NCBI RefSeq assembly: GCF_023208015.1
Contig: NZ_CP051627.1
Span: forward strand, 1,116,001-1,180,000
Length of the DNA: 64,000 nucleotides
Source: Thermobifida alba
Lineage (GTDB): Bacteria; Actinomycetota; Actinomycetes; Streptosporangiales; Streptosporangiaceae
Direction of reading: 5' to 3'
In this document: piece by piece, positions 1-64,000 of the stretch
How the letters are laid out: each line of letters opens with the position of its first letter
Position numbering within the stretch: position 1 is the stretch's first letter
Made by a program: the position numbers and the translations under genes
Notes under the pieces: model-generated
Seen by the model: only the letters and a program-made list of their open reading frames with translations
The model's database searches: none
Told to the model about the DNA's origin: nothing

Positions 1-1
1 C

Positions 2-841
2 ATCTTCGAGGACCGCCTCGCCGAGGTCGGCGCGACCATCGAGTGGGGCGGCTCCTACGCCTCCTTCACCGCCGCCTCCGACGCCCTCAAGTCCGGCGAC
101 CTCAACGTCCAGCAGGGCGCCGTCTCCCCCGCGGTCGGCTCCCTGGCCAGCACCGACGACCTGCGCATCTTCATCGTCGCGGACCTCGTCGGCGACCCCG
201 CGCCGCTGCGCGACGGCCTCGTGGTGCCCCCCGACAGCGACATCCGGACCGTCGCCGACCTGAAGGGGCGCAGGGTCGCCGTCAACCAGGCCGGAAAGGG
301 CGAGTACCTGCTGCTGCGCGCCCTGGAGGCCGAGGGCGTCGACCCCGACGAGGTCGAACGCGTCTACCTCAACCCGCAGGAGGGGGCGGCGGCCTTCGCC
401 TCCGGCAAGGTGGACGCCTGGTGGGCGATCGTGGACGCCTACCCCGAGGCCGTCGCCAACGGCGCCAGGACCGTCGTCACCAGCCGGGACATCGACGACG
501 CGGACCTCAACGTCTTCGTCGCCCGCAAGGACCTGCTGGAGGAGCACCCCGAGGCCGCCGAGGTGTTCTTCGAGGTCCTCAACGAGCTCATCGAGGAGGG
601 CCGCAGCCGGCCCGAGAAGTTCCAGAACGTGTTCCTCGACCAGGGCCCCACCGCCCTGGACGGCGACCGCCTCGCCGAGAGCGTCGAGCTGACCAGGGCC
701 GCGACCTCCTACCGCTACCCCACCGAGGAGGACCTGGCCCGCATCGAGAGCGTCGCCGCGACCTTCGTCGACCACGGACTGCTCGACGGGCCGGTCAACG
801 CCTCCGACATCGTCTTCGACCTGCCCGCCGCCCTGGACTGA
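2..841 (+). CDS. ABC transporter substrate-binding protein, aliphatic sulfonate type (5' truncated)
   Basis: The reading frame is open from the left edge, so the start and any signal peptide lie outside the window. About 279 residues are visible. The segment 'VADLKGRRVAVNQ' followed by 'FASGKVDAWWAIVDAYPEA' is the usual NMT1/SsuA-type periplasmic-binding signature, in which a second-lobe 'DLKGKKVAV' strand precedes a 'G-DA' strand. It is followed after 29 bp by a permease and then an ATPase, so it should be the extracellular solute receptor of that importer. The substrate (alkanesulfonate, taurine or another sulfonate) is inferred from the monooxygenases downstream. Confidence 0.85.
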   Translation: MFEDRLAEVGATIEWGGSYASFTAASDALKSGDLNVQQGAVSPAVGSLASTDDLRIFIVADLVGDPAPLRDGLVVPPDSDIRTVADLKGRRVAVNQAGKGEYLLLRALEAEGVDPDEVERVYLNPQEGAAAFASGKVDAWWAIVDAYPEAVANGARTVVTSRDIDDADLNVFVARKDLLEEHPEAAEVFFEVLNELIEEGRSRPEKFQNVFLDQGPTALDGDRLAESVELTRAATSYRYPTEEDLARIESVAATFVDHGLLDGPVNASDIVFDLPAALD

Positions 842-870
842 CCCAGACGCCCACCCGCCGGGAGCATCCC

Positions 871-1752
871 ATGACCGTTCCGTCCCGACCGCTGCTCCAC
901 GACCCGCCCGGCTCCGCGGACGCCGCCGACCGCGCCCCGGCGGCGTCCGCCCTGGAGCGCCCCGCCCCCCTGCGGGGCCGCCGGCGCCACCCCGCGGTGT
1001 CGCCGATCCTGCGCGCCAGCGTCCCCGTGCTGCTGGTGGCCCTGTGGTGGTGGGGCACGGACGCCGGCCTCGTCGACCCCCGGGTGCTGTCCAGCCCGCC
1101 CGACGTGGTCGACGCGCTGCGCGAACTGGTGGCCACCGGCCAGCTCGCCGAGTTCCTGGCGGCCTCCTTCCGCCGGGCCGCGCTCGGCGTCGCCCTCGGA
1201 GTGGGCGCCGGACTCGTCCTGGGGGTGGCGGCCGGACTGTCCGCGCTCGCCGAGGAACTCGTCGACCCGTCCATGCAGATCGTCCGCGCCGTGCCGTTCC
1301 TGGCCCTGGTGCCGCTGTTCATCTCCTGGTTCGGCGTCGACGAGGCCTTCAAGGTCGTGCTCATCGCGGTCGCGGCCGTCGCCCCCATGTACGCCTACAC
1401 CTACCTCGGCGTGCGCAGCGTGGACCGCCGGGTCGTGGAGGCGGCGCGGGGCTTCGGCCTGCGCGGCCCGCGGCTGGCCGTCGGCGTCATCATCCCCGGC
1501 GCGCTGCCCAGCATCCTCATGGCGCTGCGCATCTGCATGACGGTCAGCCTCACCGGGCTCATCGCCGCCGAGCAGATCGGCACCACCGCCGGGATCGGCT
1601 ACCTGGTCACCCTGGCCCAGCAGTACTACCGCACCGACTACATGGTGCTGTGCATCGCCCTGTACGCGGTGCTCGGCCTGCTCATCGACCTGGTGATCCG
1701 GGTCCTGGAACGCGTCCTCATGCCCTGGCGCGGCCACGTCGCCGCCCGCTGA
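871..1752 (+). CDS. ABC transporter permease, SsuC/TauC family
   Basis: A 293-residue inner-membrane permease. After a polar N-terminal stretch of about 45 residues there are about six hydrophobic helices. The cytoplasmic loop 'EAARGFGLRGPRLAVGVIIPGALPSI' matches the EAA motif that docks the ATPase in the binding-protein-dependent transport family. The ATG at 871 is the first start after the upstream stop and follows a GGGAG ribosome-binding site. It lies between its binding protein and ATPase and probably shares their transcript. Length and topology fit SsuC; the substrate is inferred from context. Confidence 0.88.
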   Translation: MTVPSRPLLHDPPGSADAADRAPAASALERPAPLRGRRRHPAVSPILRASVPVLLVALWWWGTDAGLVDPRVLSSPPDVVDALRELVATGQLAEFLAASFRRAALGVALGVGAGLVLGVAAGLSALAEELVDPSMQIVRAVPFLALVPLFISWFGVDEAFKVVLIAVAAVAPMYAYTYLGVRSVDRRVVEAARGFGLRGPRLAVGVIIPGALPSILMALRICMTVSLTGLIAAEQIGTTAGIGYLVTLAQQYYRTDYMVLCIALYAVLGLLIDLVIRVLERVLMPWRGHVAAR

Positions 1753-1774
1753 CCCGCCCGCCCGAAAGGAAGCC

Positions 1775-2497
1775 ATGGCCAGCCCGCCCGTTGCCGACCT
1801 GGCCGTCCAGGTCCGCGGACTGCGCAAGTCCTACGGCGCCCAGACCGTCCTGGACGGAGTCGACCTCGACATCCGCCGCGGCGAGTTCTTCGCCCTGCTG
1901 GGCCCCAGCGGCACCGGCAAGACCACCCTGCTGCGCGTGCTCGCCGGCCTGGAGACGCCCGACGCCGGCGAGGTCTGGGTGCCGCCCCGGCGCACCACCG
2001 TCTACCAGGAGCCGCGCCTGGTACCGGCCCGCCGGGTGCTCGCCAACGTCACCATCGGACAGCCCCGCGGCGCCGCCACCCGGCAGGCCGGCCTGCGCGC
2101 CCTGGCGGAGGTCGGCCTGGCCGACAAGGCCCGGGCCTGGCCCGCCACCCTCTCCGGCGGCGAGGCCCAGCGCGTCGCCCTGGCCCGGGCGCTCGTGCGC
2201 GACCCCGAACTGCTGCTCCTGGACGAGCCCTTCGCCGCCCTGGACGCGCTGACCCGGCTGCACATGCAGGACCTCGTGGCCGACCTGTGCGTCCGGCACC
2301 GCCCCGCGGTGCTGCTCGTCACCCACGACGTCGACGAGGCCGTCCGACTGGCCGACCGGGTCGCGGTGCTGCGCGGCGGGCGCTTCGTCCACGACGTGCG
2401 CATCGACGCCGAGCACCCCCGCGACCGCGACGACCCCGCCGTCCTGGCCCACCGCCGCGACCTCCTCGCCCGCCTCGGCGTGGGCACCGGACGCTGA
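1775..2497 (+). CDS. ABC transporter ATP-binding protein, SsuB/TauB family
   Basis: A 240-residue nucleotide-binding subunit. Visible motifs are Walker [10 protein letters not shown] (residues 43-51), a Q-loop in 'VYQEPRL', the signature LSGGEAQR, Walker B LLLLDEPF with 'AALDALTR', and the H-loop 'VTHDVDEA'. The '[12 protein letters not shown]' and 'THDVDEAV' pair is characteristic of the nitrate/sulfonate/taurine ATPases. The ATG at 1775 is preceded by GAAAGGA. It energises the permease encoded just upstream. The protein is slightly short of SsuB (about 255 residues). Confidence 0.9.
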
Positions 2498-2522
2498 ACC
2501 CGCCACCCACCGGGAGGAACCC

Positions 2523-3560
2523 GTGACCACCACCGCACCCGCGAAACCCGCAGTGGACAAGATCTGGTACACCCGCTGCCCCGTCCCCACCGCCAGCGGC
2601 CTGGCCCACAACCTGGGCTGGCTCTCCGACGCCTTCGCCGCCCGGGGACTGCAGGTGGGCGTCCTGCAGGAGGCGCCCCCCGAGATCGCCCGCCACCACT
2701 TCGACCACCGGCTCCTCGGCCTGTTCCGCGAGGGCGGCAACGTGCCGGCCCTGGTCGCCAGGTCCGAGGGCGCACCGACCAGGCTGATCGGACTGACCTG
2801 GATCGACGAGGGGCAGGCCGTGCTCACCCGCCCCGACACCGGCATCGCCTCGCCCGCCGACCTCGCAGGGCGCCGCATCGCCGTGCCCGCCTGGGCCGAC
2901 ACCCGCGCCAAGAGCTTCCCCCGCGCCATGGCCCTGCACGGCTTCCGGGGCGCCCTGGCCCTGGCCGGGCTCACCCTCGACGACGTCGAGCACGTCGAGG
3001 TCCCCCCGACGCTGTCGGGCCGCCCGGAGCCGGACTCGCCGGCCCCGACCTGGCCGGGACTGGCCGAACTCGCCGCGGGCACCGTCGACGCGGTCTACGT
3101 CAAGGGCGCCCGGGCCGCCGAGGAGGCCGCGGCGATCGGCGCGACCGTGGCGGTCGACCTGGACGCCGTCCCCGACCGGAGGCACCGCGTCAACAACGGC
3201 ACCCCCCGCCCCATCACCGTGCACGAGCGCATCCTCGACGAACGTCCCGAACTGGTGACGGACTTCCTCGTGCAGACCCTGCGCGCCGCCGACTGGGCCG
3301 CCACCGACCCCGACGGGGTGCGCCGCATCCTGGCCGCCGAGACCCACTCCGGCGCCGAGGGGGTGGCCCGCGCCTACGCCGACGGCTTCCACACCGGGCT
3401 GCACCCCGACCTGTCCGACGAGCGGCTGGACCTGCTCGCCGCCCAGGAGGACTTCCTCCACCGGCACGGCTTCCTCGCCGAACGGGTCGACGTGCGCGCC
3501 TGGGCCGCCCACGAGCCGCTGGCCGCCGCCCGCGAGGCCCTCGCCCGCGCCACCCCCTGA
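2523..3560 (+). CDS. DszB-like aromatic sulfinate desulfinase (NMT1/binding-protein fold)
   Basis: The 345-residue protein has the periplasmic-binding fold but no signal peptide. It resembles DszB, the hydroxyphenyl-benzenesulfinate desulfinase that releases sulfite from aryl sulfinates. By eye, 'YTRCPVP' (Cys19) aligns with 'YSNCPVP' around catalytic Cys27 of DszB. His59-Phe60 and Arg69-x-Gly-Gly align with His60-Phe61 and Arg70-x-Gly-Gly, and both proteins have exactly ten residues between His and Arg. The rest ('DLAGRRIAVP', 'GTVDAVYVKG') also follows DszB. A GTG start at 2523 follows GGGAGGAA. Its position between sulfonate ABC genes and flavin monooxygenases supports a cytoplasmic C-S cleaving enzyme. 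The exact substrate is unknown, and a repurposed binding protein remains possible. Confidence 0.72.
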   Translation: MTTTAPAKPAVDKIWYTRCPVPTASGLAHNLGWLSDAFAARGLQVGVLQEAPPEIARHHFDHRLLGLFREGGNVPALVARSEGAPTRLIGLTWIDEGQAVLTRPDTGIASPADLAGRRIAVPAWADTRAKSFPRAMALHGFRGALALAGLTLDDVEHVEVPPTLSGRPEPDSPAPTWPGLAELAAGTVDAVYVKGARAAEEAAAIGATVAVDLDAVPDRRHRVNNGTPRPITVHERILDERPELVTDFLVQTLRAADWAATDPDGVRRILAAETHSGAEGVARAYADGFHTGLHPDLSDERLDLLAAQEDFLHRHGFLAERVDVRAWAAHEPLAAAREALARATP

Positions 3561-3610
3561 CCGACCGACCCCACGACCCGACACAACGAACCCGAGAGGA
3601 GACACCGAGC

Positions 3611-4555
3611 ATGAGCGTCAAGGTCGGATACTTCCCCCACAACAACTCGCTGTTCGTCCTGCGCCACCGGGGCATCCTGGAGCGCTCCCTGCCCGACGTG
3701 GAGTGGGTCGACCTGCGCGACCTGCCGCAGGGGACGCGGCCCGACCCCACCCGCGGCCTGCCCACCGTGCACGCCGACCGCCTCTTCGACGGCGGCTACG
3801 ACTTCATCGGCACCGGGTTCACCCCGCCGATCACCGCCCAGGGGCAGGGGCACGACATCGTCTACGTCGCGGTCTCCGGCCCCCGCCACGAGAACGGGCG
3901 CCTGCTGGTCAAGGCCGACTCCGACATCAAGGAGACGGCCGACCTGCGCGGCCGCCGCGTCGGCATCGCGCACGGCTCCTGGCAGACCACCCTGCTGCTG
4001 TTCGCCCTGGACCGGGCCGGCCTGTCCTGGAGCGACATCGTGCCCGTGGACACCGGGGTCGACGCCGCACAGCAGTTCCTCTCCGGCGAGATCGACGCCT
4101 GGGTGGGCTCCTACCCGGTGCTGCGCGCGGTGGAGGAGCAGGTGGCCACCCGCGACCTGGTCGCCACCGAGGGGCTGTTCAGCCACCGCTCCCTCTGGTT
4201 CACCCGCCGCGACTTCGCGGAGAACAACCCCGAGGCGCTGGCCGCCATCGTCAACGCCCTCCAGGAGTCCGACGCCTGGATCCGCGAGAACCCGAGGGAG
4301 GCGGCGGCCCTGTTCGTCGCCGACGCCGAGAAGCGCGGCGGCCCCCGCGCCGACCTGGACGCCTGGGAGCACGCCCTGCGCACCCGCCCCTTCGGCCTGC
4401 TCCCGGTCACCGACGAGTTCGTCGCCGAGCAGCAGCGCGCCGCCGACCTGCTGCACGCCAACGGCCTGCTGCCCCGCAAGGTCGACGTCTCCTCGGCGGT
4501 GTCGCCGAGCGTCAACGCCCTCGTCCCGCCGATCCCCGGCGCCGACGCGCAGTGA
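3611..4555 (+). CDS. Signal-less SsuA-like substrate-binding-fold protein
   Basis: The 314-residue protein has the NMT1/SsuA fold: 'DLRGRRVGIAHG', then 'FLSGEIDAWVGSYP', and a C-terminal helix-rich part. It lacks a signal peptide and lipobox, because 'VKVGYFPHNNSLF' begins the mature domain directly. No cysteine is present, so the DszB mechanism is excluded. The ATG at 3611 follows GAGAGGAGA. It could be a cytoplasmic sulfur-compound binding or sensing protein, a desulfinase partner, or a binding protein whose secretion signal was lost. It sits in the same run of genes as the DszB-like gene upstream. Confidence 0.72.
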   Translation: MSVKVGYFPHNNSLFVLRHRGILERSLPDVEWVDLRDLPQGTRPDPTRGLPTVHADRLFDGGYDFIGTGFTPPITAQGQGHDIVYVAVSGPRHENGRLLVKADSDIKETADLRGRRVGIAHGSWQTTLLLFALDRAGLSWSDIVPVDTGVDAAQQFLSGEIDAWVGSYPVLRAVEEQVATRDLVATEGLFSHRSLWFTRRDFAENNPEALAAIVNALQESDAWIRENPREAAALFVADAEKRGGPRADLDAWEHALRTRPFGLLPVTDEFVAEQQRAADLLHANGLLPRKVDVSSAVSPSVNALVPPIPGADAQ

Positions 4556-4561
4556 CCCGCC

Positions 4562-4592
4562 CGGGGCGGGAGGCCCGCCGCCTCCCGCCCCG
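4562..4592. terminator. Strong GC hairpin inside the sulfur operon
   Basis: A 13-bp perfect inverted repeat (arms 4562-4574 and 4580-4592, 5-nt loop) lies 6 bp after the stop of the binding-fold protein and 23 bp before the first monooxygenase. No T-run follows, as is common in actinomycetes. It may be a partial terminator or mRNA-stabilising hairpin that separates expression of the two halves. Confidence 0.5.
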
Positions 4593-4615
4593 CCCCGACC
4601 CCCACCGAGGACGCC

Positions 4616-5581
4616 ATGACCGAACTGCTGTTCAGACTCCCCACCCGCCACCAGCCCCCGCCGGACCTCGGCCCCGTCCCGCGCGACGTGCGCGGCGACC
4701 ACTACGGCCCCCTGGAGCGCCTGTTCCAGACCGGGCGCGCCGCCGAGATCGCCGGCCTGGGCGGGGTCCTGGCCCCCCACGACCCGCAGGGGGAGGACTC
4801 CTGGACCGTCGCCGCGGGGGCGCTGCGGCACAGCCGCCACCTCCGGGTCGTCGCCGAGTTCCCGCCCTGGGCCGCCACCCCCGTCTACGCCGCGAAGACG
4901 GCGGTGACCCTGCAACGCTTCTCCGTGGGCCGACTGGGCTGGCGGCTGTCCCTCGACGGGGACCCCGCCCAGCGCGCCGCCCAGGGCGACTTCGTCGACG
5001 GCGCCGACCGCTACGCGCGCGCCGACGAGTTCCTCACCGTGGCCAGGGGGGTGTGGCAGGAGCGCCCCTTCGACTTCGACGGGCGCTTCTACCGGGTCCG
5101 CGGCGGAGGCTTCGCGCCGCCCCTGGCCGGGCACCCGTTCCCGCGCGTGTACCTGTCGGGCACCGACGAGGCCGCCCTGGAGCTGTCGGCCCGCCACGCC
5201 GACGTGCACCTGGTCGGACTCGACGACGACATCGACGCCGTGCGCGCCGGCCTCGCCGAGCGCGCCGCACCCCTGGGCCGCCGGGTCGACCTGGGCCTGG
5301 AGCTGTCCCTGCTGGTCAGGGAGGACGCCGAGGAGGCGTGGCACCACGCGGGCGCCCCCGGACGCGGGACCGGACGCTGGGACGGCTTCGCCTCCCTCGG
5401 CCACACCGTGGCCGCCGGCCTGGTCGGCTCCTACCGGCAGGCCGCCGAGCTGCTGGGCGACTACGCGCGCCGGGGAGTGCGCGTCTTCGCGGTCGAGGCG
5501 GCCCCCGCCCTACAGGAGGCGTACCGGCTGGGCGAGCACCTGCGCCCCGCACTGGAGGAGGAGTACGAGAGTGTCCGTTGA
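4616..5581 (+). CDS. LLM-class flavin-dependent monooxygenase, short SsuD-like paralogue
   Basis: The 321-residue protein is a luciferase-like FMNH2-dependent monooxygenase. 'DRYARADEFLTVARGVWQE' followed by 'FDFDGRFYRV' is the SsuD-type signature, and 'LVGSYRQAAELL' and 'EAYRLGEHLRP' match the C-terminal barrel helices. It is about 60 residues shorter than SsuD (381) and lacks the usual N-terminal 'FHWFLPT' strand, so substrate range may differ. Its last 11 bp overlap the next monooxygenase, which implies translational coupling. It shares 52 identical consecutive nucleotides with that neighbour (5046-5097 versus 6055-6106), evidence of tandem duplication. Probable role: oxygenolytic cleavage of a C-S bond. 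Confidence 0.8.
   Translation: MTELLFRLPTRHQPPPDLGPVPRDVRGDHYGPLERLFQTGRAAEIAGLGGVLAPHDPQGEDSWTVAAGALRHSRHLRVVAEFPPWAATPVYAAKTAVTLQRFSVGRLGWRLSLDGDPAQRAAQGDFVDGADRYARADEFLTVARGVWQERPFDFDGRFYRVRGGGFAPPLAGHPFPRVYLSGTDEAALELSARHADVHLVGLDDDIDAVRAGLAERAAPLGRRVDLGLELSLLVREDAEEAWHHAGAPGRGTGRWDGFASLGHTVAAGLVGSYRQAAELLGDYARRGVRVFAVEAAPALQEAYRLGEHLRPALEEEYESVR
5046..5097 (+). repeat. 52-nt identical segment shared by two adjacent monooxygenase genes
   Basis: The 52 nucleotides here recur without mismatch at 6055-6106, in the same reading frame of the neighbouring paralogue. The segment encodes the conserved 'VWQERPFDFDGRFYRV' stretch. Perfect identity in wobble positions, against clear divergence outside, indicates recent duplication or gene conversion. 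Confidence 0.85.
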
Positions 5582-6779
5582 CTTCTACTGGCGGATCGGC
5601 ATGCACGGCGACCAGCCGTCGCTGCGCCGCCGCGCCGAGAGCCGCGGCGACTGGGCCCCGCACGTGCCCGGGCGCATCGCCCCCGCGCTGCGCCACGGGG
5701 AGCCCGACGGCTACGCCTACGTCGAGCACATGCTCGACGTGGCGCGGGCCGCCGAGGCGGCCGGGTTCTACGGCGGGCTGATGCCGTCGTTCCCCTTCAC
5801 CGACGACCCGTGGGCCTCCGCGGCGATGCTGGCGCGCGAGACCCGCACCTTCCGGTTCATGATCGCCTTCCAGCCCGGCTTCCTCAACCCGGTGCACGCC
5901 GCGCGGATGGCGGCCACCCTGCAGCGCGCCTCGCGGGGCCGGGTCGTCTACAACGTCATCACCGGGGGCGGCGGCCCCGCCCAGGCGTGGTGGGGCGACG
6001 AGGTCGCCCACGACGACCGCTACGCGCGCACCGACGAGTTCCTCCGGGTGCACCGGGGGGTGTGGCAGGAGCGCCCCTTCGACTTCGACGGGCGCTTCTA
6101 CCGGGTGGCGGGGGGCGCGCTGCCCGACCCCCTGGCGGCCGAGGAGTTCCCCGAGATCTACTTCTCCGGGTCCTCGGCGGCGGCCCTCGACGTCGCCGCC
6201 CGGCACGCCGACTACTACCTGTCCTGGCTGGAGCCCTTCGACGCGCTGGCCGCGAAGTTCGCCGCGGTGCGCGAGCACGCCGCCGCGGCCGGGCGCGTCC
6301 CCCGCTTCGCGGTCCGGCTGGACGTGGTGGCGCGCCCCACCGAACGCGAGGCCTGGGAGGAGGTGCGCCGCGGCTTCGAGGCCGCGGACCTGCGCGGCCT
6401 CGACGGCGGCGCGGGGGACTCGGTGGGCGTGGCGCGCAGCCGCTCTTTCGTCAGCGGCCCCGTCACCGGCTACCGGGACCTGGAGGTCCAGCCAAACGTG
6501 TGGGGCGGCTTCGGGCTGCTGCGCGGCGGTCCGGCGTTCGGGCTGGTGGGCAGCTACCGGCAGGTCGCCGAGCGGCTGGAGGAGCTCATCGCGCTGGGCG
6601 TCGACGCGTTCATCCTGGCCGGGGTGCCCCACCTGGAGGAGTCCTACCGGGTGGGCGAGGAGGTCCTCCCGCTGCTGCGCGGCGCCGGGCGCCGGGCGGC
6701 AGCGTCCGACCGGGCCGGGGGAGAGGACCGCCGCGGCACTCCCGTCACTGTGTTCCCGGAGGCCACTGCTTCCAAATAA
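5571..6779 (+). CDS. LLM-class flavin monooxygenase, alkanesulfonate monooxygenase (SsuD)-like
   Basis: A 402-residue SsuD-family protein. Landmarks are the N-terminal strand 'VDFYWRIGMHGD', 'RFMIAFQPGF', the 'VYNVITGG' strand, 'DRYARTDEFLRVHRGVWQE', and the C-terminal 'LVGSYRQVAERLEEL' with 'LAGVPHLEESYRVGEEVLP'. In the family these enzymes use FMNH2 from a partner reductase and O2 to convert sulfonates to aldehyde and sulfite; no reductase gene is in view. The GTG at 5571 overlaps the upstream gene by 11 bp. The last 30 residues are polar and extend beyond the usual SsuD end. Confidence 0.85.
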   Translation: MSVDFYWRIGMHGDQPSLRRRAESRGDWAPHVPGRIAPALRHGEPDGYAYVEHMLDVARAAEAAGFYGGLMPSFPFTDDPWASAAMLARETRTFRFMIAFQPGFLNPVHAARMAATLQRASRGRVVYNVITGGGGPAQAWWGDEVAHDDRYARTDEFLRVHRGVWQERPFDFDGRFYRVAGGALPDPLAAEEFPEIYFSGSSAAALDVAARHADYYLSWLEPFDALAAKFAAVREHAAAAGRVPRFAVRLDVVARPTEREAWEEVRRGFEAADLRGLDGGAGDSVGVARSRSFVSGPVTGYRDLEVQPNVWGGFGLLRGGPAFGLVGSYRQVAERLEELIALGVDAFILAGVPHLEESYRVGEEVLPLLRGAGRRAAASDRAGGEDRRGTPVTVFPEATASK

Positions 6780-6801
6780 TTTTTCCTACCTGTATAGTTG
6801 G
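6770..6801 (+). promoter_or_regulatory. Probable promoter with overlapping imperfect palindrome before the third monooxygenase
   Basis: This is an AT-rich island in GC-rich DNA. A -10-like TATAGT (6793-6798) lies 17 bp after a weak -35, TTCCAA (6770-6775). The imperfect inverted repeat CCTAC-N7-GTTGG (6785-6801) covers the -10. The half-sites resemble those of Rrf2/CymR-type sulfur regulators, which is only an analogy. It would start a second transcript covering the SsuD-ABC genes downstream. Confidence 0.5.
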
Positions 6802-6847
6802 GTTTGTTTCCCGGTGCGACGACCTCCGCGAAAGGCGGCTCCTCGGC

Positions 6848-7948
6848 ATGCGTTTCCACTGGTTCCTTCCCACGACCGGCGACGGGTACGCGGTCCGTAA
6901 CTCCACGATCCGCCTCGACGTCGACGGGGTCACCGCACCCTCGCGCCCGGCCGACCTGGGCTACCTCGCCCAGGTGGCCCGGGCCGCCGAGAGCACCGGG
7001 TTCACCGCGGCGCTCACCCCCACCGGCGCGGGCTGCCCGGACCCCTGGATCACCTGCGCGGCACTGACCCAGCACACCGAGCGGCTGAAGTTCCTCGTGG
7101 CCTTCCGCCCCGGCTTCGTACTGCCGACCCTGCTCACCCAGCAGGCACGGGCCTTCCAGGAGGTGTCGCGCGGCCGACTGCTGGTCAACATCGTCACCGG
7201 AGGCGACCCGGTCGAGCAGCGCGCCTACGGCGACTTCCTCGACCACGACCAGCGCTACGCCCGCACCGACGAGTTCCTCACCGTGCTGCGCCGGACCTTC
7301 ACCGGAAAGCCGGTCGACTTCTCCGGCGAGCACTACCGGATCGAGGGCTGGGAGGCCGCCGAGCCGCTCGACCCCGCGCCCGAGATCTACTTCGGCGGCG
7401 CGTCCCCGGCGGCCGAGCGCGTCGCCGCCGCCCACAGCGACGTCCACCTCATGTGGGGCGAGCCGCCGGCCATGATCGCCCAGCGGATCGAACGGGTGCG
7501 CGCCCTGGCCGCCCGGACCGGCCGCAGCCTCCGGTTCGGCATCCGCCTGCACGTCATCGCCCGCGACACCGCCGCCGAGGCCTGGCGCGACGCCGAACGG
7601 CTGCTGGAGGGCATGAGCCCCGAGCGGATCGAGGCCATGCAGCGCTACTACGCCCGCATGGACTCCGTCGGCCAGGCCCGCATGGCCGCCCTGCACGGCG
7701 GCTCCACGCGCTCCCTGGAGGTCTCGCCCAACCTGTGGGCCGGGGTCGGCCTGGTCCGCGAGGGCGCCGGGACCGCGCTGGTCGGCGACTACGCCGAGGT
7801 GGCCCAGCGCATCGAGGAGTACCACGCCCTCGGGGTGGACGAGTTCGTCCTCTCCGGCTGGCCCCACCTCGAAGAGGCCTATCGGGTGGGCGAGTACGTC
7901 CTGCCCCGGCTCGGCACGCCCTCCCCGACTCCCGAACCGGCGTCGTGA
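6848..7948 (+). CDS. ssuD: Alkanesulfonate monooxygenase, SsuD family
   Basis: A 366-residue LLM-class enzyme, the closest of the three to canonical SsuD (381). It starts with 'FHWFLPTTGDGY', continues with 'FLVAFRPGF', 'LVNIVTGGDP', 'DQRYARTDEFLTVLRRTF', and ends with 'DEFVLSGWPHLEEAYRVGE'. The expected reaction is FMNH2-dependent desulfonation of alkanesulfonates in the cytosol. The ATG at 6848 is chosen because it begins exactly at the family N-terminus. It follows a 68-bp leader carrying a probable promoter, and its stop overlaps the GTG of the permease downstream, so uptake and cleavage are translationally coupled. Confidence 0.88.
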   Translation: MRFHWFLPTTGDGYAVRNSTIRLDVDGVTAPSRPADLGYLAQVARAAESTGFTAALTPTGAGCPDPWITCAALTQHTERLKFLVAFRPGFVLPTLLTQQARAFQEVSRGRLLVNIVTGGDPVEQRAYGDFLDHDQRYARTDEFLTVLRRTFTGKPVDFSGEHYRIEGWEAAEPLDPAPEIYFGGASPAAERVAAAHSDVHLMWGEPPAMIAQRIERVRALAARTGRSLRFGIRLHVIARDTAAEAWRDAERLLEGMSPERIEAMQRYYARMDSVGQARMAALHGGSTRSLEVSPNLWAGVGLVREGAGTALVGDYAEVAQRIEEYHALGVDEFVLSGWPHLEEAYRVGEYVLPRLGTPSPTPEPAS

Positions 7949-8814
7949 GCGCCGTGACCGAGGCCCGCCCGGGCCCCGCAGACGGCGGCCCCGGGACCCG
8001 CCTCGACAACAACTCCACCCGGGGCCGCTTCCGTCCCCGCACCCCCGCACCGGTGCGGTCCCTGGGCCTGCGGGCCCTGTCGGTGGGCAGCCTCCTGCTG
8101 CTGTGGTGGGCGGTGGCACGCGCCGAGATCTGGCCCCCGGTCATCCTGCCCTCGCCGCAGGCGGTCTGGGAGAAGGCGGTGGCCACCACCACCGAGGGCT
8201 TCAGCGGCCACACCCTGCCCGAACACCTGTGGGTCAGCATGCGCCGCATCCTCGTCGGCAGCGGCTACGGCACCCTCGGCGGAGTCCTGCTCGGCCTCCT
8301 GATCGGACTGGCGCCCGCCGTGCGCGCGCTCCTGGGCCCCTTCATCTCCTTCGTGCGCACCCTGCCGCCGCTGGCCTACCTCAGCCTGCTCGTCATCTGG
8401 TTCGGCATCAACGAGGAGCCCAAGATCTGGCTGCTCGTCATCGCCTCCCTGCCGCCGGTGGCCGTGGCCACCGCCGACGCCGTCCGCAACGTCGCCCCCG
8501 ACTACCTCAACGCGGCCCGCTCCCTGGGGGCGCGCTCCTGGCAACTGCCGCTGTGGGTCGTCCTCCCGCACGCCCTCCCCGAGGTCATGACCGGCATTCG
8601 CATCGCGGTCGGCGTGGCCTACACCTCCGTCGTCGCCGCCGAGACCGTCAACGGCATCCCCGGAATCGGCGGGATGGTCCGCGAGGCCCAGCGCTACAAC
8701 CAGACCGACACGGTCATCCTCGGCCTCATCGTCATCGGCCTGTCCGGCCTGCTCATCGACTGGCTGCTGCAACTGGTCGACCGCGTCCTGGCCCCGTGGC
8801 GGGGCCGCACCTGA
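7945..8814 (+). CDS. ABC transporter permease, SsuC/TauC family (second importer)
   Basis: A 289-residue membrane protein with a polar N-terminus of about 45 residues followed by about six hydrophobic helices. 'AARSLGARSWQLPLWVVLPHALPEV' is the EAA loop for ATPase docking. The start is GTG at 7945, overlapping the stop of the SsuD gene (GTGA arrangement); a second GTG at 7954 is possible. It works with the lipoprotein and ATPase downstream as an independent second sulfonate/taurine-type importer. Confidence 0.87.
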   Translation: MSAVTEARPGPADGGPGTRLDNNSTRGRFRPRTPAPVRSLGLRALSVGSLLLLWWAVARAEIWPPVILPSPQAVWEKAVATTTEGFSGHTLPEHLWVSMRRILVGSGYGTLGGVLLGLLIGLAPAVRALLGPFISFVRTLPPLAYLSLLVIWFGINEEPKIWLLVIASLPPVAVATADAVRNVAPDYLNAARSLGARSWQLPLWVVLPHALPEVMTGIRIAVGVAYTSVVAAETVNGIPGIGGMVREAQRYNQTDTVILGLIVIGLSGLLIDWLLQLVDRVLAPWRGRT

Positions 8815-8862
8815 CCCCGCCGATCCCCTCCACCCCTCACCACCATCCCGCAGGAGATCCCC

Positions 8863-9924
8863 ATGACACCGATCCGTCGTTCCCGCACCTCCCGGACCCT
8901 CGCGGCGGCCTCCGCACTCACCGCCGCCATCCTGATGGCCTCGGCCTGCAGCACCGCCGAGGACCGGTCGGAGACCGCCGACGGAGTGCCCGCCGAGCTG
9001 CGCATCGGCTACCAGTCCATCCCCAACGGCGACCTCGTCGTCAAGCACAACGGTTGGCTGGAGGAGGCGCTGCCCGACACCGCGATCGTGTGGAACAGGT
9101 TCGACTCCGGCGGCGACGTCAACACCGCCTTCCTCGCCGGCGAACTCGACATCGCCCTGGTCGGCAGCGCCCCGGTCGTCCGCGGCCTGTCCCAGCCTCT
9201 CGACATCGACTACCAGGTGCCCTGGATCCACGACGTCATCAGCGACAACGAGGCGCTGGTCGCCGCCGAGGGAATCGACGAGGTCGCCGACCTCGCGGGC
9301 AGGACGGTGGCGGTGCCCTTCGCCAGCACCACCCACTACCACCTGATCGCCGCCCTGGACGAGGTCGGCCTCGCCGTCGACGACGTGGAACTGCTCGACC
9401 TGGAGCCGCCGGACATCCAGGCCGCCTGGCAGCGCGGCGACATCGACGCGGCCTTCGTGTGGTACCCGGTGCTGGGACAGCTCCGCGCCGACGGCGGCCG
9501 CATCCTCGTCACCAGCGGCGAACTCGCCGAACGGGGCAAGGTCACCGCCGACCTCGCGGTGGTCAGCACCGAGTTCGCCGAGACCTACCCCGACGTCCTG
9601 GCCACCTGGGTGGAGCAGCAGAACCGCGCGGTGACCCTGCTGCACGAGGACAGGGCCGCCGCGGTCGAGGCCATCGCGGCCGAACTCAACCTGGAGCCCG
9701 CGGAGGCCGAGGAGCAGGTCGGCCAGCTCGTCTTCCTCGACGCCGCCGAGCAGTCCTCCGCCGACTACCTCGGCACCGCCGACGAACCCGGCCGACTGGC
9801 CGAGGCCCTCCTCCTGACCGCCGAGTTCCTCGCCGAGCAGGGAGAGATCGACGCGGCACCCACCCTGGAGGACTTCCAGGCCGCGCTCGCCACCCAGGGA
9901 GTCGAGAGTGTCGCCACGCCCTGA
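8863..9924 (+). CDS. Sulfonate/taurine ABC transporter substrate-binding lipoprotein
   Basis: A 353-residue precursor with twin basic N-terminus, hydrophobic core and a lipobox ending at Cys29 ('LMASAC'), so it is lipid-anchored outside the membrane. The mature part has the TauA/SsuA layout: 'LRIGYQSIPNGDLVVKHNGWLEEALP', 'GSAPVVRGLSQP', 'DLAGRTVAVPFASTTHYHL' and 'WQRGDIDAAFVWYPVLG'. The TauA-like 'STTHYHL' region suggests taurine or a small sulfonate. The ATG at 8863 follows AGGAG at 8852. Its 3' end overlaps the ATPase gene by 17 bp. Confidence 0.88.
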   Translation: MTPIRRSRTSRTLAAASALTAAILMASACSTAEDRSETADGVPAELRIGYQSIPNGDLVVKHNGWLEEALPDTAIVWNRFDSGGDVNTAFLAGELDIALVGSAPVVRGLSQPLDIDYQVPWIHDVISDNEALVAAEGIDEVADLAGRTVAVPFASTTHYHLIAALDEVGLAVDDVELLDLEPPDIQAAWQRGDIDAAFVWYPVLGQLRADGGRILVTSGELAERGKVTADLAVVSTEFAETYPDVLATWVEQQNRAVTLLHEDRAAAVEAIAAELNLEPAEAEEQVGQLVFLDAAEQSSADYLGTADEPGRLAEALLLTAEFLAEQGEIDAAPTLEDFQAALATQGVESVATP

Positions 9925-10696
9925 CGCCGGGGCGGCCGCACTGGAGCTGCGCGGTGTCGGCCACGACTACCGGGGGCGTGAGGGGACGGTGCCCGCCCTG
10001 CAGGGAGTCGACCTGTCTGTGGAACGGGGAGAGCACCTGGTGGTCGTGGGCCCGTCCGGATCCGGGAAGAGCACGCTGCTGCGGCTCGTGGCCGGATTCC
10101 ACCGGCCCTCGCGGGGTGCCGTCACGGTCGACGGCGCCCCGGTCAGGGGGCCCGGCCCCGACCGGGGCGTGGTCTTCCAGCAGCCCACCCTGTTCCCGTG
10201 GCTGAGCGTGCTCGCCAACGTCGAGTTCGGCCTGCGCATGGCGGGGATGCGCCGTGAGGAGCGGCGGGAGCGCGCCATGCGCCAACTGGAACTGGTGGGA
10301 CTCGCCGACACCGCCCGTATGCGCACCTACGAGCTCTCCGGCGGCATGCGCCAGCGCGTCGCCATCGCCCGGGCACTGGCTCCCGACCCCGGGATCGTGC
10401 TCATGGACGAGCCCTTCGGCGCCCTGGACGCGCTCACCCGGGAACGCATGCAGGAGGAACTGCGCGACCTGTGGCGGCTCACCGGCAAGACGCTGGTGTT
10501 CATCACCCACGACGTGGACGAGGCGGTGTACCTGGGCACCCGCATCGTCGTCCTCAGCGCCCGTCCCGGACGGATCGTCCTGGACGAGAGCTCCGACCTG
10601 CCCCGCCTGGACGATCCCCGGGCCGACTCCGCCTTCACACGGCGGCGCGAGCTGATCACCGAGGCGGTGCGTGCCGCGGCGGGGGTGTCCGCCTGA
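9908..10696 (+). CDS. ABC transporter ATP-binding protein, TauB/SsuB family (second importer)
   Basis: A 262-residue nucleotide-binding subunit with Walker A GPSGSGKST, Q-loop 'VFQQPTLFPWLSV', signature ELSGGMRQR, Walker B 'IVLMDEPFGALD' and H-loop '[12 protein letters not shown]'. The 'FQQPTLFPWLSVLANV' segment is typical of TauB/SsuB/NrtD ATPases. A GTG at 9908 inside the binding-protein gene is used; a later start would remove the first strand. It is the last gene of the sulfur locus and ends facing a TetR gene. Confidence 0.9.
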   Translation: MSPRPDAGAAALELRGVGHDYRGREGTVPALQGVDLSVERGEHLVVVGPSGSGKSTLLRLVAGFHRPSRGAVTVDGAPVRGPGPDRGVVFQQPTLFPWLSVLANVEFGLRMAGMRREERRERAMRQLELVGLADTARMRTYELSGGMRQRVAIARALAPDPGIVLMDEPFGALDALTRERMQEELRDLWRLTGKTLVFITHDVDEAVYLGTRIVVLSARPGRIVLDESSDLPRLDDPRADSAFTRRRELITEAVRAAAGVSA

Positions 10697-10888
10697 GCCT
10701 CCGGGCCGGGGCGGGTGGCGCAGCGTCCGCCGGAGCCGGCGGGGAGGCCGGCGAAGGCCGCTTCTTTTCTCCCCCGGTCCTCGTTCTCGGCAGCGCGGGG
10801 AAAGAGAGAGCACACGCCCGCGGGAAGGAAGACCAGCGTCAGAAGAGACGGAGAAACGACGGTGCGGGGAGCCGGGCGGTCGGGGCCG

Positions 10889-11566
10889 TCAGTCTTTCGT
10901 CCCGGCGAGGACCAGGATCTCGTCGACCGTGGCCCGGTCCAGCACGGGGTCCCCCGGCAGGCCCAGCAGCCGCCAGGAGGCGGTGGCGCACAGTTCCAAC
11001 TCCCGGTGGCAGTCCTGGGGCGAGGGAGTACCGTCCCGCCAGAGTCGGTGGAGCTGGTGCTGGATGGTGAAGGCGAGGAGGTCCAGCAGACCCCTCGGGT
11101 CGGGGAGCGGGGACAGCCGTCCGGCCGTGACGTCGGCCTGGTAGACCTCCAGGGCCGGTTCGGTCCACTCCCGGGTGACCCGCTCGTCCCAGGCCCGGGC
11201 GAAGGCGCGGTCGCGCGCGTAGATCTCGAACGCGATGACGAGCACGACACGGTGCAGGGCCCACAGGCGGAACGTGCTCATGAGAGCGGAACTGAAGTAG
11301 GTGCCCAGGTTGGTGGCGTCCGCCCGGCCGAAGCCGGCGAACACCGCGGAGAGGGAGCGGTCGACCAGCGCCAGGCACATCTCGTCCACGGTCCTGAAGT
11401 GGTTGTAGACGCTGGATCGCTTCATCTCCGCCCGCTGCGCGACGTCGGCCACGCTCACCCGTGCCGCGGGGGAGGTGCGCAGCAGGTCGTGCAGCGCCTC
11501 CAGGATCCTGTGTCGGGTCACCTGCCCCTTGGAGGAGTGCTCAGGAGGACCGAACCGAAGTGGCAT
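10889..11566 (-). CDS. TetR-family transcriptional regulator
   Basis: A 225-residue repressor. Residues about 17-63 form the TetR DNA-binding domain ('RHRILEALHDLL', 'RVSVADVAQRAEMKRSSVYNHFRTVDEM'). The rest is helical and ligand-binding and does not identify a subfamily. It is convergent to the sulfur locus (192 bp between stops, no gene in it). Its own start faces a perfect 8-bp inverted repeat centred about 60 bp upstream, so autoregulation is likely. No divergent gene is adjacent, and its targets are unknown. Confidence 0.88.
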   Translation of the reverse strand: MPLRFGPPEHSSKGQVTRHRILEALHDLLRTSPAARVSVADVAQRAEMKRSSVYNHFRTVDEMCLALVDRSLSAVFAGFGRADATNLGTYFSSALMSTFRLWALHRVVLVIAFEIYARDRAFARAWDERVTREWTEPALEVYQADVTAGRLSPLPDPRGLLDLLAFTIQHQLHRLWRDGTPSPQDCHRELELCATASWRLLGLPGDPVLDRATVDEILVLAGTKD

Positions 11567-11615
11567 AGCGGCAGGATAGCGAGGGAGTGGGCCGCAAGAG
11601 TCATCAAAATAAGCA

Positions 11616-11637
11616 TTTGTCTACATTTTTAGACAAA
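11616..11637. promoter_or_regulatory. Probable TetR operator
   Basis: Perfect inverted repeat TTTGTCTA-N6-TAGACAAA, 22 bp, in an AT-rich patch 50 bp upstream of the TetR start. Arm length and spacing are typical of TetR-dimer operators. Binding by this regulator is inferred from position. Confidence 0.7.
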
Positions 11638-12212
11638 AGTTGATTTCGGGGGTTTGGCGGGGCAGACTGATTCGGACGCAATGCCGGAGGAAGAGGAATG
11701 GGGACCGGTTTCCGGCCCCCGCCAGGTCAAGCTCGCCGACGCGGGTGATCCCGAGGTCGACTCAGGGCACCGGCCACCCTGCCCCCGTGGTTGGAGTTGA
11801 CGACATCCCCCTTCCCCAAGGGGCGGACTGTGTTTTTCAAGCCTGTGAAGGCGTGCTGGTCGATCAGTCCTCTCCTGAGCGGCGACGTGTCCTGGGCGGG
11901 TCGGTGGTCCCGTCGGTTCCGCGGTGGAAGCGGCGCCGGAAGCAGTGGACCAGCGGCATCCGGCGTCGGGACGGCTTGCACCGCGGCCGCCGGACACGGT
12001 GGACGGTCACCGATCCGCCACAGTACTCCCGCCGGGACGCGGCGGAACAGTCTCCGGGACGTCGGTCCGGGCCGGCCCTCCCAGCGGGGCGACCGTCCCG
12101 GTCAGCCGCCCGGAGGCCCGCCCCTGCGGCGGTGCCGTGGCGGCCCGCCGCCCCGCATACCCGGCCGTCTCCCCGTCCCCCGTCCGGTGCCAGGTGGGTG
12201 GGGGACGGGGAG
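11638..12212. other. Gene-free stretch, 575 bp
   Basis: No frame here has a recognisable domain, ribosome-binding site and start together. A short reverse-strand frame near 11727-11981 has less GC-skewed composition than the rest but matches nothing I know. A small CCCCTT/AAGGGG hairpin sits at 11808-11823. It could be remnant DNA. Confidence 0.5.
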
Positions 12213-12599
12213 TCAAGCGCCTCGGTAGGTGCCGAAAGCCCACACGTTCCCCTCGGGGTCGACGATGCTGACATCACGCGACCCGTAGTCGGTGTCCATG
12301 AGCTCCCGGACGATCCGCGCTCCGGCGGCGACCGCGCGACGGTGCACCGCGTCGGGGTCGGCGGTGCACACGTAGGTCTCGACTGTCGACAGGGCCGCCG
12401 ACTCCCCCGTCAGGGGGCCGTACATCACCCCTCCGCCCTCCGGCCAGCTCAGTTCGGCGTGTTCGATGCGTCCGTCGGCGTCGCGGAAGGTCGCGGTCTC
12501 CACGAAGCCGAGGACCCCGGCCAGGAAGCGGCGTGCCGCCTCCGGGTCCTGGTACCTCAGGCAGGGCCACACTCCGGGCCGGTTCGTGTTCTCACTCAT
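12213..12599 (-). CDS. VOC (glyoxalase/bleomycin-resistance) family protein
   Basis: A 128-residue single-module vicinal-oxygen-chelate protein. 'WPCLRYQDPEAARRFLAGVLGF' starts the first beta-alpha-beta unit and 'DPDAVHRRAVAAGARIV' with 'DYGSRDVSIVDPEGNVWAFGTY' the second, the PhnB/'YdcJ-like' pattern. Metal ligands are not all obvious. Its ATG overlaps the stop of the AraC-type regulator gene by 8 bp, so the two are translationally coupled. Function is likely binding or modification of a small molecule sensed with that regulator. Confidence 0.85.
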   Translation of the reverse strand: MSENTNRPGVWPCLRYQDPEAARRFLAGVLGFVETATFRDADGRIEHAELSWPEGGGVMYGPLTGESAALSTVETYVCTADPDAVHRRAVAAGARIVRELMDTDYGSRDVSIVDPEGNVWAFGTYRGA

Positions 12600-13464
12600 G
12601 TCCTGGATCGTGGCCGACCTCGGCGAACGGGTCTTGGAGAAAGGGGAGCTCCTCCCGGATCCAGACGGTGGGGGAGCAGCCGACCAGTGTCCGCCACTCG
12701 TTGGTCAGGTGCGCCTGGTCGTCGTAGCCGCAGTCGGCCGCGACCGTGGCGAGGGCGTGGTGGCCGCCCGCGCGGATCGCGGCGACGGACCGTTCGAACC
12801 GCATCAGACGCGCCGCCTGCTTCGGTGGGACGCCGACCTCCCGGGCGAACCGCTCCGTCAGGTGGCGTCTGCTCCAGCCGACCTCCGCGGCGATGGCGGC
12901 GACCGGTCGGGTGCCGCCGGAAGCCAGCAGCGCCCGCCACGCCCGGTGGATCTCGGGTGCGGACCGCGCGGGCCGCACCGCCGCGGCCAACTCCTCGTCC
13001 AGCACGGCGAACGCCTCCGTCCAGGTGGCCGCCTCGGCCAGCCGGTCGGCGAGGCGTCCGCCCCACGGGACGGGCAGATCGGCGGCTTCGACGGTGGTCC
13101 GGGCCAGTTCCGCGGCGGACACCCCCAGCAGTGCGCGCACTCCCAGCGGATGCAGCAGCGACAGGCCACGCTGGTGGGAGTCCTGACGGATCAGCGCCGG
13201 ACCGAGGTGCAGCCCGGAGGCGCCCGTGCGCACCGTCATCGGACCCCCGTCCGGTGTGGGGCCGCCGAGCATCCGGACCGGCGCGTCCACCACGATGACC
13301 AGTGTGACGTGCCGGGAGGGCAGGCCGCGGTGCACGGTCAGCGGGACCGCGTGTCGGGTGTAGCCGACGTACCGCGCGACCAGCGGACGCAGCACGGGGT
13401 GCGGACGCGCCACGGCCCATCCGGTGGACGGTCCCGGTGCGCGTGGGGCGGAGGAGGCGCTCAC
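12592..13464 (-). CDS. AraC-family transcriptional regulator
   Basis: A 290-residue regulator. The N-terminal half ('HPVLRPLVARYVGYTRHAVPLTVHRGLPSRHVTLVIVV') is the DUF6597-like sensor domain common in actinomycete AraC proteins. The C-terminal 100 residues hold the double HTH ('VAAIAAEVGWSRRHLTERFAREVGVPPKQAARLMRFERS' and 'TVAADCGYDDQAHLTNEWRTLVGCSPTVW'). A GTG start at 13464 is chosen where homology begins. It is co-transcribed with the VOC gene, a frequent actinomycete pairing. Confidence 0.87.
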   Translation of the reverse strand: MSASSAPRAPGPSTGWAVARPHPVLRPLVARYVGYTRHAVPLTVHRGLPSRHVTLVIVVDAPVRMLGGPTPDGGPMTVRTGASGLHLGPALIRQDSHQRGLSLLHPLGVRALLGVSAAELARTTVEAADLPVPWGGRLADRLAEAATWTEAFAVLDEELAAAVRPARSAPEIHRAWRALLASGGTRPVAAIAAEVGWSRRHLTERFAREVGVPPKQAARLMRFERSVAAIRAGGHHALATVAADCGYDDQAHLTNEWRTLVGCSPTVWIREELPFLQDPFAEVGHDPGHE

Positions 13465-14764
13465 GGTGTCCGACCTCCGTTGCGGTTGCCCGGCCGGTCG
13501 GGAACCGGGGAGGGGGGAACACCGACGCTGACGGAACATCGGCGCCCCGGGGCACGGCGGGTGTCGGCGACGGGGGCGAGGACACGGACCCGCCGTGCGC
13601 GCTGCGGCCGGGGCCGCTGTCGCCCGCAGAGTCCCGCGATCCGGGCGGGGCGGACGGCTCCGGGCGGGGCGGACGGCTCCGGGCGGGGCGGCACGGGGGC
13701 GCCACCACGCGAACAGCGGCGCCGAGCGGGAAACGGACGAGGCCGCGCCGGCGCCGAAGGCTTCGGTGGCCACGGCGGCACGGTCCGACGAACACAGATC
13801 CACGGGATTCTCCTGGATGCGGGAAGACCTGTCATGGGATTGAACCCCGCAGGCGCGGGTTCGGTTGCGGTTCTCGTGAGAGGACCTCGGGGCGCGGGGA
13901 AGACGGCGTCCGGAAGACCTCCGTGCCGCCGGAACCGCTGGAGGCCGCCGCAGCGGAAACGGGACGCGCGGCCTCGGCGCGGCGCCCCGGCCGGTCCCAC
14001 GAGACGGTCCGGGCGGGGCCGGAAGGGGGAGCGGCCGGGGCGGCGTGCGCGGCGCACCGCAGCCGGGCTCGGCCACCCCGCCGGGGCCGGCGCCACGTGC
14101 AGCGACGCGAGCACGACACGGGTCGCGGTGTCGGCGTCGAGAGCGGCGGTCGTGGCCGGTACCACGTGCCGTTGGCCTGCGTGGTTCGCAGGGACCCCCG
14201 CCACAGCGGGGACCGCGCCACCGCGACGGCGGACCCGGCGCCCAGGGGAACGGTGGAGGCGAAGGCGACGTCTGCGGCGGTGACCACGGCCCCGGTGAGG
14301 TGGTCGGGGCGGGTCGTGGACGCGCCCGCGGAGGGCCGGTGCCCCACAGCAGCAGGAGCGGCGACGGTGCTGAGGACGGCCGCGGCCCCTGCCACCAGGA
14401 CAGTCCGGGACGACGGGGGAGGGAACGGGGGAGTGCTCGGTCGACCGACGCGCAGACACGGGGGCTCCAGGATTCGGTGTGGTCCGGTGTTGCGGGCACC
14501 AGCCGGCACCCCCGAACGAACTTGGGGTCACGCGCGGGGTCGCCGCGGAACGCCGCGGCGGGGCGGCTGTGGGGCGCCGTGCGCTTCCTCCCCCGAGTGC
14601 CCGATCCACCCCACCGGTACCGCTGGCCCGGTGCGCCGTGCGTCCGTCCGGCCGTGTCACCGGGGGTCCCCCGGCGGCACCGGGGCCGGACAGGCGGTCC
14701 TCGGCGGGTCCGCCGAGCCGCTGTGCGGCCCGGGGGAGACGGTACCGCGACCCACCGATTTTCC
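13465..14764. other. Long GC-rich stretch without a convincing gene
   Basis: Long open frames exist on both strands but have arginine/proline/glycine-rich shadow composition. One reverse-strand frame (about 14300-14440) reads like a signal peptide, 'VLVAGAAAVLSTVAAPAAVG', then loses sense, so a decayed secreted-protein gene is possible. A 19-bp tandem repeat lies at 13641-13691. I see no RNA gene. Confidence 0.5.
13641..13691 (+). repeat. 19-bp tandem repeat, 2.7 copies
   Basis: The unit CCGGGCGGGGCGGACGGCT starts at 13641, 13660 and, as a 13-bp partial copy, 13679. The copies are identical. It lies in the gene-poor stretch and has no evident role. Confidence 0.85.
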
Positions 14765-14807
14765 TTGACACCTCTTGTCAAGTACTTGCTATTGTCTGTC
14801 AAGTACT
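14765..14807 (+). promoter_or_regulatory. Promoter with overlapping direct and inverted repeats
   Basis: A consensus -35 TTGACA (14765-14770) and a -10-like TATTGT (14790-14795) are 19 bp apart, in the only AT-rich patch nearby. The 11-mer TGTCAAGTACT occurs twice (14776-14786 and 14797-14807), with starts 21 bp or two helical turns apart. TTGACA also pairs with TGTCAA (14776-14781), and CAAGTACTTG is a perfect palindrome. The layout suggests cooperative binding of a regulator over the promoter, possibly the HTH protein encoded 18 bp downstream. Confidence 0.65.
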
Positions 14808-14825
14808 GGAAGGGGTGGTGCCACG

Positions 14826-15344
14826 ATGTCCGGCGCGTCGACCTCCGAGCACGTCCAACTCGTTGCCGACCTGCGGCGGCTGGTCCGCAGCCGGCTGCTC
14901 GACCCGCTGCTCCTCCTGCTGGGGGACGAGGAGCGGATCGCCTTCCTACGCGACCGCCTCCACATCGACGCCGAGATGTGGGCGGCGCAGCTCCTCGGCC
15001 CCGACGACGCGGTCGCCACCCGGACGGCCGTCCGGGTGCTGGCCGCGCTGTATCCGGGGGACGCACCGTTCGACCCGCCGGAGGACTGGTGGCGGACCCC
15101 GCTGGGCAGGGTGGTCGCCCGCCGTGTCGGGCACACGGCCAGAGACCACGTGTCCTACTCGGTGGCGGGGGCGATGCTCGGTATCACCCGGCAGGGAGTC
15201 CACGACCTGGTCCGCCGCGGCAAGCTGGCCCGGCATCCCGACGGCGGTGTCACCTCGGCGTCGGTGCGCGACCGACTGCGCGGATCCGCCTTTTCCACCG
15301 ACGGTCGGCAGCACGGCAGGACGGCGGTTCGCGATGCGCGTTGA
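14826..15344 (+). CDS. HTH DNA-binding protein of unknown role
   Basis: A 172-residue protein. The N-terminal half is helical ('LVADLRRLVRSRLLDPLLLLLGDEERIAFLRDRL'). The C-terminal part carries an excisionase/Xre-like helix-turn-helix, 'YSVAGAMLGITRQGVHDLVRRGKL', followed by a 'TSASVRDRL' tail, the layout of MerR/Xis-like small regulators. The ATG at 14826 is preferred over 14775 because it lies downstream of the promoter. Its 3' end overlaps the alpha/beta hydrolase gene by 11 bp. Autoregulation through the repeats just upstream is plausible but unproven. Confidence 0.78.
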   Translation: MSGASTSEHVQLVADLRRLVRSRLLDPLLLLLGDEERIAFLRDRLHIDAEMWAAQLLGPDDAVATRTAVRVLAALYPGDAPFDPPEDWWRTPLGRVVARRVGHTARDHVSYSVAGAMLGITRQGVHDLVRRGKLARHPDGGVTSASVRDRLRGSAFSTDGRQHGRTAVRDAR

Positions 15345-16272
15345 ACAGCAGGAGACCACGGTGCGGACACGGGACGGGACGCGTGTCGCGGTGCGCGACC
15401 ACGGAGGAGACGGACCGCCCGTGCTCCTGCTGCACGGGGCGGGCGGCAACCTCCTGCACTGGGGCCGGGTCGCCGCCCGGCTCGCCACCGCGCACCGGGT
15501 CGTGGCCATGGACCTGCGCGGACACGGCCGCTCCGACGACGCCCCCTGGGAGTGGGAGCGGGCCCTCGACGATGTCGAGGCCGTCGTCGACCACTGCGGA
15601 CTGGGGTCTCCCGCGCTCGTCGGACACTCCCTGGGCGGGATGCTCGCCGGGGCCTGGGCGCGCCGCCCACCCGACTGCCCGGCGGCGGTGAGCCTCGACG
15701 GCCACCGGGCGGCCGAGACCGACCCGGCCCACTACGCCGGACTGCCCGAGGAGCGGGTGCACCGCGACCTGGAGCGGCTGCGGGCGGTCTTCACCGCGCA
15801 GGCCGAGGTGATGGCCCGGCCGATGGATGCCGCACAGGTCGCGGGACTGCTCGACCAGCAGCGCGCCTTCGCCGCCGACACGGGGATCAGCGAGGAGGAG
15901 TGGCTGGCGGCCGTGCGGCGGGGCCTGGAGGAACGCGACGGCCGGTGGTTCCTGCGGCCGGGGCCGGAGACCACCGCCGCCCTGCGGGAGTGCGCCGAGT
16001 TCCGCGACTGCCTGCCGGTCTTCGCCGCGGTGACCGCGCCGCTCCTGGTCGTCCTCGCCGCCTGGGAGGTGCCGCGGATGCCCGAGGAACTGCGTGACCT
16101 CATGCTGGCCCACCGTGCCGCCCTGCGCCGCGACCTCGGCGCGCTGGCCGCCGCACGGCCCGACGTGCACGTCCGCGAACTCGACGCCGGCCACGGCATG
16201 GCCGTCACGCATCCCGTCGAGGTCGCCGACCTGGTCCTGGCCTTCCTGGGGGAGCATGCGGCCCGGAACTGA
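15334..16272 (+). CDS. Alpha/beta hydrolase
   Basis: A 312-residue soluble alpha/beta-hydrolase. The oxyanion strand is 'LLLHGAGGN' (residues 31-39), the nucleophile elbow GHSLGG places Ser at about 99, and the catalytic His is in 'LDAGHGMAVTHP' near the C-terminus. 'VVAMDLRGHGRSD' is typical of esterase/epoxide-hydrolase relatives. A helical lid lies between residues about 140 and 230. It is translationally coupled to the HTH gene before it. Substrate is unknown. Confidence 0.88.
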   Translation: MRVEQQETTVRTRDGTRVAVRDHGGDGPPVLLLHGAGGNLLHWGRVAARLATAHRVVAMDLRGHGRSDDAPWEWERALDDVEAVVDHCGLGSPALVGHSLGGMLAGAWARRPPDCPAAVSLDGHRAAETDPAHYAGLPEERVHRDLERLRAVFTAQAEVMARPMDAAQVAGLLDQQRAFAADTGISEEEWLAAVRRGLEERDGRWFLRPGPETTAALRECAEFRDCLPVFAAVTAPLLVVLAAWEVPRMPEELRDLMLAHRAALRRDLGALAAARPDVHVRELDAGHGMAVTHPVEVADLVLAFLGEHAARN

Positions 16273-16318
16273 CCGCCGGCCGGTGCAACCGATCGGGGGA
16301 GTGCGGGGTTACAGGGGT

Positions 16319-16864
16319 GTGAGAGTTATCGCGGAGACCTCCGACGACGTCGACCGCTGGTTCGTCGACCTGTACGACCAGCACCGCGGGCCGGTGTTCT
16401 CGGCCGCGCTGAGACTGTGCGCACGCTGGGCCGACGCCGAGGACCTGACGGCCGAGACGTTCGTGCGGGCGTACCGGGCCGCCGGCGACTACACCCCCGA
16501 ACGCCGTGCCCAGGTGCGCCCCCGGGCCTGGCTGATGACCATCCTGTGGAACCTGTGGCGCAACCGGGCGCGCACGGCCGCGCGCAGGCCGCCGCCCGCA
16601 CCGCTGACCGAGGGGGTCGACGTCGCCGACCCCGGTCAGGACGTGGCCGGTGCGGCGGAACGGAACGAGACCGGCGAAAGACTCGCCGCGCTGCTGGAGC
16701 AGCTGTCCGACGCGCAGCGGGAGGCGGTCGTGCTGCGGTACGTCGCGGACCTGTCCATCAGCGAGGTCGCCGCGATCCTCGGGGTCCCCGAGGGGACCGC
16801 CAAATCCCACGTCTCCCGCGGGCTCAAGAAGCTCCGCGAACTCACCCAGGGAGGTGTCCGATGA
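16319..16864 (+). CDS. ECF-type RNA polymerase sigma factor
   Basis: A 181-residue sigma factor. Region 2 is 'FVDLYDQHRGPVFSAALRLCARWADAEDLTAETFVRAYRA' and region 4 'LSDAQREAVVLRYVADLSISEVAAILGVPEGTAKSHVSRGLKKLREL'. No sigma region 3 is present, as in ECF proteins. The start is uncertain: GTG at 16319 or 16301, each with a purine-rich stretch very close. The stop overlaps the ATG of the methyltransferase gene (ATGA), so the two are made together. No classical anti-sigma gene follows, so control may come from the coupled repair protein. Confidence 0.87.
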   Translation: MRVIAETSDDVDRWFVDLYDQHRGPVFSAALRLCARWADAEDLTAETFVRAYRAAGDYTPERRAQVRPRAWLMTILWNLWRNRARTAARRPPPAPLTEGVDVADPGQDVAGAAERNETGERLAALLEQLSDAQREAVVLRYVADLSISEVAAILGVPEGTAKSHVSRGLKKLRELTQGGVR

Positions 16865-17610
16865 GTGACGGACCGCTGCTGGAGCAGCTCGCGAAACTGG
16901 TCACCGACGCTCCGGACGACCTGATCGACAGGATCGCCGCCCGCTGGGTCACCGTTGACGGCCCCATCGGCGAGCTGTTCGTCGCCTACACCGACCGCGG
17001 CATCGCCTATGTCCGGCCTGCCTCGGACGACGTGCGCGAGGAGTTCCGCAGGCGTTTCGGGCGGCCGCTGCTGCGCGCCGCCCGCCCGCCCGCCGGACTG
17101 GCATCGGCGCTGCGCACCGGACGGACCAGCGGTATCGAGTTCGACCTGCGCGAACTGACCGACTTCCAGGCCGAGGTGCTGCGCGCCACCCAGGCCATCC
17201 CGCGCGGCGAGGTGCGCCCCTACTCCTGGATCGCCCGCAGGATCAACCGTCCCCGCGCGGTGCGGGCGGTCGGCACCGCGCTGGCCACCAACCCGGTGCC
17301 CCTGCTGATCCCCTGCCACCGGGTGGTCCGCTCCGACGGCTCGGTGGGTGAGTACATCTTCGGGACCGAACTCAAACGGCACCTGCTCCACGCCGAGGAC
17401 ACCAACCTCGACGAGGCGCACAGCCTCGCGCGTCGGGGCATCTTCTACGTGGCCAGCGACACCACCGGAATCGTGTGCTATCCGACCTGCCACCACGCCC
17501 GACGCATCGCCCCGTCCCACCGGAAGGGCTTCCGCACCGTCGTCCAGGCCGAGACGGCGGGCTACCGCCCCTGCCGGCACTGCCAGCCCGCACCCGCGGC
17601 GGCGACGTGA
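16861..17610 (+). CDS. O6-alkylguanine-DNA methyltransferase with C-terminal Ada zinc domain
   Basis: A 249-residue fusion. The middle (about 40-180) is the DNA-protein cysteine methyltransferase with the helix-turn-helix 'PRGEVRPYSWIARRI' and active-site PCHRV. The C-terminal 55 residues match the N-terminal domain of E. coli Ada: 'DTTGIVCYPTC' and 'AGYRPCRHCQP' supply the four zinc cysteines, one of which accepts methyl from phosphotriesters in Ada. The order is the reverse of E. coli Ada, and the AraC DNA-binding part is missing. Translational coupling to an ECF sigma factor suggests that methylation status may set sigma activity (inference). Role: direct repair of alkylated DNA. Confidence 0.85.
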   Translation: MSDGPLLEQLAKLVTDAPDDLIDRIAARWVTVDGPIGELFVAYTDRGIAYVRPASDDVREEFRRRFGRPLLRAARPPAGLASALRTGRTSGIEFDLRELTDFQAEVLRATQAIPRGEVRPYSWIARRINRPRAVRAVGTALATNPVPLLIPCHRVVRSDGSVGEYIFGTELKRHLLHAEDTNLDEAHSLARRGIFYVASDTTGIVCYPTCHHARRIAPSHRKGFRTVVQAETAGYRPCRHCQPAPAAAT

Positions 17611-17787
17611 CGAAGACCCGAGAACCGGCAACGCGGCACCGGACGGGCGGCTCCACCGGCACGGCGCGGAAGGTCTGTCCGGGACCGTCTGCCCTCCGGT
17701 TCTCCGCGGCTCCGTACCCGGGGAGTGGCCAGCGGGCGGCCTACGGCGGCGTGCGCCACCGGAGGCCGTGGGGCTGGTACTCAGTAC

Positions 17788-18189
17788 TCAGGAAGGGGTG
17801 CCGTTCCCCGAGGCGGTGCGGACACGGCGCCAGGCCGCGGCCCAGCGCTGGTAGTCGGCCTCGCCCCCGCCGCAGGCGACGACGAAGGCGTTCAGCACGG
17901 TCAGCCGGGGAAGGCGGTCGCTGTTGAGGGTGAGGCGGAAGCGGGAGGCCGAGCACACCCCGCCGCAGTTGTACTCCATTTCCAGATAGGAGGGGGAGCC
18001 GACCCAGGCCCGGTAGTGGCGCATGGCCGAGACAAAAGCGGCGGGGGTGGTGGCCCGCCGCGGATCGGGCTCCTGGGCGGAACCGAAGAAGTCGGCCCTG
18101 GCCGGGAGGAGGCGGGTGGCGGGCCGCCGGGACGCGCCGAAGAGTTCCGTGACCGGCCGCGGACGTGTCGCGGGGAAGCGCTCCCTCAT
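17788..18189 (-). CDS. Small HTH protein (actinomycete XRE-like N-terminal module)
   Basis: A 133-residue protein. 'SPSYLEMEYNCGGVCSASRFRLTLNSDRLPRLTVLNAFVVACGG' followed by 'YQRWAAAWRRV' follows the HTH module that starts many large actinomycete NB-ARC or WD40 regulators ('GSPSYRELAR..SRSTLSRA..RLPSL..VLAFVRACGG'). Here it stands alone, and the recognition-helix region ('MEYNCGGVCSASRFRL') is unusual. The start at 18189 follows a strong AGGAGG at 18194-18199. It could be a truncated remnant of a larger regulator or a free small regulator. Confidence 0.65.
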   Translation of the reverse strand: MRERFPATRPRPVTELFGASRRPATRLLPARADFFGSAQEPDPRRATTPAAFVSAMRHYRAWVGSPSYLEMEYNCGGVCSASRFRLTLNSDRLPRLTVLNAFVVACGGGEADYQRWAAAWRRVRTASGNGTPS

Positions 18190-18831
18190 CGTGCCTCCTC
18201 GGAAGCGGGAACGGGGGTGCGGACGGGAGCACCGGGCGGTGGAGTTGCCGGGACACCGGGGGCACGGGCCACGGAGGAACGGTCCGCGACGGGACTCGGA
18301 GCAGAAAACGTCATTGTTCCCTTGGCATGGTCTTCGGGACGGCGAGGGGTCCGTCAATCCGGACGGTGCTCCCGGCCTGTGGGAAGGCGAGCCCAGAAGT
18401 GCTCCGCGCCGGTCAGGTGGAGAAGGCGCCATACGGAAACGGTGGATTCACGGAACGACTTCATATTATGCCCTCAATTGCCGGTTCCGGAAATCCCACG
18501 AGAGCCCCGGAACAGAGACCCTGGTCACGGCGGCAGGCCAGGACGGGCATTCGGGGACGGAAATCTCCCGCGGGACGAACCGGCCGGGCGGCACAGCCGG
18601 GCCGCCGTGCCGCCCGGCCGCGGATCCGGGAAATCCCGGAAAAGGGCGGAACCGGATTCTGCGGTGCAAGAAGAAAGCCCGGCGGATCCGGTTCGCCTGC
18701 GGCGGAGAAGAGCCGTCCGGACCATTGGTGCGGCCGGTCGCCACGACGTGTTCTTCCGAGGCCGGGGACGTGACGCACAGCATGCCGTCCCGCCCCGACG
18801 CCTTCCCCGGGGCGTGCCATACCCTGGGCAG
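18190..18831. other. Gene-free divergent interval, 642 bp
   Basis: The interval separates the small HTH gene and the sirtuin gene, which diverge from it. I see no supported coding frame. A 14-bp perfect hairpin lies at 18581-18620. Near the right end, TACCCT (18820-18825) sits 6 bp before the sirtuin ATG and could be the -10 of a leaderless transcript. Confidence 0.5.
18581..18620. repeat. 14-bp perfect inverted repeat
   Basis: Arms at 18581-18594 and 18607-18620 are perfectly complementary around a 12-nt loop. It lies mid-interval, away from either gene end, so a terminator role is not clear. Confidence 0.7.
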
Positions 18832-19740
18832 ATGCGGGAGGGAACCGACGGCGGCAGGGACACGCGATCCAGCACGCGTTCCGAGGTGCCCGGCCCCCGT
18901 GCCCTGCTCACCGGTCCGGAGTTCCGCCTGCTCGTCGACCTGGTCGCCGACGGCGACGTGGTGGTGTTGAGTGGTGCGGGCCTGTCCACCGAGTCCGGTA
19001 TCCCCGACTACCGGGGAGAGACCGGACGCAGGCGGCGGACCCGGCCGATGACCTACCAGACCTTCGTCGGCAGTGCCGCGGCCCGTCGACGCTACTGGGC
19101 GCGCGGCCACCTGGGCTGGCGGCACATCGACCGGGCCCTGCCCAACACCGGGCACCGGGCGGTCGCCGCCCTCCAGGCGCGCGGCCTGGTCTCCGGAATC
19201 ATCACCCAGAACGTCGACGGCCTGCACCAGGCCGCCGGCGCCCGACGGGTGGTGGAGCTGCACGGCAGCCTGCACCGGGTCCGCTGCCTGGACTGCGGGG
19301 AGCGCACCGCGCGCCGTGAGCTGGAGCGGAGGCTGCGCGAGGCCAATCCCGGCTGGGACGCCCGCGCCGAGGAGGTCAACCCCGACGGCGACGTGGTCCT
19401 CGCCGAGGAGTGGATCGACTCCTTCCGCGTCGTGGACTGCCGCTCCTGCGGGGGAGTGCTCAAACCCGACGTGGTGTTCTTCGGCGAGAACGTGCCGCGC
19501 CCCCGAGTCCAGCACTGCTTCGAGTGGACCGAGGACGCCGGAGCGCTGCTGGTGCTGGGCTCCTCGCTGACGGTGGCCTCCGGTCACCGGTTCGTCCGGC
19601 GCGCCGCGGAGCGGGCCGTTCCCGTCGCGATCGTCAACCGGGGCGCCACCCGGGGCGACCCCCACGCCCTGGTGCGGCTCGACGCCTCCCTGGGACCGAC
19701 TCTCGCCGCACTGCTCGCCGCTCTCGGCGTCCCTTCCTGA
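18832..19740 (+). CDS. Sir2-family NAD-dependent protein deacylase
   Basis: A 302-residue sirtuin. Visible motifs are the NAD-binding 'GAGLSTESGIPDYRG', 'ITQNVDGLHQAAG', the catalytic His in 'VVELHGSLHRV', the zinc pairs 'CLDCG' and 'CRSCGG', 'KPDVVFFGENVP', and 'GSSLTVASG'. The stretch between the two cysteine pairs is long (about 50 residues). The role is lysine deacylation in the cytoplasm using NAD, commonly on acyl-CoA synthetases in actinomycetes. The ATG at 18832 was chosen as the nearest start to the domain with a possible leaderless promoter. Confidence 0.9.
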   Translation: MREGTDGGRDTRSSTRSEVPGPRALLTGPEFRLLVDLVADGDVVVLSGAGLSTESGIPDYRGETGRRRRTRPMTYQTFVGSAAARRRYWARGHLGWRHIDRALPNTGHRAVAALQARGLVSGIITQNVDGLHQAAGARRVVELHGSLHRVRCLDCGERTARRELERRLREANPGWDARAEEVNPDGDVVLAEEWIDSFRVVDCRSCGGVLKPDVVFFGENVPRPRVQHCFEWTEDAGALLVLGSSLTVASGHRFVRRAAERAVPVAIVNRGATRGDPHALVRLDASLGPTLAALLAALGVPS

Positions 19741-19826
19741 TCCTCGTCGGCAGGCGGGAGGGACCAGGACGAAACCGGTGGCCCTACCTCTCCGAGTGTG
19801 GTAGAGATGGTCCCTCATGGTGAGGA

Positions 19827-19848
19827 GGCGGACCCCCGGGGGTCCGCC
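19827..19848. terminator. 22-bp perfect palindrome after the sirtuin gene
   Basis: Arms 19827-19837 and 19838-19848 are perfectly self-complementary (GGCGGACCCCC and its complement), 86 bp after the sirtuin stop and 28 bp before the CelR-type operator. It probably terminates the upstream transcript, though no T-run follows. Confidence 0.5.
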
Positions 19849-19876
19849 CTGCCTCCGGGGGAGGACGCTCCCAACT

Positions 19877-19892
19877 TTGGGAGCGCTCCCAA
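19877..19892. promoter_or_regulatory. CelR/CebR-type LacI-family operator
   Basis: TTGGGAGCGCTCCCAA is a perfect 16-bp palindrome containing TGGGAGCGCTCCCA, the published operator of CelR (Thermobifida fusca) and CebR (Streptomyces), LacI-family repressors released by cello-oligosaccharides. It lies 108 bp upstream of the preferred start of the MFS transporter gene and is the only copy I found in the window. It implies cellobiose-responsive repression of this transporter. Confidence 0.85.
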
Positions 19893-20000
19893 GCGGGATG
19901 TCGTGCGTTCCGGCACACCGTGAGCCCGACCGGGCAGACCCGCTCCAGGTCGGACCGCCCCCTTGACCTGTGGGACCCAGCCGTGAACGGGGGAATTCGA

Positions 20001-21227
20001 GTGAGCACCCTGGGGAGAACAGCCGGCCTCGGACGGCCCGTCCTCGGCGTCTTCATCGCAGCGGCCTTCGCCGGTCTCTACACCGTGGTCCTACCGCTGC
20101 TGTTGAACGAACGCGGCGCCGACAAACCGGTGATCGTCGCCTTCTACGTGCTGTTCGGGACCGTCTCGATGGCGGTCAACCTGGTGGTCGGCCGGTGGTG
20201 CCGAGAGACCGGACGGCACCGGACCGGCAGTGCCCTCGGCGCGGCGCTGGGCCTGGTCGGCATGGGGCTGCTGGCCGCGCCCACCCCGGACTGGGCGGTC
20301 CACGTCGCGGCGGTCTGCGGCGCCTTCGGCAGCCTGATCTACCCGTCGTTCGTGGCGCTCCTGGACAACGGGACGCTCTCCGGGGCCCGCGTCATGAGCC
20401 TGGTGCGGACGGTGTTCGTCGTCGGCTACGTCGCGGGACTCGGTCTGGCCTCGGCCATGTTCCTCGCCGAGGAGACCGTCGGCCCGCTGTTCCGCCCCAT
20501 CCACGCGGGGCTGGCCCTCTACGTGTGCGTCCTGCTGCTGAGCGCCGTCCTGCCGGCCGCGCGGCGGAGCGGGAAGAGCGAGAAGGCCGGGGAGGCGGAG
20601 CCGGGCCGCCGGGCGTGGTGGCTGGTCGCGCTGGCGGTGGCGGCGATCTTCCTGCTCCGCGGCGCCGACAACCTGCGCCAGGTCTACCTGCCGCTGTACG
20701 CGCTGCACAAGGGCATGGCCGAGTCGGTCATCCCCGGCCTGTTCGCCCTCACCGCGGTGGTGGAGATCCTCGTCCTGGTCCCGCTCGCCGCGGCCACCGA
20801 GAAGTTCGGCAGCGTACGCACCCTCGTCGCCGTCTGCCTGGTCGGCACGCTGTCGTTCCTGCTCGTGGCGGTCGACACCGGGAATGCGGGGCTGCTGGTG
20901 GCCCAGGTCCTCTACGCGGTCTTCACCGCCGGGTTCCAGAGCATCGCCGTGGTCCTGCTCGGCCAGGTCATGCGTTCGGGGGTCTCCGGCGGTATCGGCC
21001 TGTTCGTCGCGATCTTCCAACTGGGGGCGGTCGTCGGGGTGGCCGTGCCGCTCGTGGTTCCCGGGTACTCGGCGGCCATCTTCTGGATCGGCTGCGGGCT
21101 GTGCCTGCTGGCGGCCACGGCGGTGCTCACGGTGAGCGGCGAACTCGAACCGCGCGCACAGGAGGAGTCCGCGGCACCGCCCCGCGGGACCGCGGGACAG
21201 GCCGTGCCGACCGAGGAACAGGGATGA
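20001..21227 (+). CDS. MFS transporter, SET (sugar efflux transporter)-like
   Basis: A 408-residue, 12-helix membrane transporter. The short loops and the layout 'PVIVAFYVLFGTVSMAVNLVVGRWCRETGRHRTG' and 'SVIPGLFALTAVVEILVLVPLAAATEKFGSVRTL' follow the SetA/SetB sugar efflux family. The GTG at 20001 has GGGGGAA 5 bp before it and places helix 1 near the N-terminus; GTGs at 19920 and 19983 would add a polar leader. A cellobiose-type operator upstream supports a sugar or glycoside substrate, with efflux to limit sugar-phosphate stress or import both possible. Confidence 0.8.
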   Translation: MSTLGRTAGLGRPVLGVFIAAAFAGLYTVVLPLLLNERGADKPVIVAFYVLFGTVSMAVNLVVGRWCRETGRHRTGSALGAALGLVGMGLLAAPTPDWAVHVAAVCGAFGSLIYPSFVALLDNGTLSGARVMSLVRTVFVVGYVAGLGLASAMFLAEETVGPLFRPIHAGLALYVCVLLLSAVLPAARRSGKSEKAGEAEPGRRAWWLVALAVAAIFLLRGADNLRQVYLPLYALHKGMAESVIPGLFALTAVVEILVLVPLAAATEKFGSVRTLVAVCLVGTLSFLLVAVDTGNAGLLVAQVLYAVFTAGFQSIAVVLLGQVMRSGVSGGIGLFVAIFQLGAVVGVAVPLVVPGYSAAIFWIGCGLCLLAATAVLTVSGELEPRAQEESAAPPRGTAGQAVPTEEQG

Positions 21228-21363
21228 GGGCGGGCCGCCCGCCCACGTCGACCACTCCGCGGTGGCGGTCCCACGGCCCCGCGGTGAGGGCGGCTCCGGG
21301 CGGCCGGGCCGCGTGTATGGTGCCCAGTACCCTCCCGAGTCCCGACAGAGAACAGGACCGACC

Positions 21364-21972
21364 GTGACCGGAACCGCCCCCGCTCCGTCCCGCACCCTGC
21401 GGCGCCGCGCGGCCACACTCGTCGGCGAGGTCTTCTCCCCCGGCATCCTGGTCACGGGAGCGCTGCCCGTGGTGGGCTGGGGCGGCACCCACAGCCTGGC
21501 GGGGGCGGGGTGGGGACTGTTCGCCGCCCTGTTCTGCGCCGTCGTGCCGTACGCGGCAGTCTTCGCCGGAGTGTGGCTCGGTTACTGGAACGACCACCAC
21601 ATCCGGGACCGCCGCCAGCGGACCGTCCCTTTCCTCATCGCCATCGGCTGCGTGGCGGCGGGGATCGCCGTGCTCGCCCTCCTGGGGGCCCCGAGCGTCG
21701 TGCTGGCGCTGGTCGTCGCCATCCTGGTGGGACTGGTCAGCACCGCTGTGGTGAGCAGGTGGTGGAAGGTGTCGGTGCACACCGCCGTCGCCGCCGGGGT
21801 GGCCGCCGTGCTCACCCTCACCTACGGGTGGGCGATGGCCGCGGCCTTCCCCCTGGTGGCCCTGGTCGCCTGGTCGCGGGTGGAACTGGAGCACCACACC
21901 GTCGCGCAGGCGGTCGTGGGCGTGCTGCAGGGCGCGGTGGTCTGCGCGCCCGTCTTCGCGCTGCTGCGCTGA
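21364..21972 (+). CDS. PAP2-like membrane phosphoesterase
   Basis: A 202-residue membrane protein with about five hydrophobic segments. 'KVSVHTAVAAG' and 'AWSRVELEHHTVAQAVVGVLQGAVV' sit where the PAP2 phosphatase motifs (SGH and SRxxxxxHxxxD) would be. The second motif has Ala/Gln instead of Asp, so lipid-phosphatase activity is uncertain. The start is GTG at 21364. It follows the MFS gene by 136 bp. Confidence 0.72.
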   Translation: MTGTAPAPSRTLRRRAATLVGEVFSPGILVTGALPVVGWGGTHSLAGAGWGLFAALFCAVVPYAAVFAGVWLGYWNDHHIRDRRQRTVPFLIAIGCVAAGIAVLALLGAPSVVLALVVAILVGLVSTAVVSRWWKVSVHTAVAAGVAAVLTLTYGWAMAAAFPLVALVAWSRVELEHHTVAQAVVGVLQGAVVCAPVFALLR

Positions 21973-22161
21973 ACGCGGCGACGGCACCACGGCCGGCAGT
22001 CCGACGGGGAGGCCGGGCGTCCGCCGGCCGACCGTGCGGGAACACGGTGGCACGGCGACGCGGCGCCCCGCCGGGAGCACCCCGGGACGGTGCGCCGACC
22101 CTCCGGCGACACCGCGGAACAGCGGGGGCGCGGCAGCCCCCGCCGACGCCGGCCGTCCGGC

Positions 22162-22890
22162 TCAGCGGCGGCCCGCCCCCCTCCGCACGGCCTCGGTGAG
22201 CATCCGGACGACCGCGGCCGTGTCCGCCAGGTCGTCGAGGACGCCGTCGGCGCCCGCCGCGGCGAGGTCCGCGCGGCTGCTACGGCCGGTGGCCACCCCC
22301 ACCGCGCGGACCCCCGCGGCGTGGGCGCCCCGTACGTCGTGCGGGGTGTCGCCGACCACCACCACGGTCGACGGTTCGATCGCGGCGCCGTACCGTTCGG
22401 TGGCGCGGTCGACGGCCCAGCGCACCAGATCCGCCCGGTCGGTGCTGTGGTCGCCGTAGCCGCCGAGAGCCAGATCGAGGCGGGTGGCCAGGTCGAACAC
22501 GGTGAGCTTGGCGGCGGCGAGCTCCCGGATGTTGCCGGTCACCACCGTCTGCACCGCCCCCAGACGGTGCAGGGCTTCGAGGGCCGCGTGCGCGCCGGGC
22601 AGGGCGCGGCCCGCCTCGCGCATCCGGGGACGCAGCTCCTCGGCGGCTCGGCGCAGTGCCGTGGAGAACCGGGAGAGCAGGTCCGGTTCCGGCGCCACCC
22701 CGTTGCGGCGCAGGGTGTCGGTGATGATGGCGAGTTCCGTCCGTCCGGCCATGTCCGCCACCGTGTCCGGGAGGCGTCCGATGACGGCGGTGAACGCGTA
22801 CTCGTACAGTTCGCGGCTGACCGCGCCCACGGTGAGCAGGGTGCGGTCGACGTCCCACAGGACCAGGCGGGGAGCGGGGGAGTCGGTCAC
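22162..22890 (-). CDS. HAD-family hydrolase, phosphoglycolate-phosphatase-like
   Basis: A 242-residue HAD phosphatase. Motif I is 'LWDVDRTLLT' (nucleophile and acid-base Asp pair), the four-helix C1 cap follows, motif II is 'VVTGN', the Lys is in 'AAAKLTVFDLATRL', and motif III is 'VVVVGDTPHDVRGAHAAG'. The likely role is dephosphorylation of a small phosphate ester such as phosphoglycolate. The start is GTG at 22890. It diverges from the next gene over a 78-bp interval. Confidence 0.87.
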   Translation of the reverse strand: MTDSPAPRLVLWDVDRTLLTVGAVSRELYEYAFTAVIGRLPDTVADMAGRTELAIITDTLRRNGVAPEPDLLSRFSTALRRAAEELRPRMREAGRALPGAHAALEALHRLGAVQTVVTGNIRELAAAKLTVFDLATRLDLALGGYGDHSTDRADLVRWAVDRATERYGAAIEPSTVVVVGDTPHDVRGAHAAGVRAVGVATGRSSRADLAAAGADGVLDDLADTAAVVRMLTEAVRRGAGRR

Positions 22891-22968
22891 GGTGCCGATG
22901 CTCTCACGCCGTGGCCGCGGCCCGCGGGCGGGGCGGTTGGGCGGCGCCGCGGCGGGCAGTCGGCCGGT

Positions 22969-23709
22969 GTGGCACGACGAGCACTCCTCACCTCCGGGGC
23001 ACGTCCCGGGGCGGACGGGGCCGGAAGCGTCCCCGAGCAACTGCTGGACGCGGGCTTCCACGGTCTGGCGCGCCTCCGGCACGCCCGCGCGTTCCATCCG
23101 CGCGGCCTGTGGCTCGCCGGGGAGCTGACCCCCGTGCCCGGCAGCCTGCTGCCGGTGGCGGAGGGGAGCAGACCGGTGACCGCCCGGCTGTCCAAGGGCG
23201 CGGGGGTCCCCGGAGGCGGCCCCGACGTGCTGGGCCTGGGGCTGCACGTCGGGCCCGGCGGCGGTCTCGGGGGGCCGTGGGACCTGGCGCTGTCCTCCTC
23301 GGGGATCGGAACGGCGACCCGCTGCCTGCCGCTGCCCGCCACCGGCTGGGGCAGGGCGCGGTACGGCAGTCTGCTGCCCTACCGGGTCGGGAGACGGCTG
23401 GTGTGGCTGTTGGCCGTGCCGCACGGCGAGCCGCTCGCCCCCGCCTCCCTGGGCCTGCTGGAACAGCGGGTGCGCGACCGGCCGTGGCGGCTGGCACTGC
23501 TGGCCGGTCCGGGGAGCGGCAGGTGGCGTCCGGTCGCGGCACTGGTCCTGCATACCGTGCTGCCGGTGTCCGAGGCCGGACGGGTCTCCTTCGATCCGGT
23601 GCTCAACCGTCCCCCCGAGTGGACGCCGGCCCCCGGCTGGCTCACCCGGGCCCGGGAGAGCGCCTACCGGGGCAGCCGGAGGGGCCGCCGCGCCCCGGAG
23701 CGCGGCTGA
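22969..23709 (+). CDS. Uncharacterised actinomycete protein (annotated in relatives as phosphodiesterase-like)
   Basis: A 246-residue protein. 'HARAFHPRGLWLAGELT', 'PVTARLSKGAG', 'PDVLGLGLHVG' and 'YGSLLPYRVG' are the conserved blocks of an actinomycete family whose arrangement resembles the small catalase-fold proteins, although no haem tyrosine motif is obvious. The GTG start at 22969 is provisional. A hairpin 18 bp after the stop could be its terminator. I cannot assign a function. Confidence 0.7.
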   Translation: MARRALLTSGARPGADGAGSVPEQLLDAGFHGLARLRHARAFHPRGLWLAGELTPVPGSLLPVAEGSRPVTARLSKGAGVPGGGPDVLGLGLHVGPGGGLGGPWDLALSSSGIGTATRCLPLPATGWGRARYGSLLPYRVGRRLVWLLAVPHGEPLAPASLGLLEQRVRDRPWRLALLAGPGSGRWRPVAALVLHTVLPVSEAGRVSFDPVLNRPPEWTPAPGWLTRARESAYRGSRRGRRAPERG

Positions 23710-23726
23710 GCGCGCCGGCCGCCCGG

Positions 23727-23771
23727 ACCGCGTTCGCCGCGGCGGCGCTCGGCGGGGGCGCCGAACGCGGT
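23727..23771. terminator. 10-bp inverted repeat after the uncharacterised gene
   Basis: ACCGCGTTCG (23727-23736) pairs with CGAACGCGGT (23762-23771) across a 25-nt GC-rich loop that can itself fold. It lies 17 bp after a stop codon and no T-run follows. Confidence 0.45.
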
Positions 23772-24619
23772 GTCCCGGGCGGAGCGCGCGGCCGAGGCGC
23801 CGGCGGGGGCGGACAGGGGGATGCGGGCACGCCGTTTCCGTGCGCTGCGCGGGAAGCAACGGGGACACCGTTTCCGGAGGCAGGGCCGCGGGGCGGGGGA
23901 CGGTTGCGGGGACACCGCGCTCGGACCGGGACGCCCGTGACCTCCCCTCCGGTTCTGGCCGCCCATGACCCGTCGGGACCGCCCCACGGGCGGACCACGC
24001 CGGTTCGACGAGGTCCGTGCGGCGCGGACCGCCTGCCGCGGGTCGGGGCCGGGGGAATCGACGGGGCCTCCGGCGAGGAGCTGTGCCGGGCTCCGGGGCA
24101 GCCCGCAGCAGTGCTGCGGCCGGCCGACGGCCATCGCCTGGCCGGGGTTCGGGGGGACCGGCCCGGTCCGCCCCGTCGCCGGATGCCCGTCCGGTGCGGG
24201 GCTTCCTCGTCGTCCCGGCCCTGTTCACCGGTGTCCCCGTGATCGACCTGGCCGCGGTGGCCGGCGCGGGCCGGTGGCCGGACGTCGGCGCCTTCGGCCT
24301 GCGCTCCGCTGTGGGCGGGCGCCGACCCGGCACTGCCCCGACCGGGAAGGGTGTGGCGCTCGCCGGTTGCCCCTTCACCGGGCGCAGGACGTCGGCGTGG
24401 TCGCGGCCGGCCCCGCGACAGCCCCGGTTCCCGGGGCGGGGCCGCTGAGGAGAGCCGGAGGGCGGCGGGGCGGTGGGCCGCCGGACCGTCGGTGCGCCGT
24501 CTTCCGGGCGCGCTTCAGGCCGCGGTAGCTCCGCCGACGGGGCTGCCGCGGCCGTTGCTCGGAGGCCGGACGGCGGGTGGTGGAGCGCCGTACCGGTTGT
24601 CGCGGTGGCGTGGGGCTGT
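23772..24619. other. Gene-free stretch, about 850 bp
   Basis: GC-rich DNA with open frames on several strands but no domain, start-site or codon pattern I can support. It separates the mixed housekeeping genes from the acyl-CoA catabolic island. Confidence 0.5.
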
Positions 24620-25177
24620 TCAGCCCTCGGAGCTTCCGGCGGTGGAGACGAGGTCGGTGGACTGGGCTTCCTCCCCGAGCATGCGGAGCAGTTCCGGGGT
24701 GATCTCGTCTTCCTCCTCGCGGCTGCGGGTGGCCTCGATGACGAGGTCGTGCAGCCGGGTGAGCACGCGGATGCGGTGTTCCAGCACGGCCACCTTGCTC
24801 TCCAGGATGGCCTGGGTGCGCTCGGAGGCCGCGTTGGTGCGGTCGAGCGCCCACTGGCCGAGATCCCGGATCTCCTCCAGCGAGAAGCCCATCTCCTTGA
24901 GGAGGAGTGCCCCCTCGACGTAGAAGATGTACTCGTGTGGATAGCGGCGGCTGCCCCCGGCGGTGCGTTCGGGAGTGGGGAGAATCCCCAGCTCCTCGTA
25001 GTAACGGATGGTGCGGGGGGAGACCCTGGCCCGTTTGGCCAGCTCGCCGATGCTGAGCAGGTCCCCCTTGAAGGAGGCGCTCGAAGGCTTCCCGGAGGAC
25101 GACCGGGAGCCGGACTCCGGTTCGCTGGAGGAGGGCGGGGACGTCCTCCTTTCCCTGGCAGAGGTGTGTGTGGACAT
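24620..25177 (-). CDS. MerR-family transcriptional regulator 1
   Basis: A 185-residue regulator. After about 35 Ser/Glu-rich residues, 'LLSIGELAKRARVSPRTIRYYEELGIL' is the winged HTH. 'GGSRRYPHEYIFYVEGALLLKEMGFSLEEIRDL' is the wing and second HTH, and a coiled-coil dimer helix ('ILESKVAVLEHRIRVLTRLHDLV') follows. No effector cysteines are present, unlike metal sensors. The ATG at 25177 has AGGAG 8 bp upstream, better than the ATG at 25198. It is close to a second MerR gene (26456-26956). LiuR-type MerR proteins control fatty-acid and branched-chain acyl-CoA genes, which suits this region. Confidence 0.88.
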   Translation of the reverse strand: MSTHTSARERRTSPPSSSEPESGSRSSSGKPSSASFKGDLLSIGELAKRARVSPRTIRYYEELGILPTPERTAGGSRRYPHEYIFYVEGALLLKEMGFSLEEIRDLGQWALDRTNAASERTQAILESKVAVLEHRIRVLTRLHDLVIEATRSREEEDEITPELLRMLGEEAQSTDLVSTAGSSEG

Positions 25178-25200
25178 CGATGGACTCCTAGGGAACATTG

Positions 25201-25225
25201 CGACTTAACGAATCCCGTTAAGTCG
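25201..25225. promoter_or_regulatory. Operator of MerR regulator 1 (inferred)
   Basis: CGACTTAACG-N5-CGTTAAGTCG is a perfect 10-bp inverted repeat 23 bp upstream of the MerR1 start. The half-site TTAACG resembles the half-sites of the ACGTTnAACGT palindromes elsewhere in the island, but the centre spacing is longer. Position suggests autoregulation. Confidence 0.7.
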
Positions 25226-25304
25226 TTCCCAGTCTATCGCTGCCCGTGGGATGAGATAGCCATCTGTGATCGGGCTCACGCTCGGTCATGGTCCCGGGGC
25301 CCGG

Positions 25305-26453
25305 TCAGAAACCGAGGTCGCGGCCGATGATCTCCTTCATGATCTCCGTCGTGCCGCCGAAGATCGTGTGGATCCGGGCGTCGCGCCAGAAGCGGGAGAT
25401 CGGGTATTCGTCCATGTAGCCGTAGCCTCCGTGCAGTTGCAGGCAGTCGTCTGCGGTGCGCTTCATCAGCTCGGTGGTCCACCACTTGGCCTTGGCCGCG
25501 TCGACCGGGCTGAGGGTCCCCGCGTTGAGTTCGAGGACGGCCCGGTCCACGTAGGTCTGCGCGATCTCGATCTCCGTCGCCATTTCGGCGAGTCGGAACC
25601 GGCTGTTCTGGAAACGGCCGATCTCCTGGCCGAAGGCCCTGCGCTCCCGGCAGTACCGCACGGTCCACTCAAGGGCGGCCTGTGCGGCGGCGACGGCGAC
25701 GACGGCGATGGACAGCCGCTCCTGCGGCAGGTTGCGCATCAGGTAGCCGAAGCCCTGGTTCTCCTCGCCGAGCAGGTTCGCCGCGGGCACCCGCACGTCC
25801 TCGAAGACCAGTTCCGCGGTGTCCTGGGAGTGCATGCCCGCCTTGGCCAGGTTGCGGCCGCGCCGGAAGCCGGGCATGTCGCGTTCCACGACCAGGAGGC
25901 TGATGCCGCGCGCCCCGGCCGACGGGTCGGTCTTGGCCACGACGATCACGAGATCGGCGTGGATGCCGTTGGTGATGAAGGTCTTGGAGCCGTTGAGGAC
26001 GTAGTGGTCGCCGTCGCGGACCGCGGTGGTGCGCACCGCCTTGAGGTCGCTGCCCGCGCCGGGCTCGGTCATCGCGATCGCGGTGACGAGGTCTCCGGAG
26101 CAGAAGCCGGGCAGCCAGCGCCGCTTCTGCTCCTCGGTGGCCAGCTCCAGCAGGTAGGGGGCGACGACGTCGTTGTGCAGACCGAAGCCGGAGCTGAGGG
26201 AGAGGGCGCCGGCGCGCGCGAACTCCTCCACGAGGACCGCGTTGTAGCGGAAGTCCGGCTCACCGCCGCCGCCGTACCCGGTGGGCACGGCCGTGCCGAG
26301 AAACCCCGCCTCACCGGCCTGTTTCCACAGTTCACGGTCGACCAGGCCCGCGGACTCCCAGCGTTCGTACTCGGAGACGACGTTGCGTCGGACGAACTCC
26401 CGTACGGAGTCCCGGAAGTCGTTGTGGACGGGGTCGAAGAGGGTGCGTTCCAT
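25305..26453 (-). CDS. Acyl-CoA dehydrogenase, long-chain (LCAD)-like
   Basis: A 382-residue FAD enzyme. 'AIAMTEPGAGSDLKAVRTTA' binds FAD and substrate, 'FITNGIHADLVIVVAKT' is the second signature, and 'LHGGYGYMDEYPISRFWRDARI' the C-terminal one. 'IFGGTTEIMKEIIGRDL' has Gly where short/medium-chain enzymes have the catalytic Glu. 'LPQERL' supplies the alternative Glu, as in LCAD. It dehydrogenates acyl-CoA to enoyl-CoA and passes electrons to ETF. It ends the MaoC-MerR2-ACAD transcript, with 2 bp between it and MerR2. Confidence 0.9.
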   Translation of the reverse strand: MERTLFDPVHNDFRDSVREFVRRNVVSEYERWESAGLVDRELWKQAGEAGFLGTAVPTGYGGGGEPDFRYNAVLVEEFARAGALSLSSGFGLHNDVVAPYLLELATEEQKRRWLPGFCSGDLVTAIAMTEPGAGSDLKAVRTTAVRDGDHYVLNGSKTFITNGIHADLVIVVAKTDPSAGARGISLLVVERDMPGFRRGRNLAKAGMHSQDTAELVFEDVRVPAANLLGEENQGFGYLMRNLPQERLSIAVVAVAAAQAALEWTVRYCRERRAFGQEIGRFQNSRFRLAEMATEIEIAQTYVDRAVLELNAGTLSPVDAAKAKWWTTELMKRTADDCLQLHGGYGYMDEYPISRFWRDARIHTIFGGTTEIMKEIIGRDLGF

Positions 26454-26455
26454 CG

Positions 26456-26956
26456 TCAGCTCCAGCGTGGTCGTGGGTGGTCGTCCGCTCCGTCCTCCGT
26501 CGCCGTCTCCGTGCTGCTCTTCTCGCTGATCCAGCGCAGCAGCTGCGGCCCGGAGGCGTCGGGGCCGGGGCGGGCGGAAGCTGCCGCACTGACGAGCGCG
26601 TACAGCCGCTTGAGGACCCGGATCCGGTGGTCGAGCTGGGCGACCTTCTCCTGCAGGATCGCCTTCGTGCGGCTCGACGCCGTGGCGCCGGTCAGCGCGA
26701 ACCGGCCCAGCTCGGCGATCTCGTCGAGGTCGAAGCCGAGCTGTTTCAGGATGCGGGTCCCCTCCAGGTAGAAGAAGTAGTCGCGGGAGTAGCGGCGTGT
26801 CCCGCCCGCTGTCCTCTCGGGCGGGGGGAGGATGCCGAGTTCCTCGTAGTAGCGGATGGTGCGGGTGGACAGGCCTGCCTGGCGGGCGAGTTCGCCGATG
26901 CTGAGCAGGCCGCGCCGCTCGTCCCTGTGGCCGTCGGCCGGGGTGGAGGCTGCCAC
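26456..26956 (-). CDS. MerR-family transcriptional regulator 2
   Basis: A 166-residue paralogue of the MerR protein at 24620-25177. It has 'LLSIGELARQAGLSTRTIRYYEELGILPPPERTAGGTRRY', then 'GTRILKQLGFDLDEIAEL' and a dimerisation helix 'AILQEKVAQLDHRIRVLKRLYALV'. The start is GTG at 26956 after GGGAGGAA. It sits between MaoC and acyl-CoA dehydrogenase genes in the same orientation. It is a candidate for binding the ACGTTnAACGT palindromes across the island, including the one before its own operon at 27478. Confidence 0.88.
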   Translation of the reverse strand: MAASTPADGHRDERRGLLSIGELARQAGLSTRTIRYYEELGILPPPERTAGGTRRYSRDYFFYLEGTRILKQLGFDLDEIAELGRFALTGATASSRTKAILQEKVAQLDHRIRVLKRLYALVSAAASARPGPDASGPQLLRWISEKSSTETATEDGADDHPRPRWS

Positions 26957-26974
26957 GGGTTCCTCCCGGGGCTG

Positions 26975-27421
26975 TCAGGCGGCCCGGGCGGAGGGGCTGG
27001 AGCCGACCCAGATGTTGATGCGGGCCGAGACCACCGTCTCGCCGCGCTGGTTGAGGATGTCCTCCTTGAGGGTCACCACGCCCCCCGGGGCCTTGTCCTT
27101 CTTGGCGAGCACCTCCATGACCGGGTGGATGGTGTCCCCGAAGAAGCAGGGGGCGAGGAACTTCACCTCTTCCATGCCCAGGAACGCGATGACCCGGCCC
27201 GGCAGCAGCGGGATGAGTCCGGCGCCGCAGGACAGCACCAGCAGGCCGTGCGCGATGCGCTGCCTGAACGGTGTGGTCTTGGCGTACTCGGCGTCCATGT
27301 GCAGGCCGAAGTGGTCGCCGGTGACGCCGGCGAAGTTCACCACGTGGGTCTCGGTGATGGTGAGGCCGCTGAAGGAGCGCTTGTCGCCGACGGCGAGTTC
27401 GTCGTAGTAGCGGTCGAACAC
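26975..27421 (-). CDS. MaoC-like (R)-specific enoyl-CoA hydratase
   Basis: A 148-residue single hot-dog domain. 'FAGVTGDHFGLHMDAEYAKTTPFRQRIAHGLLVLS' contains the hydratase-2 Asp/His catalytic pair and the 'AHGLL' helix. Length matches PhaJ/MaoC-type single-domain hydratases. It would hydrate a 2-enoyl-CoA in the pathway fed by the acyl-CoA dehydrogenase downstream. It is the first gene of the operon, with a palindromic site 54 bp upstream. Confidence 0.88.
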   Translation of the reverse strand: MFDRYYDELAVGDKRSFSGLTITETHVVNFAGVTGDHFGLHMDAEYAKTTPFRQRIAHGLLVLSCGAGLIPLLPGRVIAFLGMEEVKFLAPCFFGDTIHPVMEVLAKKDKAPGGVVTLKEDILNQRGETVVSARINIWVGSSPSARAA

Positions 27422-27442
27422 GGGGACTCCCTGTCCTGCCGG

Positions 27443-27460
27443 GGCCGCTCGCGAGCGGCC
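27443..27460. repeat. 18-bp perfect palindrome in the MaoC leader
   Basis: GGCCGCTCGCGAGCGGCC is fully self-complementary and lies 22 bp upstream of the MaoC start, between the start and the putative operator at 27478. It may act as a leader hairpin or a second protein site. Confidence 0.6.
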
Positions 27461-27477
27461 GCAATATTTAATAGTTT

Positions 27478-27488
27478 ACGTTCAACGT
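27478..27488. promoter_or_regulatory. Island operator, MaoC-MerR2 promoter
   Basis: ACGTTCAACGT is a perfect palindrome around one central base, in an AT-rich patch 57 bp upstream of MaoC. It is one of the shared island motifs (consensus TTGACGTTGAACGTCAA). Confidence 0.65.
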
Positions 27489-27612
27489 TATATAACATCA
27501 CGGTGCTCCGGGTAAACCCCGCAACCGGGCCGCCCCGCGGAGGACCGGGGACGGCGACCCGGCGTGTCGGTCCGCACGGCAGCGGGCGGGGCGTGCCCCG
27601 CCCGTGCGGTGG

Positions 27613-29572
27613 TCAGATCCGGAGCGCGAGTTCGTAGGCCTGCCTGGTGGCGTAGGAGATCCGCCGCGGTGCGTAGGCGTCCCCCAGGACGTGCCGCTGG
27701 GCGACCCGTCCCTCCAGTTCCGTGTAGAGGGCGGACTCGGCCTCCCCGCCGCAGGCCAGCACGACCGAGTCGTAACCGGTGTGCTCGCGCTCCACCCCCG
27801 AGTAGACGTTGCGCGAGACCACGCGGTCCGGCTCGATGCGGGCCACCCGCTCCGTCACCTCGATCCGGGCGCCCGCCGCGCTGAGCTTGGCCAGGGGCGC
27901 CCCGATGGAGTACCGGCCCACCAGGGGGGCGATCGCGGGCGTCGGGTAGAGCACGGTGACCTGCCGGCCGAGGTCGGCCAGGTGTCCGGCGACCGTGAGC
28001 GGCTGCATGTGGTCCTCCATCGCGACCACGAGCACCCGCCGGCCGGTCTCGGCCCGGCCCAGCAGCACCTCGCGTCCGTCCACCACGAACGGCAGGTCCA
28101 CGCCGGGGATGTCGGGCCGCCGGGACCGGGCGCCGGTGGCCACCGCCACGACGTCGAACCCGGCCCCGGCCACGGCCTCGGCCGTCGCCTCGCGGCCCAG
28201 CTCGACCCCGACACCCAGGGAGGCCAGCCGCCGCTGCTGGAAGGCCAGGAAGTCGGTGTAGGAGGAGTTCTCGGCGGCCCGCGCGGCGATCCGCATCTGC
28301 CCGCCGACCTCCTCCTCGCGCTCCCACAGCCACACCCGGTGGCCGCGTTCGGCCAGCAGCGCGGACAGCTCCAGTCCGGCCGGCCCCGCCCCGGCGACGA
28401 GGACCCGCTTGGGGACCCTGGCCCGGGGCGGTGGCGGCTCGGCCTCGCGTCCGGTGCGCGGGTTCACCGAGCAGCCGAACCGCACGCCGTCCACGACGAC
28501 CCGGTGCAGGCAGTCGTTGGTGCCGATGCAGGGCCGGATGTCGGCGGTGCGTCCGCTGCGGGCCTTGGCGACGAGGTCGCCGTCGGCGAACATGGCCCGT
28601 GCCATCCCGACGACGTCGGCGTGCCCCTCCGCGACGACGCGGGCCGCCGCGGCGGCCGTCGCGACCCGTCCGGTGTAGACCACGGGGATGTCCAGGGCCT
28701 CCCGGAACCTGCGGGCCAGGCCCGACCCAGTGCGCGACGCCGTAGTGGTGGGTCTGGATGTAGCTGGGGGCGCCCCAGTTGTTGCCGACCACGCAGTGCA
28801 GGTAGTCGACGGTGCCGCTGGCCTGCAGCGAGGAGGCGATGGCCAGCCCCTCGGCCAGGTCGTAGCCGCCCTCGAACAGTTCGTCCATGTTCAGCCGCAC
28901 CCCGACGGTGAAGTCCGGCCCGACCTCCCGGCGAATGGCGTGCAGCACGTCCAGCAGCAGCCGCATCCGCCGCCCGTGGTCGCCGCCGTAGGCGTCGTCG
29001 CGCCGGTTGGTGGCGGGGGAGAGGAAGAGCTGCAACAGGTCCTCGTGGTTGGCGTGCACCTCCACCCCGTCGAGTCCGGCGGCCCTGGCCTCTGCGGCGG
29101 AGAACGCGTACTCCTCGACGAGCCGGGCGATCTCGGCGGTGTCCAGCACGTGCGGGACCTGGTTGTTGGTGTGGTTGGCCAGCCGGCCCGACGGCGAGTG
29201 CGGCATGCCGCCCTGCATGATCAGCTGGGCCGAGGCGTAGGCGCCGGCCGAGCGCACCGCCTCGGCGTAGCGGGCGGCCCGTTCGCGGAAGTGCGGCAGC
29301 CGGAAGACGCCGCGGACGGTGGCCCCCAGCCCGGTCGGTTCGAACCCGGGGATCACCGTGTTGCCGACGAATCCGTTCAGGCCGCAGATCCAGGCGGCCC
29401 CGCTCTCGGCGCGCCGCCGCCAGTAGGCGATGGTGGCGCGGGCCTGGCGTTCGCTGCCGAACAGGTCGCCGGTCAGCTGCCCGTGCGGCGGCAGCATGAT
29501 CCGGTTGCGCAGGTCCATGCGGCCCACCCGGATCGGCTGGAACAGCGGGCTGTGCGCGGTCGGTTCCGTCAT
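27613..29572 (-). pseudogene. OYE/2,4-dienoyl-CoA-reductase-type FMN-FAD oxidoreductase, frameshifted
   Basis: Two frames together encode one protein of about 650 residues. The N-terminal part ('LFQPIRVGRMDLRNRIMLPPHG', 'VEVHANHEDLLQLFLSPATNRRDDAYGG') is the FMN barrel of the old yellow enzyme family. The C-terminal part ('MVYTGRV', 'CIGTNDC', 'KRVLVAGAGPAGLELSALLAERGH') is the Fe-S segment and FAD/NAD(P)H module, as in dienoyl-CoA reductase and BaiCD/BaiH. The frame changes near 28700-28740, after 'HHYGVAHW', and the total length leaves one extra base. The second cluster ligand of 'CxxC' is Thr. Either the gene is broken or this is a sequencing error. The ATG overlaps the flavoprotein stop by 4 bp. 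Confidence 0.8.
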
Positions 29573-31185
29573 CGGCCCGTCCTCCGGTGCGTGGCCGCGT
29601 GCCGTCCGGCGAGGTGGGCGAAGACCAGGGCGGGCCCGAGCGTGCCCCCGGCGCCTCCGTAGGCCATGCCGGTGGGGGCGGCCATCGCGTTGCCCGCGGC
29701 GTAGAGCCCCTCCACCGGTGTGCCGTCGACGCTGAGGACCTGGCCGTCGGGGGTGGTGCGGGGGCCGCCCTTGGTCCCCAGGGCGCTGGGGTGCACGGGC
29801 ACGGCGTGGAACGGCCCGGTGCCGAGGGGGCCCAGGGTGGCCTGCGGGGTGCCGTAGTACGCCTGGTCCCCGCACCAGCCGTCGTACACGCTCTCGCCGC
29901 GGCCGAAGTCGGGGTCGTGCCCGTTCCGGGCGTGGTCGTTGAAGCGCGCCACGGTCGCGGTGAGCGCGTCGGCCGGGACCCCGATCCGCTCGGCGAGGCC
30001 GTCGAGGGTGGCGGCGCTGGTCACCCAGTCGGGGGCGCCGTGGCCCGGGGCGGTGCCGAACACGCCGTACCGGCGCACGCAGGCGTCGTCGAGGAGCAGC
30101 CAGGCCGGGACGTTGGCGTAGGAGAACGAGGCGCTGTCGAAGGTGCGGAACACCGCGCCCAGGGCGTTGTAGTTGGCGGCCTCGTTGGCGAACCGGCGGC
30201 CGCGCGCGTTGACCATGAGGGTGCCGGGCAGGGTCCGCTCGCGCAGCAGCAGGGTGGGGGCGGGGGAGCCGTCCGGGCCGGGAACCAGGACGACGGGCAC
30301 CCACCAGGCCTCGTGGACGCCGCCGAGCCGGGCTCCCAGGCGCATCGCCATGCGCAGTCCGTCCCCGGTGTTGCTCGGTACCCCCGGGGGGTGGGAGAGG
30401 GGGCCGTGGACCAGGTCCCGGACCAGTTCGCGGTCGTGCTCGAAGCCGCCGGTGGCGATGACGACCCCCCGGCGGGCGCGGACCTCGTGCGGCCCCGTGT
30501 CCGTCGCGAACCGGACGCCGGTGACGCGGCCGCGGTCGACCAGCAGGTCGACGGCCCGCATTCCGGTACGGGGGGTGATCCCCCGGTCCAGACAGCCCCG
30601 GAGCAGAGCGGCGACCAGGCCCCGTCCCAGCCCCTCCTGGGACGCCTCGGTCCGCCGGCGCAGGAGCTCGGGGGCGATGACCCCGGTTCCGCCGCCGCTG
30701 GGGATCTCGCTGAGGCGCAGGCGCCGCACGGTGCCGACCATCCGTTCCCGCCAGGGGCCCAACCGCCGGGTGTCGAACAGCGCGGGCTCCAGGGAGCGGC
30801 CGCCTCCGGGCAGGCCGCCGGGGTGCTCGGGGTGGTAGTCGGGGTAGCGGGGGACCAGTTCGAGGCGGAGCGGCGTCTGGCTCTCCAGCCAGTCCAGGGT
30901 GGGGGCAACGTTGTCGACGAACGCCTCGACCAGCTCCGGGCGCATGCTGCCGTTGGACAGCGAGTGCAGATAGGTCAGCGCCTGTTCCCGGCTGTCGTGG
31001 ACACCGGCCTCGGCGGCGTGGCGGTTGTTGGGGAGCCAGACGACGCCGCCGGAGAGCGCCGTCGTGCCGCCGACCCGGTCGGCCTTCTCGAACAGTCCCA
31101 CCGAGGCGCCGTTGCTCGCCGCTGCCAGCGCGGCGGTCAGGCCTGCGGCGCCGGTGCCGAGCACCACCACGTCGTACTTGCTCAT
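29569..31185 (-). CDS. FAD-dependent 3-ketosteroid-dehydrogenase/fumarate-reductase-like oxidoreductase 1
   Basis: A 538-residue flavoprotein. Residues 3-30 'YDVVVLGTGAAGLTAALAA' form the dinucleotide-binding fold, and 'RVGGTTALSGGVVWLPNN' follows. The C-terminal 'GLYAAGNAMAAPTGMAYGGAGGTLGPALVF' corresponds to the KSTD segment that holds the active-site Tyr and Gly. Members insert or remove a double bond next to a ring ketone. The ATG at 31185 follows GGAAGGTGG. Its stop overlaps the OYE start by 4 bp, so they act in one pathway. A paralogue is at 34269-35894. The substrate is not identified. Confidence 0.85.
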   Translation of the reverse strand: MSKYDVVVLGTGAAGLTAALAAASNGASVGLFEKADRVGGTTALSGGVVWLPNNRHAAEAGVHDSREQALTYLHSLSNGSMRPELVEAFVDNVAPTLDWLESQTPLRLELVPRYPDYHPEHPGGLPGGGRSLEPALFDTRRLGPWRERMVGTVRRLRLSEIPSGGGTGVIAPELLRRRTEASQEGLGRGLVAALLRGCLDRGITPRTGMRAVDLLVDRGRVTGVRFATDTGPHEVRARRGVVIATGGFEHDRELVRDLVHGPLSHPPGVPSNTGDGLRMAMRLGARLGGVHEAWWVPVVLVPGPDGSPAPTLLLRERTLPGTLMVNARGRRFANEAANYNALGAVFRTFDSASFSYANVPAWLLLDDACVRRYGVFGTAPGHGAPDWVTSAATLDGLAERIGVPADALTATVARFNDHARNGHDPDFGRGESVYDGWCGDQAYYGTPQATLGPLGTGPFHAVPVHPSALGTKGGPRTTPDGQVLSVDGTPVEGLYAAGNAMAAPTGMAYGGAGGTLGPALVFAHLAGRHAATHRRTGR

Positions 31186-31234
31186 CGCACCACCTTCCGG
31201 ATCGTCTGAGCCCACCGCGAATCTATCTCATGGC

Positions 31235-31245
31235 ACGTTTTACGT
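31235..31245. promoter_or_regulatory. Island operator between flavoprotein 1 and MFS genes
   Basis: ACGTTTTACGT (one mismatch to ACGTTnAACGT) lies between the divergent starts at 31185 and 31289, so it could control both directions. Confidence 0.5.
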
Positions 31246-31288
31246 ATAGGGTTAAGTTTATCGTCGGGACTGCGGAAGGAACATCCGG

Positions 31289-32521
31289 ATGGCCGCCCAA
31301 CCGCCGAAGACCACCGGCCCGGCAGGCGGGACGCCCGCCGCCGACACCCCGCTGCGGACCTGGATCTGGCCGGTCCTGCTGGTCATGAGCGCCGCGGCGG
31401 TCTCCCAGGGATTCGTCCGCTTCACCCTCGGCTACGTCATGCCGGACATGACCCGCGACCTGCTCGGCTCCTACGGCACGGCCGGCCTGCTCAGCGCCAC
31501 CAACCTGGGCGGCTACCTCGTCGGCGTCGTCGTGCTGGCCTCGGTCGGCCACCGGTTCGAGAGCACCCGGCTGCTCAGGACCGGGCTGGCGCTGACCGCG
31601 CTGGGCCTGGCCGTCGTGGCGGCCGCCCCCTCCGTACCGGTGCTCTTCGTCGGCATGGGACTGGCCGGCCTGTGCAGCTCACTGGTCTGGATCCCGATTC
31701 CCTCGGTCGTCGGCGCCCACGTCCCCGCCCGCCACCGGGGCCTCGGATTCGGCCTGGCCACCGCGGGCATCGGGGTCAGCATCGCGGTGACCGGACCCGC
31801 CGTGACGCTCCTCCAGCGGGTGTTCGGCGCGGGGCAGTGGCGTCCGGTGTGGGCGCTGGAGACAGCCCTGGCGGTGGTGGTCCTGCTGCTCCTGCTGTTC
31901 CTCAGGCCGGTGCGCGCCGAGGCCGCGGAACCGTCCCCGCGCCTTGCCGGGCGGACCGCGCTGCCCGGCGGGGGCAGACTGCTGACCTCCTACTTCCTGT
32001 ACGGGGTCAGCTTCGTCCTCTACACCACCTACCTCGTCGTGGCCCTCCGGGACGACCTGGGCTTCTCCCCGGACGACGCCGGGCTGGCCTTCGCTCTCCT
32101 CGGTGTGGCCAGCATCGTCGGGGGCGCGGCGGGCGGCCGCGCCTCCGACCGGATCGGCCGCCGTCCGGTCCTGGCGGTCTGCATCGCCGCCGCAGGCCTG
32201 CTGGCCCTGGTCGTCCCGCTGGGGTGGGGCGAGGCGGTCCTGGCGGCGAACCTCCTCTACGGGCTGGTGATGACGTCGGTCGGCGCGGTGATGGTCGCCT
32301 ACCTCGGCGACCTCCTCCCGCCCGCCCGGATGGCGGCGGCCTTCGGCGGTGTGACGGCCGGCCTCGGCCTGGCGCAGGTCGTCGGCCCGCCCGTCGGCGG
32401 CTGGCTGGCCGACACGACCGGGTCCTTCGCCGCGGTCTTCGTCCTCGCCTGCGTCTGCGGGGTGGCCGGCGGAGTCGTCGCGGCCTTCCTGCCGGGGACG
32501 GGGGCGGGCCGACGGCGGTGA
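31289..32521 (+). CDS. MFS transporter
   Basis: A 410-residue protein with 12 predicted membrane helices. 'GLLSATNLGGYLVGVVVLASVGHRF' and 'GRASDRIGRRPVLAV' (the loop 8-9 copy of the MFS A motif) are visible, and the protein resembles the YbfB/YjiJ branch. The ATG at 31289 follows GGAAGGA. It diverges from flavoprotein 1 over an interval with an island operator, so it probably imports or exports the substrate of that pathway. Confidence 0.85.
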   Translation: MAAQPPKTTGPAGGTPAADTPLRTWIWPVLLVMSAAAVSQGFVRFTLGYVMPDMTRDLLGSYGTAGLLSATNLGGYLVGVVVLASVGHRFESTRLLRTGLALTALGLAVVAAAPSVPVLFVGMGLAGLCSSLVWIPIPSVVGAHVPARHRGLGFGLATAGIGVSIAVTGPAVTLLQRVFGAGQWRPVWALETALAVVVLLLLLFLRPVRAEAAEPSPRLAGRTALPGGGRLLTSYFLYGVSFVLYTTYLVVALRDDLGFSPDDAGLAFALLGVASIVGGAAGGRASDRIGRRPVLAVCIAAAGLLALVVPLGWGEAVLAANLLYGLVMTSVGAVMVAYLGDLLPPARMAAAFGGVTAGLGLAQVVGPPVGGWLADTTGSFAAVFVLACVCGVAGGVVAAFLPGTGAGRRR

Positions 32522-32540
32522 GTCGGCCCGCCCCCCGGGC

Positions 32541-34163
32541 TCAGTGGCCGGGGTCGGACACCTTGTCGGGGTCGATCTTGACCTCGATGAGCACCGGCCG
32601 GTCCCGGTTCTTGAGCGCGGCGAGCGCCTCGTCCAGTTCGGCCGGGTTGCGCACGGTGAAGCCCTGCCCGCCGAGCGCCGTGGCGACCGGGCCGAAGTCG
32701 GGCCAGTCGAACATGGAGATGGCCGGGTCCATGCCCTTGGTGCGGAACTGGATGTGCTCGGCGCCGTAGGCGTTGTCGTTGAACAGGACGACGACGAGGT
32801 CGATGCCGTGGCGCACCGCGGTGTTGAACTCGGCCAGCCCGCCGAGCATGAACCCGCCGTCGCCGGTGACGAGCAGGGTGGGGCGTCCCGGGGCGCCCAG
32901 GGCGGCGCCGATCGCGTTGCCCATGCCCAGGCCGATCGAGCCGAAGTTGACGGTGTGCACGTAGGCGCTCGGTTCGGGGCAGTGCAGCATGGTGAAGGCG
33001 TGGAAGATGAACCGGCCGCCGTCGAAGACGAGGTTCCGGTCGGCGGGGAACTCCTCGTCGATGCGGAGCATGGCGGTACGGATGTCCACGGTCTCGTCCG
33101 TGCTGCGGTCGGTGAAGTCCGCGGGGGAGCGGGAGGCCAGTCGCGCGGCGAGGTCCGCGGAGGCGAAGCCGGTGGCGGGGACCCCCGCCCGGTCCAGCCA
33201 CTCGACGATCGTGTCCGCCACGGTCGCGGCGTCCCCCACGACCCCGGCGTCGACGGGGGAGAACCGGTTGATGCTGTCGCGGTCCAGGTCGACGTGGACG
33301 ACCCGCTTGTCCTCCAGCAGCGACCCCTCGGCCGTGGTCCACTTGTTGAGACCGGCCCCGAAGGCGATGACGCAGTCGCTCTTCAGGATCGTCTCCACGG
33401 CGACGTCGTGGGACAGGGTGCCGAAGATGTCGAGGTTGCACCGCTCGCCGCGGAACAGGTCCTTGCCGCGCAGCGTCGTGGCGACCGGCGCGCCGATGCG
33501 TTCGGCCAGGCGCAGCAGCGCCGCCCGGGCCCGGGGGGTGGCCGCGCCGCGTCCGGCCAGCACGATCGGGCGGCGGGCGGCGGCGACGACTCCGACGGCG
33601 GCGTCCAGCGCGTCCGGATCCGGTACCACGGACTGCGGTTCGACCAGTTTGGGCGCGACCTTCTGGTAGGGGACGTCCTCCCACTGGAAGTCGACCGGCA
33701 CGTTGAGCACGACGGGCCGCCGCTCCAGCAGCGCCCGCCGGATCGCGGTGGCCACGTCCTCGGCCGCGGTCAGCGGGGAGCGGACCTGTTCGAATCCGGC
33801 GCCGGTGGGGAGGACGACGTCGCGCTGTGCGATGTTCTGGAAGTTCTCCCGGTCCACCACCGCGGTGTCGCCCGCGACGAGCAGGACCGGCGTGCGGTCG
33901 CGCACGCTCTCCACCAGGGCGGTCACGGTGTTGGTCAGGGCCGGTCCGTGGGTCACCGTGGCCACGCCGAGCCGTCCGGAGGTGCGGGCGAAGCCGTTGG
34001 CGGCCAGGACGGCCCCCGCCTCGTTGGAGAAGGAGTAGTACCTCCCCCCGGTCACCCGCTGGAAGCTGTCCATCATGTACAGGTTGGCGTCCCCGAGGAC
34101 CCCGAAGACGGTGTCCACGCCGTGGTCGGCGAGGGCACGGGCCATCACTTCGTGAAACAGCAT
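32541..34163 (-). CDS. Thiamine-diphosphate-dependent enzyme, acetolactate synthase/benzoylformate decarboxylase family
   Basis: A 540-residue ThDP enzyme with three domains. The activating Glu48 is in 'YSFSNEAGAVLAANGFARTSG'. The middle domain carries 'RRPIVLAGRGAATPRARAALLRLAERIGAPVATT'. The C-terminal ThDP/Mg motif is 'VTGDGGFMLGGLAEFNTAVRHGIDLVVVLFNDNAYG'. No regulatory subunit gene is nearby, so it is not a housekeeping acetohydroxyacid synthase. It is convergent with the MFS gene and divergent from flavoprotein 2, with a shared island half-site. It may cleave or form a C-C bond next to a ketone in the same pathway (inference). Confidence 0.85.
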   Translation of the reverse strand: MLFHEVMARALADHGVDTVFGVLGDANLYMMDSFQRVTGGRYYSFSNEAGAVLAANGFARTSGRLGVATVTHGPALTNTVTALVESVRDRTPVLLVAGDTAVVDRENFQNIAQRDVVLPTGAGFEQVRSPLTAAEDVATAIRRALLERRPVVLNVPVDFQWEDVPYQKVAPKLVEPQSVVPDPDALDAAVGVVAAARRPIVLAGRGAATPRARAALLRLAERIGAPVATTLRGKDLFRGERCNLDIFGTLSHDVAVETILKSDCVIAFGAGLNKWTTAEGSLLEDKRVVHVDLDRDSINRFSPVDAGVVGDAATVADTIVEWLDRAGVPATGFASADLAARLASRSPADFTDRSTDETVDIRTAMLRIDEEFPADRNLVFDGGRFIFHAFTMLHCPEPSAYVHTVNFGSIGLGMGNAIGAALGAPGRPTLLVTGDGGFMLGGLAEFNTAVRHGIDLVVVLFNDNAYGAEHIQFRTKGMDPAISMFDWPDFGPVATALGGQGFTVRNPAELDEALAALKNRDRPVLIEVKIDPDKVSDPGH

Positions 34164-34211
34164 TTGCCGGACTCCCCTCGTAGGTTCCCCAGAACGTTCG
34201 CAAACCTTCCC

Positions 34212-34225
34212 TTGAACGTCAATAG
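34212..34225. promoter_or_regulatory. Island operator half-site between TPP enzyme and flavoprotein 2
   Basis: TTGAACGTCAATAG is identical over 14 bp to the right half of the best site at 46379, while the left half is degenerate. It sits between divergent starts at 34163 and 34269. Confidence 0.5.
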
Positions 34226-34268
34226 GAAGATATATTAGAAAGAGGGGGCTACCGGGAGAGGAGCCGTC

Positions 34269-35894
34269 ATGACCGATGAGTTCGACGTCGTCGTGCTGGG
34301 GACGGGGGCCGCGGGACTGACCGCGGCGGTGACCGCGGCCCGCAACGGCGCGCGGGTGGGCCTGTTCGAGAAGGCCCCGGAGGTGGGGGGCACCACGGCC
34401 TGGTCGGGCGGGCACGTGTGGATTCCGTGCAACCCGCACCAGGCGGCCATCGGGGTGAGCGACAGCCCGGAGGAGGCCGTCACCTACATCATGTCGCTGT
34501 CGCGGGGCCTGCTGGAGGAGAAGCTGGTCCGCGCCTATGTGGCGGCCGGGCCCGAGATGGTGGAGTTCCTGGACCGCGAGGCCGGCACCGAGTTCTACGC
34601 CGTGCCGGACTTCCCCGACTACCATCCCGAACACCCCGGCGGAAAGCCCGGGGGCGGACGCACCATCGAGTGCCCCCTCTTCCCCTTCACCGAACTCGGC
34701 GAGTGGCAGGACCGGGTCACCCACACCCCCTACTACTCCACCGAGCACCTCACGATGAGCGAGACCTCGCTGGGCGCCGCCGTGCCCGTGGTGCCCTCGG
34801 AGGAGGAGATGGCCCGCCGCGCGGTCCGGGACGAGCGCGGCCGCGGCCAGGCACTGGTGGGGCGGCTGCTCAAGGCCCTGCTGGAGGCCGGGGTGCAGCC
34901 GCAGACACGGCACCGCGCCCGCGAACTGGTGGTGGAGGACGGCCGGGTCGTCGGCGTGCGTTTCGACACCCCCGAGGGGAGCCGCCGGGTACGCGCCGGA
35001 CGCGGGGTGGTGCTGGCCACCGGCGGGTTCGAGTGGAACGAGGAGTACAAGCGGGCGTTCCTGCGCGGCCCGCTGACCCACCCGGTCTCGGTCCCCACCA
35101 ACACCGGCGACGGCCTGTACATGGCGATGAAGGCCGGCGCCATGCTCGGCAACATGCGCGAGGCCTGGTGGATCCCGGCCGCCGACCTGCCCGAGGGCAT
35201 CAACCCCATGAACCGCGCCATGATCACCGCCGACCGCACCCGGCCGCGGTCCATCATGGTCAACCGCAGGGGACGGCGCTTCACCAACGAGGCCGCCAAC
35301 TACAACGCCTTCGGCGGCGCCTTCCACGTCGAGGACGTCACCGCCTTCGACTACGCCAACCTGCCCTCCTGGCTCATCTTCGACCAGGGCTACCTGCGCG
35401 CCTACGGCACCATCGGCCCCCACCCCGCCGGCGAGGAGCCGCCCGCCTGGCTCAAGGGCCACCCCACCCTGGAGGCCCTGGCCGAGGACATCGGCCTGCC
35501 CGCGGAGGAACTGGTGGCCACCGTGCGCCGCTGGAACAACCACGTCGCCAACGGCGTCGACCCCGACTTCGGCCGCGGGCAGAGCGCCCACGACCGCTGG
35601 TGGGGCGATCCGGCCTACAAGGGAGACGTCCGCGGCACCCTGGGCCCCATCGACGACCCGCCCTACTACGCCATCAAGGTCGTCAGCGGCGGCCTGGGCA
35701 CCAAGGGCGGCCCCCGCACCGACGAGCACGCCCGCGTCCTCGACCTCGACGGCCGCCCCATCGAGGGCCTGTACGCCGCCGGCAACGTCATGGCGTCCCC
35801 CTTCGGCATGACCTACGGCGGCGCGGGCGGCACCCTCGGCCCCGCCATGGTCTTCGGCTACCTCGCCGGCCGCCACCTCACCGACGGACGCTGA
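34269..35894 (+). CDS. FAD-dependent 3-ketosteroid-dehydrogenase-like oxidoreductase 2
   Basis: A 541-residue paralogue of the flavoprotein at 29569-31185. It has 'FDVVVLGTGAAGLTAAVTAARNG', 'EVGGTTAWSGGHVWIPCNPHQ', 'VLATGGFEWNEEYKRAF' and 'GLYAAGNVMASPFGMTYGGAGGTLGPAMVFGYLAGRH'. The ATG at 34269 has GGAGAGGAG upstream. The last codons and 48 bp of downstream DNA are duplicated at 41422-41497, and a decayed copy of its 3' end is at 41379-41449. The likely role is dehydrogenation or reduction of a cyclic enone; the substrate is not identified. Confidence 0.87.
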   Translation: MTDEFDVVVLGTGAAGLTAAVTAARNGARVGLFEKAPEVGGTTAWSGGHVWIPCNPHQAAIGVSDSPEEAVTYIMSLSRGLLEEKLVRAYVAAGPEMVEFLDREAGTEFYAVPDFPDYHPEHPGGKPGGGRTIECPLFPFTELGEWQDRVTHTPYYSTEHLTMSETSLGAAVPVVPSEEEMARRAVRDERGRGQALVGRLLKALLEAGVQPQTRHRARELVVEDGRVVGVRFDTPEGSRRVRAGRGVVLATGGFEWNEEYKRAFLRGPLTHPVSVPTNTGDGLYMAMKAGAMLGNMREAWWIPAADLPEGINPMNRAMITADRTRPRSIMVNRRGRRFTNEAANYNAFGGAFHVEDVTAFDYANLPSWLIFDQGYLRAYGTIGPHPAGEEPPAWLKGHPTLEALAEDIGLPAEELVATVRRWNNHVANGVDPDFGRGQSAHDRWWGDPAYKGDVRGTLGPIDDPPYYAIKVVSGGLGTKGGPRTDEHARVLDLDGRPIEGLYAAGNVMASPFGMTYGGAGGTLGPAMVFGYLAGRHLTDGR

Positions 35895-35942
35895 CCGGGT
35901 TCTGCTCCGCAAAAGGGACAGGACCGCCACGCGCACCCCGGG
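35867..35942 (+). repeat. Left 76-bp direct repeat flanking the graspetide island
   Basis: The repeat pairs with 41422-41497 (74 of 76 identical by eye). It covers the last nine codons plus stop of flavoprotein 2 and 48 bp of flank. The two copies bracket the RiPP genes. Confidence 0.88.
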
Positions 35943-35996
35943 TGTCGATGGAGTCCGACGGGTGGCCGGGGTCCTCGATCGCCGGGGCGGGGACGA
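35936..35996 (-). pseudogene. Fragment of the ABC binding-protein gene (copy of 43132-43192)
   Basis: 61 bp match the 3' coding part of the binding-protein gene at 43132-43192 with two mismatches. The fragment starts at the CCCCGGG shared with the end of the 76-bp repeat, consistent with joining at short homology. Confidence 0.85.
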
Positions 35997-36169
35997 CTCG
36001 TCGCGGGCAGTCGGTCGGCCCTGAGAGAGGAGAGCCCCCGCGCCGCAGGGGCGCAGGGGCTTTCAGGCCGGTTTTCCACGCCGGCCACAACTCGATTCGG
36101 CAGGACCGTACAGGTTGGCGTGGACGTGCGCATCCGGCGGGGACGGGTCTGCGCAAGTCTGCACAGGTA

Positions 36170-36889
36170 TCAGCGACTCGAACGCCCTCGCTGGCAGGGG
36201 TTTTGTAGTGGCCGGCAGATAGCTGGTCGCATGCACGGGTACTGAGTTCCCAATCGATGCGAAACGGGGTAGCGGCCTCCTCGCGTCAGGGGGAACTGAG
36301 ACGCCCGGGGTTGGTGCGGCTCCATCTTCCCCGGGGCGTCGCCCTGCAGGTCATCAGGGGATGTCTCCCGCGAAGTAGACAGTCGGGCGGGTGGGGTCGA
36401 CGTCGTCGGGGTGGCGTAGAGGTCCAGGTGGAACTGGAACTCCGTCCCTTCCGGAGGCGTGGGGCATGCGGGCTCCCACAGCCCTTCGGAACCCGGCTGG
36501 ATCATCGACGGCCAGTCCGACGCCAGGTGCTCGAACGCCTCGTAGTCCTCCTCGACGCCGCCGACGATGCAGCCGCGCACGATCCGGTCGATCGTGACGG
36601 GCGCTTCACCACCGTTGGTGAACGTGACCTTGAACGACGCGTAGTCCTCGCTGTCCGAGTAGCCGAGGTCGCCCTCATTCCACCGTTCGAACTCCGACAC
36701 GCTCACCTCCAGGCCGTCGGGCCAGGTGTGGGTCTGGTCAAGACCGAGGACGGTCGGTTCGTCGGGCGACGCCTCGTACCCCTCCATGGCGTCCATGCCG
36801 GAGACGTCCTCTGCAGGCGTTGACGGTTCAACGGGAGTTCCGCAGCCAGCGAGTACGCCGAAGGCGGCCAAGATTCGGGGGATGGACAC
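36170..36889 (-). CDS. Small lipoprotein with probable 3' frameshift
   Basis: From a GTG at 36889 the product begins 'SIPRILAAFGVLAGCG', a short signal peptide with lipobox Cys near residue 16. The acidic mature part contains 'YASFKVTFTNGGEAPVTIDRI', a DUF4352-like immunoglobulin strand pattern. After 'FQFHLDLYA' (about 36412) this frame turns into Ser/Thr/Arg-rich sequence. Another frame continues sensibly as 'PDDVDPTRPTVYFAGDIP' and stops at 36354. So the last 70 or so residues are probably artefactual, from an indel or a sequencing error. An upstream TTG (36904) could be an alternative start. Role in the island is unknown. Confidence 0.65.
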   Translation of the reverse strand: MSIPRILAAFGVLAGCGTPVEPSTPAEDVSGMDAMEGYEASPDEPTVLGLDQTHTWPDGLEVSVSEFERWNEGDLGYSDSEDYASFKVTFTNGGEAPVTIDRIVRGCIVGGVEEDYEAFEHLASDWPSMIQPGSEGLWEPACPTPPEGTEFQFHLDLYATPTTSTPPARLSTSRETSPDDLQGDAPGKMEPHQPRASQFPLTRGGRYPVSHRLGTQYPCMRPAICRPLQNPCQRGRSSR

Positions 36890-37055
36890 CGTCGTTTCCA
36901 ACAAAAGTTCAATGGCGTCGAGCCGTCAGTATTCGGGGGAGAAGGCTCGGGGGCATCAGCTTTTCTGAGGAAACCCGTGGCCTGCAACGGTCAACCAGGT
37001 GGTCCCGCCGCCCGGCAGTCGGGCGGCGGGACCACCGCTCATTCAAGGGAGTCGA

Positions 37056-38192
37056 CTACACGACCAGCCACTCCCTGTCGCCGAACAGGAGTCGTGCTCC
37101 TTCGCGGTCCACGGCCACCTGGAAGCGGTTCCTGTCGGGGCAGCCGAGCTGCTGCCATTCGTCGCGGGCCGCCTCGATCTCGTCCCACAGGCGCCGCCGC
37201 CCGCCCTGCACCACCCTCCGGTCACTGGTGAGGTAGCCCCACGAGTCGAGGGTGAACAGCCAGTGGCGGGTGGCGCCGTCGGTGTGCACGGTCATCACCG
37301 GCTCGGCGTCGGGTACCGTCAGCGCCGCGAACCACGCCCAGGGTTCCCCCTCGTAGACGGGATGCCCGGTCAGGTCGGTGTCCCGCTCGTCGCCGGCGTC
37401 CGTGCCGTGCCGGGCCAGGAGCTGGGTGGCCTGCGATGGTGGCACGCCGCGGGTCGGCATGAACCCGCCGTACTGGTCCAGCAGACTGCCTTGGGCGCGA
37501 CCGTCACCGTCCACGGTGAGCCGCAGCATGAGCCCGCACGGCAGGTGGCCGCGCCACAGCGGCACGACCAGCACCCCGCCCGGCCGGGCCTGCTCGACGA
37601 GGGACCACGGTACGTGGGGCAGCGCGCAGGTGACGATCACCCGGTCATACGGAGCGTTCGGAGGGTAGCCGACGGCCCCGTCCCCGACGTGCACGGTCGG
37701 CCGACAGCCGAGCTGGCCGAGCCGCTGCCGCGCCTGCTCGGCCAGCTCGGGATCGAACTCGACAGTGGTGACCCGGTCGCCGCCGAGCCGGTGGCACAGC
37801 AGCGCGGCGTTGTAGCCGGTGCCCGTGCCAACCTCCAGCACCCGCATCCCGTCGGCCACGTCCAGGGCTTCCAGCATGGCGGCCATCAGACTGGGCGCGG
37901 ATGTCGACGACGTCGGCGCCCCGTGGACAACCCCACTATCGTCAGGGGCGGGATGGCCGCCGTCGAGCTGGGTCACCCACGCCTCGTCCTGGTAGGCCAG
38001 AGGGGCGGTGCCGTCCACGTCGACGACCCGGAACCCGCCCTCCGGGCAGGGCACGTACACGCGGGGCATGAACACGTGCCGGGGCACCTCGGTGAACGCG
38101 GTAACCCATTCCGGGGAGGTGAGGTGGCCGCCGTGTACGAGCAGGTCGGCCAACTCCCGCCCCGGGTATGACAGAGTCCCGGAGCCGGGCAT
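37056..38192 (-). CDS. PIMT-like O-methyltransferase of a graspetide cluster
   Basis: A 378-residue protein. The core is a protein-L-isoaspartate methyltransferase fold: 'FTEVPRHVFMP', then motif I 'VLEVGTGTGYNAALL', 'VTTVEFDPELAEQAR' and 'YDRVIVTCALPHVP'. It has about 130 extra C-terminal residues relative to housekeeping PIMT (about 210), typical of RiPP-associated homologues. In fuscimiditide-type graspetides such enzymes methylate an Asp so that it closes to an aspartimide. The ATG at 38192 lies 8 bp after the precursor stop. The precursor contains the Asp-Gly such an enzyme would need. Confidence 0.83.
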   Translation of the reverse strand: MPGSGTLSYPGRELADLLVHGGHLTSPEWVTAFTEVPRHVFMPRVYVPCPEGGFRVVDVDGTAPLAYQDEAWVTQLDGGHPAPDDSGVVHGAPTSSTSAPSLMAAMLEALDVADGMRVLEVGTGTGYNAALLCHRLGGDRVTTVEFDPELAEQARQRLGQLGCRPTVHVGDGAVGYPPNAPYDRVIVTCALPHVPWSLVEQARPGGVLVVPLWRGHLPCGLMLRLTVDGDGRAQGSLLDQYGGFMPTRGVPPSQATQLLARHGTDAGDERDTDLTGHPVYEGEPWAWFAALTVPDAEPVMTVHTDGATRHWLFTLDSWGYLTSDRRVVQGGRRRLWDEIEAARDEWQQLGCPDRNRFQVAVDREGARLLFGDREWLVV

Positions 38193-38199
38193 GTCAGTA

Positions 38200-38493
38200 T
38201 CAGTTCTCCGTGTCCGAGTCCTTCTCGAAGTCGGCTGGCGTGTTGGGGGTCTGCCCGTCCCGGTAAGTGGGGGGAAAGGTTGCGGTGGGGTCGCCCTTGG
38301 CCGCCCAGACCTCACCGTCCCGGGTGAGGACCTGGAGGTCGTGGTCGAACACCAGGTCCGCGGGAATGGCGTGGCCGCCCTGCGGCTGCACGCCGTGTCG
38401 CATGCCCCACGGCCGCCAGTCAGTGGGCTGGTCGTCGCGGATCGGCTCGGCCCCGACGCCGAGCGGGAACGCGTCAGTGATCATTGTGGACAT
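38200..38493 (-). CDS. Graspetide precursor peptide (putative ATP-grasp-modified RiPP)
   Basis: A 97-residue peptide with no enzyme domain. The leader contains 'TDWRPWGMR' (residues 24-32), the conserved recognition segment of ATP-grasp-modified precursors, and 'FDHDLQVLTRDG'. The C-terminal core, from about residue 67, is rich in Thr donors (70, 72, 76, 82, 85) and acidic acceptors (Asp88, Glu90, Asp92, Asp94, Glu96), with one Asp79-Gly80 suited to aspartimide formation. The ATG at 38493 has AAAGGA 5 bp upstream, and the gene overlaps the ligase gene by 20 bp. Cleavage site and ring pattern cannot be read from the sequence. Confidence 0.82.
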   Translation of the reverse strand: MSTMITDAFPLGVGAEPIRDDQPTDWRPWGMRHGVQPQGGHAIPADLVFDHDLQVLTRDGEVWAAKGDPTATFPPTYRDGQTPNTPADFEKDSDTEN

Positions 38494-39439
38494 TCGGTTC
38501 CTTTCTGGTGAGGGCGTCGGCGATGGCGTCGCCGATCTGTTGCCCGGTCTGGTGTTGGATCCACCCGTACTGGCCGTTCGGGTTGGCTTCGAGAAACCAC
38601 CACTGGCCTTGCTCGACGACGAAGTCGAGGGCGGCGTATCGCAGGTCGAGGAGCCGTAGAAGGGTGCACGCACCGGCGAGCACACGCCGGGGGACCGGCG
38701 GGATGCTGTAGGTGAGCGCCTTGTAGTCGGTCCGCCAGTCAGTGCGCGACCGGTCCGAGTGGGCGTGGATGGCCGCGGGGAACGCCTGGTCGTCGACCAT
38801 GGTGAGCCGCACTTCGTACTGCTTGTCCAGCCGCCGTTGGAACAGGTGCGCGGTGCGGCCGATCGCAGGATCCCCCCACTCATCGGGACTGAGCGGGGTG
38901 GTGTACACGGCGTAGTGGCTGCCGTCCTCGGACCATGTGGCGGCCCCGAGGGGCTTGTACACGACGTCGCCGACCTGCGCACACCACGCCCGGGCCTGCT
39001 CGGGGTCGCTGGTGACCAGGGTGCGCGGCACGGCAAGCCCGGCTCGGACGGCCTGGTGGAGTTGGTACGGCTTGTACTCGGCGCGGCCGATTGCCGCCGG
39101 GGGGTTCAGCCATCCGGGCAACGTGTTGATGATCCCGCCGAAGCCGCGGCGGGCCTCGTCGGCCGCCCAGCCGCGTTCGGCACGGCTCATCTGCTCGGGC
39201 AGAAGGAACCGCCTGGGGCGGCGATACCAGACGCCGGTGACTGTGGACAGGTCAAGGGTGCGGTGCTCGGTGGCGAGCGTTCCCAACCAGCCGTCGGCGC
39301 TGATCTCGGAGTGCAGGACGGCCCGCTGCGGGAAGTCGGCAGGGTCGAGACGGAAGACCGGTGTGCCGCGGTCGCGTAGTCGCATGATCACGTCATCAGC
39401 GGTCGGGTCGTGGGTGTTGGTGAGGATGAGGACGGTCAT
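38474..39439 (-). CDS. ATP-grasp ligase, graspetide maturase
   Basis: A 321-residue ATP-grasp protein. The N-terminal part 'VLILTNTHDPTADDVIMRLRDRGTPVFRLDPADFP' and 'VTGVWYRRPRRFLLP' is typical of the TgmB/MvdD family. 'AEYKPYQLHQAVRAGLAVPRTLVTSDPEQAR', 'VVYKPLGAA' and the metal/ATP motif 'LDFVVEQGQWWFLEANPNGQYGWI' follow. It would phosphorylate Asp/Glu side chains of the precursor and form ester or amide cross-links. The ATG at 39439 overlaps the upstream stop by 4 bp. The neighbouring precursor and PIMT confirm the class. Confidence 0.88.
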   Translation of the reverse strand: MTVLILTNTHDPTADDVIMRLRDRGTPVFRLDPADFPQRAVLHSEISADGWLGTLATEHRTLDLSTVTGVWYRRPRRFLLPEQMSRAERGWAADEARRGFGGIINTLPGWLNPPAAIGRAEYKPYQLHQAVRAGLAVPRTLVTSDPEQARAWCAQVGDVVYKPLGAATWSEDGSHYAVYTTPLSPDEWGDPAIGRTAHLFQRRLDKQYEVRLTMVDDQAFPAAIHAHSDRSRTDWRTDYKALTYSIPPVPRRVLAGACTLLRLLDLRYAALDFVVEQGQWWFLEANPNGQYGWIQHQTGQQIGDAIADALTRKEPNVHNDH

Positions 39440-39921
39440 CGGATCCTCTGGTGGGGGAGTGTCGTGGGGTCGAACGTCAGTGACAGACAGGTGGCGGCAG
39501 GGGAGGGCCGCACAGTCCACTGCTGGGTGTAGCGGTCGATGAGCCGCATGCCGTACCCGCCCTCGGTGAGCAGGTTCGAGCTCTCGGGGAGCAGTCGCGG
39601 CAGCAGGCCGGGCTGCCGCGGCCCTTCGTCCTGCACGTCGACGTGCATGTGGGGGCGGTGCCGACTGCTGTGGACGCGGAGGACCACCACTCCGGGGGCC
39701 GCTGGAGCGCTGCCGACAGGACGGGGGAGGCCGCTGCGGGAGTGCCGAATCGAGTTGGTGAGCGCCTCAGACAGGCACAGGAGGGCGACGTCGACCAGGT
39801 CGGGCGGGTAGCGGCCGTCGAGCTGGTCGGCCAGGAACCGGCGTGCCTCGGCCACGCTGTCCGGGACTGCGGGGAAGGTGCGTCCAGCGTTGATCACGAA
39901 GGAGTGCCCGTCCGTCGCCAT
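39436..39921 (-). CDS. ATP-binding anti-sigma-factor-like (HATPase) protein
   Basis: A 161-residue GHKL-fold protein related to SpoIIAB/RsbW. 'VALLCLSEALTNSIRHS' is the N box, 'MHVDVQDEGPRQPGL' the G1 region and 'LTEGGYGMRLIDRYTQQWTV' the G2 region. Such proteins are common in actinomycete RiPP and XRE-regulator loci, with unknown targets. It is the first gene of the graspetide operon, and its ribosome-binding site lies in a hairpin (39928-39959). Confidence 0.83.
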   Translation of the reverse strand: MATDGHSFVINAGRTFPAVPDSVAEARRFLADQLDGRYPPDLVDVALLCLSEALTNSIRHSRSGLPRPVGSAPAAPGVVVLRVHSSRHRPHMHVDVQDEGPRQPGLLPRLLPESSNLLTEGGYGMRLIDRYTQQWTVRPSPAATCLSLTFDPTTLPHQRIR

Positions 39922-39927
39922 CGTCGT

Positions 39928-39959
39928 TGTCTCCCTGTAGGTGGTCAGATAGGGAGACA
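39928..39959 (-). promoter_or_regulatory. Leader hairpin masking the ribosome-binding site of the graspetide operon
   Basis: TGTCTCCCT (39928-39936 on +) pairs with AGGGAGACA (39951-39959), 9 bp around a 14-nt loop. In the transcript, the AGGGAG Shine-Dalgarno sequence 9 nt before the ATG forms one arm. Translation may therefore be gated by RNA folding. Confidence 0.55.
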
Positions 39960-39996
39960 GTACGGACGGTAGCGACCTGTGACGGGCACTCCTGGT

Positions 39997-40023
39997 GTCA
40001 GGGGTACGATCCGTACCCCTGAC
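39997..40023. promoter_or_regulatory. 12-bp inverted repeat between XRE gene and graspetide operon
   Basis: GTCAGGGGTACG (39997-40008), 3-nt spacer, CGTACCCCTGAC (40012-40023), perfectly complementary. It touches the XRE stop codon and lies 76 bp upstream of the first operon gene. The short spacer and absent T-run favour a regulator operator, perhaps for the XRE protein, over a terminator. Confidence 0.6.
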
Positions 40024-41249
40024 TAGAGCACGATTCCAAGTTGTGTGGCGAGGCTGCGGGCCTGTGGTGCGACCATCGCTCCACCGCTGCCCACCAGAGC
40101 CTCAGCCAGGTTTCTGGCGGGCGGCGTGTGGCGCATGTTCTCCACGCTGGTGGTGCACGCGTGGGACAGTGCGGTGACCGCGCTCAGCGAGTCGCCTGCG
40201 GCCCACCAGGCTCGGGCGGCATCCAGCCAGAGGCGGGACCTGCGATAGGGGCCTGGCACCGACAGCGGGTCGATGCGCAGCGCGAGCCTGGCCCCCTCGG
40301 ATCCCTTGCACAGTTCGGCGTGGACGCTCACCTGGTGGATGTTCACGTTCCACGGCGCGAACACGGTCAGCGGGTGCTGCCACCCGTCCGGCAGTCGGGC
40401 CGCTACGCGTTCGGCCTCGTCCAGGTGCCGCAGTGCGTCGGCCTCGCTGCCGGCTTGGGCGTGGGTGACCGCCTGGTGCAGTTGCAGGCTGCCCCACATG
40501 GCGGCCTGCTCGTCGGTTGCGGTACCGGCCTCCATCGGCTTGCGGAGGTTCTTCGCGACCCTGTCGATGAGGCTGATGGAGGTTTCGGCGTCGACGTAGC
40601 GCATGGTGTTGCCGTAGCCCCAGGCGGCTTCGGCGATCACGTGCGGGTCGTCGGCGATCTCGGCGGCCTGCATGGCCCGGTCGGCGATCACCATCATCGT
40701 GTCGCGGCTCGCGATCCACGACAGCCAGTGCTCGGCGATCGTGTACGCCTCTACTGCGGCGGCCGCGGCCGTGCGCCGGTCCGCGCCGTCCAGGTGTCGC
40801 ATGGCGGCTCGGATGTCGATGATCAGTTCGGGCAGCAGCCGTGCGGTCGCAGCCCGCGGGGCAGGGCTTTCATGCCACAGCCGCATCAGTTCCCGGGCGC
40901 GTCGGCGCAGGGCCTGGGGGGCCTCTGGCTCTTCGGGGAGGGGCAGGTCCCAGGACATGACCGCGTCCTGTACACGCTGGGCGTCGGGGTGTTCGGTGCG
41001 GGTTTCGATGCCAACGGGCAGTTCCATGGGACCGACCAGTTCGTCCACGGTTTGCAGTTTGAGTGCCCGCGCGAGTCGGACCAGCATGTCCAGGCTCGGC
41101 ATGACGTTCTGCCGCTCGATCTTCTTGACCCACGAGGGTGACCTGCCGACCAGGCCGGCCAGTACCACACGGGTCAGACCGCGGCGTTCCCGCAGCCCCT
41201 GCAGCCGCTGTCCGAATGTCGGCTCTTGGGGGTAAGGTTGTTCGGGCAT
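40023..41249 (-). CDS. XRE-family regulator with helical C-terminal (TPR-like) domain
   Basis: A 408-residue regulator. Residues about 12-66 are the Xre HTH ('FGQRLQGLRERRGLTRVVLAGLVGRSPSWVKKIERQNVMPSLDMLVRLARAL'). The remaining 330 residues form repeated helix pairs ('AAVEAYTIAEHWLSWIASRDTMMVIADRAMQAAEIADDPHVIAEAAWGYGNTMRY') as in actinomycete TPR-type regulators. The ATG at 41249 is 4 bp from a large hairpin that overlaps its own promoter. It is transcribed toward the graspetide operon and is the likely cluster regulator. Confidence 0.87.
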   Translation of the reverse strand: MPEQPYPQEPTFGQRLQGLRERRGLTRVVLAGLVGRSPSWVKKIERQNVMPSLDMLVRLARALKLQTVDELVGPMELPVGIETRTEHPDAQRVQDAVMSWDLPLPEEPEAPQALRRRARELMRLWHESPAPRAATARLLPELIIDIRAAMRHLDGADRRTAAAAAVEAYTIAEHWLSWIASRDTMMVIADRAMQAAEIADDPHVIAEAAWGYGNTMRYVDAETSISLIDRVAKNLRKPMEAGTATDEQAAMWGSLQLHQAVTHAQAGSEADALRHLDEAERVAARLPDGWQHPLTVFAPWNVNIHQVSVHAELCKGSEGARLALRIDPLSVPGPYRRSRLWLDAARAWWAAGDSLSAVTALSHACTTSVENMRHTPPARNLAEALVGSGGAMVAPQARSLATQLGIVL

Positions 41250-41252
41250 ACG

Positions 41253-41315
41253 AAGGCCCTGCCTTTCTGGGGTGTCGCAGCTACCAGAATAGGCAGGGCC
41301 TTATTGGTGTGTCAG
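41253..41315 (-). promoter_or_regulatory. XRE promoter embedded in an 18-bp inverted repeat
   Basis: Arms 41253-41270 and 41284-41302 are complementary except for one bulged base and share AAGGCCCTGCCT. On the reverse strand, -35 CTGACA (41315-41310) and -10 TATTCT (41291-41286) are 18 bp apart. The -10 lies inside the right arm. The repeat may be an autoregulatory operator or a leader hairpin. Confidence 0.6.
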
Positions 41316-41338
41316 GGATTGTTGCGGAGACGAGAAGG

Positions 41339-41376
41339 GCCGCGGGTCCGCGTCTCCCGGTTCGCGGACCCGCGGC
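41339..41376. terminator. 14-bp hairpin downstream of the ABC importer operon
   Basis: Arms 41339-41352 and 41363-41376 are perfectly complementary around a 10-nt loop. It lies 227 bp past the end of the reverse-strand ABC operon and upstream of the XRE promoter, so it may end ABC transcription. It could also belong to the island boundary. Confidence 0.5.
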
Positions 41377-41378
41377 TG

Positions 41379-41449
41379 GCCGCCCCCGCACCGACGAGTA
41401 CGCCCGTGTCCTCGATCTCGACGGCCGCCACCTCACCGACGGACGCTGA
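41379..41449 (+). pseudogene. Remnant of the flavoprotein 2 gene 3' end
   Basis: The frame reads 'PRTDEYARVLDLDGR' and then jumps to 'HLTDGR' plus stop, as at the end of flavoprotein 2 with 37 internal codons deleted between two GGCCGCC sequences. A few silent differences show that the copy is not brand new. Confidence 0.82.
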
Positions 41450-41497
41450 CCGGGTTCCGCTCCGCAAAAGGGACAGGACCGCCACGCGCGCCCCGGG
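41422..41497 (+). repeat. Right 76-bp direct repeat flanking the graspetide island
   Basis: Pairs with 35867-35942, offset 5555 bp, two mismatches. With the left copy it brackets the XRE-to-lipoprotein genes. Confidence 0.88.
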
Positions 41498-41603
41498 CAT
41501 GCCTGTGCGCCGCAGCCCCGGATGTCCGGCGGTCCTTTCGGACCCGGGGGAGCCTCCGCCCCGGGGAAGGAGACGGAGGCCCCCGGTCACGGCGGGGCGG
41601 ACC

Positions 41604-42338
41604 TCACCGCCCCAGGTAGGAGGACTCGATCTCCGACCAGCGCTCCCGCAGCTCCGCCGCGGTGCCGCGGGTGCGCACCCGGCCGCCGGCCAGCACGTAG
41701 CCGCGCCGGGCGTACTTCAGCGCCAGGTGGACGTGCTGCTCCACCATCAGCACGGCGAGCCCGGCGGAGACCGCGATCTCCTGGAGCGCGGAGAACAGCC
41801 GCTCCACCACCACCGGGGCCAGGCCCATGGACATCTCGTCCACCAGCAGCACCCGCGGACCGGCGGCCAGCGCCCGGCCCAGGGCCAGCATCTGCTGTTC
41901 GCCCCCCGACAGCACCCCGGCCCGCTTGTTGCGGCGCTTGCGCAGTTCCGGGAAGAGGTCGAAGACGTCCAGGCCGTCCGGGCGGGCGCACAGCCTCAGG
42001 TGCTCGTCGACCGTCAGCGACGGGAACAGCGAGCGGTCCTCCGGCACGTGCGCCAACCGCCGGCGGGCGATCGCGTGCGGGCTCAGCCGCAGCAGCGACC
42101 GGCCCTCCAGCCGGATGTCGCCGGAGGCGACCCGCACCATGCCGGAGCAGGCCAGCAGGGTGGTGGTCTTGCCCGCCCCGTTGGGGCCCAGCAGGCTGAC
42201 GAGTTCCCCGGCGGACACCGACAGGTCCACGCCCTGCAGCACCTGGATGGGGCCGTAGCCGGCGTCGAGCCCCGAGACCTCCAGGACGGCGGAGTGCGCG
42301 GGGGCCTGTCCGGACGGTTCGGCAGCGGTCGCGGTCAT
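41604..42338 (-). CDS. ABC transporter ATPase, branched-chain amino acid type (LivF-like)
   Basis: A 244-residue subunit with Walker A GPNGAGKTT, signature LSGGEQQM, Walker B 'VLLVDEMSMGLAP' and H-loop 'MVEQHVHLAL'. The 'DEMSMGLAP' and 'VEQHV' forms are diagnostic of LivF. The ATG overlaps the LivG-like stop by 4 bp. It powers the fused permease at 44384-46324. In actinomycete catabolic islands such importers often carry aromatic acids or steroid-like carboxylates rather than amino acids. Confidence 0.9.
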   Translation of the reverse strand: MTATAAEPSGQAPAHSAVLEVSGLDAGYGPIQVLQGVDLSVSAGELVSLLGPNGAGKTTTLLACSGMVRVASGDIRLEGRSLLRLSPHAIARRRLAHVPEDRSLFPSLTVDEHLRLCARPDGLDVFDLFPELRKRRNKRAGVLSGGEQQMLALGRALAAGPRVLLVDEMSMGLAPVVVERLFSALQEIAVSAGLAVLMVEQHVHLALKYARRGYVLAGGRVRTRGTAAELRERWSEIESSYLGR

Positions 42339-43069
42339 GACGCACCTCCGGTCGCGGACTCGGTCCCCGCGCCCAGGTAGGCGCGGGCGACCTCGGGATC
42401 GTCCCGGACGCTCGACGGCGGACCCGAGGCGATTCGCCTGCCGAAGTCGAGGACCTGGACGTCGTCGCAGATCCGCATGATGAGGTCGACGTCGTGGTCC
42501 ACCAGCAGGACGGTCGCGGCCCCCTCGTCGACCAGGCTCCTCAGCCTGGTGCCGAAGTGCCGCGACTCCCCGGCGTCCAGACCGGCGGCCGGTTCGTCCA
42601 GCAGCAGCAGCCGGGGGCCCGCGGCCAGTGCGCGGGCCACGGACACCAGCCGCGCCGATCCGGCGGACAGCTCCGCCGGGTACCGGTCGGCGGCCCAGCC
42701 CACTCCCATCTGCTCCAGCGCGCGCTCCGCGACCTCGGCCGCGGTCAGGCCGTCTCGGGGGCGGGCGTAGGTCTGCAGGTTCTCCCGGACGGTGAGGTCC
42801 ATGAAGAGCTCCAGGGACTGGAAGGTGCGGACGATGCCGGCCCGGCTGCGGCGGTGCGCCGGCCAGGAGGCGATGCTCCTCCCCTCCAGGCGGATGTCCC
42901 CGGAGCAGCGCACCATCCCGGTGACGGCGTCGATCAGGGTGGTCTTCCCGGCTCCGTTGGGGCCGATGAGCCCCACCAGGCTGCCGGGTTCGACGGTGAA
43001 GCTGACCGAGTCCACGGCGGTGACCCCGCCGTAGCGGACGGTCGTCCCGTCGAGTTCGAGCAGGCTCAT
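42335..43069 (-). CDS. ABC transporter ATPase, branched-chain amino acid type (LivG-like)
   Basis: A 244-residue subunit with 'RYGGVTAVDSVSFTVEPGSLVGLIGPNGAGKTTLIDAVTG', signature 'ELSAGSARLVSVARAL' and Walker B 'LLLLDEPAAGLDAGE'. The signature is LSAGSARL instead of LSYGxQR, a divergent but aligned version. The H-loop is 'LLVDHDVDLIMRICDDVQVLDFGRRIASG'. It is the partner of the LivF-like subunit in one operon. Confidence 0.9.
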   Translation of the reverse strand: MSLLELDGTTVRYGGVTAVDSVSFTVEPGSLVGLIGPNGAGKTTLIDAVTGMVRCSGDIRLEGRSIASWPAHRRSRAGIVRTFQSLELFMDLTVRENLQTYARPRDGLTAAEVAERALEQMGVGWAADRYPAELSAGSARLVSVARALAAGPRLLLLDEPAAGLDAGESRHFGTRLRSLVDEGAATVLLVDHDVDLIMRICDDVQVLDFGRRIASGPPSSVRDDPEVARAYLGAGTESATGGAS

Positions 43070-43091
43070 GTTCGCTCCTCGCCCGGGTCCG

Positions 43092-44366
43092 TCAGCTGCC
43101 CGGCTTGTTCCCGGTCACCCAGGACAGGTCGCCCCGGGTGTCGATGTAGTCCGACAGGTGGCCGGGGTCCTCGATCGCCGGGGCGGGGACGAGGGCGCCG
43201 TCCCGGTACTCCTGGATCAGCGCGTACGGGTTGCTGATCTGCGGCATGCCCTCCGGGGCGTTCGCGGGGTCGGTGGGGTGGGTGAGGAAGCCCTCCCAGG
43301 GCTCGCCCTTGCGGAGCTGGGCCAGCACGGACTCCGCGGTGATCTCGCCCTCGATGGAGGAGAGGAGGTCGTAGGCGTACTGCATCGAGGAGGCGGCGAC
43401 CGCGGTCTGGCCGGTCAGGTCCAGGTCGGGGGCGCGTTCGCCGAGGACGGTGCGGTAGGTCTCGGCGTCCTCGCTGTCGTGGTCGGCCGGTACGGCGGCG
43501 AAGGCGAAGAGCACGCCCTCGACGCTGTCCCCGGCGGCGTCGAAGACCGCCGGGGTGGCGGGTGTGGAGGAGGCGCCGATCCGGGCGTCGAGGCCGACGT
43601 TGCGGGCGGCCTGGAACATCCGGGCCGCCGCTCCCTCGCCGACAGCGAGGATGACCGCGTCGGGCTCCTCCGCGGCGATCTTGGAGACCATCGGGGTGAA
43701 GTCGGCGGCCGTGGGGTCGAACTCGGTCATGAAGTAGTCCTCGCCGCCCAGCTCCTCCCACAGCTCTCCCAGGGAGACGCCGACCTCCTGACCGGACGGG
43801 GTGTTGGTGTAGGCGACGGCGAGCTTTCCGGCTCCGGTGGCCGCGAAGTACACGGCGAGGCTCGGGTAGGTGCCCGTGGCACCAGGGGTGGTCGGGAAGT
43901 TGTGGGGGCTGGTGTACTCGTCGGCGGTGACCGGCCAGCCGCCGATGTTGGCCAGTCCGGCCTGCTCCATGGCGGGCAGGGCGTTGGCGCCGAAGGCCAG
44001 CGAGGAGTTGTTGACCAGGGCGACCACACCGGAGTCGACCAGGTTGTTGAGGCACTGGGAGGTCTTGGCGGGGTCGCCGTGGTCGTCGCAGCTCTCCACC
44101 ACCACCGGGCGGCCGTCGATGCCGCCGAGCTCCTCGTTGATGTAGGAGGCCCAGGCCTCGTTGACGGTCTGCACCGAGCTGTTGTCCCAGCCGGGGTGGG
44201 TGATGGTGAGGATGGAGCCGAGCCTGACCGGCTCTCCTTCCAGGCCGCCGGTGCTGGTCGCGGCGTCCGAGGCTCCCGGACCGCCTGCGCAGGCGGCCAG
44301 GGCGAGTACCAGCGCGGTCGAGGCCGCGCCGCCTGCGAGGGCTCTGACGGGGGTTCTCCGGCTCAT
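43092..44366 (-). CDS. ABC transporter substrate-binding lipoprotein, LivK-like
   Basis: A 424-residue type-I periplasmic binding protein. The signal peptide ends in the lipobox 'LALAAC' with Cys26. The mature part begins 'VRLGSILTITHPGWDNSSVQTVNEAWASYINEELGGIDGRPV', with 'ESCDDHGDPAKTSQCLNNLVDSGVVALV' next. The ATG at 44366 is preferred to 44387 because AAGGAG lies 9 bp upstream. A 61-bp piece of its 3' part is duplicated at 35936-35996. It is the extracellular receptor for the Liv-type importer; the ligand is unknown. Confidence 0.89.
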   Translation of the reverse strand: MSRRTPVRALAGGAASTALVLALAACAGGPGASDAATSTGGLEGEPVRLGSILTITHPGWDNSSVQTVNEAWASYINEELGGIDGRPVVVESCDDHGDPAKTSQCLNNLVDSGVVALVNNSSLAFGANALPAMEQAGLANIGGWPVTADEYTSPHNFPTTPGATGTYPSLAVYFAATGAGKLAVAYTNTPSGQEVGVSLGELWEELGGEDYFMTEFDPTAADFTPMVSKIAAEEPDAVILAVGEGAAARMFQAARNVGLDARIGASSTPATPAVFDAAGDSVEGVLFAFAAVPADHDSEDAETYRTVLGERAPDLDLTGQTAVAASSMQYAYDLLSSIEGEITAESVLAQLRKGEPWEGFLTHPTDPANAPEGMPQISNPYALIQEYRDGALVPAPAIEDPGHLSDYIDTRGDLSWVTGNKPGS

Positions 44367-44383
44367 GGGGCTGTCGCTCCTTG

Positions 44384-46324
44384 TCATCGGGCGGGGATCG
44401 GTCGGTCGGCCGGAACCGGCGGTTCGTCGGTGCCGGCCGGGGTGGACGGGGACGGGGTGGCACGCCGGCGTCTGCGCTCCCGGAGGACGTGGGCGGTGGA
44501 GGCCATGCCGTCGGGGTGGAGCTGGATGGCGATCAGCAGCGCGCCGCCGGCGATGACCAGCTGGTAGGCGTCCAGCCCCCAGGTGGCGAGGAGCTGGGAG
44601 AACAGGCCGCCGCTGGCGCCCAGGGCGGCGAAGACGGCGCCGCTGACCATCCCGATTCCACCGATGGCGACCATGGCGATCACGTGCAGGGACTCGAAGA
44701 TGGTGAACCGTTCGTAGGCGAAGACGTTCGCCTGGTAGCTGAGGAGGGCGCCGCCGATGCCCGCGATGAACGCCGACAGGGCGAAGGCGGTCAGCTTGAA
44801 CCGCTGGACGTTGAGGCCGGCGGCGGTGGCGGCGGCCTCGTTCTCCCGCACCGCCAGGGCGCGCCTGCCGAAGGCGGAGGTCCTGAGTGCGGAGACCAGA
44901 CAGGCGGCGGTGATGGCGATGACCAGGGCGACCACGGCGAAGGAGGTGCTGTCGAGGGTGTGGCCGAAAAGGGTGGCGGAGGGCACCCGGTTGTAGCCCT
45001 GGCTGCCCAGGAGGCGGCCGTCGGAGAAGACGGCGATCTGGCAGATGTAGGCGGCGCTGAGGGTCACCAGGGCCAGACTGGGACCGCGGACCCGCAGCGA
45101 GGGCAGGCCCACGAGCAGCCCCAGCAGCGCGGCGACCGCTCCGCTGAGGAGGAGCACGAGCGGGAACGGCAGGCCGAGGTTGGCGAACAGGGCGGTCGTC
45201 ATGCCGCCGATTCCGGCGAAGGCCACCTGGGCGAGGGAGATCTGGCCGACGAAGCCGGTGACCACCACCACCGACAGGGCGATGAGGAAGCCCGCGAGGG
45301 TCACCACCCCCGCCGCCAGCCAGGAGGAGCGGACGGTGAAGACGAAGACCAGGCCGACGGCCAGGGCGATGAGGGGGCCCGCCAGCCGGTAGCGCGGGGG
45401 GAGGCTGATCGGCAGGCGGCCGCGCACCACCTCGCCGCGGGCGGGCAGCAGGCGGCCGGAGAAGATCATCGCGAGGATGACCACCAGGGCGGGGATCGCC
45501 TGGGCGCGTCCGGGGCCGGTCCACAGCCAGGTGTACCAGGCTCCTTCGGCTCCGGTGACCAGCTGCAGCGCCGACTCCACCATGCCCAGACCCAGTCCCG
45601 CGGCGACCGCGATCCAGAAGGAGGTGAACCGGGCGATCAGGGCGGCCGCGAAGACGGGGACCACGAGCAGTGTCAGGGCCTTGGAGTCCAGACCGGCGAC
45701 GGGGCTGAGCATCACCCCGGCGACCGCCGCCAGGACGAAGCCCACGGCCCAGGTCGCGGCGCCGATGAGGACCGGGGACAGGCCGCTGAGCGAGGCGCCC
45801 TTCTCGCTGTCGGAGATCGCGCGGACCGCGAGGCCGGCGCGGGTGTGGCGGGAGACCAGGGCGAGGGCGGCCGCCAAGGCGACGGCCACGGCGGCGAGGA
45901 TGACGCGGTCCATCGGGATGGCTGTGCCGAGGACGGTGACCGGGGCGGCGGGGACCACGGAGGGCGGGGTCTTGGTCCGCACGTCGAACAGCAGTGTCGC
46001 CAGTCCCTGGAGGAGCAGGAGCAGCGCCAGGGTGGCGATGATGCGGGCCAGCACGGGGGAGTTGCGTAGCTGCCGCATGACCAGCAGGTAGAACGCGAGT
46101 CCCAGGACCGTCGCGAACAGCAGGGTGAGCACCCCCGCCGCGGCGACGGGCCAGCCGAGGTCGTCCCGGAGGGCGAAGAAGACGTAGGCGCAGATCATGG
46201 CGACCGCGCCCTGGGCGAAGTTGAGGACCCCGGTTCCCCGGTAGATCATCACCAGGCCCAGTGCCAGCAGCGCGTAGGCGCCGCCGAGTCCCAGGCCCAG
46301 GAGGGCGAACTGCAGCACAGACAT
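44384..46324 (-). CDS. Fused LivH-LivM ABC transporter permease
   Basis: A 646-residue membrane protein holding both permease halves in one chain. Residues about 1-290 are LivH-like ('FALLGLGLGGAYALLALGLVMIYRGTGVLNFAQGA', 'AISDSEKGASLSGL'). About 320-600 are LivM-like ('LSVVVVTGFVGQISLAQVAFAGIGGMTTAL', 'AVRENEAAATAAGLNVQRFKLTAFALSAFIAGIGGALL'). In E. coli these are two genes. The ATG at 46324 is 55 bp from the best island operator. It is the first gene of the permease-binding protein-ATPase operon. Confidence 0.9.
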   Translation of the reverse strand: MSVLQFALLGLGLGGAYALLALGLVMIYRGTGVLNFAQGAVAMICAYVFFALRDDLGWPVAAAGVLTLLFATVLGLAFYLLVMRQLRNSPVLARIIATLALLLLLQGLATLLFDVRTKTPPSVVPAAPVTVLGTAIPMDRVILAAVAVALAAALALVSRHTRAGLAVRAISDSEKGASLSGLSPVLIGAATWAVGFVLAAVAGVMLSPVAGLDSKALTLLVVPVFAAALIARFTSFWIAVAAGLGLGMVESALQLVTGAEGAWYTWLWTGPGRAQAIPALVVILAMIFSGRLLPARGEVVRGRLPISLPPRYRLAGPLIALAVGLVFVFTVRSSWLAAGVVTLAGFLIALSVVVVTGFVGQISLAQVAFAGIGGMTTALFANLGLPFPLVLLLSGAVAALLGLLVGLPSLRVRGPSLALVTLSAAYICQIAVFSDGRLLGSQGYNRVPSATLFGHTLDSTSFAVVALVIAITAACLVSALRTSAFGRRALAVRENEAAATAAGLNVQRFKLTAFALSAFIAGIGGALLSYQANVFAYERFTIFESLHVIAMVAIGGIGMVSGAVFAALGASGGLFSQLLATWGLDAYQLVIAGGALLIAIQLHPDGMASTAHVLRERRRRRATPSPSTPAGTDEPPVPADRPIPAR

Positions 46325-46378
46325 CTGGGTGTCCTGTCGTCGGGCATTGCGGATCGGGTGTGACAAAAGTAATATCGC

Positions 46379-46395
46379 TTGACGTTGAACGTCAA
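46379..46395. promoter_or_regulatory. Island operator, best-conserved copy
   Basis: TTGACGTTGAACGTCAA is a perfect 8-bp inverted repeat around one base, midway between the divergent starts at 46324 and 46439. TTGACG within it could serve as a -35 hexamer, so binding would block the promoter. Confidence 0.75.
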
Positions 46396-46438
46396 TAGAC
46401 AAACATGTAGAGGATGACGGCCTTCTGAGGGGGCACCC

Positions 46439-46816
46439 ATGTCCGACAGCGTCACCGCGGAGATCCTGGAGCTGGAGAGGCGCCGCTGGGCGGCCCTGGT
46501 CGACGCCGACACCGCCGTGCTGCGGCAACTGTTCTCCGAGCGGATGTCCTACACGCACTCCAACGCGATGGTGGACACCAGGGAGAGCTACCTCGGGGCG
46601 CTGGAGGACGGAACCGTCGCCTACGTCGCGGTCGACGTGGCCGACGAGCAGGTCCGTGTCTTCGACGCCACGGCGGTGGTCACCGGCAGCGCCGTGATCG
46701 ACGCCCGCGCCGGCGGCCGGGACCTGCGCACCCACGCCCGCTACAGCGCGGTGTGGGCACGCCAGGACGGCCGGTGGTCCTTCGTCTGCTGGCACTCCAC
46801 GCCGCAGCCGCGCTAG
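46439..46816 (+). CDS. NTF2-like (SnoaL/DUF4440) small protein
   Basis: A 125-residue cone-shaped fold protein. 'EILELERRRWAALVDADTAVLRQLFSERMSYTHSNAMVDTRESYLGAL' is the helix-loop-strand start of DUF4440/SnoaL-like proteins. 'ARYSAVWARQDGRWSFVCWHSTP' is the typical terminal strand. Relatives act as isomerases, dehydratases or binding proteins. It is divergent from the ABC importer over an island operator, so it is likely part of the same pathway. Confidence 0.83.
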   Translation: MSDSVTAEILELERRRWAALVDADTAVLRQLFSERMSYTHSNAMVDTRESYLGALEDGTVAYVAVDVADEQVRVFDATAVVTGSAVIDARAGGRDLRTHARYSAVWARQDGRWSFVCWHSTPQPR

Positions 46817-47479
46817 GGCGCGGGGAGGCGGCCGGGGACGCGTGGGGAGGCCCCGGCCGCCTCCGTCCGAACGGGACGCCGGTGCGTCCGAGGCTCCCGT
46901 CGGCCGCCGCGGCTTCGGCCACCGGGTCCGGGGCGCGCACCGCCGGCCGGAGAAGCTCCTCGGGGACCTGGCCTCCCCGCTCCCTGGGCGGCGGTGGGGG
47001 AGGACATCACGGCTCCCGAGGCCTCCGGTGCCGCGGACGGGGCGTCCAGGACGTCGTGCAGCACACCGCTGCGGTCCCGGACGCTGAGCCGGAGGCGCGC
47101 GACCCGCCACCCGTCTTCGGTGCGCAGGCGGTCGTCGTCGTGGGCGGCCAGGACGCGGACCGGGGCGCCGCATCCCGGCCGGTGCCGTGGTCGACCGGGG
47201 ATGCCGGCCCTTCGCCCGGTCCCCGAAGGCCCGGGGACCGGGGTGCTGACCGAAGGCGGCCGGCTGCCGCTCATGGCCCCGACGGGTCTCCGCGACGTCC
47301 TGCCGGGAGACGGACGTGCCCGAGCCGCCGACCGCGTCCGGGGAACGGCTCCACTGCCCGGACGAGGGCCGCGGTGCCGTCAGACCGGCCGGGGGCGCGT
47401 CTCACCCCCGGACCGCCGCGCAGCCGACGGGGGCCGCGTGGTCCTCACGCCGACGGGGTCCGGCCGCCGTGGGCCCGGG
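46817..47479. other. Gene-poor interval, 663 bp
   Basis: No complete gene is supported here. On the reverse strand a short stretch (47034-47160) still reads like the end of an NTF2-like protein. The remainder is GC-rich without recognisable coding. Confidence 0.5.
47034..47160 (-). pseudogene. Fragment of an NTF2-like gene
   Basis: The reverse strand encodes 'VRVLAAHDDDRLRTEDGW' followed by 'RVARLRLSVRDRSGVLHDV', which matches the last strands of NTF2/SnoaL-like proteins (compare 'VYTDDLVRTADGWRFARRSF' in the gene at 60196-60645). No start or upstream domain is present. Confidence 0.42.
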
Positions 47480-48259
47480 CTAGGCGGGGGCGAGCGGGGG
47501 CAGGGCCGCGGTGAGTCCGCCGTCGACGGTGATGTCGGCTCCGGTCAGGTAGGAACTGGCGTCGGAGACGAGGAACAGGACCAGGCGGGCCACCTCCTCG
47601 GGGTCGCCGCGCCGTCCGAGGGCCAGGGTGCCGTAGCGCTCGCGGGTCCCCTCGCCCAGGGCCGTGGTGTGCATGGGGGTGGCGATGTGGCCCGGCAGGA
47701 TCGTGTTGACCCGGATGCCGTGGCGGCCCAGTTCGAGGGCGGCCGTCTTGGACAGCCCGCGCAGGCCCCACTTGGAGGCGGCATAGGCCCCGCTCTCCCG
47801 GCTGCCCACGGCCCCCAGGACCGAGGAGACGTTGACGACGGCCCCTCCTCCGGCCGCGCGCATCGGCTCGGCCACGGCCCGCATCCCCAGGAACGCGCCG
47901 AGCAGGTTGACGCGCAGCATCCGCTCGAACTCCTCCGGGGTCTCCTCCTGCAGGGCGCGTCTCCGGTGCACTCCCGCGTTGTTGACCAGGATCCGCAGCG
48001 GGGGCAGGCCGTCGAGGGAGTCGACGAGGCGGGCCCAGTCCTGCGCAGAGGAGACGTCCGTGCGCACGAAGCGCGCCCGTTCTCCCAGTTCCGCGGCCAG
48101 TGCCCGGCCCGGCTCCTCCTGGATGTCGGCGATCACGACGTGGGCGCCGGCGGCGGCGAGGAGCCGGACCTCGGCCGCGCCCATGCCCTGCCCGCCGCCG
48201 GTGACGACGGCGGTCCGGTCGGTGAGTCGGTGGTCGGTGCTTCGGCTGGTGTGTGTCAT
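47480..48259 (-). CDS. Short-chain dehydrogenase/reductase
   Basis: A 259-residue classical SDR. The cofactor motif is 'AVVTGGGQGMGAAEVRLLAAAG', NNAG is present, the catalytic Ser is in 'VVNVSSVLG' and Tyr/Lys in 'YAASK'. 'VNTILPGHIATPM' follows. 'VVIADIQEE' (Asp after beta-2) favours NAD(H). The ATG at 48259 lies about 100 bp from an island operator (48362). The likely substrate is a hydroxy- or oxo-acyl intermediate of the island pathway. Confidence 0.88.
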   Translation of the reverse strand: MTHTSRSTDHRLTDRTAVVTGGGQGMGAAEVRLLAAAGAHVVIADIQEEPGRALAAELGERARFVRTDVSSAQDWARLVDSLDGLPPLRILVNNAGVHRRRALQEETPEEFERMLRVNLLGAFLGMRAVAEPMRAAGGGAVVNVSSVLGAVGSRESGAYAASKWGLRGLSKTAALELGRHGIRVNTILPGHIATPMHTTALGEGTRERYGTLALGRRGDPEEVARLVLFLVSDASSYLTGADITVDGGLTAALPPLAPA

Positions 48260-48361
48260 GGTGCGCGGCCCCCGGCCAGAGCGTCTCGGTCGGTGTGAGT
48301 CTCCACAGGCGGTCCGGTACGTGCCTCCGTGTGGCCGATCTCACGGAGAGAATAATTCCCT

Positions 48362-48378
48362 TTTACGTATCACGTCAA
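48362..48378. promoter_or_regulatory. Island operator upstream of SDR
   Basis: TTTACGTATCACGTCAA matches the consensus at 12 of 17 positions, including both outer ACGT blocks. It lies in an AT-rich patch 103 bp before the SDR start at 48259. Confidence 0.55.
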
Positions 48379-48494
48379 CTATTTTAGAGGTGGTTGCGGC
48401 GATGCCCCGACGGCGACCCCGTTCGGGCATCACCGGCCGGGGCCCTGCCGGGAGGTGGTCGAACCCGGTGACACAGTCGCGGCCCCGGGAACGA

Positions 48495-48532
48495 CACGGC
48501 CGCCGCTCCTCCGCGGAGGAGCGGCGGCCGTG
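48495..48532. terminator. 38-bp perfect palindrome, terminator of the kinase operon
   Basis: Arms 48495-48513 and 48514-48532 are fully complementary, 5 bp past the stop of the reverse-strand kinase gene at 48538. In RNA this gives a stem of at least 16 bp, the strongest hairpin near the end of the seven-gene operon. Confidence 0.72.
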
Positions 48533-48537
48533 CGGGA

Positions 48538-49575
48538 TCAGCCCGAGCCGAGGACGGCCAGTCCGGCCTCCACCAGTCCGGGCACCGCGGCGCCGGCCCG
48601 TTCGAACCCCTCGCCGACGGTCTGCCCGGCCAGGTAGCGGGAGTGGATGCCCTCGGCGATCACCGCCAGTTTGAGGTAGCCGAACGCCACGTAGAAGTCG
48701 AGCGGGGACAGGTCCAGCCCCGAGGCGTCGGCGTAGGCGCGGACCAGCACCTCCCGGTCGGGGAAACCGGGGTTGGCGCTCACCGCGTGCCTGGTTCCGG
48801 TCACGTCCTCGGTGCGCGGGTCCCAGTAGACCAGCAGCAGTCCCAGGTCGGTCAGCGGGTCGCCCAGGGTGGACAGCTCCCAGTCGATGACCGCGGCGAT
48901 CCCGTCGCCGTCCGGCTCGAAGATCACGTTGTCCAGGCGGTAGTCGCCGTGGACCACGCTCACCCGCTGCGCCGGCGGCACCGCCCGTTCCAGGCGGCCC
49001 ACCAGCTCGGCCACCTCGGGCAGCTCCCGGGTCGCCGACAGCGACCACTGCTTGGCCCACCGCGCCACCTGGCGGGCGGTGAACCCCTCGGGACGGCCCA
49101 GGCCCTCCAGCACGGAGGGGTCCGTGGTGTGCAGGGCGGCCAGCGTCTCCACCAGGGACAGCGCACGGCGCCGGGCCGACTCGGGCGCCAGGCCGGCGGT
49201 GTCCGCGGCGTCGCGCAGCACCGGGCCGTCCACCTGCTCCATCACGGAGAAGTCGGCGCCGAGCACGGCGTGGTCCCGGCAGAGCACCACGGGAGCGGGG
49301 ACCGGGACGGCGGTGCCGTGCAGCGCGCTGATGACCCGGTACTCGCGGGCCATGTCGTGGGCGGTGGGCAGCACGTGGCCGACCGGCGGCCGCCGCAGCA
49401 CCCAGCGCGAGCGGCCGTCGGTGAGGCGGTAGGTCAGGTTGGAGCGGCCCCCGGTGACCAGGGAGGCCCGCAGAGGGCCGGCCAGCCCGACGGCGGACTC
49501 CAGGTACGGCGTCAGCCGTGCCAGGTCCAGACCGACGAGCCGGTCGGCCCCCGCGGCGGCGGGTTCAGCGGCCAC
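48538..49575 (-). CDS. Aminoglycoside-phosphotransferase-fold kinase, ACAD10/11 kinase-domain/LvaA-like
   Basis: A 345-residue APH-fold kinase. 'WVLRRPPVGHVLPTAHDMAREYRVISALHGTAVPVP' supplies the Lys/nucleotide region. 'VVHGDYRLDNVIF' is the catalytic loop and 'VIDWELSTLGDPLTDL' the metal site. The sequence follows the kinase domain of human ACAD10/11 and bacterial LvaA, which phosphorylate 4-hydroxyacyl-CoA so that the phosphate can be eliminated. The acyl-CoA dehydrogenase at 51216-52421, an ACAD10/11-like one, is in the same operon. The predicted role is therefore 4-hydroxyacyl-CoA kinase. It overlaps the hydratase gene by 11 bp. Confidence 0.82.
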   Translation of the reverse strand: MAAEPAAAGADRLVGLDLARLTPYLESAVGLAGPLRASLVTGGRSNLTYRLTDGRSRWVLRRPPVGHVLPTAHDMAREYRVISALHGTAVPVPAPVVLCRDHAVLGADFSVMEQVDGPVLRDAADTAGLAPESARRRALSLVETLAALHTTDPSVLEGLGRPEGFTARQVARWAKQWSLSATRELPEVAELVGRLERAVPPAQRVSVVHGDYRLDNVIFEPDGDGIAAVIDWELSTLGDPLTDLGLLLVYWDPRTEDVTGTRHAVSANPGFPDREVLVRAYADASGLDLSPLDFYVAFGYLKLAVIAEGIHSRYLAGQTVGEGFERAGAAVPGLVEAGLAVLGSG

Positions 49576-50350
49576 GGAACTCCGCCTTCCCCACGCCGTT
49601 CGCCACGAAGCTGGCCATGCCGGTCTTCTGGTCCTCGGTGGCGAACAGCCCGGCGAACAGCACGCGCTCCAACTGCAGCCCGCTGTCCAGGTCGACCTCC
49701 AGGCCGCGGTCGATCGCCTCCTTGGCGGCCCGCAGCGCCATGGCGGGCCCGTTGAGGTAGGGCGCGGCCAGCTCCCGGGCCCGCTCCAGCACCCGGTCCG
49801 GCTCGACCACGTGGTCGACCAGCCCGATGGCCAGGGCCTCCTCGCTGCCGACCATGCGGCCGGAGAAGACCAGCTCCTTGGCGCGCGCCGGGCCCACCAG
49901 GCGGGGCAGCCGCTGGGTGCCCCCGGCGCCGGGGATCACCCCGAGCAGGATCTCGGGGAAGCCCAGCCTGGAGTCGGTCGCGCACACCCGCAGGTCGGCG
50001 GCGAGCGCCAGCTCGCAGCCGCCGCCCAGGGCGAACCCGTTGATCGCCGCGATCACCGGGACCGGCAGCCGCGACAACGCGGTGCACACCTCGCCCAGGG
50101 CGCCGGAGTCGCGCACCGCCGTGCGGTAGTCCCACTCCACCATCTCCTTGACGTCCGCGCCCGCGGCGAAGACCTTCGGCCCGCCGGTGACGACGACGGC
50201 GCGGACCTCCTCGCTGCGCCGCACCTGCTCGACGGCCTGCGCCAGTTGGGCGATCAGCACCCGGTCCAGGGCGTTGACCGGCGGCTGGGCCAGGGTGATC
50301 ACGGCCAGCCCGCCGGAGACGTCGAGGGTGACCCGTTCCTGCTCGCTCAT
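49565..50350 (-). CDS. Enoyl-CoA hydratase/isomerase
   Basis: A 261-residue crotonase. 'AAGADVKEM' forms the first oxyanion NH. 'INGFALGGGCELALAADLRV' gives the second, and 'LGFPEILLGVIPGAGGTQRLPRLVG' carries the Glu of active hydratases (Glu in 'FPEI' and the following Gly-rich turn). The role is hydration of 2-enoyl-CoA to 3-hydroxyacyl-CoA, the step before the dehydrogenase upstream. The ATG at 50350 overlaps that gene's stop by 4 bp. Confidence 0.9.
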   Translation of the reverse strand: MSEQERVTLDVSGGLAVITLAQPPVNALDRVLIAQLAQAVEQVRRSEEVRAVVVTGGPKVFAAGADVKEMVEWDYRTAVRDSGALGEVCTALSRLPVPVIAAINGFALGGGCELALAADLRVCATDSRLGFPEILLGVIPGAGGTQRLPRLVGPARAKELVFSGRMVGSEEALAIGLVDHVVEPDRVLERARELAAPYLNGPAMALRAAKEAIDRGLEVDLDSGLQLERVLFAGLFATEDQKTGMASFVANGVGKAEFRGR

Positions 50351-51198
50351 GAGTGGTCGTACCATCCCTTGCCGCTCTTGCGACCCAGCTCGCCGGCCGC
50401 GGCCTTGCGGATCGACAGCTCCGGCGGGTGGAACTTCGGGTCGGCGGTGTCGGTGTGGATGTTGCGGGAGGCGTTGACGAACACGTCGATGCCGGTGAGG
50501 TCCATGGTCTCCAGCGGGCCCATGGCGTGGCCGAAGCCCAGGCGGCAGGCGGTGTCGATGTCCTCGGCGGTGGCCACCCCGCTCTCGACCAGCTTCACCG
50601 CCTCGACGCTGAGCGCCACGATCAGCCGGGTGGTGACGAACCCGGCGATGTCGCGGTTGACCACCACGCAGGTCTTGCCCAGGTCCTCGGCGAAGGCCGT
50701 GGCCCGGGCGAGGGTCTCGTCGCTGGTCTTGACGCCGCGCACGACCTCGCACAGCCGCATCATCGGCACCGGGGAGAAGAAGTGGGTGCCCACCACCCGC
50801 TCGGGGCGGGCGGTCACCGCGGCGATCCGGGTGATCGGCAGGGCGCTGGTGTTGGTGGCCAGCACCGTCTGCGGCCCGCAGATCCGGTCGAGGGTGCGGA
50901 ACACCTCCTGCTTGGCCTCCAGCTTCTCGATGATGGCCTCGACCACGATGTCGGCGCCGCGGGCCGCCGCCTCCAGGTCGGTGGTGGTGGTGATCCGCGC
51001 CAGGGCTTGGCCCACCTGCTCGGCGGTGACCTTCCCCTTCTTCTCCAGGCGCCGCAGCGACGACTCGATGTCGCCGAGGGCGCGGGTGAGCTGCTCCTCG
51101 TCGACGTCCTGGAGGGCGACGTCGTAGCCGGCCGCGGCGGCGACCTGGGCGATTCCGGAGCCCATCAGACCGGCTCCGACCACTGCAAGACTGGGCAC
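50347..51198 (-). CDS. 3-hydroxyacyl-CoA (3-hydroxybutyryl-CoA) dehydrogenase
   Basis: A 283-residue protein. 'SLAVVGAGLMGSGIAQVAAAAGYDVAL' is the NAD-binding fold and 'VGTHFFSPVPMMRLCEVVRG' carries the catalytic His. 'NRDIAGFVTTRLIVALSVEAVKLVESGVATAEDIDTACRLGFGHAMGPLETMDLTGID' is the dimer domain. It oxidises 3-hydroxyacyl-CoA to 3-oxoacyl-CoA in the cytosol. GTG start at 51198 with AAAGGA upstream. It follows the acyl-CoA dehydrogenase by 17 bp. Confidence 0.92.
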   Translation of the reverse strand: MPSLAVVGAGLMGSGIAQVAAAAGYDVALQDVDEEQLTRALGDIESSLRRLEKKGKVTAEQVGQALARITTTTDLEAAARGADIVVEAIIEKLEAKQEVFRTLDRICGPQTVLATNTSALPITRIAAVTARPERVVGTHFFSPVPMMRLCEVVRGVKTSDETLARATAFAEDLGKTCVVVNRDIAGFVTTRLIVALSVEAVKLVESGVATAEDIDTACRLGFGHAMGPLETMDLTGIDVFVNASRNIHTDTADPKFHPPELSIRKAAAGELGRKSGKGWYDHS

Positions 51199-51215
51199 GG
51201 GGGTTCCTTTCTGCG

Positions 51216-52421
51216 TCACTGGGGGCCGCGTGCGGCGGTGCGGCGGCGCACGGCCCGCTTGGCGATGGACATCCGGTGGACCTCGGAGGCCCCGTCGTAG
51301 ATGCGGAACGGGCGGACCTCCCGCAGGAACAGCGCGAGCGGAAGGTCGTGGGAGACGCCGAGGGCGCCGTGGAGCTGCACCGCGCGGTCCACGATCCGGC
51401 CCACCGCCTCGGCGACGAACGTCTTGGCGATCGAACTCTCCGCCGACGCCCGCTCGCCCCGGTCCATCAGCCACGCGGCGTGGGCGATCAGGGCGCGGGA
51501 GGCGGCCAGGTCGATCTCGTTGTCGGCGAGCATCTGCTGGGCCATGCCCAGGTCGGCGAGTCTGCTGCCGAACGCCTCGCGTTCGGCGGCGCGGTCCAGG
51601 GCCATGTCCTGGGCGCGCTGCGCCAGGCCCAGCCAGCGCATGCAGTGGGTGAGCCGGGCCGGCGCCAGCCGCACCTGGGCGTAGGCGAAGCCTCTGCCGA
51701 CCTCGCCCAGCACGGCCTCGGGCGGGACCCGGCAGTCGGTGAAGAGCACCTCGCAGTGGCCGCCCACGAAGCCCCGGTCGAGGCTGTCGATGTGCCGGAC
51801 GATGCGCATGCCGGGGTTGTCGGCGTCGATGAGGAACATCGTCGCCCCGGCGGGGCTGCCGGCGTGCTCGGGGGTGCGTGCCATGCAGATCGTCCAGGCC
51901 GCGCCGTCCGCGCCGGTGATGTACCACTTGCGGCCGTTGACCACCCAGGCCCCGCCGTCCCAGTGGGCCGAGGTCCGCAGCATGGACGGGTCCGAACCGG
52001 CGCCGGGGCTCGGCTCGGTCATCGCGAAGCAGGACCGGACCGCCCCGCCGGCCAGCGGGGCGAGGTACTTCTCCTGCTGTTCGGGGGTGGCCACCCGGTG
52101 CAGCAGGTGCATGTTGCCCTCGTCGGGCGCCGCGCAGTTGAGGGCGAGCGGACCGAGCAGGCTGTAGCCGGCCTCCGTGAGGACGACCGCCTGCTCGGAC
52201 ATCGACAGGCCCAGGCCCCCCCACCGCCGGGGCGCGGTGGGGGAGAGCAGCCCCGCGGAGGCGGCGGCTGCCTGGAGCCGGCGGCGCAGTTCCTCGGTCG
52301 GCTCCGCGCCGCTGTCGACCAGTTCCCGTTCGGCCGGGATCGCCTCGTCGCGGACGAAGTCGCGGACACGGTCGCGCAACTCGGCGAGACGGGGGTCGAG
52401 CACGGGGTCGAACACGGTCAT
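51216..52421 (-). CDS. Acyl-CoA dehydrogenase, ACAD10/11 (LvaC)-like
   Basis: A 401-residue ACAD-fold protein. 'CFAMTEPSPGAGSDPSMLRTSA', 'VNGRKWYITGADGAAWTICMART' and especially 'VRLAPARLTHCMRWLGLAQRAQDMA' follow human ACAD10/11 ('GRLGPGRIHHCMR...GLAERAL'). In that group and in LvaC the enzyme eliminates the 4-phosphate from 4-phosphoacyl-CoA to give a 2-enoyl-CoA. The kinase partner is three genes on. 'IYDGASEVHRMSIAKRAV' ends the fold. The ATG at 52421 overlaps the SDR stop by 4 bp. An ordinary alpha,beta-dehydrogenase cannot be excluded. Confidence 0.84.
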   Translation of the reverse strand: MTVFDPVLDPRLAELRDRVRDFVRDEAIPAERELVDSGAEPTEELRRRLQAAAASAGLLSPTAPRRWGGLGLSMSEQAVVLTEAGYSLLGPLALNCAAPDEGNMHLLHRVATPEQQEKYLAPLAGGAVRSCFAMTEPSPGAGSDPSMLRTSAHWDGGAWVVNGRKWYITGADGAAWTICMARTPEHAGSPAGATMFLIDADNPGMRIVRHIDSLDRGFVGGHCEVLFTDCRVPPEAVLGEVGRGFAYAQVRLAPARLTHCMRWLGLAQRAQDMALDRAAEREAFGSRLADLGMAQQMLADNEIDLAASRALIAHAAWLMDRGERASAESSIAKTFVAEAVGRIVDRAVQLHGALGVSHDLPLALFLREVRPFRIYDGASEVHRMSIAKRAVRRRTAARGPQ

Positions 52422-53194
52422 TGCGCGGTCCATCCGCCGTCGACCACGAGGAAGGAGCCGGTCATGTAGCTGCCCGCGTCGGAGGCGAGCAGCAGCAGTG
52501 CCCCCACCAGTTCGTCGGCGTCGCCGAGGCGGCGCATCGGGATGCTGGCCAGCGCGCTGGCCGAGGCCTTCTCGTCCGCCTCGATCGCCGCGGTCATGTC
52601 GGAGTGGATCAGTCCCGGCACCAGTGCGTTGACCCGGATGCCGCGCCGCAGGGTCCACTGCATCGCCAGGTCGCGGGTGATGCCGAGCAGTCCGGCCTTG
52701 GAGGCGCTGTAGGCGGACTGCGGGGCGTCGGTGGAGACCATGCCGAGCACCGACGACACGTTGATGATGGAGCCGCCGTGGCCCGCGGCGATGCACGCGC
52801 GGCCGAACGCCTGCGCCATCTGGTAGGCCCCGACCAGGTTGATCTGCAGGACCCGGGCGAATTCGGCGGGATCGTCCTTGTGGGAGGGGACGACCCGGCC
52901 CACACCGGCGTTGTTGACCAGCACGTCCGCCCCGCCGAGCTGGTCGCGGGCGGCGGCGACCAGGGCCTCGCAGTCGGCCGGGTCGGCCACGTCGGTGCGC
53001 ACCGCGACGCAGCGGCGGCCGAGCGCCTCGATCTTGCCCCGGGTCTCGTCCAGGAGCGAGGTGCGGCGGGCGCCGAGGGCGACGTCGGCGCCCGCCTCCG
53101 CGAGGGCGAGGGCGAAGGTGACCCCCAGGCCGGAGGAGGCGCCGGTCACGATCGCGACCCTGCCTTCGAGACTGAACCGGTCGAAGATGCTCAT
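52418..53194 (-). CDS. Short-chain dehydrogenase/reductase (candidate 4-oxoacyl-CoA reductase)
   Basis: A 258-residue classical SDR: 'AIVTGASSGLGVTFALALAEAGADVALGARR' (Arg pair suggests NADP), NNAG, 'IINVSSVLG', catalytic 'YSASK' and 'VNALVPGLIHSDM'. The start at 53194 (MSIFDRF) is used; the ATG at 53221 would overlap more of the CoA-transferase gene. Its place before the ACAD10/11-like enzyme and kinase fits reduction of a 4-keto- to 4-hydroxyacyl-CoA, as LvaD (an SDR) does in levulinate catabolism. That role is inferred from context only. Confidence 0.86.
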   Translation of the reverse strand: MSIFDRFSLEGRVAIVTGASSGLGVTFALALAEAGADVALGARRTSLLDETRGKIEALGRRCVAVRTDVADPADCEALVAAARDQLGGADVLVNNAGVGRVVPSHKDDPAEFARVLQINLVGAYQMAQAFGRACIAAGHGGSIINVSSVLGMVSTDAPQSAYSASKAGLLGITRDLAMQWTLRRGIRVNALVPGLIHSDMTAAIEADEKASASALASIPMRRLGDADELVGALLLLASDAGSYMTGSFLVVDGGWTAQ

Positions 53195-54042
53195 GACAGC
53201 CTCGCAGCAGCTCGGTTCCACTCGGCGTCGAGGATCCCCTTGAGGTAGGAGAGGCGCTCCCTGCCGGAGACGAAGTCGAACTTCACCGTTCCGAAGGGGT
53301 CGATCCGGTTGCGCAGCAGGTCGAGCTGCTCCTGGGTCGGTTCGGCGGTGGTGGGGACGTCGGCGGGCACCTCCAGTTCGAAGCCGGTGTTGTCGACGAC
53401 GGTCTGCACGTCGACCCCGGGGTGCACGCTCTCGATGCGGAACGGCCGGTCGTCGTCGTCCTTGACCAGCACGGCCAGGTTGGTGACGACGACGATGGGA
53501 CCGGGCTGCAGGCCGGCCTCCTCCCGGGAGCGGTCGCCGACCTTCCAGCGGGTGCCGGTCACGAACTGGACCTTGTCGACCAGGGTCCGCGGGTTGTGGT
53601 TGCCGAAGTAGGCGACCATCTTGCGGTACATCTTGATGACCTCGGCCGCGCCGGCGCCCCCGGGGAGGCGGACCTTGGGCGCGTCGAACGGTCCGATCGC
53701 CGACAGGTTGATCGCTCCGCTGCCGTCGAACTGGGCCGAGGAGACGGCCTCGACCCCGCCGTGGTTGGCCAGGTGGATGGAGTTGATCTCGGTCAGCATG
53801 CCCCAGCGGCAGACCGCGCCCTTGTAGGCGGAGGCCTCGGCGCCGGTGAAGGAGAGCTGGACCGGGGCCATGCCCACCGCGTCGAAGCCCACCAGGTAGG
53901 CGTCCTGGGCGTGGGTCAGTTTGGCCAGCATGTAGGAGGCGTAGGCCAGCGGGGTGAAGGACCCCATCACGGTGACGCCCTCGTTGTCGACCTCGGCCGC
54001 GACGCGGCAGGTCATGAGTTCGTGGATCTCGTAGTCGGTCAC
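53191..54042 (-). CDS. CoA-transferase family I, beta subunit (IpdB-like)
   Basis: A 283-residue subunit. 'EIHELMTCRVAAEVDNEGVTVMGSFTPLAYASYMLAKLTHA', 'SSAQFDGSGAINLSAIGPFDAPKVRLPGGAGAAE' and 'NHNPRTLVDKVQFVTGTRW' are visible. I do not see the SENG motif that carries the catalytic Glu in 3-oxoacid CoA-transferases. This fits the IpdAB group, which in mycobacteria hydrolyses a ring carbon bond of a steroid-derived CoA ester. GTG start at 54042 overlaps the alpha-subunit stop by 4 bp. The function is either CoA transfer or C-C hydrolysis. Confidence 0.83.
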   Translation of the reverse strand: MTDYEIHELMTCRVAAEVDNEGVTVMGSFTPLAYASYMLAKLTHAQDAYLVGFDAVGMAPVQLSFTGAEASAYKGAVCRWGMLTEINSIHLANHGGVEAVSSAQFDGSGAINLSAIGPFDAPKVRLPGGAGAAEVIKMYRKMVAYFGNHNPRTLVDKVQFVTGTRWKVGDRSREEAGLQPGPIVVVTNLAVLVKDDDDRPFRIESVHPGVDVQTVVDNTGFELEVPADVPTTAEPTQEQLDLLRNRIDPFGTVKFDFVSGRERLSYLKGILDAEWNRAAARLS

Positions 54043-54953
54043 GCCTGTGCTCCCTCGATGAGTTCGGCTGCGTCGACGAGGGCGCTGAGGACGCTGTCGC
54101 GGTCCTTCAGCACCCGGGCCCGGTAGCCCTCTTCGGTTTCCTCGCGGATCTGGGCGACGTACTCGGCGATCGCGGCGGGGTCGCTCGCGGCCGCGGCGTA
54201 GTCCATGAGCTCCCAGGCGTCCATGGCGTAGCGGGGGACGTGGGACGTGGGGTGGGCGCCGAAGGGGGCCTCGATGACCGCGTCGACGTAGTAGCCGGGG
54301 AGTTTGGTCATGTGCGCGTTGTCGACGATCACCTGCCGGTCGACGACCTCCTCGCAGGTGACGATCACCCGTTTGGCGGCCTTGGCCATCTCCACGTCGG
54401 GTCCGGAGGTGCCGTCCCACTGGGCGTTGCCCTCGGCGTCGGCGCGCAGGGCGTGCACGATCGCGACGTCGGGCTGCAGGGCGCGCACCGCGGTGAGCTG
54501 CTCACCGGTGAAGGGGCAGTGGGTGGTGGCGTAGATCTCGGGGTAGCGGCCCGGGATGTCGGAGCCGAAGGGGCCCCGGTAGGGCAGGTAGGGCATGCCG
54601 CGCCCCTGCGCCTCCAGGCCGATCAGCAGGCCCAGGCCGGTGTACTCGGTGAACGGCAGGCTGCCCGACTCGATGCCCTTGCGGACGTTGGGCGCCAGCC
54701 CGAAGGCTTCCAGGGTGACCATCGAGAAGGACAGGTGGCCCAGTGTTCCCGCCGCCGCCAGCAGGTCCATGTCGACCGAGCCGACGACGGTGATCGCGTG
54801 GATGCCGGTGCGTCCGGCCCGGATGAGCTGGCGCACCGCGGCCATCGGGTGGTTGGCGAACCAGCCGCCGCCGAAGGCGACGGACTCGCCGTCGCGGACG
54901 AGTTCTCCGAGGTTCTCCAGGGGGACGACCTTGCCGTTTGTTCTGCTGCTCAT
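54039..54953 (-). CDS. CoA-transferase family I, alpha subunit (IpdA-like)
   Basis: A 304-residue subunit. 'LVRDGESVAFGGGWFANHPMAAVRQLIRAGRTGIHAITVVGSVDMDLLAAAG' is the N-terminal CoA-transferase fold. 'PFTGEQLTAVRALQPDVAIVHALRADAEGNAQW' is the typical central strand-helix. It is the first gene of the seven-gene operon running to 48538, with an island operator 58 bp upstream. It forms a heteromer with the beta subunit. Substrate is unknown. Confidence 0.85.
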   Translation of the reverse strand: MSSRTNGKVVPLENLGELVRDGESVAFGGGWFANHPMAAVRQLIRAGRTGIHAITVVGSVDMDLLAAAGTLGHLSFSMVTLEAFGLAPNVRKGIESGSLPFTEYTGLGLLIGLEAQGRGMPYLPYRGPFGSDIPGRYPEIYATTHCPFTGEQLTAVRALQPDVAIVHALRADAEGNAQWDGTSGPDVEMAKAAKRVIVTCEEVVDRQVIVDNAHMTKLPGYYVDAVIEAPFGAHPTSHVPRYAMDAWELMDYAAAASDPAAIAEYVAQIREETEEGYRARVLKDRDSVLSALVDAAELIEGAQA

Positions 54954-55010
54954 GGTTGCACCACGGCTTCCTGCTTGAACACGCTTCCTCCGTGCACTGT
55001 CGAGATGAAT

Positions 55011-55027
55011 TTACCGTTAAACGTCAA
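55011..55027. promoter_or_regulatory. Island operator of the CoA-transferase operon
   Basis: TTACCGTTAAACGTCAA matches the consensus TTGACGTTGAACGTCAA at 14 of 17 positions. It lies 57 bp before the alpha-subunit start and just past the stop of the enoyl-CoA hydratase gene. Confidence 0.65.
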
Positions 55028-55053
55028 ACGTGTAAATGCCCCTCGGGAAGTCG

Positions 55054-55851
55054 TCACCGGTTCAGGCCGCGCAGCCCCTTGGCGGCCATGAAGTCGGAGA
55101 TCCCCTGCCACACCTCCTCCTGGCGGAGCATCACCTGGTCGGCCATGGCCTCGATGTCGGCGGCGCGCCTGGGGTCGAGGCGGGGGCCGCAGTCGACGGC
55201 GAGGGTGGCGAAGTAGGCCGAGGGCCAGGGAAGCCGCTCGACCGCGGCGGCGACGGCCTCCAGTTCCTCGGCCAGCCGGTCGTGCGGGACGACCCGGCTG
55301 ACGATGCCCGCGCGCAGCGCCTCCTCGGCGTCGACGATGCGGGAGGTGAGGATCATGTCCTTGGCGAAGGCCTCGCCGGTCGCCCGGGCCAGGCGGCTGG
55401 TGCCGCCGACGTCGGGAACGATCCCCATGCGCATCTGCGGCATGGCGAACACCGCCCGGTCGCTGGCGATGCGGATGTCGCAGGCCAGGGCCAGCTCCAG
55501 GCCGGCCCCGACGGCGGGGCCGTTGATCGCGGCGATGCTGGGCTGGGCGACGCGCTCGAAACGGTCCACGATCGTGGCCCAGCGCCGGATGAACGACGGG
55601 TAGCTGCCCCGCTCCACCTCCAGCGCGGCGCCGATCGCGGCGAAGTCCACGCCGGCGCAGAACGCGGGCCCGTTGCCGGTGAGGGTCACCACGCGCAGGT
55701 CGTCGCGGCGTTCGACGCCGGCCGTGACGCGGTCGAGGTCGTCCCAGACCTCGAAGGTGAGCGCGTTGCGTTCGTCGGGCCGGTCGAGCGCGATGTCGAG
55801 TCGGGAACCGGAGTCCGCGATCTGCAGGGTCTGCGGTGCGGCGGCGGTCAT
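55054..55851 (-). CDS. Enoyl-CoA hydratase/isomerase family protein
   Basis: A 265-residue crotonase. 'VVTLTGNGPAFCAGVDFAAIG' and 'AINGPAVGAGLELALACDIRIAS' build the oxyanion hole. 'FAMPQMRMGIVPDVGGTSRLARATG' has Gln-Met rather than the usual Glu after Pro, and Asp in 'VPDVGG' is kept, so isomerase or C-C-cleaving chemistry is possible. The ATG at 55851 follows GAAGGAGA. It is adjacent to IpdAB-like genes, as echA20 is in mycobacterial steroid clusters, but the sequence alone does not prove EchA20 function. Confidence 0.85.
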   Translation of the reverse strand: MTAAAPQTLQIADSGSRLDIALDRPDERNALTFEVWDDLDRVTAGVERRDDLRVVTLTGNGPAFCAGVDFAAIGAALEVERGSYPSFIRRWATIVDRFERVAQPSIAAINGPAVGAGLELALACDIRIASDRAVFAMPQMRMGIVPDVGGTSRLARATGEAFAKDMILTSRIVDAEEALRAGIVSRVVPHDRLAEELEAVAAAVERLPWPSAYFATLAVDCGPRLDPRRAADIEAMADQVMLRQEEVWQGISDFMAAKGLRGLNR

Positions 55852-55976
55852 GGTCGTCTCCTTCGGTGCGGGGGGCGGGACGCGTCCCGCGCTGTCGGGC
55901 GGGCGGGGTGCCGGGGCCTCCCGGTGCGTCCGTTGCCTCTCCGGGCTGTTGTCATCTCCCAACACAATATGCAAGA

Positions 55977-55993
55977 CTAACGTTCAACGTAAA
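55977..55993. promoter_or_regulatory. Island operator between hydratase and mutase operon
   Basis: CTAACGTTCAACGTAAA contains the perfect core ACGTTCAACGT (55980-55990). It is located between divergent starts at 55851 and 56005, only 12 bp before the GTPase gene, so repression there is likely. Confidence 0.65.
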
Positions 55994-56004
55994 GAAATAG
56001 TTCT

Positions 56005-57000
56005 GTGGAGATGTCCGTGGACGCTACGACCGACCAGGCCGAGCAGGTGGCGGCCGGAAGCGCACTGCACGCGGGACGGCTGATCACCCGGATCGAGAAC
56101 GGGCGGGCCGACGCGCGCGCAGTCCTGCGCTCGCTGGCGCCACACTGCGGAAAGGCCCAGCTCATCGGGGTCACCGGACCACCCGGAGCGGGCAAGAGCA
56201 CACTCGTCTCGGCACTCATCCGCGAACTGCGGGGCCGGGGCCGCACCGTCGGCGTGATCGCGGTCGACCCCTCCAGCCCGTTCAGCGGCGGCGCGCTGCT
56301 CGGCGACCGGGACCGGATGGTGGAGTCGTCCAGCGGGGACAGCGGGGTCTTCATCCGCTCCCTCGCCTCCAGAGGCGCTTCGGGAGGACTCGCCGCGGCC
56401 GTCAACGACGCGGTCGACGTGCTCGACGCGATGGGCAAGGACGTCGTCATCGTCGAGACCGTCGGCGTGGGCCAGGGGGAGTTCGACATCGCCGAGATCG
56501 CGCACACCGTCGTCCTGGTGTTCGTGCCCGGCTACGGCGACGCCCTGCAGGCGATGAAGGCCGGCATCACCGAGATCGCCGACGTCGTCGTGGTCAACAA
56601 GAGCGACAGCCCAGGCGCCGAGCAGACCTTCAAGGAGCTGGCCGCCCAGGGATTCGAGCGCACCGGCCCCGAGGGGACCCCGCCCTGGCCGGTCCCGGTG
56701 CTGCGAACCTCCGCCCTGCGCCACGACGGCATCGCCGAACTGGTCGACGCGGTGGACGAGCACCACCGCTTCACCGGGCGGACGGCGTGGCGCACCGCCC
56801 ACGAGCACGCCCGCCGACGGGCGCGGTTCATCGCCTTCGCCAACGACCGACTCCGCGAGGAACTGCTCGAAACCGCCGTCGACGAACGGAGCCTGACCGA
56901 TCCCTACGGGGCCGCCGAGGAGTTCGTCGCCGAGCTGGTCGACGCCCACCGCAGACTCACCGCCCACCGGGCAGCCGGAGCAGAAACGGAGCAGAAGTGA
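56005..57000 (+). CDS. MeaB/ArgK-like G-protein chaperone of a B12-dependent mutase
   Basis: A 331-residue G3E GTPase. Walker A is 'GVTGPPGAGKST' (Gly58-Thr66), the Mg site is 'VIAVDPSSPFSGGALLGDRDRM', Walker B is 'VVIVETVGVGQGEFDIAEI' and base recognition 'VVVNKSDSPG'. Such proteins load and protect adenosylcobalamin on acyl-CoA mutases. GTG at 56005 (ATG at 56011 possible). The stop overlaps the mutase large-subunit start by 4 bp. Confidence 0.9.
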   Translation: MEMSVDATTDQAEQVAAGSALHAGRLITRIENGRADARAVLRSLAPHCGKAQLIGVTGPPGAGKSTLVSALIRELRGRGRTVGVIAVDPSSPFSGGALLGDRDRMVESSSGDSGVFIRSLASRGASGGLAAAVNDAVDVLDAMGKDVVIVETVGVGQGEFDIAEIAHTVVLVFVPGYGDALQAMKAGITEIADVVVVNKSDSPGAEQTFKELAAQGFERTGPEGTPPWPVPVLRTSALRHDGIAELVDAVDEHHRFTGRTAWRTAHEHARRRARFIAFANDRLREELLETAVDERSLTDPYGAAEEFVAELVDAHRRLTAHRAAGAETEQK

Positions 57001-58664
57001 AGTTCGAACTCAGCGACAGGTTCGAGGCCGCCAAGGAGACCTGGGCCGCACGCCGGGCCCGGTACGCCGAGAGACTGCGTCCGGCCAAGACGCTGTCGGG
57101 CCTGCCGGTGAAGACCGTCTACACCCCGGAGGACCTCGCCGACAGCGACCTGGAGGAGATGCCGGGCGCCTACCCCTTCACCCGGGGCCTGCACCCCGAC
57201 GGCTACGCCCTGACGCCGTGGATGCAGCAGATGGTCTTCGGCTACGGGACCATCGAGGAGACCCGGCAGAAGATGGAGAAGATGGTCGCCGAGGGCATGG
57301 AGGGCTACTTCGGCCACAAGGTCTTCAACACCGTCTACGACATCCCCTGCATGTACGGCATCGACGCCGACCACCCCGAGGCCAAGGGCAACCTCGGCCA
57401 GTGCGGCGTCCACATGAGCACCGGCGACGACTACGACGAGCTGATCCGCGGCTGGGACCTGGAGACCACCAACTTCTCCATGATCACCGGCGACAACTGC
57501 CTGCCCGCGCTGGCGCTGCTCGCCGCCGCAGTGGAGCGGCGCGGCGAGCCCACCCACAAGATGCACGGCAACTCGATGAACTGGTACCCGCGCATCGCGG
57601 TCCAGGACATCCCCTCCTGGGAGCCCAGGTGGGGCTACGCCCTCATGATCGACCTGATCAAGTGGGCCAAGGACAACGCCCCGGCCTGGAACCCGGCCAA
57701 CATCTTCATGTACGGCCTCTCCGAGGCGGGCGCCACCCCGGTCCAGGAACTCGCCTACGGCCTGTCCTGGGGCAAGTCGATCATCGACGCGGGACTGGAG
57801 GCGGGCCTGGCTCCGGACGACTTCATCGGCCGCCTCTCCTTCCAGATCGGGTGCACCGTCAACCTGTTCGAGGAGGTCGCCAAGTTCCGTGCGCACCGCC
57901 GCATGTGGGCGAAGATCTGCAAGGAGGCCGGCGTCACCAAGCCCTCCAACATGCACGCCCGGGTGCACGTCCACACCAGCGGCTACGTGCTCACCCAGCA
58001 GCAGCTGATGAACAACAACGCGCGGATCACCCTGCAGGCCCTGGCCGCCGTCCTGGGCGGGGTGCAGTCCATCCACACCTGCTCCTACGACGAGGCCGTC
58101 GGCGTGCCGACCGAGGAGTCGCACCGCACCGCGCTGCGCACCCAGCAGATCCTCATGCTGGAGAGCGGCGTGCGCGACGTCGCCGACCCGCTGGGCGGCT
58201 CCTACTACGTCGAGAAGCTGACCGACGAGATGGAGGAGGCCGCCTGGGAGATCTACGAGGAGCTGGAGGCCTCGGGCGGCTACCTCAGGGGCATCGAGAC
58301 CGGGGAGATCAAACGCAGCATCGACAACGCCTCCTACGAGATGAAGAAGCGGATCAACAGCGGCGACCTGCCCGTGGTCGGCGTCAACCGCTACGTCTCG
58401 GAGCAGACGGAGAACTACGAGCCGTTCCGCATCGACGAGTCCATCGAGACCAAGGCCAGGGCCCGGCTGGAGGCCTACCGCGCCAAGCGTGACCAGGCCG
58501 CGGTGGACGAAGCGCTCGAAGGCGTCCGCGAGGCCTGCCAGGCGCTGAAGGACGGCACCGGCCCGCTCATGCCCGCGCTGGTGGAGGCGGCCCGCAGGGG
58601 GGCGACCAACGGCGAGATGATGGTGCCGATGCGCGAAGCGTTCGGCTGGTACGTCAGCGAGTGA
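56997..58664 (+). CDS. B12-dependent acyl-CoA mutase, large subunit, atypical active site
   Basis: A 555-residue catalytic subunit lacking the B12 domain, the size of IcmA, HcmA or PcmA. 'GAYPFTRGLHPDGYALTPWMQQMVFGYGTIEET' aligns with the MCM 'RPWTIRQYAGFST' region but is changed. Methylmalonyl-CoA mutase Gln197 aligns with His190, Arg207 is not matched, and His244 ('GYHMQEAG') is Gly240 ('MYGLSEAG') by eye. The C-terminal 'SIHTCSYDEAVGVPTEESHRTALRTQQIL' is conserved. It therefore probably rearranges something other than methylmalonyl- or isobutyryl-CoA. GTG start at 56997 after GGAGCAGAA. It is coupled to MeaB. Confidence 0.85.
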   Translation: MKFELSDRFEAAKETWAARRARYAERLRPAKTLSGLPVKTVYTPEDLADSDLEEMPGAYPFTRGLHPDGYALTPWMQQMVFGYGTIEETRQKMEKMVAEGMEGYFGHKVFNTVYDIPCMYGIDADHPEAKGNLGQCGVHMSTGDDYDELIRGWDLETTNFSMITGDNCLPALALLAAAVERRGEPTHKMHGNSMNWYPRIAVQDIPSWEPRWGYALMIDLIKWAKDNAPAWNPANIFMYGLSEAGATPVQELAYGLSWGKSIIDAGLEAGLAPDDFIGRLSFQIGCTVNLFEEVAKFRAHRRMWAKICKEAGVTKPSNMHARVHVHTSGYVLTQQQLMNNNARITLQALAAVLGGVQSIHTCSYDEAVGVPTEESHRTALRTQQILMLESGVRDVADPLGGSYYVEKLTDEMEEAAWEIYEELEASGGYLRGIETGEIKRSIDNASYEMKKRINSGDLPVVGVNRYVSEQTENYEPFRIDESIETKARARLEAYRAKRDQAAVDEALEGVREACQALKDGTGPLMPALVEAARRGATNGEMMVPMREAFGWYVSE

Positions 58665-58708
58665 GTCCCGCGGATCGGCCGATCCGCACACAGTACAAGG
58701 AGTGGACC

Positions 58709-59116
58709 GTGTCCCAGGAGCGCATCAAGGTCCTGCTGGCCAAGAAGAAGATCGATGTTCACGGCCGCGGGTCGAAACTGATCGCGCGCGAACTCCGCGA
58801 CGCCGGCATGGAGGTCGTCTACTTCCGGTTCGGGGTGGTGGAGGAGATCGCCGAGGCGGCCCTGCAGGAGGACGTCGACGTGGTCGCGGTGAGCATCATG
58901 ACCAGCGGTCAGATGCAGGTCGCCAGGGAGCTCATCCCCGCACTCAAGGCGCGCGGAATGAAGGACGTCCTGGTGATCATGGGCGGCATCATCCCCGAGG
59001 TGGACTACGAGCCCCTCCGGCAGCTGGGCGTGCACCGCTGCTTCCCTCCCGGCCTGCCCGGCGGCGTCGTCGCCGACTACATCCGGGAGAACGTCGGCAC
59101 GGCGAGCCTCGCCTAG
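58709..59116 (+). CDS. B12-binding small subunit of acyl-CoA mutase
   Basis: A 135-residue cobalamin domain. 'IDVHGRG' is the DxHxxG base-off motif with His18 as lower cobalt ligand. 'VSIMTSGQMQVARELIPALKARGMKDVLVIMGGIIPEVDY' supplies the remaining Rossmann-fold contacts (the S-x-L and GG motifs, here SIMTS and GG). The GTG at 58709 has AAGGAG 6 bp upstream; an in-frame start at 58661 would overlap the mutase stop. It forms the heterodimer with the large subunit, as IcmB and HcmB do. Confidence 0.9.
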   Translation: MSQERIKVLLAKKKIDVHGRGSKLIARELRDAGMEVVYFRFGVVEEIAEAALQEDVDVVAVSIMTSGQMQVARELIPALKARGMKDVLVIMGGIIPEVDYEPLRQLGVHRCFPPGLPGGVVADYIRENVGTASLA

Positions 59117-59290
59117 CCGGCTCGGCCAGGAGCCCCGGCCCCGCGGCCGCCGGCCGCGGGGCGGAGCGCGCCCGGTGCCCGGGCCGGCCCCTGCGCCCGA
59201 CAACGGGTCCCCGCGCCCTCCGGTCCCGTCCCGGACCGGACGGCGCGGGGGCGTGGAATCACACAGCGGTGTCCCGAGGGAGGGATCGGC

Positions 59291-60103
59291 GTGGCAACAC
59301 TGTCAGGAGTCGACGGCAAGGGACTGGTCGTCACCGGAGGCGGCGGCGGGCTCGGATCGGTCATGGCCGCCGAGTTCTGCCGGCTCGGCGCCAGGGTGGT
59401 GGTGTGCGGACGCACCAGGGAGAGCCTGGACGAGACCGTACGGCGCATCGACGACGAGCTCGGGGAGGGCAGGGCCTTCGCGGTCACCGCGGACGTGCGC
59501 GACCCCGAGTCCGTGTCGGCGATGGTCGACCGGGCCACCGAACTGCTCGGCGACGTCGACGGACTGGTCAACAACGCTTCGGGGCTCTTTCCGGTCGACG
59601 CCGAGAAGCTCACCCCGAACGGCTTCGACGCGGTGGTCCGGATCGTGCTCCACGGCACCTGGCACTGCACCTCCGAACTGGCCCGCCGCTGGCTCGCCGC
59701 CGGCCGCGGAGGAGCGGTGGTCAACGTGCTCACCCCCTACGCGTGGACGGGCGCGCCCGGCATCGTGCACAACGCCTCCGCCAAGGGGGGAGTGCTCGCC
59801 ATGACCCGCACCCTGGGTGCGGAGTGGGCGGGCCGGGGCGTGCGGGTCAACGCGGTCGCCCCCGGCTGGATGCCGGTGGGCGGCACCGACTTCCTCGCCG
59901 GAGACGAGGAGGCCCGGCGGCGGCTGGTCGACGCCATCCCGGCCGGACGGCTGCTGCGGGCGGAGGAGACCGCCCGCGCGGCGGCCTACCTGCTCTCCGA
60001 CGACGCGACGTACGTGGCCGGGGAGGTGCTCACCATCGACGGCGGCCACCACCTGTCCAAGGGACTGTACGAGTTCCTGGACGAGCTGCCGGGACGCCGG
60101 TAG
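59291..60103 (+). CDS. SDR, 2,4-dienoyl-CoA reductase (DECR)-like
   Basis: A 270-residue SDR. 'GLVVTGGGGGLGSVMAAEFCRLGARVVVCGRT' binds NADP. 'NNASGLFPVDAEKL' and 'IVHNASAKGGVLAMTRTLGAEWAGRGVRVNAVAPGWM' follow. The YxxxK motif reads 'HNASAK', so the catalytic Tyr is absent, as in mammalian DECR ('HSGAAKAG'), which reduces dienoyl-CoA. It ends at a bidirectional terminator. Start GTG at 59291. Confidence 0.84.
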   Translation: MATLSGVDGKGLVVTGGGGGLGSVMAAEFCRLGARVVVCGRTRESLDETVRRIDDELGEGRAFAVTADVRDPESVSAMVDRATELLGDVDGLVNNASGLFPVDAEKLTPNGFDAVVRIVLHGTWHCTSELARRWLAAGRGGAVVNVLTPYAWTGAPGIVHNASAKGGVLAMTRTLGAEWAGRGVRVNAVAPGWMPVGGTDFLAGDEEARRRLVDAIPAGRLLRAEETARAAAYLLSDDATYVAGEVLTIDGGHHLSKGLYEFLDELPGRR

Positions 60104-60131
60104 GACCCGCGGGGGCCCGGCGGGACCCACA

Positions 60132-60177
60132 GCACGGCCGAGGGGCCCCAGCAGACGCTGGGGCCCCTCGGCCGTGC
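60132..60177. terminator. Bidirectional terminator between convergent genes
   Basis: A 21-bp perfect stem (60132-60152 with 60157-60177) has a 4-nt loop AGAC. It lies 28 bp after the SDR stop and 18 bp from the convergent NTF2-like stop, ideally placed to stop both transcripts. Confidence 0.85.
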
Positions 60178-60195
60178 GGGCCGTCGGCCGGGGCC

Positions 60196-60645
60196 TCACC
60201 CGGCCGCGTGCGGATGCGGGTACCAGCGGGTCTTCGCCTCCGGCCGGGTGCGCTGGAGGAAGGCGAAGGAGCGGCGGGCGAACCGCCACCCGTCCGCGGT
60301 GCGGACCAGGTCGTCGGTGTAGACGCCGGTGAACCCGAAGCCGTTGCCGGAGGCGTCGGCGCCGGACTCGGTGATGTACCAGGTGGCCGTGGCCGTGTCG
60401 CCGGAGACGTCGACGTGTCCGCTGTGGGTGAGCTGGATCAGGTGGGGGAAGCCGTCCAGCAGGGTGGCCAGCACGGCGGCGATCGCCTCGCGTCCGGTGG
60501 CCGCGGGGACCCCGGGCACGTGCCACTCGCCCCGCTCGGTGAACAGGGCCGCCAGCTCCTGGGGGGCGCGCCGGTTGACCGCGTCGGTGAAGCGCGCGGT
60601 CAGGTCGCGGATCTCGGTCTGGTCGGCGGAGGTGCAAGATGCCAT
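60196..60645 (-). CDS. NTF2-like/SnoaL-like protein
   Basis: A 149-residue nuclear-transport-factor-2 fold. 'EIRDLTARFTDAVNRRAPQELAALFTERGEWHVPG' is the helical start and 'GFTGVYTDDLVRTADGWRFARRSFAFLQ' the closing strands. Related proteins include ketosteroid isomerase and ring-hydroxylase beta subunits. It belongs with the VOC-ACAD-ligase genes upstream on the same strand. A hydratase or isomerase role is plausible but not shown. Confidence 0.85.
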   Translation of the reverse strand: MASCTSADQTEIRDLTARFTDAVNRRAPQELAALFTERGEWHVPGVPAATGREAIAAVLATLLDGFPHLIQLTHSGHVDVSGDTATATWYITESGADASGNGFGFTGVYTDDLVRTADGWRFARRSFAFLQRTRPEAKTRWYPHPHAAG

Positions 60646-60672
60646 GGTGGGAACTCCTCTGCGGGAACGGGG

Positions 60673-61200
60673 TCAGGGACTGGGAACACCGCAGCCGTTG
60701 GGCGCCCGGCCCGCCAGGACGTCGTCCAGGGTGTAGTCCGTGGCGCGGCCGTGGGCGCCCCCGCGGCGGCGGGCGAGCTGCAGCAGGGTGCCGTGGGTCT
60801 GGTCCGGGTGGAGGAAGACCTCGTGCCAGTCGGGGTCGGCGGTGGACAGGCCGTGGGCCCGGTAGCCGGCGTGTTCCAGGGCCGCGGCCACCCGGGAGAT
60901 CTCCACGTCCTCCGGGACCGTGAGGGTGACGTGGTGCACCCCGCCCCGGGGGTGGCGGCGGAAGAAGCTGTCCAGGAACGTCGAGCCCGGCAGCGGCTCC
61001 ATCAGCTCCACCCTGCCCCCGCCGGGGAACTCCAGCTGGACGGCGCGGTAGCCGACCCGGGCGTTGTCGCCGCCCAGGTGGAACGCGCCGCCGAGGACGT
61101 CCCGGTACAGCGGCAGGAGGTCCCTGATCCGCCGGGCCGCCACCGCCACGTGGTCGTGGGCGACGCCCAGGGGCAGGCCGGCGGAGGCGTGTCCGGTCAC
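60673..61200 (-). CDS. VOC-family protein, methylmalonyl-CoA-epimerase-like
   Basis: A 175-residue vicinal-oxygen-chelate protein. 'DHVAVAARRIRDLLPLYRDVLGGAFHLGG' has the first metal His, 'VQLEFPGGGRVELMEPL' the Glu, 'RGGVHHVTLTVPEDV' the second His pair, and 'WHEVFLHPDQTHGTLLQL' the last ligand region, an order close to methylmalonyl-CoA epimerase. The GTG at 61200 overlaps the dehydrogenase stop by 4 bp. It may epimerise the 2-methyl centre of an acyl-CoA feeding the mutase. Confidence 0.83.
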   Translation of the reverse strand: MTGHASAGLPLGVAHDHVAVAARRIRDLLPLYRDVLGGAFHLGGDNARVGYRAVQLEFPGGGRVELMEPLPGSTFLDSFFRRHPRGGVHHVTLTVPEDVEISRVAAALEHAGYRAHGLSTADPDWHEVFLHPDQTHGTLLQLARRRGGAHGRATDYTLDDVLAGRAPNGCGVPSP

Positions 61201-62351
61201 CACGGCTCCCGCCGCTTCAGCTGCTTGGCGATCATGTTGCGCAGGATCTGGTTGGTCCCGCCGGCGATCTCGTACAGCTTGGTCTCGCGCCAGTAGCGCT
61301 CCATCCCGTACTCGACCATGTAGCTGTAGCCGCCCAGGATCTGCATGCCGCGCGCCGCGCACCGGGTGCCCGCCTCGGAGCCGTACACCTTGGCCATGGA
61401 GGCCTCCAGGGTGCAGTCCAGTCCCTGGTCCAGCCGCCAGGCCGCCTGCCAGGTGATCAGCCGCGCGGTCTGCACGTCCATCGCCATGTCGGCGAGCATG
61501 TGCCCGACGGCCTGGTGCTCGATGATCGGCTTGCCGAACTGGACCCGCTCCCGGGCGTACTGCAACGCCAGGTCCAGGGCGCCCTGGCCGAGACCGGTGC
61601 CCTCGGCGCCCACGTAGATCCGTTCGGCGTCCAGCAGGTCGACGATGATGCGGGTGCCCCGGCCGAGTTCGCCGACCAGGTTCTCCTCGGGCACCCGCAC
61701 GTCGTTGAGGAACACCTCGCAGGTGTGGGTGGACTGTCCGGCGAGCTTGCGCAGCGGCCGGATCGTCAGTCCCTCGGACTGCCTGGGGATCAGCAGCACC
61801 GACAGGGCCCGGGAGGGGGAGGCGTCGGGGTCGGTGCGGACGAAGGCGAAGATGTAGTCGGCGGTGTCGGCGCCGGTGGTGAACACCTTCTGCCCGGTGA
61901 CGACGAAGTCGCTGCCGTCGCGCACGGCCCTGGTGGACAGGTGGGCGAGGTCGGAGCCGGCGTCGGGTTCGGTCAGGCCCATGGCCATGCGCACCGTTCC
62001 CGCCGCGACCTTCGGCAGGATCTCCCTCTTCTGCTCCTCGGTGCCGAACCGGGCGATGCCCTTGGCGCAGAACGTGGCCGTGGGCAGCCAGGCGTAGGCG
62101 AGGGCGGCGCTGGCGCGGGCGATCTCCTCCACCGCGATGCAGATGGAGATCTGGTCGGCGTCGCTGCCCCCGTACTCCTCGCCGAAGGCCAGGCCGCACA
62201 GCCCGATCTCGGCGGCCTTGCGGTACAGCTCGGTGTTGAACTCCTCCTCCTGGTCGAAGCGGTTGACCTCCTCCAGGGGCGCCTCGCGGGTGAAGAACTC
62301 CCGCAGCGTCCGGCGCAGCTCCTGGTGTTCGGCGCTGAGGGTGAAATCCAT
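61197..62351 (-). CDS. Acyl-CoA dehydrogenase, isovaleryl-CoA-dehydrogenase-like
   Basis: A 384-residue enzyme. 'AMGLTEPDAGSDLAHLSTRAV' and 'VTGQKVFTTGADTADYIFAFVRT' are ACAD signatures. 'LLDAERIYVGAEGTGLGQGALDLALQYARERVQFGKPI' places the alternative catalytic Glu, as in isovaleryl-CoA dehydrogenase. 'LYEIAGGTNQILRNMIAKQL' lacks Glu at the usual site. It is the second gene of the ligase-ACAD-VOC transcript, with 27 bp after the ligase gene. Confidence 0.9.
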   Translation of the reverse strand: MDFTLSAEHQELRRTLREFFTREAPLEEVNRFDQEEEFNTELYRKAAEIGLCGLAFGEEYGGSDADQISICIAVEEIARASAALAYAWLPTATFCAKGIARFGTEEQKREILPKVAAGTVRMAMGLTEPDAGSDLAHLSTRAVRDGSDFVVTGQKVFTTGADTADYIFAFVRTDPDASPSRALSVLLIPRQSEGLTIRPLRKLAGQSTHTCEVFLNDVRVPEENLVGELGRGTRIIVDLLDAERIYVGAEGTGLGQGALDLALQYARERVQFGKPIIEHQAVGHMLADMAMDVQTARLITWQAAWRLDQGLDCTLEASMAKVYGSEAGTRCAARGMQILGGYSYMVEYGMERYWRETKLYEIAGGTNQILRNMIAKQLKRREPW

Positions 62352-62378
62352 GTCGGTCTCCTGGGGCCGGGGACGGGG

Positions 62379-63947
62379 TCAGCTGGCGGGGTGCCGCGGG
62401 GTCCGGACGTGCCGTTCGCGCAGTTCCTTCTTGAGGACCTTGCCGGTGGCGCTGATCGGCAGTGCGTCCACGAACTCCACCGAGCGCGGCTTCTTGTAGC
62501 CGCTCAGGCGCTGTGCGGCGAAGTCGACGAGTTCCGCCTCGGTCAGCGTCGAGCCCTCGCGGCGGCGCACCACCGCGTGGATGGCCTCGCCCCACTTCTC
62601 GTGCGGGACGCCGATGACGGCGGCCTGCTCCACCTCGGGGTGGTCCTGGAGGACGCGTTCGACCTCGATGCTGAAGACGTTGATGCCGCCGGTGATGATC
62701 ATGTCCTTGAGCCGGTCCACGATGGTGACGAAGCCCTCGGAGTCGATCACCGCCACGTCGCCGGTCCGGAACCACTCTCCCGCGCGGCTCCTGGCGGTCT
62801 CCTCCGCCATGTTGAAGTAGCCGGGGGAGACGGAGGGGCCGGACAGCCAGATCTCCCCGGAGGTCCGGCCGTCGTGCGGCACGTCGTTGCCGTCGGGGTC
62901 GACCACGCGCAGGTTGATCATGGTGAGCGGCCTGCCGATCGAGTCGAGCCAGCCGACCTGCTGTTCGGTGCCTTCGGTGAACTGGTCCTCGGGGCGCAGC
63001 ACCGCACCGCAGGAGTAGCTCTCGGCCATGCCGTACAGCGGGTAGAGGACGTCGCCGAGGACCTCGCGGGCGCGTTTGAGCACGCCCGCCGAGTACGGGG
63101 AGCCGCCGGACATGATGCCGCGCAGGGAGGAGAAGTCGTACCGCTCCACGTCCGGCTGGGAGACGACCATCTGCACCATCGTCGGCACGATGGTGGTGTT
63201 GGTGACCCGGTACTCCTGGACCAGGCGGGGGAACTCGGCCGGGTCGAACGCCGGCGGGATCACGGTGCGGCCGCCCTTCAGCAGTACCGGGTGCAGCCCC
63301 GAGGGGCCTCCGGGGTTGAAGAACATGGGGATGCACTGCAGTGCGGTGCCGTATTCGGGGACGGGCAGTTCGGCGAGCCAGTTCTGCAGGGCCGCGATGG
63401 CGTTGCGGTGGGTGAGGACGGCGGCTTTCGGGATTCCGGTGGTGCCGCTGGTGGCGCCGAGCTGGTAGACGTCGTCCTCGCCGACGTGCACGGAGGGCTC
63501 CTCGGCGGAGGCGCGCGCGATGAGCTGTTCGAGGTCGAGGGCGAAGCCGTGGTCGCCGCCGAAGCCGATGACGTGTCTGGCGGAGGGGACGTCCGGCAGC
63601 CACGTCCGGGCGTTGTCCGCCAGGTCGGCGTGGACCAGCACCGCGGCCGGCTCCACGTAGGCGAGGTAGGAGGAGAGTTCGTGGGCGGACAGGCGGATGT
63701 TGACCGCGGCTCCGATGATCCCCGACTTGGCGGTGGCGAAGAAGAATTCGAGGAACTCGCCGCAGTTGGGGGAGAAGAGGGCGATCCGGTCTCCTTTGGA
63801 CAGGCCGAGGCCGAGCAGTGCGTTGGCGAACCTGGTGGTGCGGGTGTCCAGGTCCGACCAGGTCCGGGTGGTCCCCCCGGGGACCACCACGGCCTCCTTG
63901 TCGCCGAAGAACCGGGCGTTGTTGCGAACGATGTCGCTGACCAGCAT
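62379..63947 (-). CDS. Acyl-CoA ligase (AMP-forming)
   Basis: A 522-residue adenylating enzyme. P-loop 'QLGATSGTTGIPKAAVLTHRN', A5 'YPLYGMAESYSCGAVL', A7 'RTGDVAVIDSEGFVTIVDRLKDMIITGGINV', and the C-terminal catalytic Lys in 'ISATGKVLKKELRERH'. It activates a free carboxylic acid to its CoA ester and so starts the reverse-strand operon (ligase, ACAD, VOC, NTF2). The ATG at 63947 follows CTAGGAG. The Lys is a common target of Sir2/Pat control, so the sirtuin at 18832 could act on it (speculative). Confidence 0.92.
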   Translation of the reverse strand: MLVSDIVRNNARFFGDKEAVVVPGGTTRTWSDLDTRTTRFANALLGLGLSKGDRIALFSPNCGEFLEFFFATAKSGIIGAAVNIRLSAHELSSYLAYVEPAAVLVHADLADNARTWLPDVPSARHVIGFGGDHGFALDLEQLIARASAEEPSVHVGEDDVYQLGATSGTTGIPKAAVLTHRNAIAALQNWLAELPVPEYGTALQCIPMFFNPGGPSGLHPVLLKGGRTVIPPAFDPAEFPRLVQEYRVTNTTIVPTMVQMVVSQPDVERYDFSSLRGIMSGGSPYSAGVLKRAREVLGDVLYPLYGMAESYSCGAVLRPEDQFTEGTEQQVGWLDSIGRPLTMINLRVVDPDGNDVPHDGRTSGEIWLSGPSVSPGYFNMAEETARSRAGEWFRTGDVAVIDSEGFVTIVDRLKDMIITGGINVFSIEVERVLQDHPEVEQAAVIGVPHEKWGEAIHAVVRRREGSTLTEAELVDFAAQRLSGYKKPRSVEFVDALPISATGKVLKKELRERHVRTPRHPAS

Positions 63948-64000
63948 GTACGGACTCCTAGCGGGCGGAGGGGAGACGCCTCTGGTGTTCCCGACACCAG

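Follow-up and report, generated by a model that had tools for sequence, protein, structure and literature searches.

A palindromic operator in an acyl-CoA catabolic island of Thermobifida alba and its probable link to a rare MerR clade

Members of the genus Thermobifida are compost organisms of interest for the breakdown of polymers and plant matter. In the 4.90-Mb genome of T. alba, a palindrome recurs at the promoters of an island of acyl-CoA catabolic genes, which raises the question of which protein reads it and to what effect. We analyzed a window of 64,000 nt, whose numbering is used throughout. We consider it likely that the palindrome serves as operator for a catabolic regulon governed by a small and rare clade of MerR proteins, present here as the duplicated pair MerR-A and MerR-B, and that MerR represses the island.

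The initial annotation placed the palindrome at seven to eight promoters, and all eight places indeed hold sites of a single operator class, the common unit being TTNACG-N5-CGTNAA. A direct coordinate check returned ACGTTCAACGT at 27478, ACGTTTTACGT at 31235, and TTGAACGTCAA at 34212, as well as the perfect 17-mer TTGACGTTGAACGTCAA at 46379, TTTACGTATCACGTCAA at 48362, TTACCGTTAAACGTCAA at 55011, and CTAACGTTCAACGTAAA at 55977; aligned to the common unit, their starts fall at 25205, 27475, 31239, 34206, 46379, 48362, 55011, and 55977 (Table 1). The unit also fits two sites that had been set apart: the "half" site at 34212 is real but turns out to be a degenerate full operator starting at 34206, and the perfect repeat at 25201 is not merely related to the others but of the same class, lying before merR-A. 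The weak form of the former is conserved, since its orthologues score 16.3 in two congeners (G001 and G002) and in Acrocarpospora. Four sites (31239, 34206, 46379, and 55977) lie between divergent genes, as had been proposed. Overall, the operator measures 17 bp, with weak symmetry out to about 25 bp and the consensus form TTNACGTTNAACGTNAA.

Beyond the window, additional sites start at 64015, 68069, 68106, 70055, 70092, 73336, and 75117, and a weak one at 79881, bringing the promoters concerned to about a dozen. The island extends ~19 kb past the window and totals roughly 55 kb. All 15 sites scoring at least 16 are intergenic, in DNA called 85% coding (heuristic gene calls), while positions 1–25200 of the window contain none at this score. 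Among the best upstream sites per gene, strong scores fall at operon heads, island scores being partly circular because the matrix was trained on nine island sites.

Table 1. Genes (assigned with Pfam) and operator sites of the island, in window positions
Feature	Position	Strand	Remarks
merR-A	24620..25177	-	MerR-family regulator; Pfam MerR 59.7 bits
Operator TTAACGAATCCCGTTAA	25205..25221		Exact genome-wide pattern match; centre 36 bp 5' of merR-A
ACAD1, acyl-CoA dehydrogenase	25305..26453	-	In merR-B operon
merR-B	26456..26956	-	merR-A paralogue, about 51% identical; Pfam MerR 63.1 bits
MaoC-like hydratase	26975..27421	-	First gene of maoC-merRB-acad operon
Operator TTTACGTTCAACGTTAT	27475..27491		Heads maoC-merRB-acad operon
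Old-yellow-enzyme type NADH:flavin oxidoreductase	27613..29545	-	Frame-broken; Pfam pieces in two frames
KstD-like FAD dehydrogenase 1 (KstD1)	29569..31185	-	FAD_binding_2
Operator TTTACGTATAGGGTTAA	31239..31255		Between divergent KstD1 and MFS
MFS transporter	31289..32521	+	MFS_1/MFS_4
Thiamine-diphosphate (TPP) enzyme, acetolactate synthase/2-hydroxyacyl-CoA lyase superfamily	32541..34163	-	TPP_enzyme domains
Degenerate operator CTTCCCTTGAACGTCAA	34206..34222		Between divergent TPP gene and KstD2; score 18.1
KstD-like FAD dehydrogenase 2 (KstD2)	34269..35894	+	
Branched-chain type ABC transporter	41604..46324	-	Permease, binding protein, two ATPases
Perfect operator TTGACGTTGAACGTCAA	46379..46395		Between divergent ABC operon and DUF4440 gene
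DUF4440/SnoaL-like protein	46439..46816	+	
SDR1, short-chain dehydrogenase	47480..48259	-	
Operator TTTACGTATCACGTCAA	48362..48378		Precedes SDR1
Seven-gene operon	48538..54953	-	IpdA-like and IpdB-like CoA-transferase-fold subunits, SDR, acyl-CoA dehydrogenase, 3-hydroxyacyl-CoA dehydrogenase, enoyl-CoA hydratase, APH-like kinase
Operator TTACCGTTAAACGTCAA	55011..55027		Precedes seven-gene operon
ECH2, enoyl-CoA hydratase/isomerase	55054..55851	-	
Operator CTAACGTTCAACGTAAA	55977..55993		Between divergent ECH2 and MeaB
MeaB chaperone, B12 acyl-CoA mutase large and small subunits, SDR	56005..60103	+	
SnoaL, glyoxalase-fold protein, acyl-CoA dehydrogenase, acyl-CoA ligase	60196..63947	-	
Operator of the 60196..63947 genes	64015..64031		Just past window; also at orthologues in both congeners

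In a genome scan, the pattern clusters in the island. The exact unit occurs four times in the whole genome, each time inside the island, and with up to one mismatch it occurs 42 times, against 25 for a reversed-pattern control. Eleven of these 42 fall within 48 kb (1141–1189 kb) where 0.4 are expected (binomial p = 3e-13, indicative only because the span was picked from the sites themselves). The other 31 fall outside this span. ACGTNNNACGT is found 27 times (control, 5) with nine occurrences in the island, where a match at 54238 was rejected as a site for lying inside a gene. Of four off-island matches inspected from these two scans, two are coding, one is intergenic, and one overlaps a predicted gene start. 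All three matches to TTGACGTNNNACGTCAA with up to one mismatch are in the island, as are five of the eight with up to two (control, 7). Not every pattern count thus separates well from its control. Allowing one mismatch, 29 of 60 relatives (control, 0) contain TTGACGTTNAACGTNAA, among whose matches forms such as TTGACGTTGAACGAGAA recur, and the operator pattern by itself is not specific.

Comparison with other genomes adds a second line of evidence. The promoters of orthologous islands in the two congeners, which are syntenic but inverted, carry sites heading the same operons, and these are kept in Acrocarpospora: site versus flank identity is 0.96/0.81 and 0.90/0.75 in the congeners and 0.82/0.56 in Acrocarpospora, from 18, 18, and 14 gene-promoter comparisons in which one site counts for both of two divergent genes. 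Similar sites precede merR-A in all three genomes, and the KstD1/MFS operator scores lower (13.0) at the G002 orthologues. The broken flavin oxidoreductase gene is intact in both congeners (652 aa), and their islands have no counterpart of a graspetide-like insert (37056–41168) of five called genes, whose best upstream score is 4.3. The claim that the MerR proteins repress the whole island was therefore too wide, even though the comparative evidence backs their link to it.

Sites and regulator also tend to travel together. In Acrocarpospora, seven of the 13 genome-wide matches with up to one mismatch (control, 4) lie on the 133-kb contig of its MerR, and in the Actinomycetes MAG JA1.bin20, 12 of 13 sites (control, 0) are on the two MerR-bearing contigs. 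T. fusca is without the island and has kept MerR-A beside ACAD1, together with three exact sites, one of them 27–43 bp 5' of the merR-A start. Weak support for this co-occurrence comes from Microtetraspora (three sites versus four in the control, one on the MerR contig) and from an Acidimicrobiia MAG (six of ten sites on a MerR contig that makes up about 35% of the genome); the G102 and G103 regions offer sites too sparse or too dispersed for firm conclusions. Around the weaker MerR homologues (39–54% identity) of seven relatives, no site reaches a score of 16; whole-genome searches of six of the seven gave four without an exact site and two with exact sites on other contigs. Among 394 actinomycete genomes, with eight candidates scored per genome, at least two (the source genome and T. 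fusca) have this regulator. The sites in Acrocarpospora, JA1.bin20, and T. fusca track a rare MerR clade.

Pfam MerR, MerR_1, and MerR-DNA-bind all score above cut-off, which places the two proteins in the MerR superfamily (winged helix plus dimerization helix). An AlphaFold2 model of an island MerR features a 33-residue helix, and its Foldseek matches include SoxR, HiNmlR, and CueR. A classical metal sensor (CueR, ZntR, MerR) was rejected, as neither sequence contains a cysteine and all NCBIfam metal-sensor models stay below cut-off. For merR-A, conservation with orthologues in alignments favors the start at 25177 over 25198. A maximum-likelihood tree puts MerR-A and MerR-B in separate groups with low support (80/62, 82/57).

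More distant relatives share the half-sites but not the spacing. In Bacilli and delta-type bacteria, the DNA upstream of related MerR genes carries the same half-sites, with a spacer of 4 in 24 of 27 such regions in Bacilli and, in the delta-type group (Bacilli locus L119 excluded), in 10 of 27 with up to one mismatch and 22 of 27 with up to two. The scan covered spacers 2–8, and in the delta group other spacers are raised too, for instance spacer 8 (L119 included) in 3 of 28 with up to one mismatch (0.1 expected) and 11 of 28 with up to two (3.0 expected), the rows within groups being kin rather than independent. A single strict consensus over 80 MerR homologue loci was discarded: because spacing differs, it reaches p ≤ 0.05 in the upstream regions of only nine loci. 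In the actinobacterial islands, spacer 5 prevails. Five distant Streptosporangiaceae-type MerRs have no such site at their own promoters.

The sites cluster, are conserved, and co-occur with the MerR clade; from this we infer binding, repression, and a ligand. A MerR dimer would bind TTNACGTTNAACGTNAA at the operon heads of the island and at the promoters from which the two merR genes are expressed, and a pathway intermediate, probably an acyl-CoA or a cyclic keto acid, would release it. The set predicted to be regulated comprises transporters, CoA ligases, acyl-CoA dehydrogenases, KstD-like dehydrogenases, the IpdAB-like pair, and the B12 acyl-CoA mutase.

Either paralogue may be able to read the sites, although a division of labor is conceivable in which MerR-A acts only on its own TTAACG...CGTTAA operator and MerR-B on the island's ACGTTNAACGT sites. 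In each of the three Thermobifida that have the island, the central five bases do set the merR-A operator apart from the other sites. We nonetheless hold such a split to be rather unlikely: Acrocarpospora has both operator types with one MerR of the island kind (MerR-A type) at E ≤ 1e-15, which suggests that one MerR may serve both, and in T. fusca the operator of merR-A is of hybrid form, reading TTGACGT on one side and CCGTTAA on the other.

The mode of action could likewise be another. Textbook MerR proteins activate by untwisting over-spaced promoters, and MerR might sit here between –35 and –10 and untwist the DNA on ligand binding; the site of the ABC operon overlaps a TTGACG –35-like hexamer in the source genome and both congeners. 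This is improbable given that site-to-start distances in the aligned set range from 17 to about 200 bp (9 of 90 rows within 27 bp; the starts were called heuristically, and a few of them, e.g., that of G001 maoC, are probably wrong) and that no column outside the ~25-bp site exceeds 0.3 bit, so that no –10/–35 element stands at a fixed distance. Repression fits better than activation because, in the three Thermobifida islands, the sites of MeaB and ECH4 are centered 20–27 bp ahead of the gene starts.

A regulator encoded elsewhere, such as a TetR protein of the KstR or FadR kind, might read the sites while the MerRs merely travel with the island. One report (PMC1995591) describes the TetR protein Rv3574 as a regulator of actinobacterial lipid/steroid catabolism, a TetR-looking protein was seen by eye just outside the Acrocarpospora island, and our Pfam screen covered the island genes (less the 94-aa product of 38200–38484) rather than the whole genome. 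We judge this very improbable, with sites at the merR promoters themselves, one persisting at merR-A in island-less T. fusca, and related MerRs of other phyla with the same half-sites upstream. In the Pfam screen of island proteins, the two MerRs and an HTH_31 protein within the insert are the only regulators and no TetR is present, and two orphan proteins (67515–68030 and 68138–68947) match no DNA-binding family even at E ≤ 1. Finally, a chance product of AT-rich promoters, which favor TT..AA, is next to inconceivable despite the one relaxed pattern (up to two mismatches) near its control frequency, since spacer 5 gives 11, 11, 8, 9, and 13 sites (up to one mismatch) in five islands against 0–2 each for every other spacer from 2 to 9, and sites are more conserved than flanks across families.

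What the putatively MerR-controlled pathway degrades can be approached through its enzymes. The best solved relatives are 3-oxosteroid 1-dehydrogenase (7p18) for KstD1 and 2-hydroxyisobutyryl-CoA mutase (4r3u) for the B12 mutase, and the IpdA-like/IpdB-like subunits have IpdAB and glutaconate CoA-transferase as solved relatives; none of the 25 NCBIfam matches listed for the TPP enzyme reaches its cut-off. The residue aligned with the catalytic Glu of IpdA (presumably Glu105, a position that differs between entries 6co6 and 6coj) is Gly, which speaks against an IpdAB ring hydrolase, and the E of GctB IIVESGL, which we take to be the CoA-transferase Glu, aligns with a gap. VRNTY of human methylmalonyl-CoA mutase aligns with VQDIP, so that Gln replaces the Arg (Arg207) assumed to bind the substrate carboxylate, which speaks against that activity; 2-hydroxyisobutyryl-CoA mutase has Gln there too. 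Tentatively, and with some doubt, the whole may be pictured as a patchily inherited actinobacterial module: its MerR pair would read the TTNACG half-site that distant relatives use, but with one more base pair at the center, thus needing a differently bent or twisted operator, and would repress a so far undescribed route for breaking down alicyclic or quaternary-carbon acids that uses a B12 acyl-CoA mutase other than methylmalonyl-CoA mutase and an IpdAB-like enzyme with neither of the known catalytic glutamates, MerR-A, its operator, and one acyl-CoA dehydrogenase being the T. fusca relic.

With one regulator family and a well-defined operator tied to this large, unassigned Thermobifida catabolic island, its substrate and ligand could be sought by reporter assays. 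Among known systems, LiuR, with its 16-bp operator and 4-bp spacer, had been cited for comparison. Two reports (PMC3223726, PMC5343134) describe it as a repressor of the MerR family that acts on branched-chain amino acid degradation in Proteobacteria. The likeness holds for the family, the half-site, several acyl-CoA catabolic operons under one operator, and the inferred repression. However, we do not file the island regulators as LiuR: the targets differ, since the Pfam-screened island proteins include no biotin carboxylase or HMG-CoA lyase and hence show no leucine pathway, and the spacer measures 5 bp rather than 4. In a plasmid search for a LiuR comparator, all MerRs among the matches listed were below 60% identity.

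KstR, which we take to be Rv3574, and KstR2 are the TetR regulators known for comparable pathways in this group, governing steroid catabolism regulons. A single palindromic operator shared by KstD-like, IpdAB-like, acyl-CoA, and SDR genes resembles them, whereas the island has a MerR-type regulator and an operator unlike those of KstR, adding a MerR-type system where TetR regulators were the known ones. The MerR–MFS pairs of Bacilli (L119, L133) resemble the island in that TTNACG/CGTNAA half-sites lie upstream of the gene for the MerR homologue itself, and differ in lying beside an MFS transporter, with no acyl-CoA catabolic genes among the neighbors scanned, and in their 4-bp spacer. The change from 4 to 5 bp between related MerR clades offers a natural experiment in operator recognition and DNA distortion by MerR dimers.

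The palindromes of the acyl-CoA catabolic island (about 55 kb, extending some 19 kb past the window) are copies of a single operator. The initial annotation named eight palindrome places, all of which are present at sequence check. It set apart the repeat at 25201 as merely related and that at 34212 as a half-site; both places stand but their separate status does not, as in register all eight window sites share TTNACG-N5-CGTNAA. In the window and the next 20 kb, all 15 sites scoring ≥16 on a matrix trained on nine island sites are intergenic, judged by heuristic gene calls that leave 85% of the DNA coding.

Operator sites of the island, in window numbering
Feature	Position	Sequence	Remark
Operator	25205	TTAACGAATCCCGTTAA	In front of MerR-A
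Operator	27475	TTTACGTTCAACGTTAT	Heads maoC-merRB-acad operon
Operator	31239	TTTACGTATAGGGTTAA	
Operator	34206	CTTCCCTTGAACGTCAA	
Operator	46379	TTGACGTTGAACGTCAA	
Operator	48362	TTTACGTATCACGTCAA	
Operator	55011	TTACCGTTAAACGTCAA	
Operator	55977	CTAACGTTCAACGTAAA	
Operator	64015		Past window end
Operator	68069		Past window end
Operator	68106		Past window end
Operator	70055		Past window end
Operator	70092		Past window end
Operator	73336		Past window end
Operator	75117		Past window end
Weak operator	79881		Past window end

The host genome is a single contig of 4.90 Mb, in which exact matches to TTNACG-N5-CGTNAA occur at four places, all inside the island. Allowing ≤1 mismatch yields 42 places genome-wide versus 25 for the reversed-pattern control, with 11 of the 42 lying within 48 kb against 0.4 expected, a comparison that is indicative only because the 48-kb span was taken from the sites themselves. 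The cleanest control on chance is the spacer scan of this island: at ≤1 mismatch, a spacer of 5 gives 11 sites, and spacers of 2, 3, 4, 6, 7, 8, and 9 give 0, 0, 1, 1, 0, 1, and 0. Related patterns were counted as well. ACGTNNNACGT is found 27 times genome-wide (control 5); nine copies belong to the island, and one of the nine falls within a gene. TTGACGTNNNACGTCAA has eight places at ≤2 mismatches (five in the island), barely more than its control (seven), and all three of its places at ≤1 mismatch are in the island. Of 60 relatives, 29 have TTGACGTTNAACGTNAA at ≤1 mismatch (control 0), frequently in the form TTGACGTTGAACGAGAA. The regulon is marked by site clusters and not by the pattern alone.

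The operator pattern has an internal negative control in the insert at 37056-41168, whose five called genes encode, among others, a PCMT-like methyltransferase and an MvdD-type ATP-grasp protein. No counterpart of this insert was found in the islands of two congeners (G001 and G002). None of the five genes has a good operator upstream (best score 4.3), and the one match scoring 8.2 lies inside a gene. A small 94-aa gene sits between the methyltransferase and ATP-grasp genes, and the three (37056-39439) look like a graspetide cluster of the fuscimiditide kind inserted into the catabolic island. It is adjoined by a pair encoding an HATPase_c_2 protein and an HTH_31 regulator (39436-41249).

When the promoters of the orthologous islands are compared, the sites in G001 and G002 head the same operons, even with the island inverted in both, and no strong scores occur before internal operon genes. 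The orthologues of the 31239 site in G002 are clearly weaker (score 13.0). Acrocarpospora macrocephala, from a different family according to the taxonomy given with the tree, has 12 sites scoring ≥16 across 40 kb. Counted per gene promoter (one site being common to both divergent genes), site and flank identities are 0.96 and 0.81 in G001 and 0.90 and 0.75 in G002 (18 comparisons each), and 0.82 and 0.56 in Acrocarpospora, where two of 14 comparisons, those for the 62379 and 75188 genes, show poor alignment.

At the island edge lie two MerR paralogues, MerR-A and MerR-B, which are ~51% identical; the MerR-B gene stands behind operator 27475 within its operon. Among the island proteins given to Pfam, the only other regulator is the HTH_31 protein of the insert. 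MerR-B homologues (E ≤ 1e-15) occur in 16 of 100 relatives, where ≥80% identity is confined to the three island-bearing Thermobifida, and MerR-A homologues (E ≤ 1e-30) in at least two of 394 actinomycetes, with eight candidates scored per genome. In T. fusca the island was not found in the stretch examined; the species retains ACAD1 (an acyl-CoA dehydrogenase) and the MerR-A orthologue (in NBRC 14071 the MerR is on contig NZ_BCWB01000001.1), and one of its three exact operator matches lies immediately upstream of the merR start. Acrocarpospora has a single such MerR at E ≤ 1e-15, on a 133-kb contig that holds seven of 13 sites (control 4). Actinomycetes MAG JA1.bin20 has three MerRs on two contigs, together carrying 12 of 13 sites (control 0). 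Support for the link is weak in an Acidimicrobiia MAG (six of ten sites on the large MerR contig, control 1; two matrix matches before and one after a merR) and in Microtetraspora (one of three sites on the MerR contig, control 4). Elsewhere in that MAG, G102:C1:1787001-1824000 (L193, L194) combines mutase-like, IpdA-like, and acyl-CoA genes with scattered operator-like sites, on a contig that has no MerR match at E ≤ 1e-15. In seven relatives whose homologues are weaker (39-54% identity), the MerR is surrounded by no site scoring ≥16. The palindromes define a real regulon that reaches past the window and across genera; MerR is well supported as its regulator family, with binding and repression putative.

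For the mode of action, 90 gene heads from five genomes were aligned, a divergent pair entering once for each gene and a few starts being uncertain. The result is a core, TTNACGTTNAACGTNAA, flanked by weakly symmetric sequence, ~25 bp in total. Site centers lie from 17 to ~200 bp upstream of the called starts; in nine of the 90 heads the distance is at most 27 bp, and MeaB and ECH4 are such cases in each of the three Thermobifida that carry the island. Because this distance varies and no promoter element stands at a fixed distance from the site in the 90 heads, the placement would suit a repressor. Neither MerR contains a cysteine, which makes a metal ligand unlikely; an organic pathway compound would be the obvious candidate. 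The MerR-B model (pLDDT 78, pTM 0.60) is MerR-like, with an extra short C-terminal helix of low confidence.

By Pfam, the island encodes a branched-chain type ABC transporter, two CoA ligases, acyl-CoA dehydrogenases, hydratases, a thiolase, SDRs, three KstD-like dehydrogenases, a TPP enzyme, an IpdAB-like pair, and a B12 mutase with MeaB. KstD1 and SDR1 best match cyclohexanecarboxylate-pathway enzymes in NCBIfam, below the cut-offs. The mutase has Gln at the position of an Arg that binds carboxylate in methylmalonyl-CoA mutase. The IpdA-like protein aligns Gly to a Glu of 6co6 (Ala in 6coj); in its IpdB-like partner, a gap faces the GctB Glu of ESGL. Our guess for the substrate is an alicyclic or quaternary-carbon acid. 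PMC7176365 and PMC8760513 deal with breakdown of 2-hydroxyisobutyryl-CoA by a TPP lyase in Actinobacteria. An old-yellow-enzyme type flavin oxidoreductase (27613-29545, minus strand) is in two reading frames here and intact (652 aa) in both congeners; the split may reflect either an error in sequencing or gene decay. Past the window, two NMT1/THI5-like binding proteins (75188-76219 and 76976-78010, window numbering; L006) match the same single gene in each congener island (80-81% and 71-73% identity), and an ABC ATPase and permease follow further along; together they would form a second importer of the regulon.

No published description of this MerR-operator regulon was found in searches that covered open-licence PMC papers. 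According to PMC3223726, the proteobacterial comparator LiuR belongs to the MerR family and represses branched-chain amino acid use; parts of PMC5343134 tabulate it, a section of PMC7238569 describes an 'ILV box', and portions of PMC9023270 are a further source. Among the best 80 MerR homologue loci from 84,980 species genomes, the 17-bp consensus lies upstream in nine (p ≤ 0.05). Two Bacilli merR genes (L119, ~5938-7685; L133, ~6004-7925) have an MFS transporter gene as neighbour rather than acyl-CoA genes and are preceded by TTGACGTTAACGTTAA-type sites, and several Bacilli loci have additional half-sites in tandem with such sites. In 11 further loci (ten actinobacterial, one Chloroflexi), neither spacer 4 nor 5 occurs at ≤2 mismatches. 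At ≤1 mismatch, the same half-sites recur with a 4-bp spacer in 24 of 27 Bacilli (0.3 expected), ten of 27 delta-type bacteria (~0.2 expected), and three of 11 Latescibacterota and others (0.2 expected), and spacer 5 is found in three of four actinobacterial loci. The half-site is therefore common to these MerRs, and one extra central base pair is the mark of the island clade.
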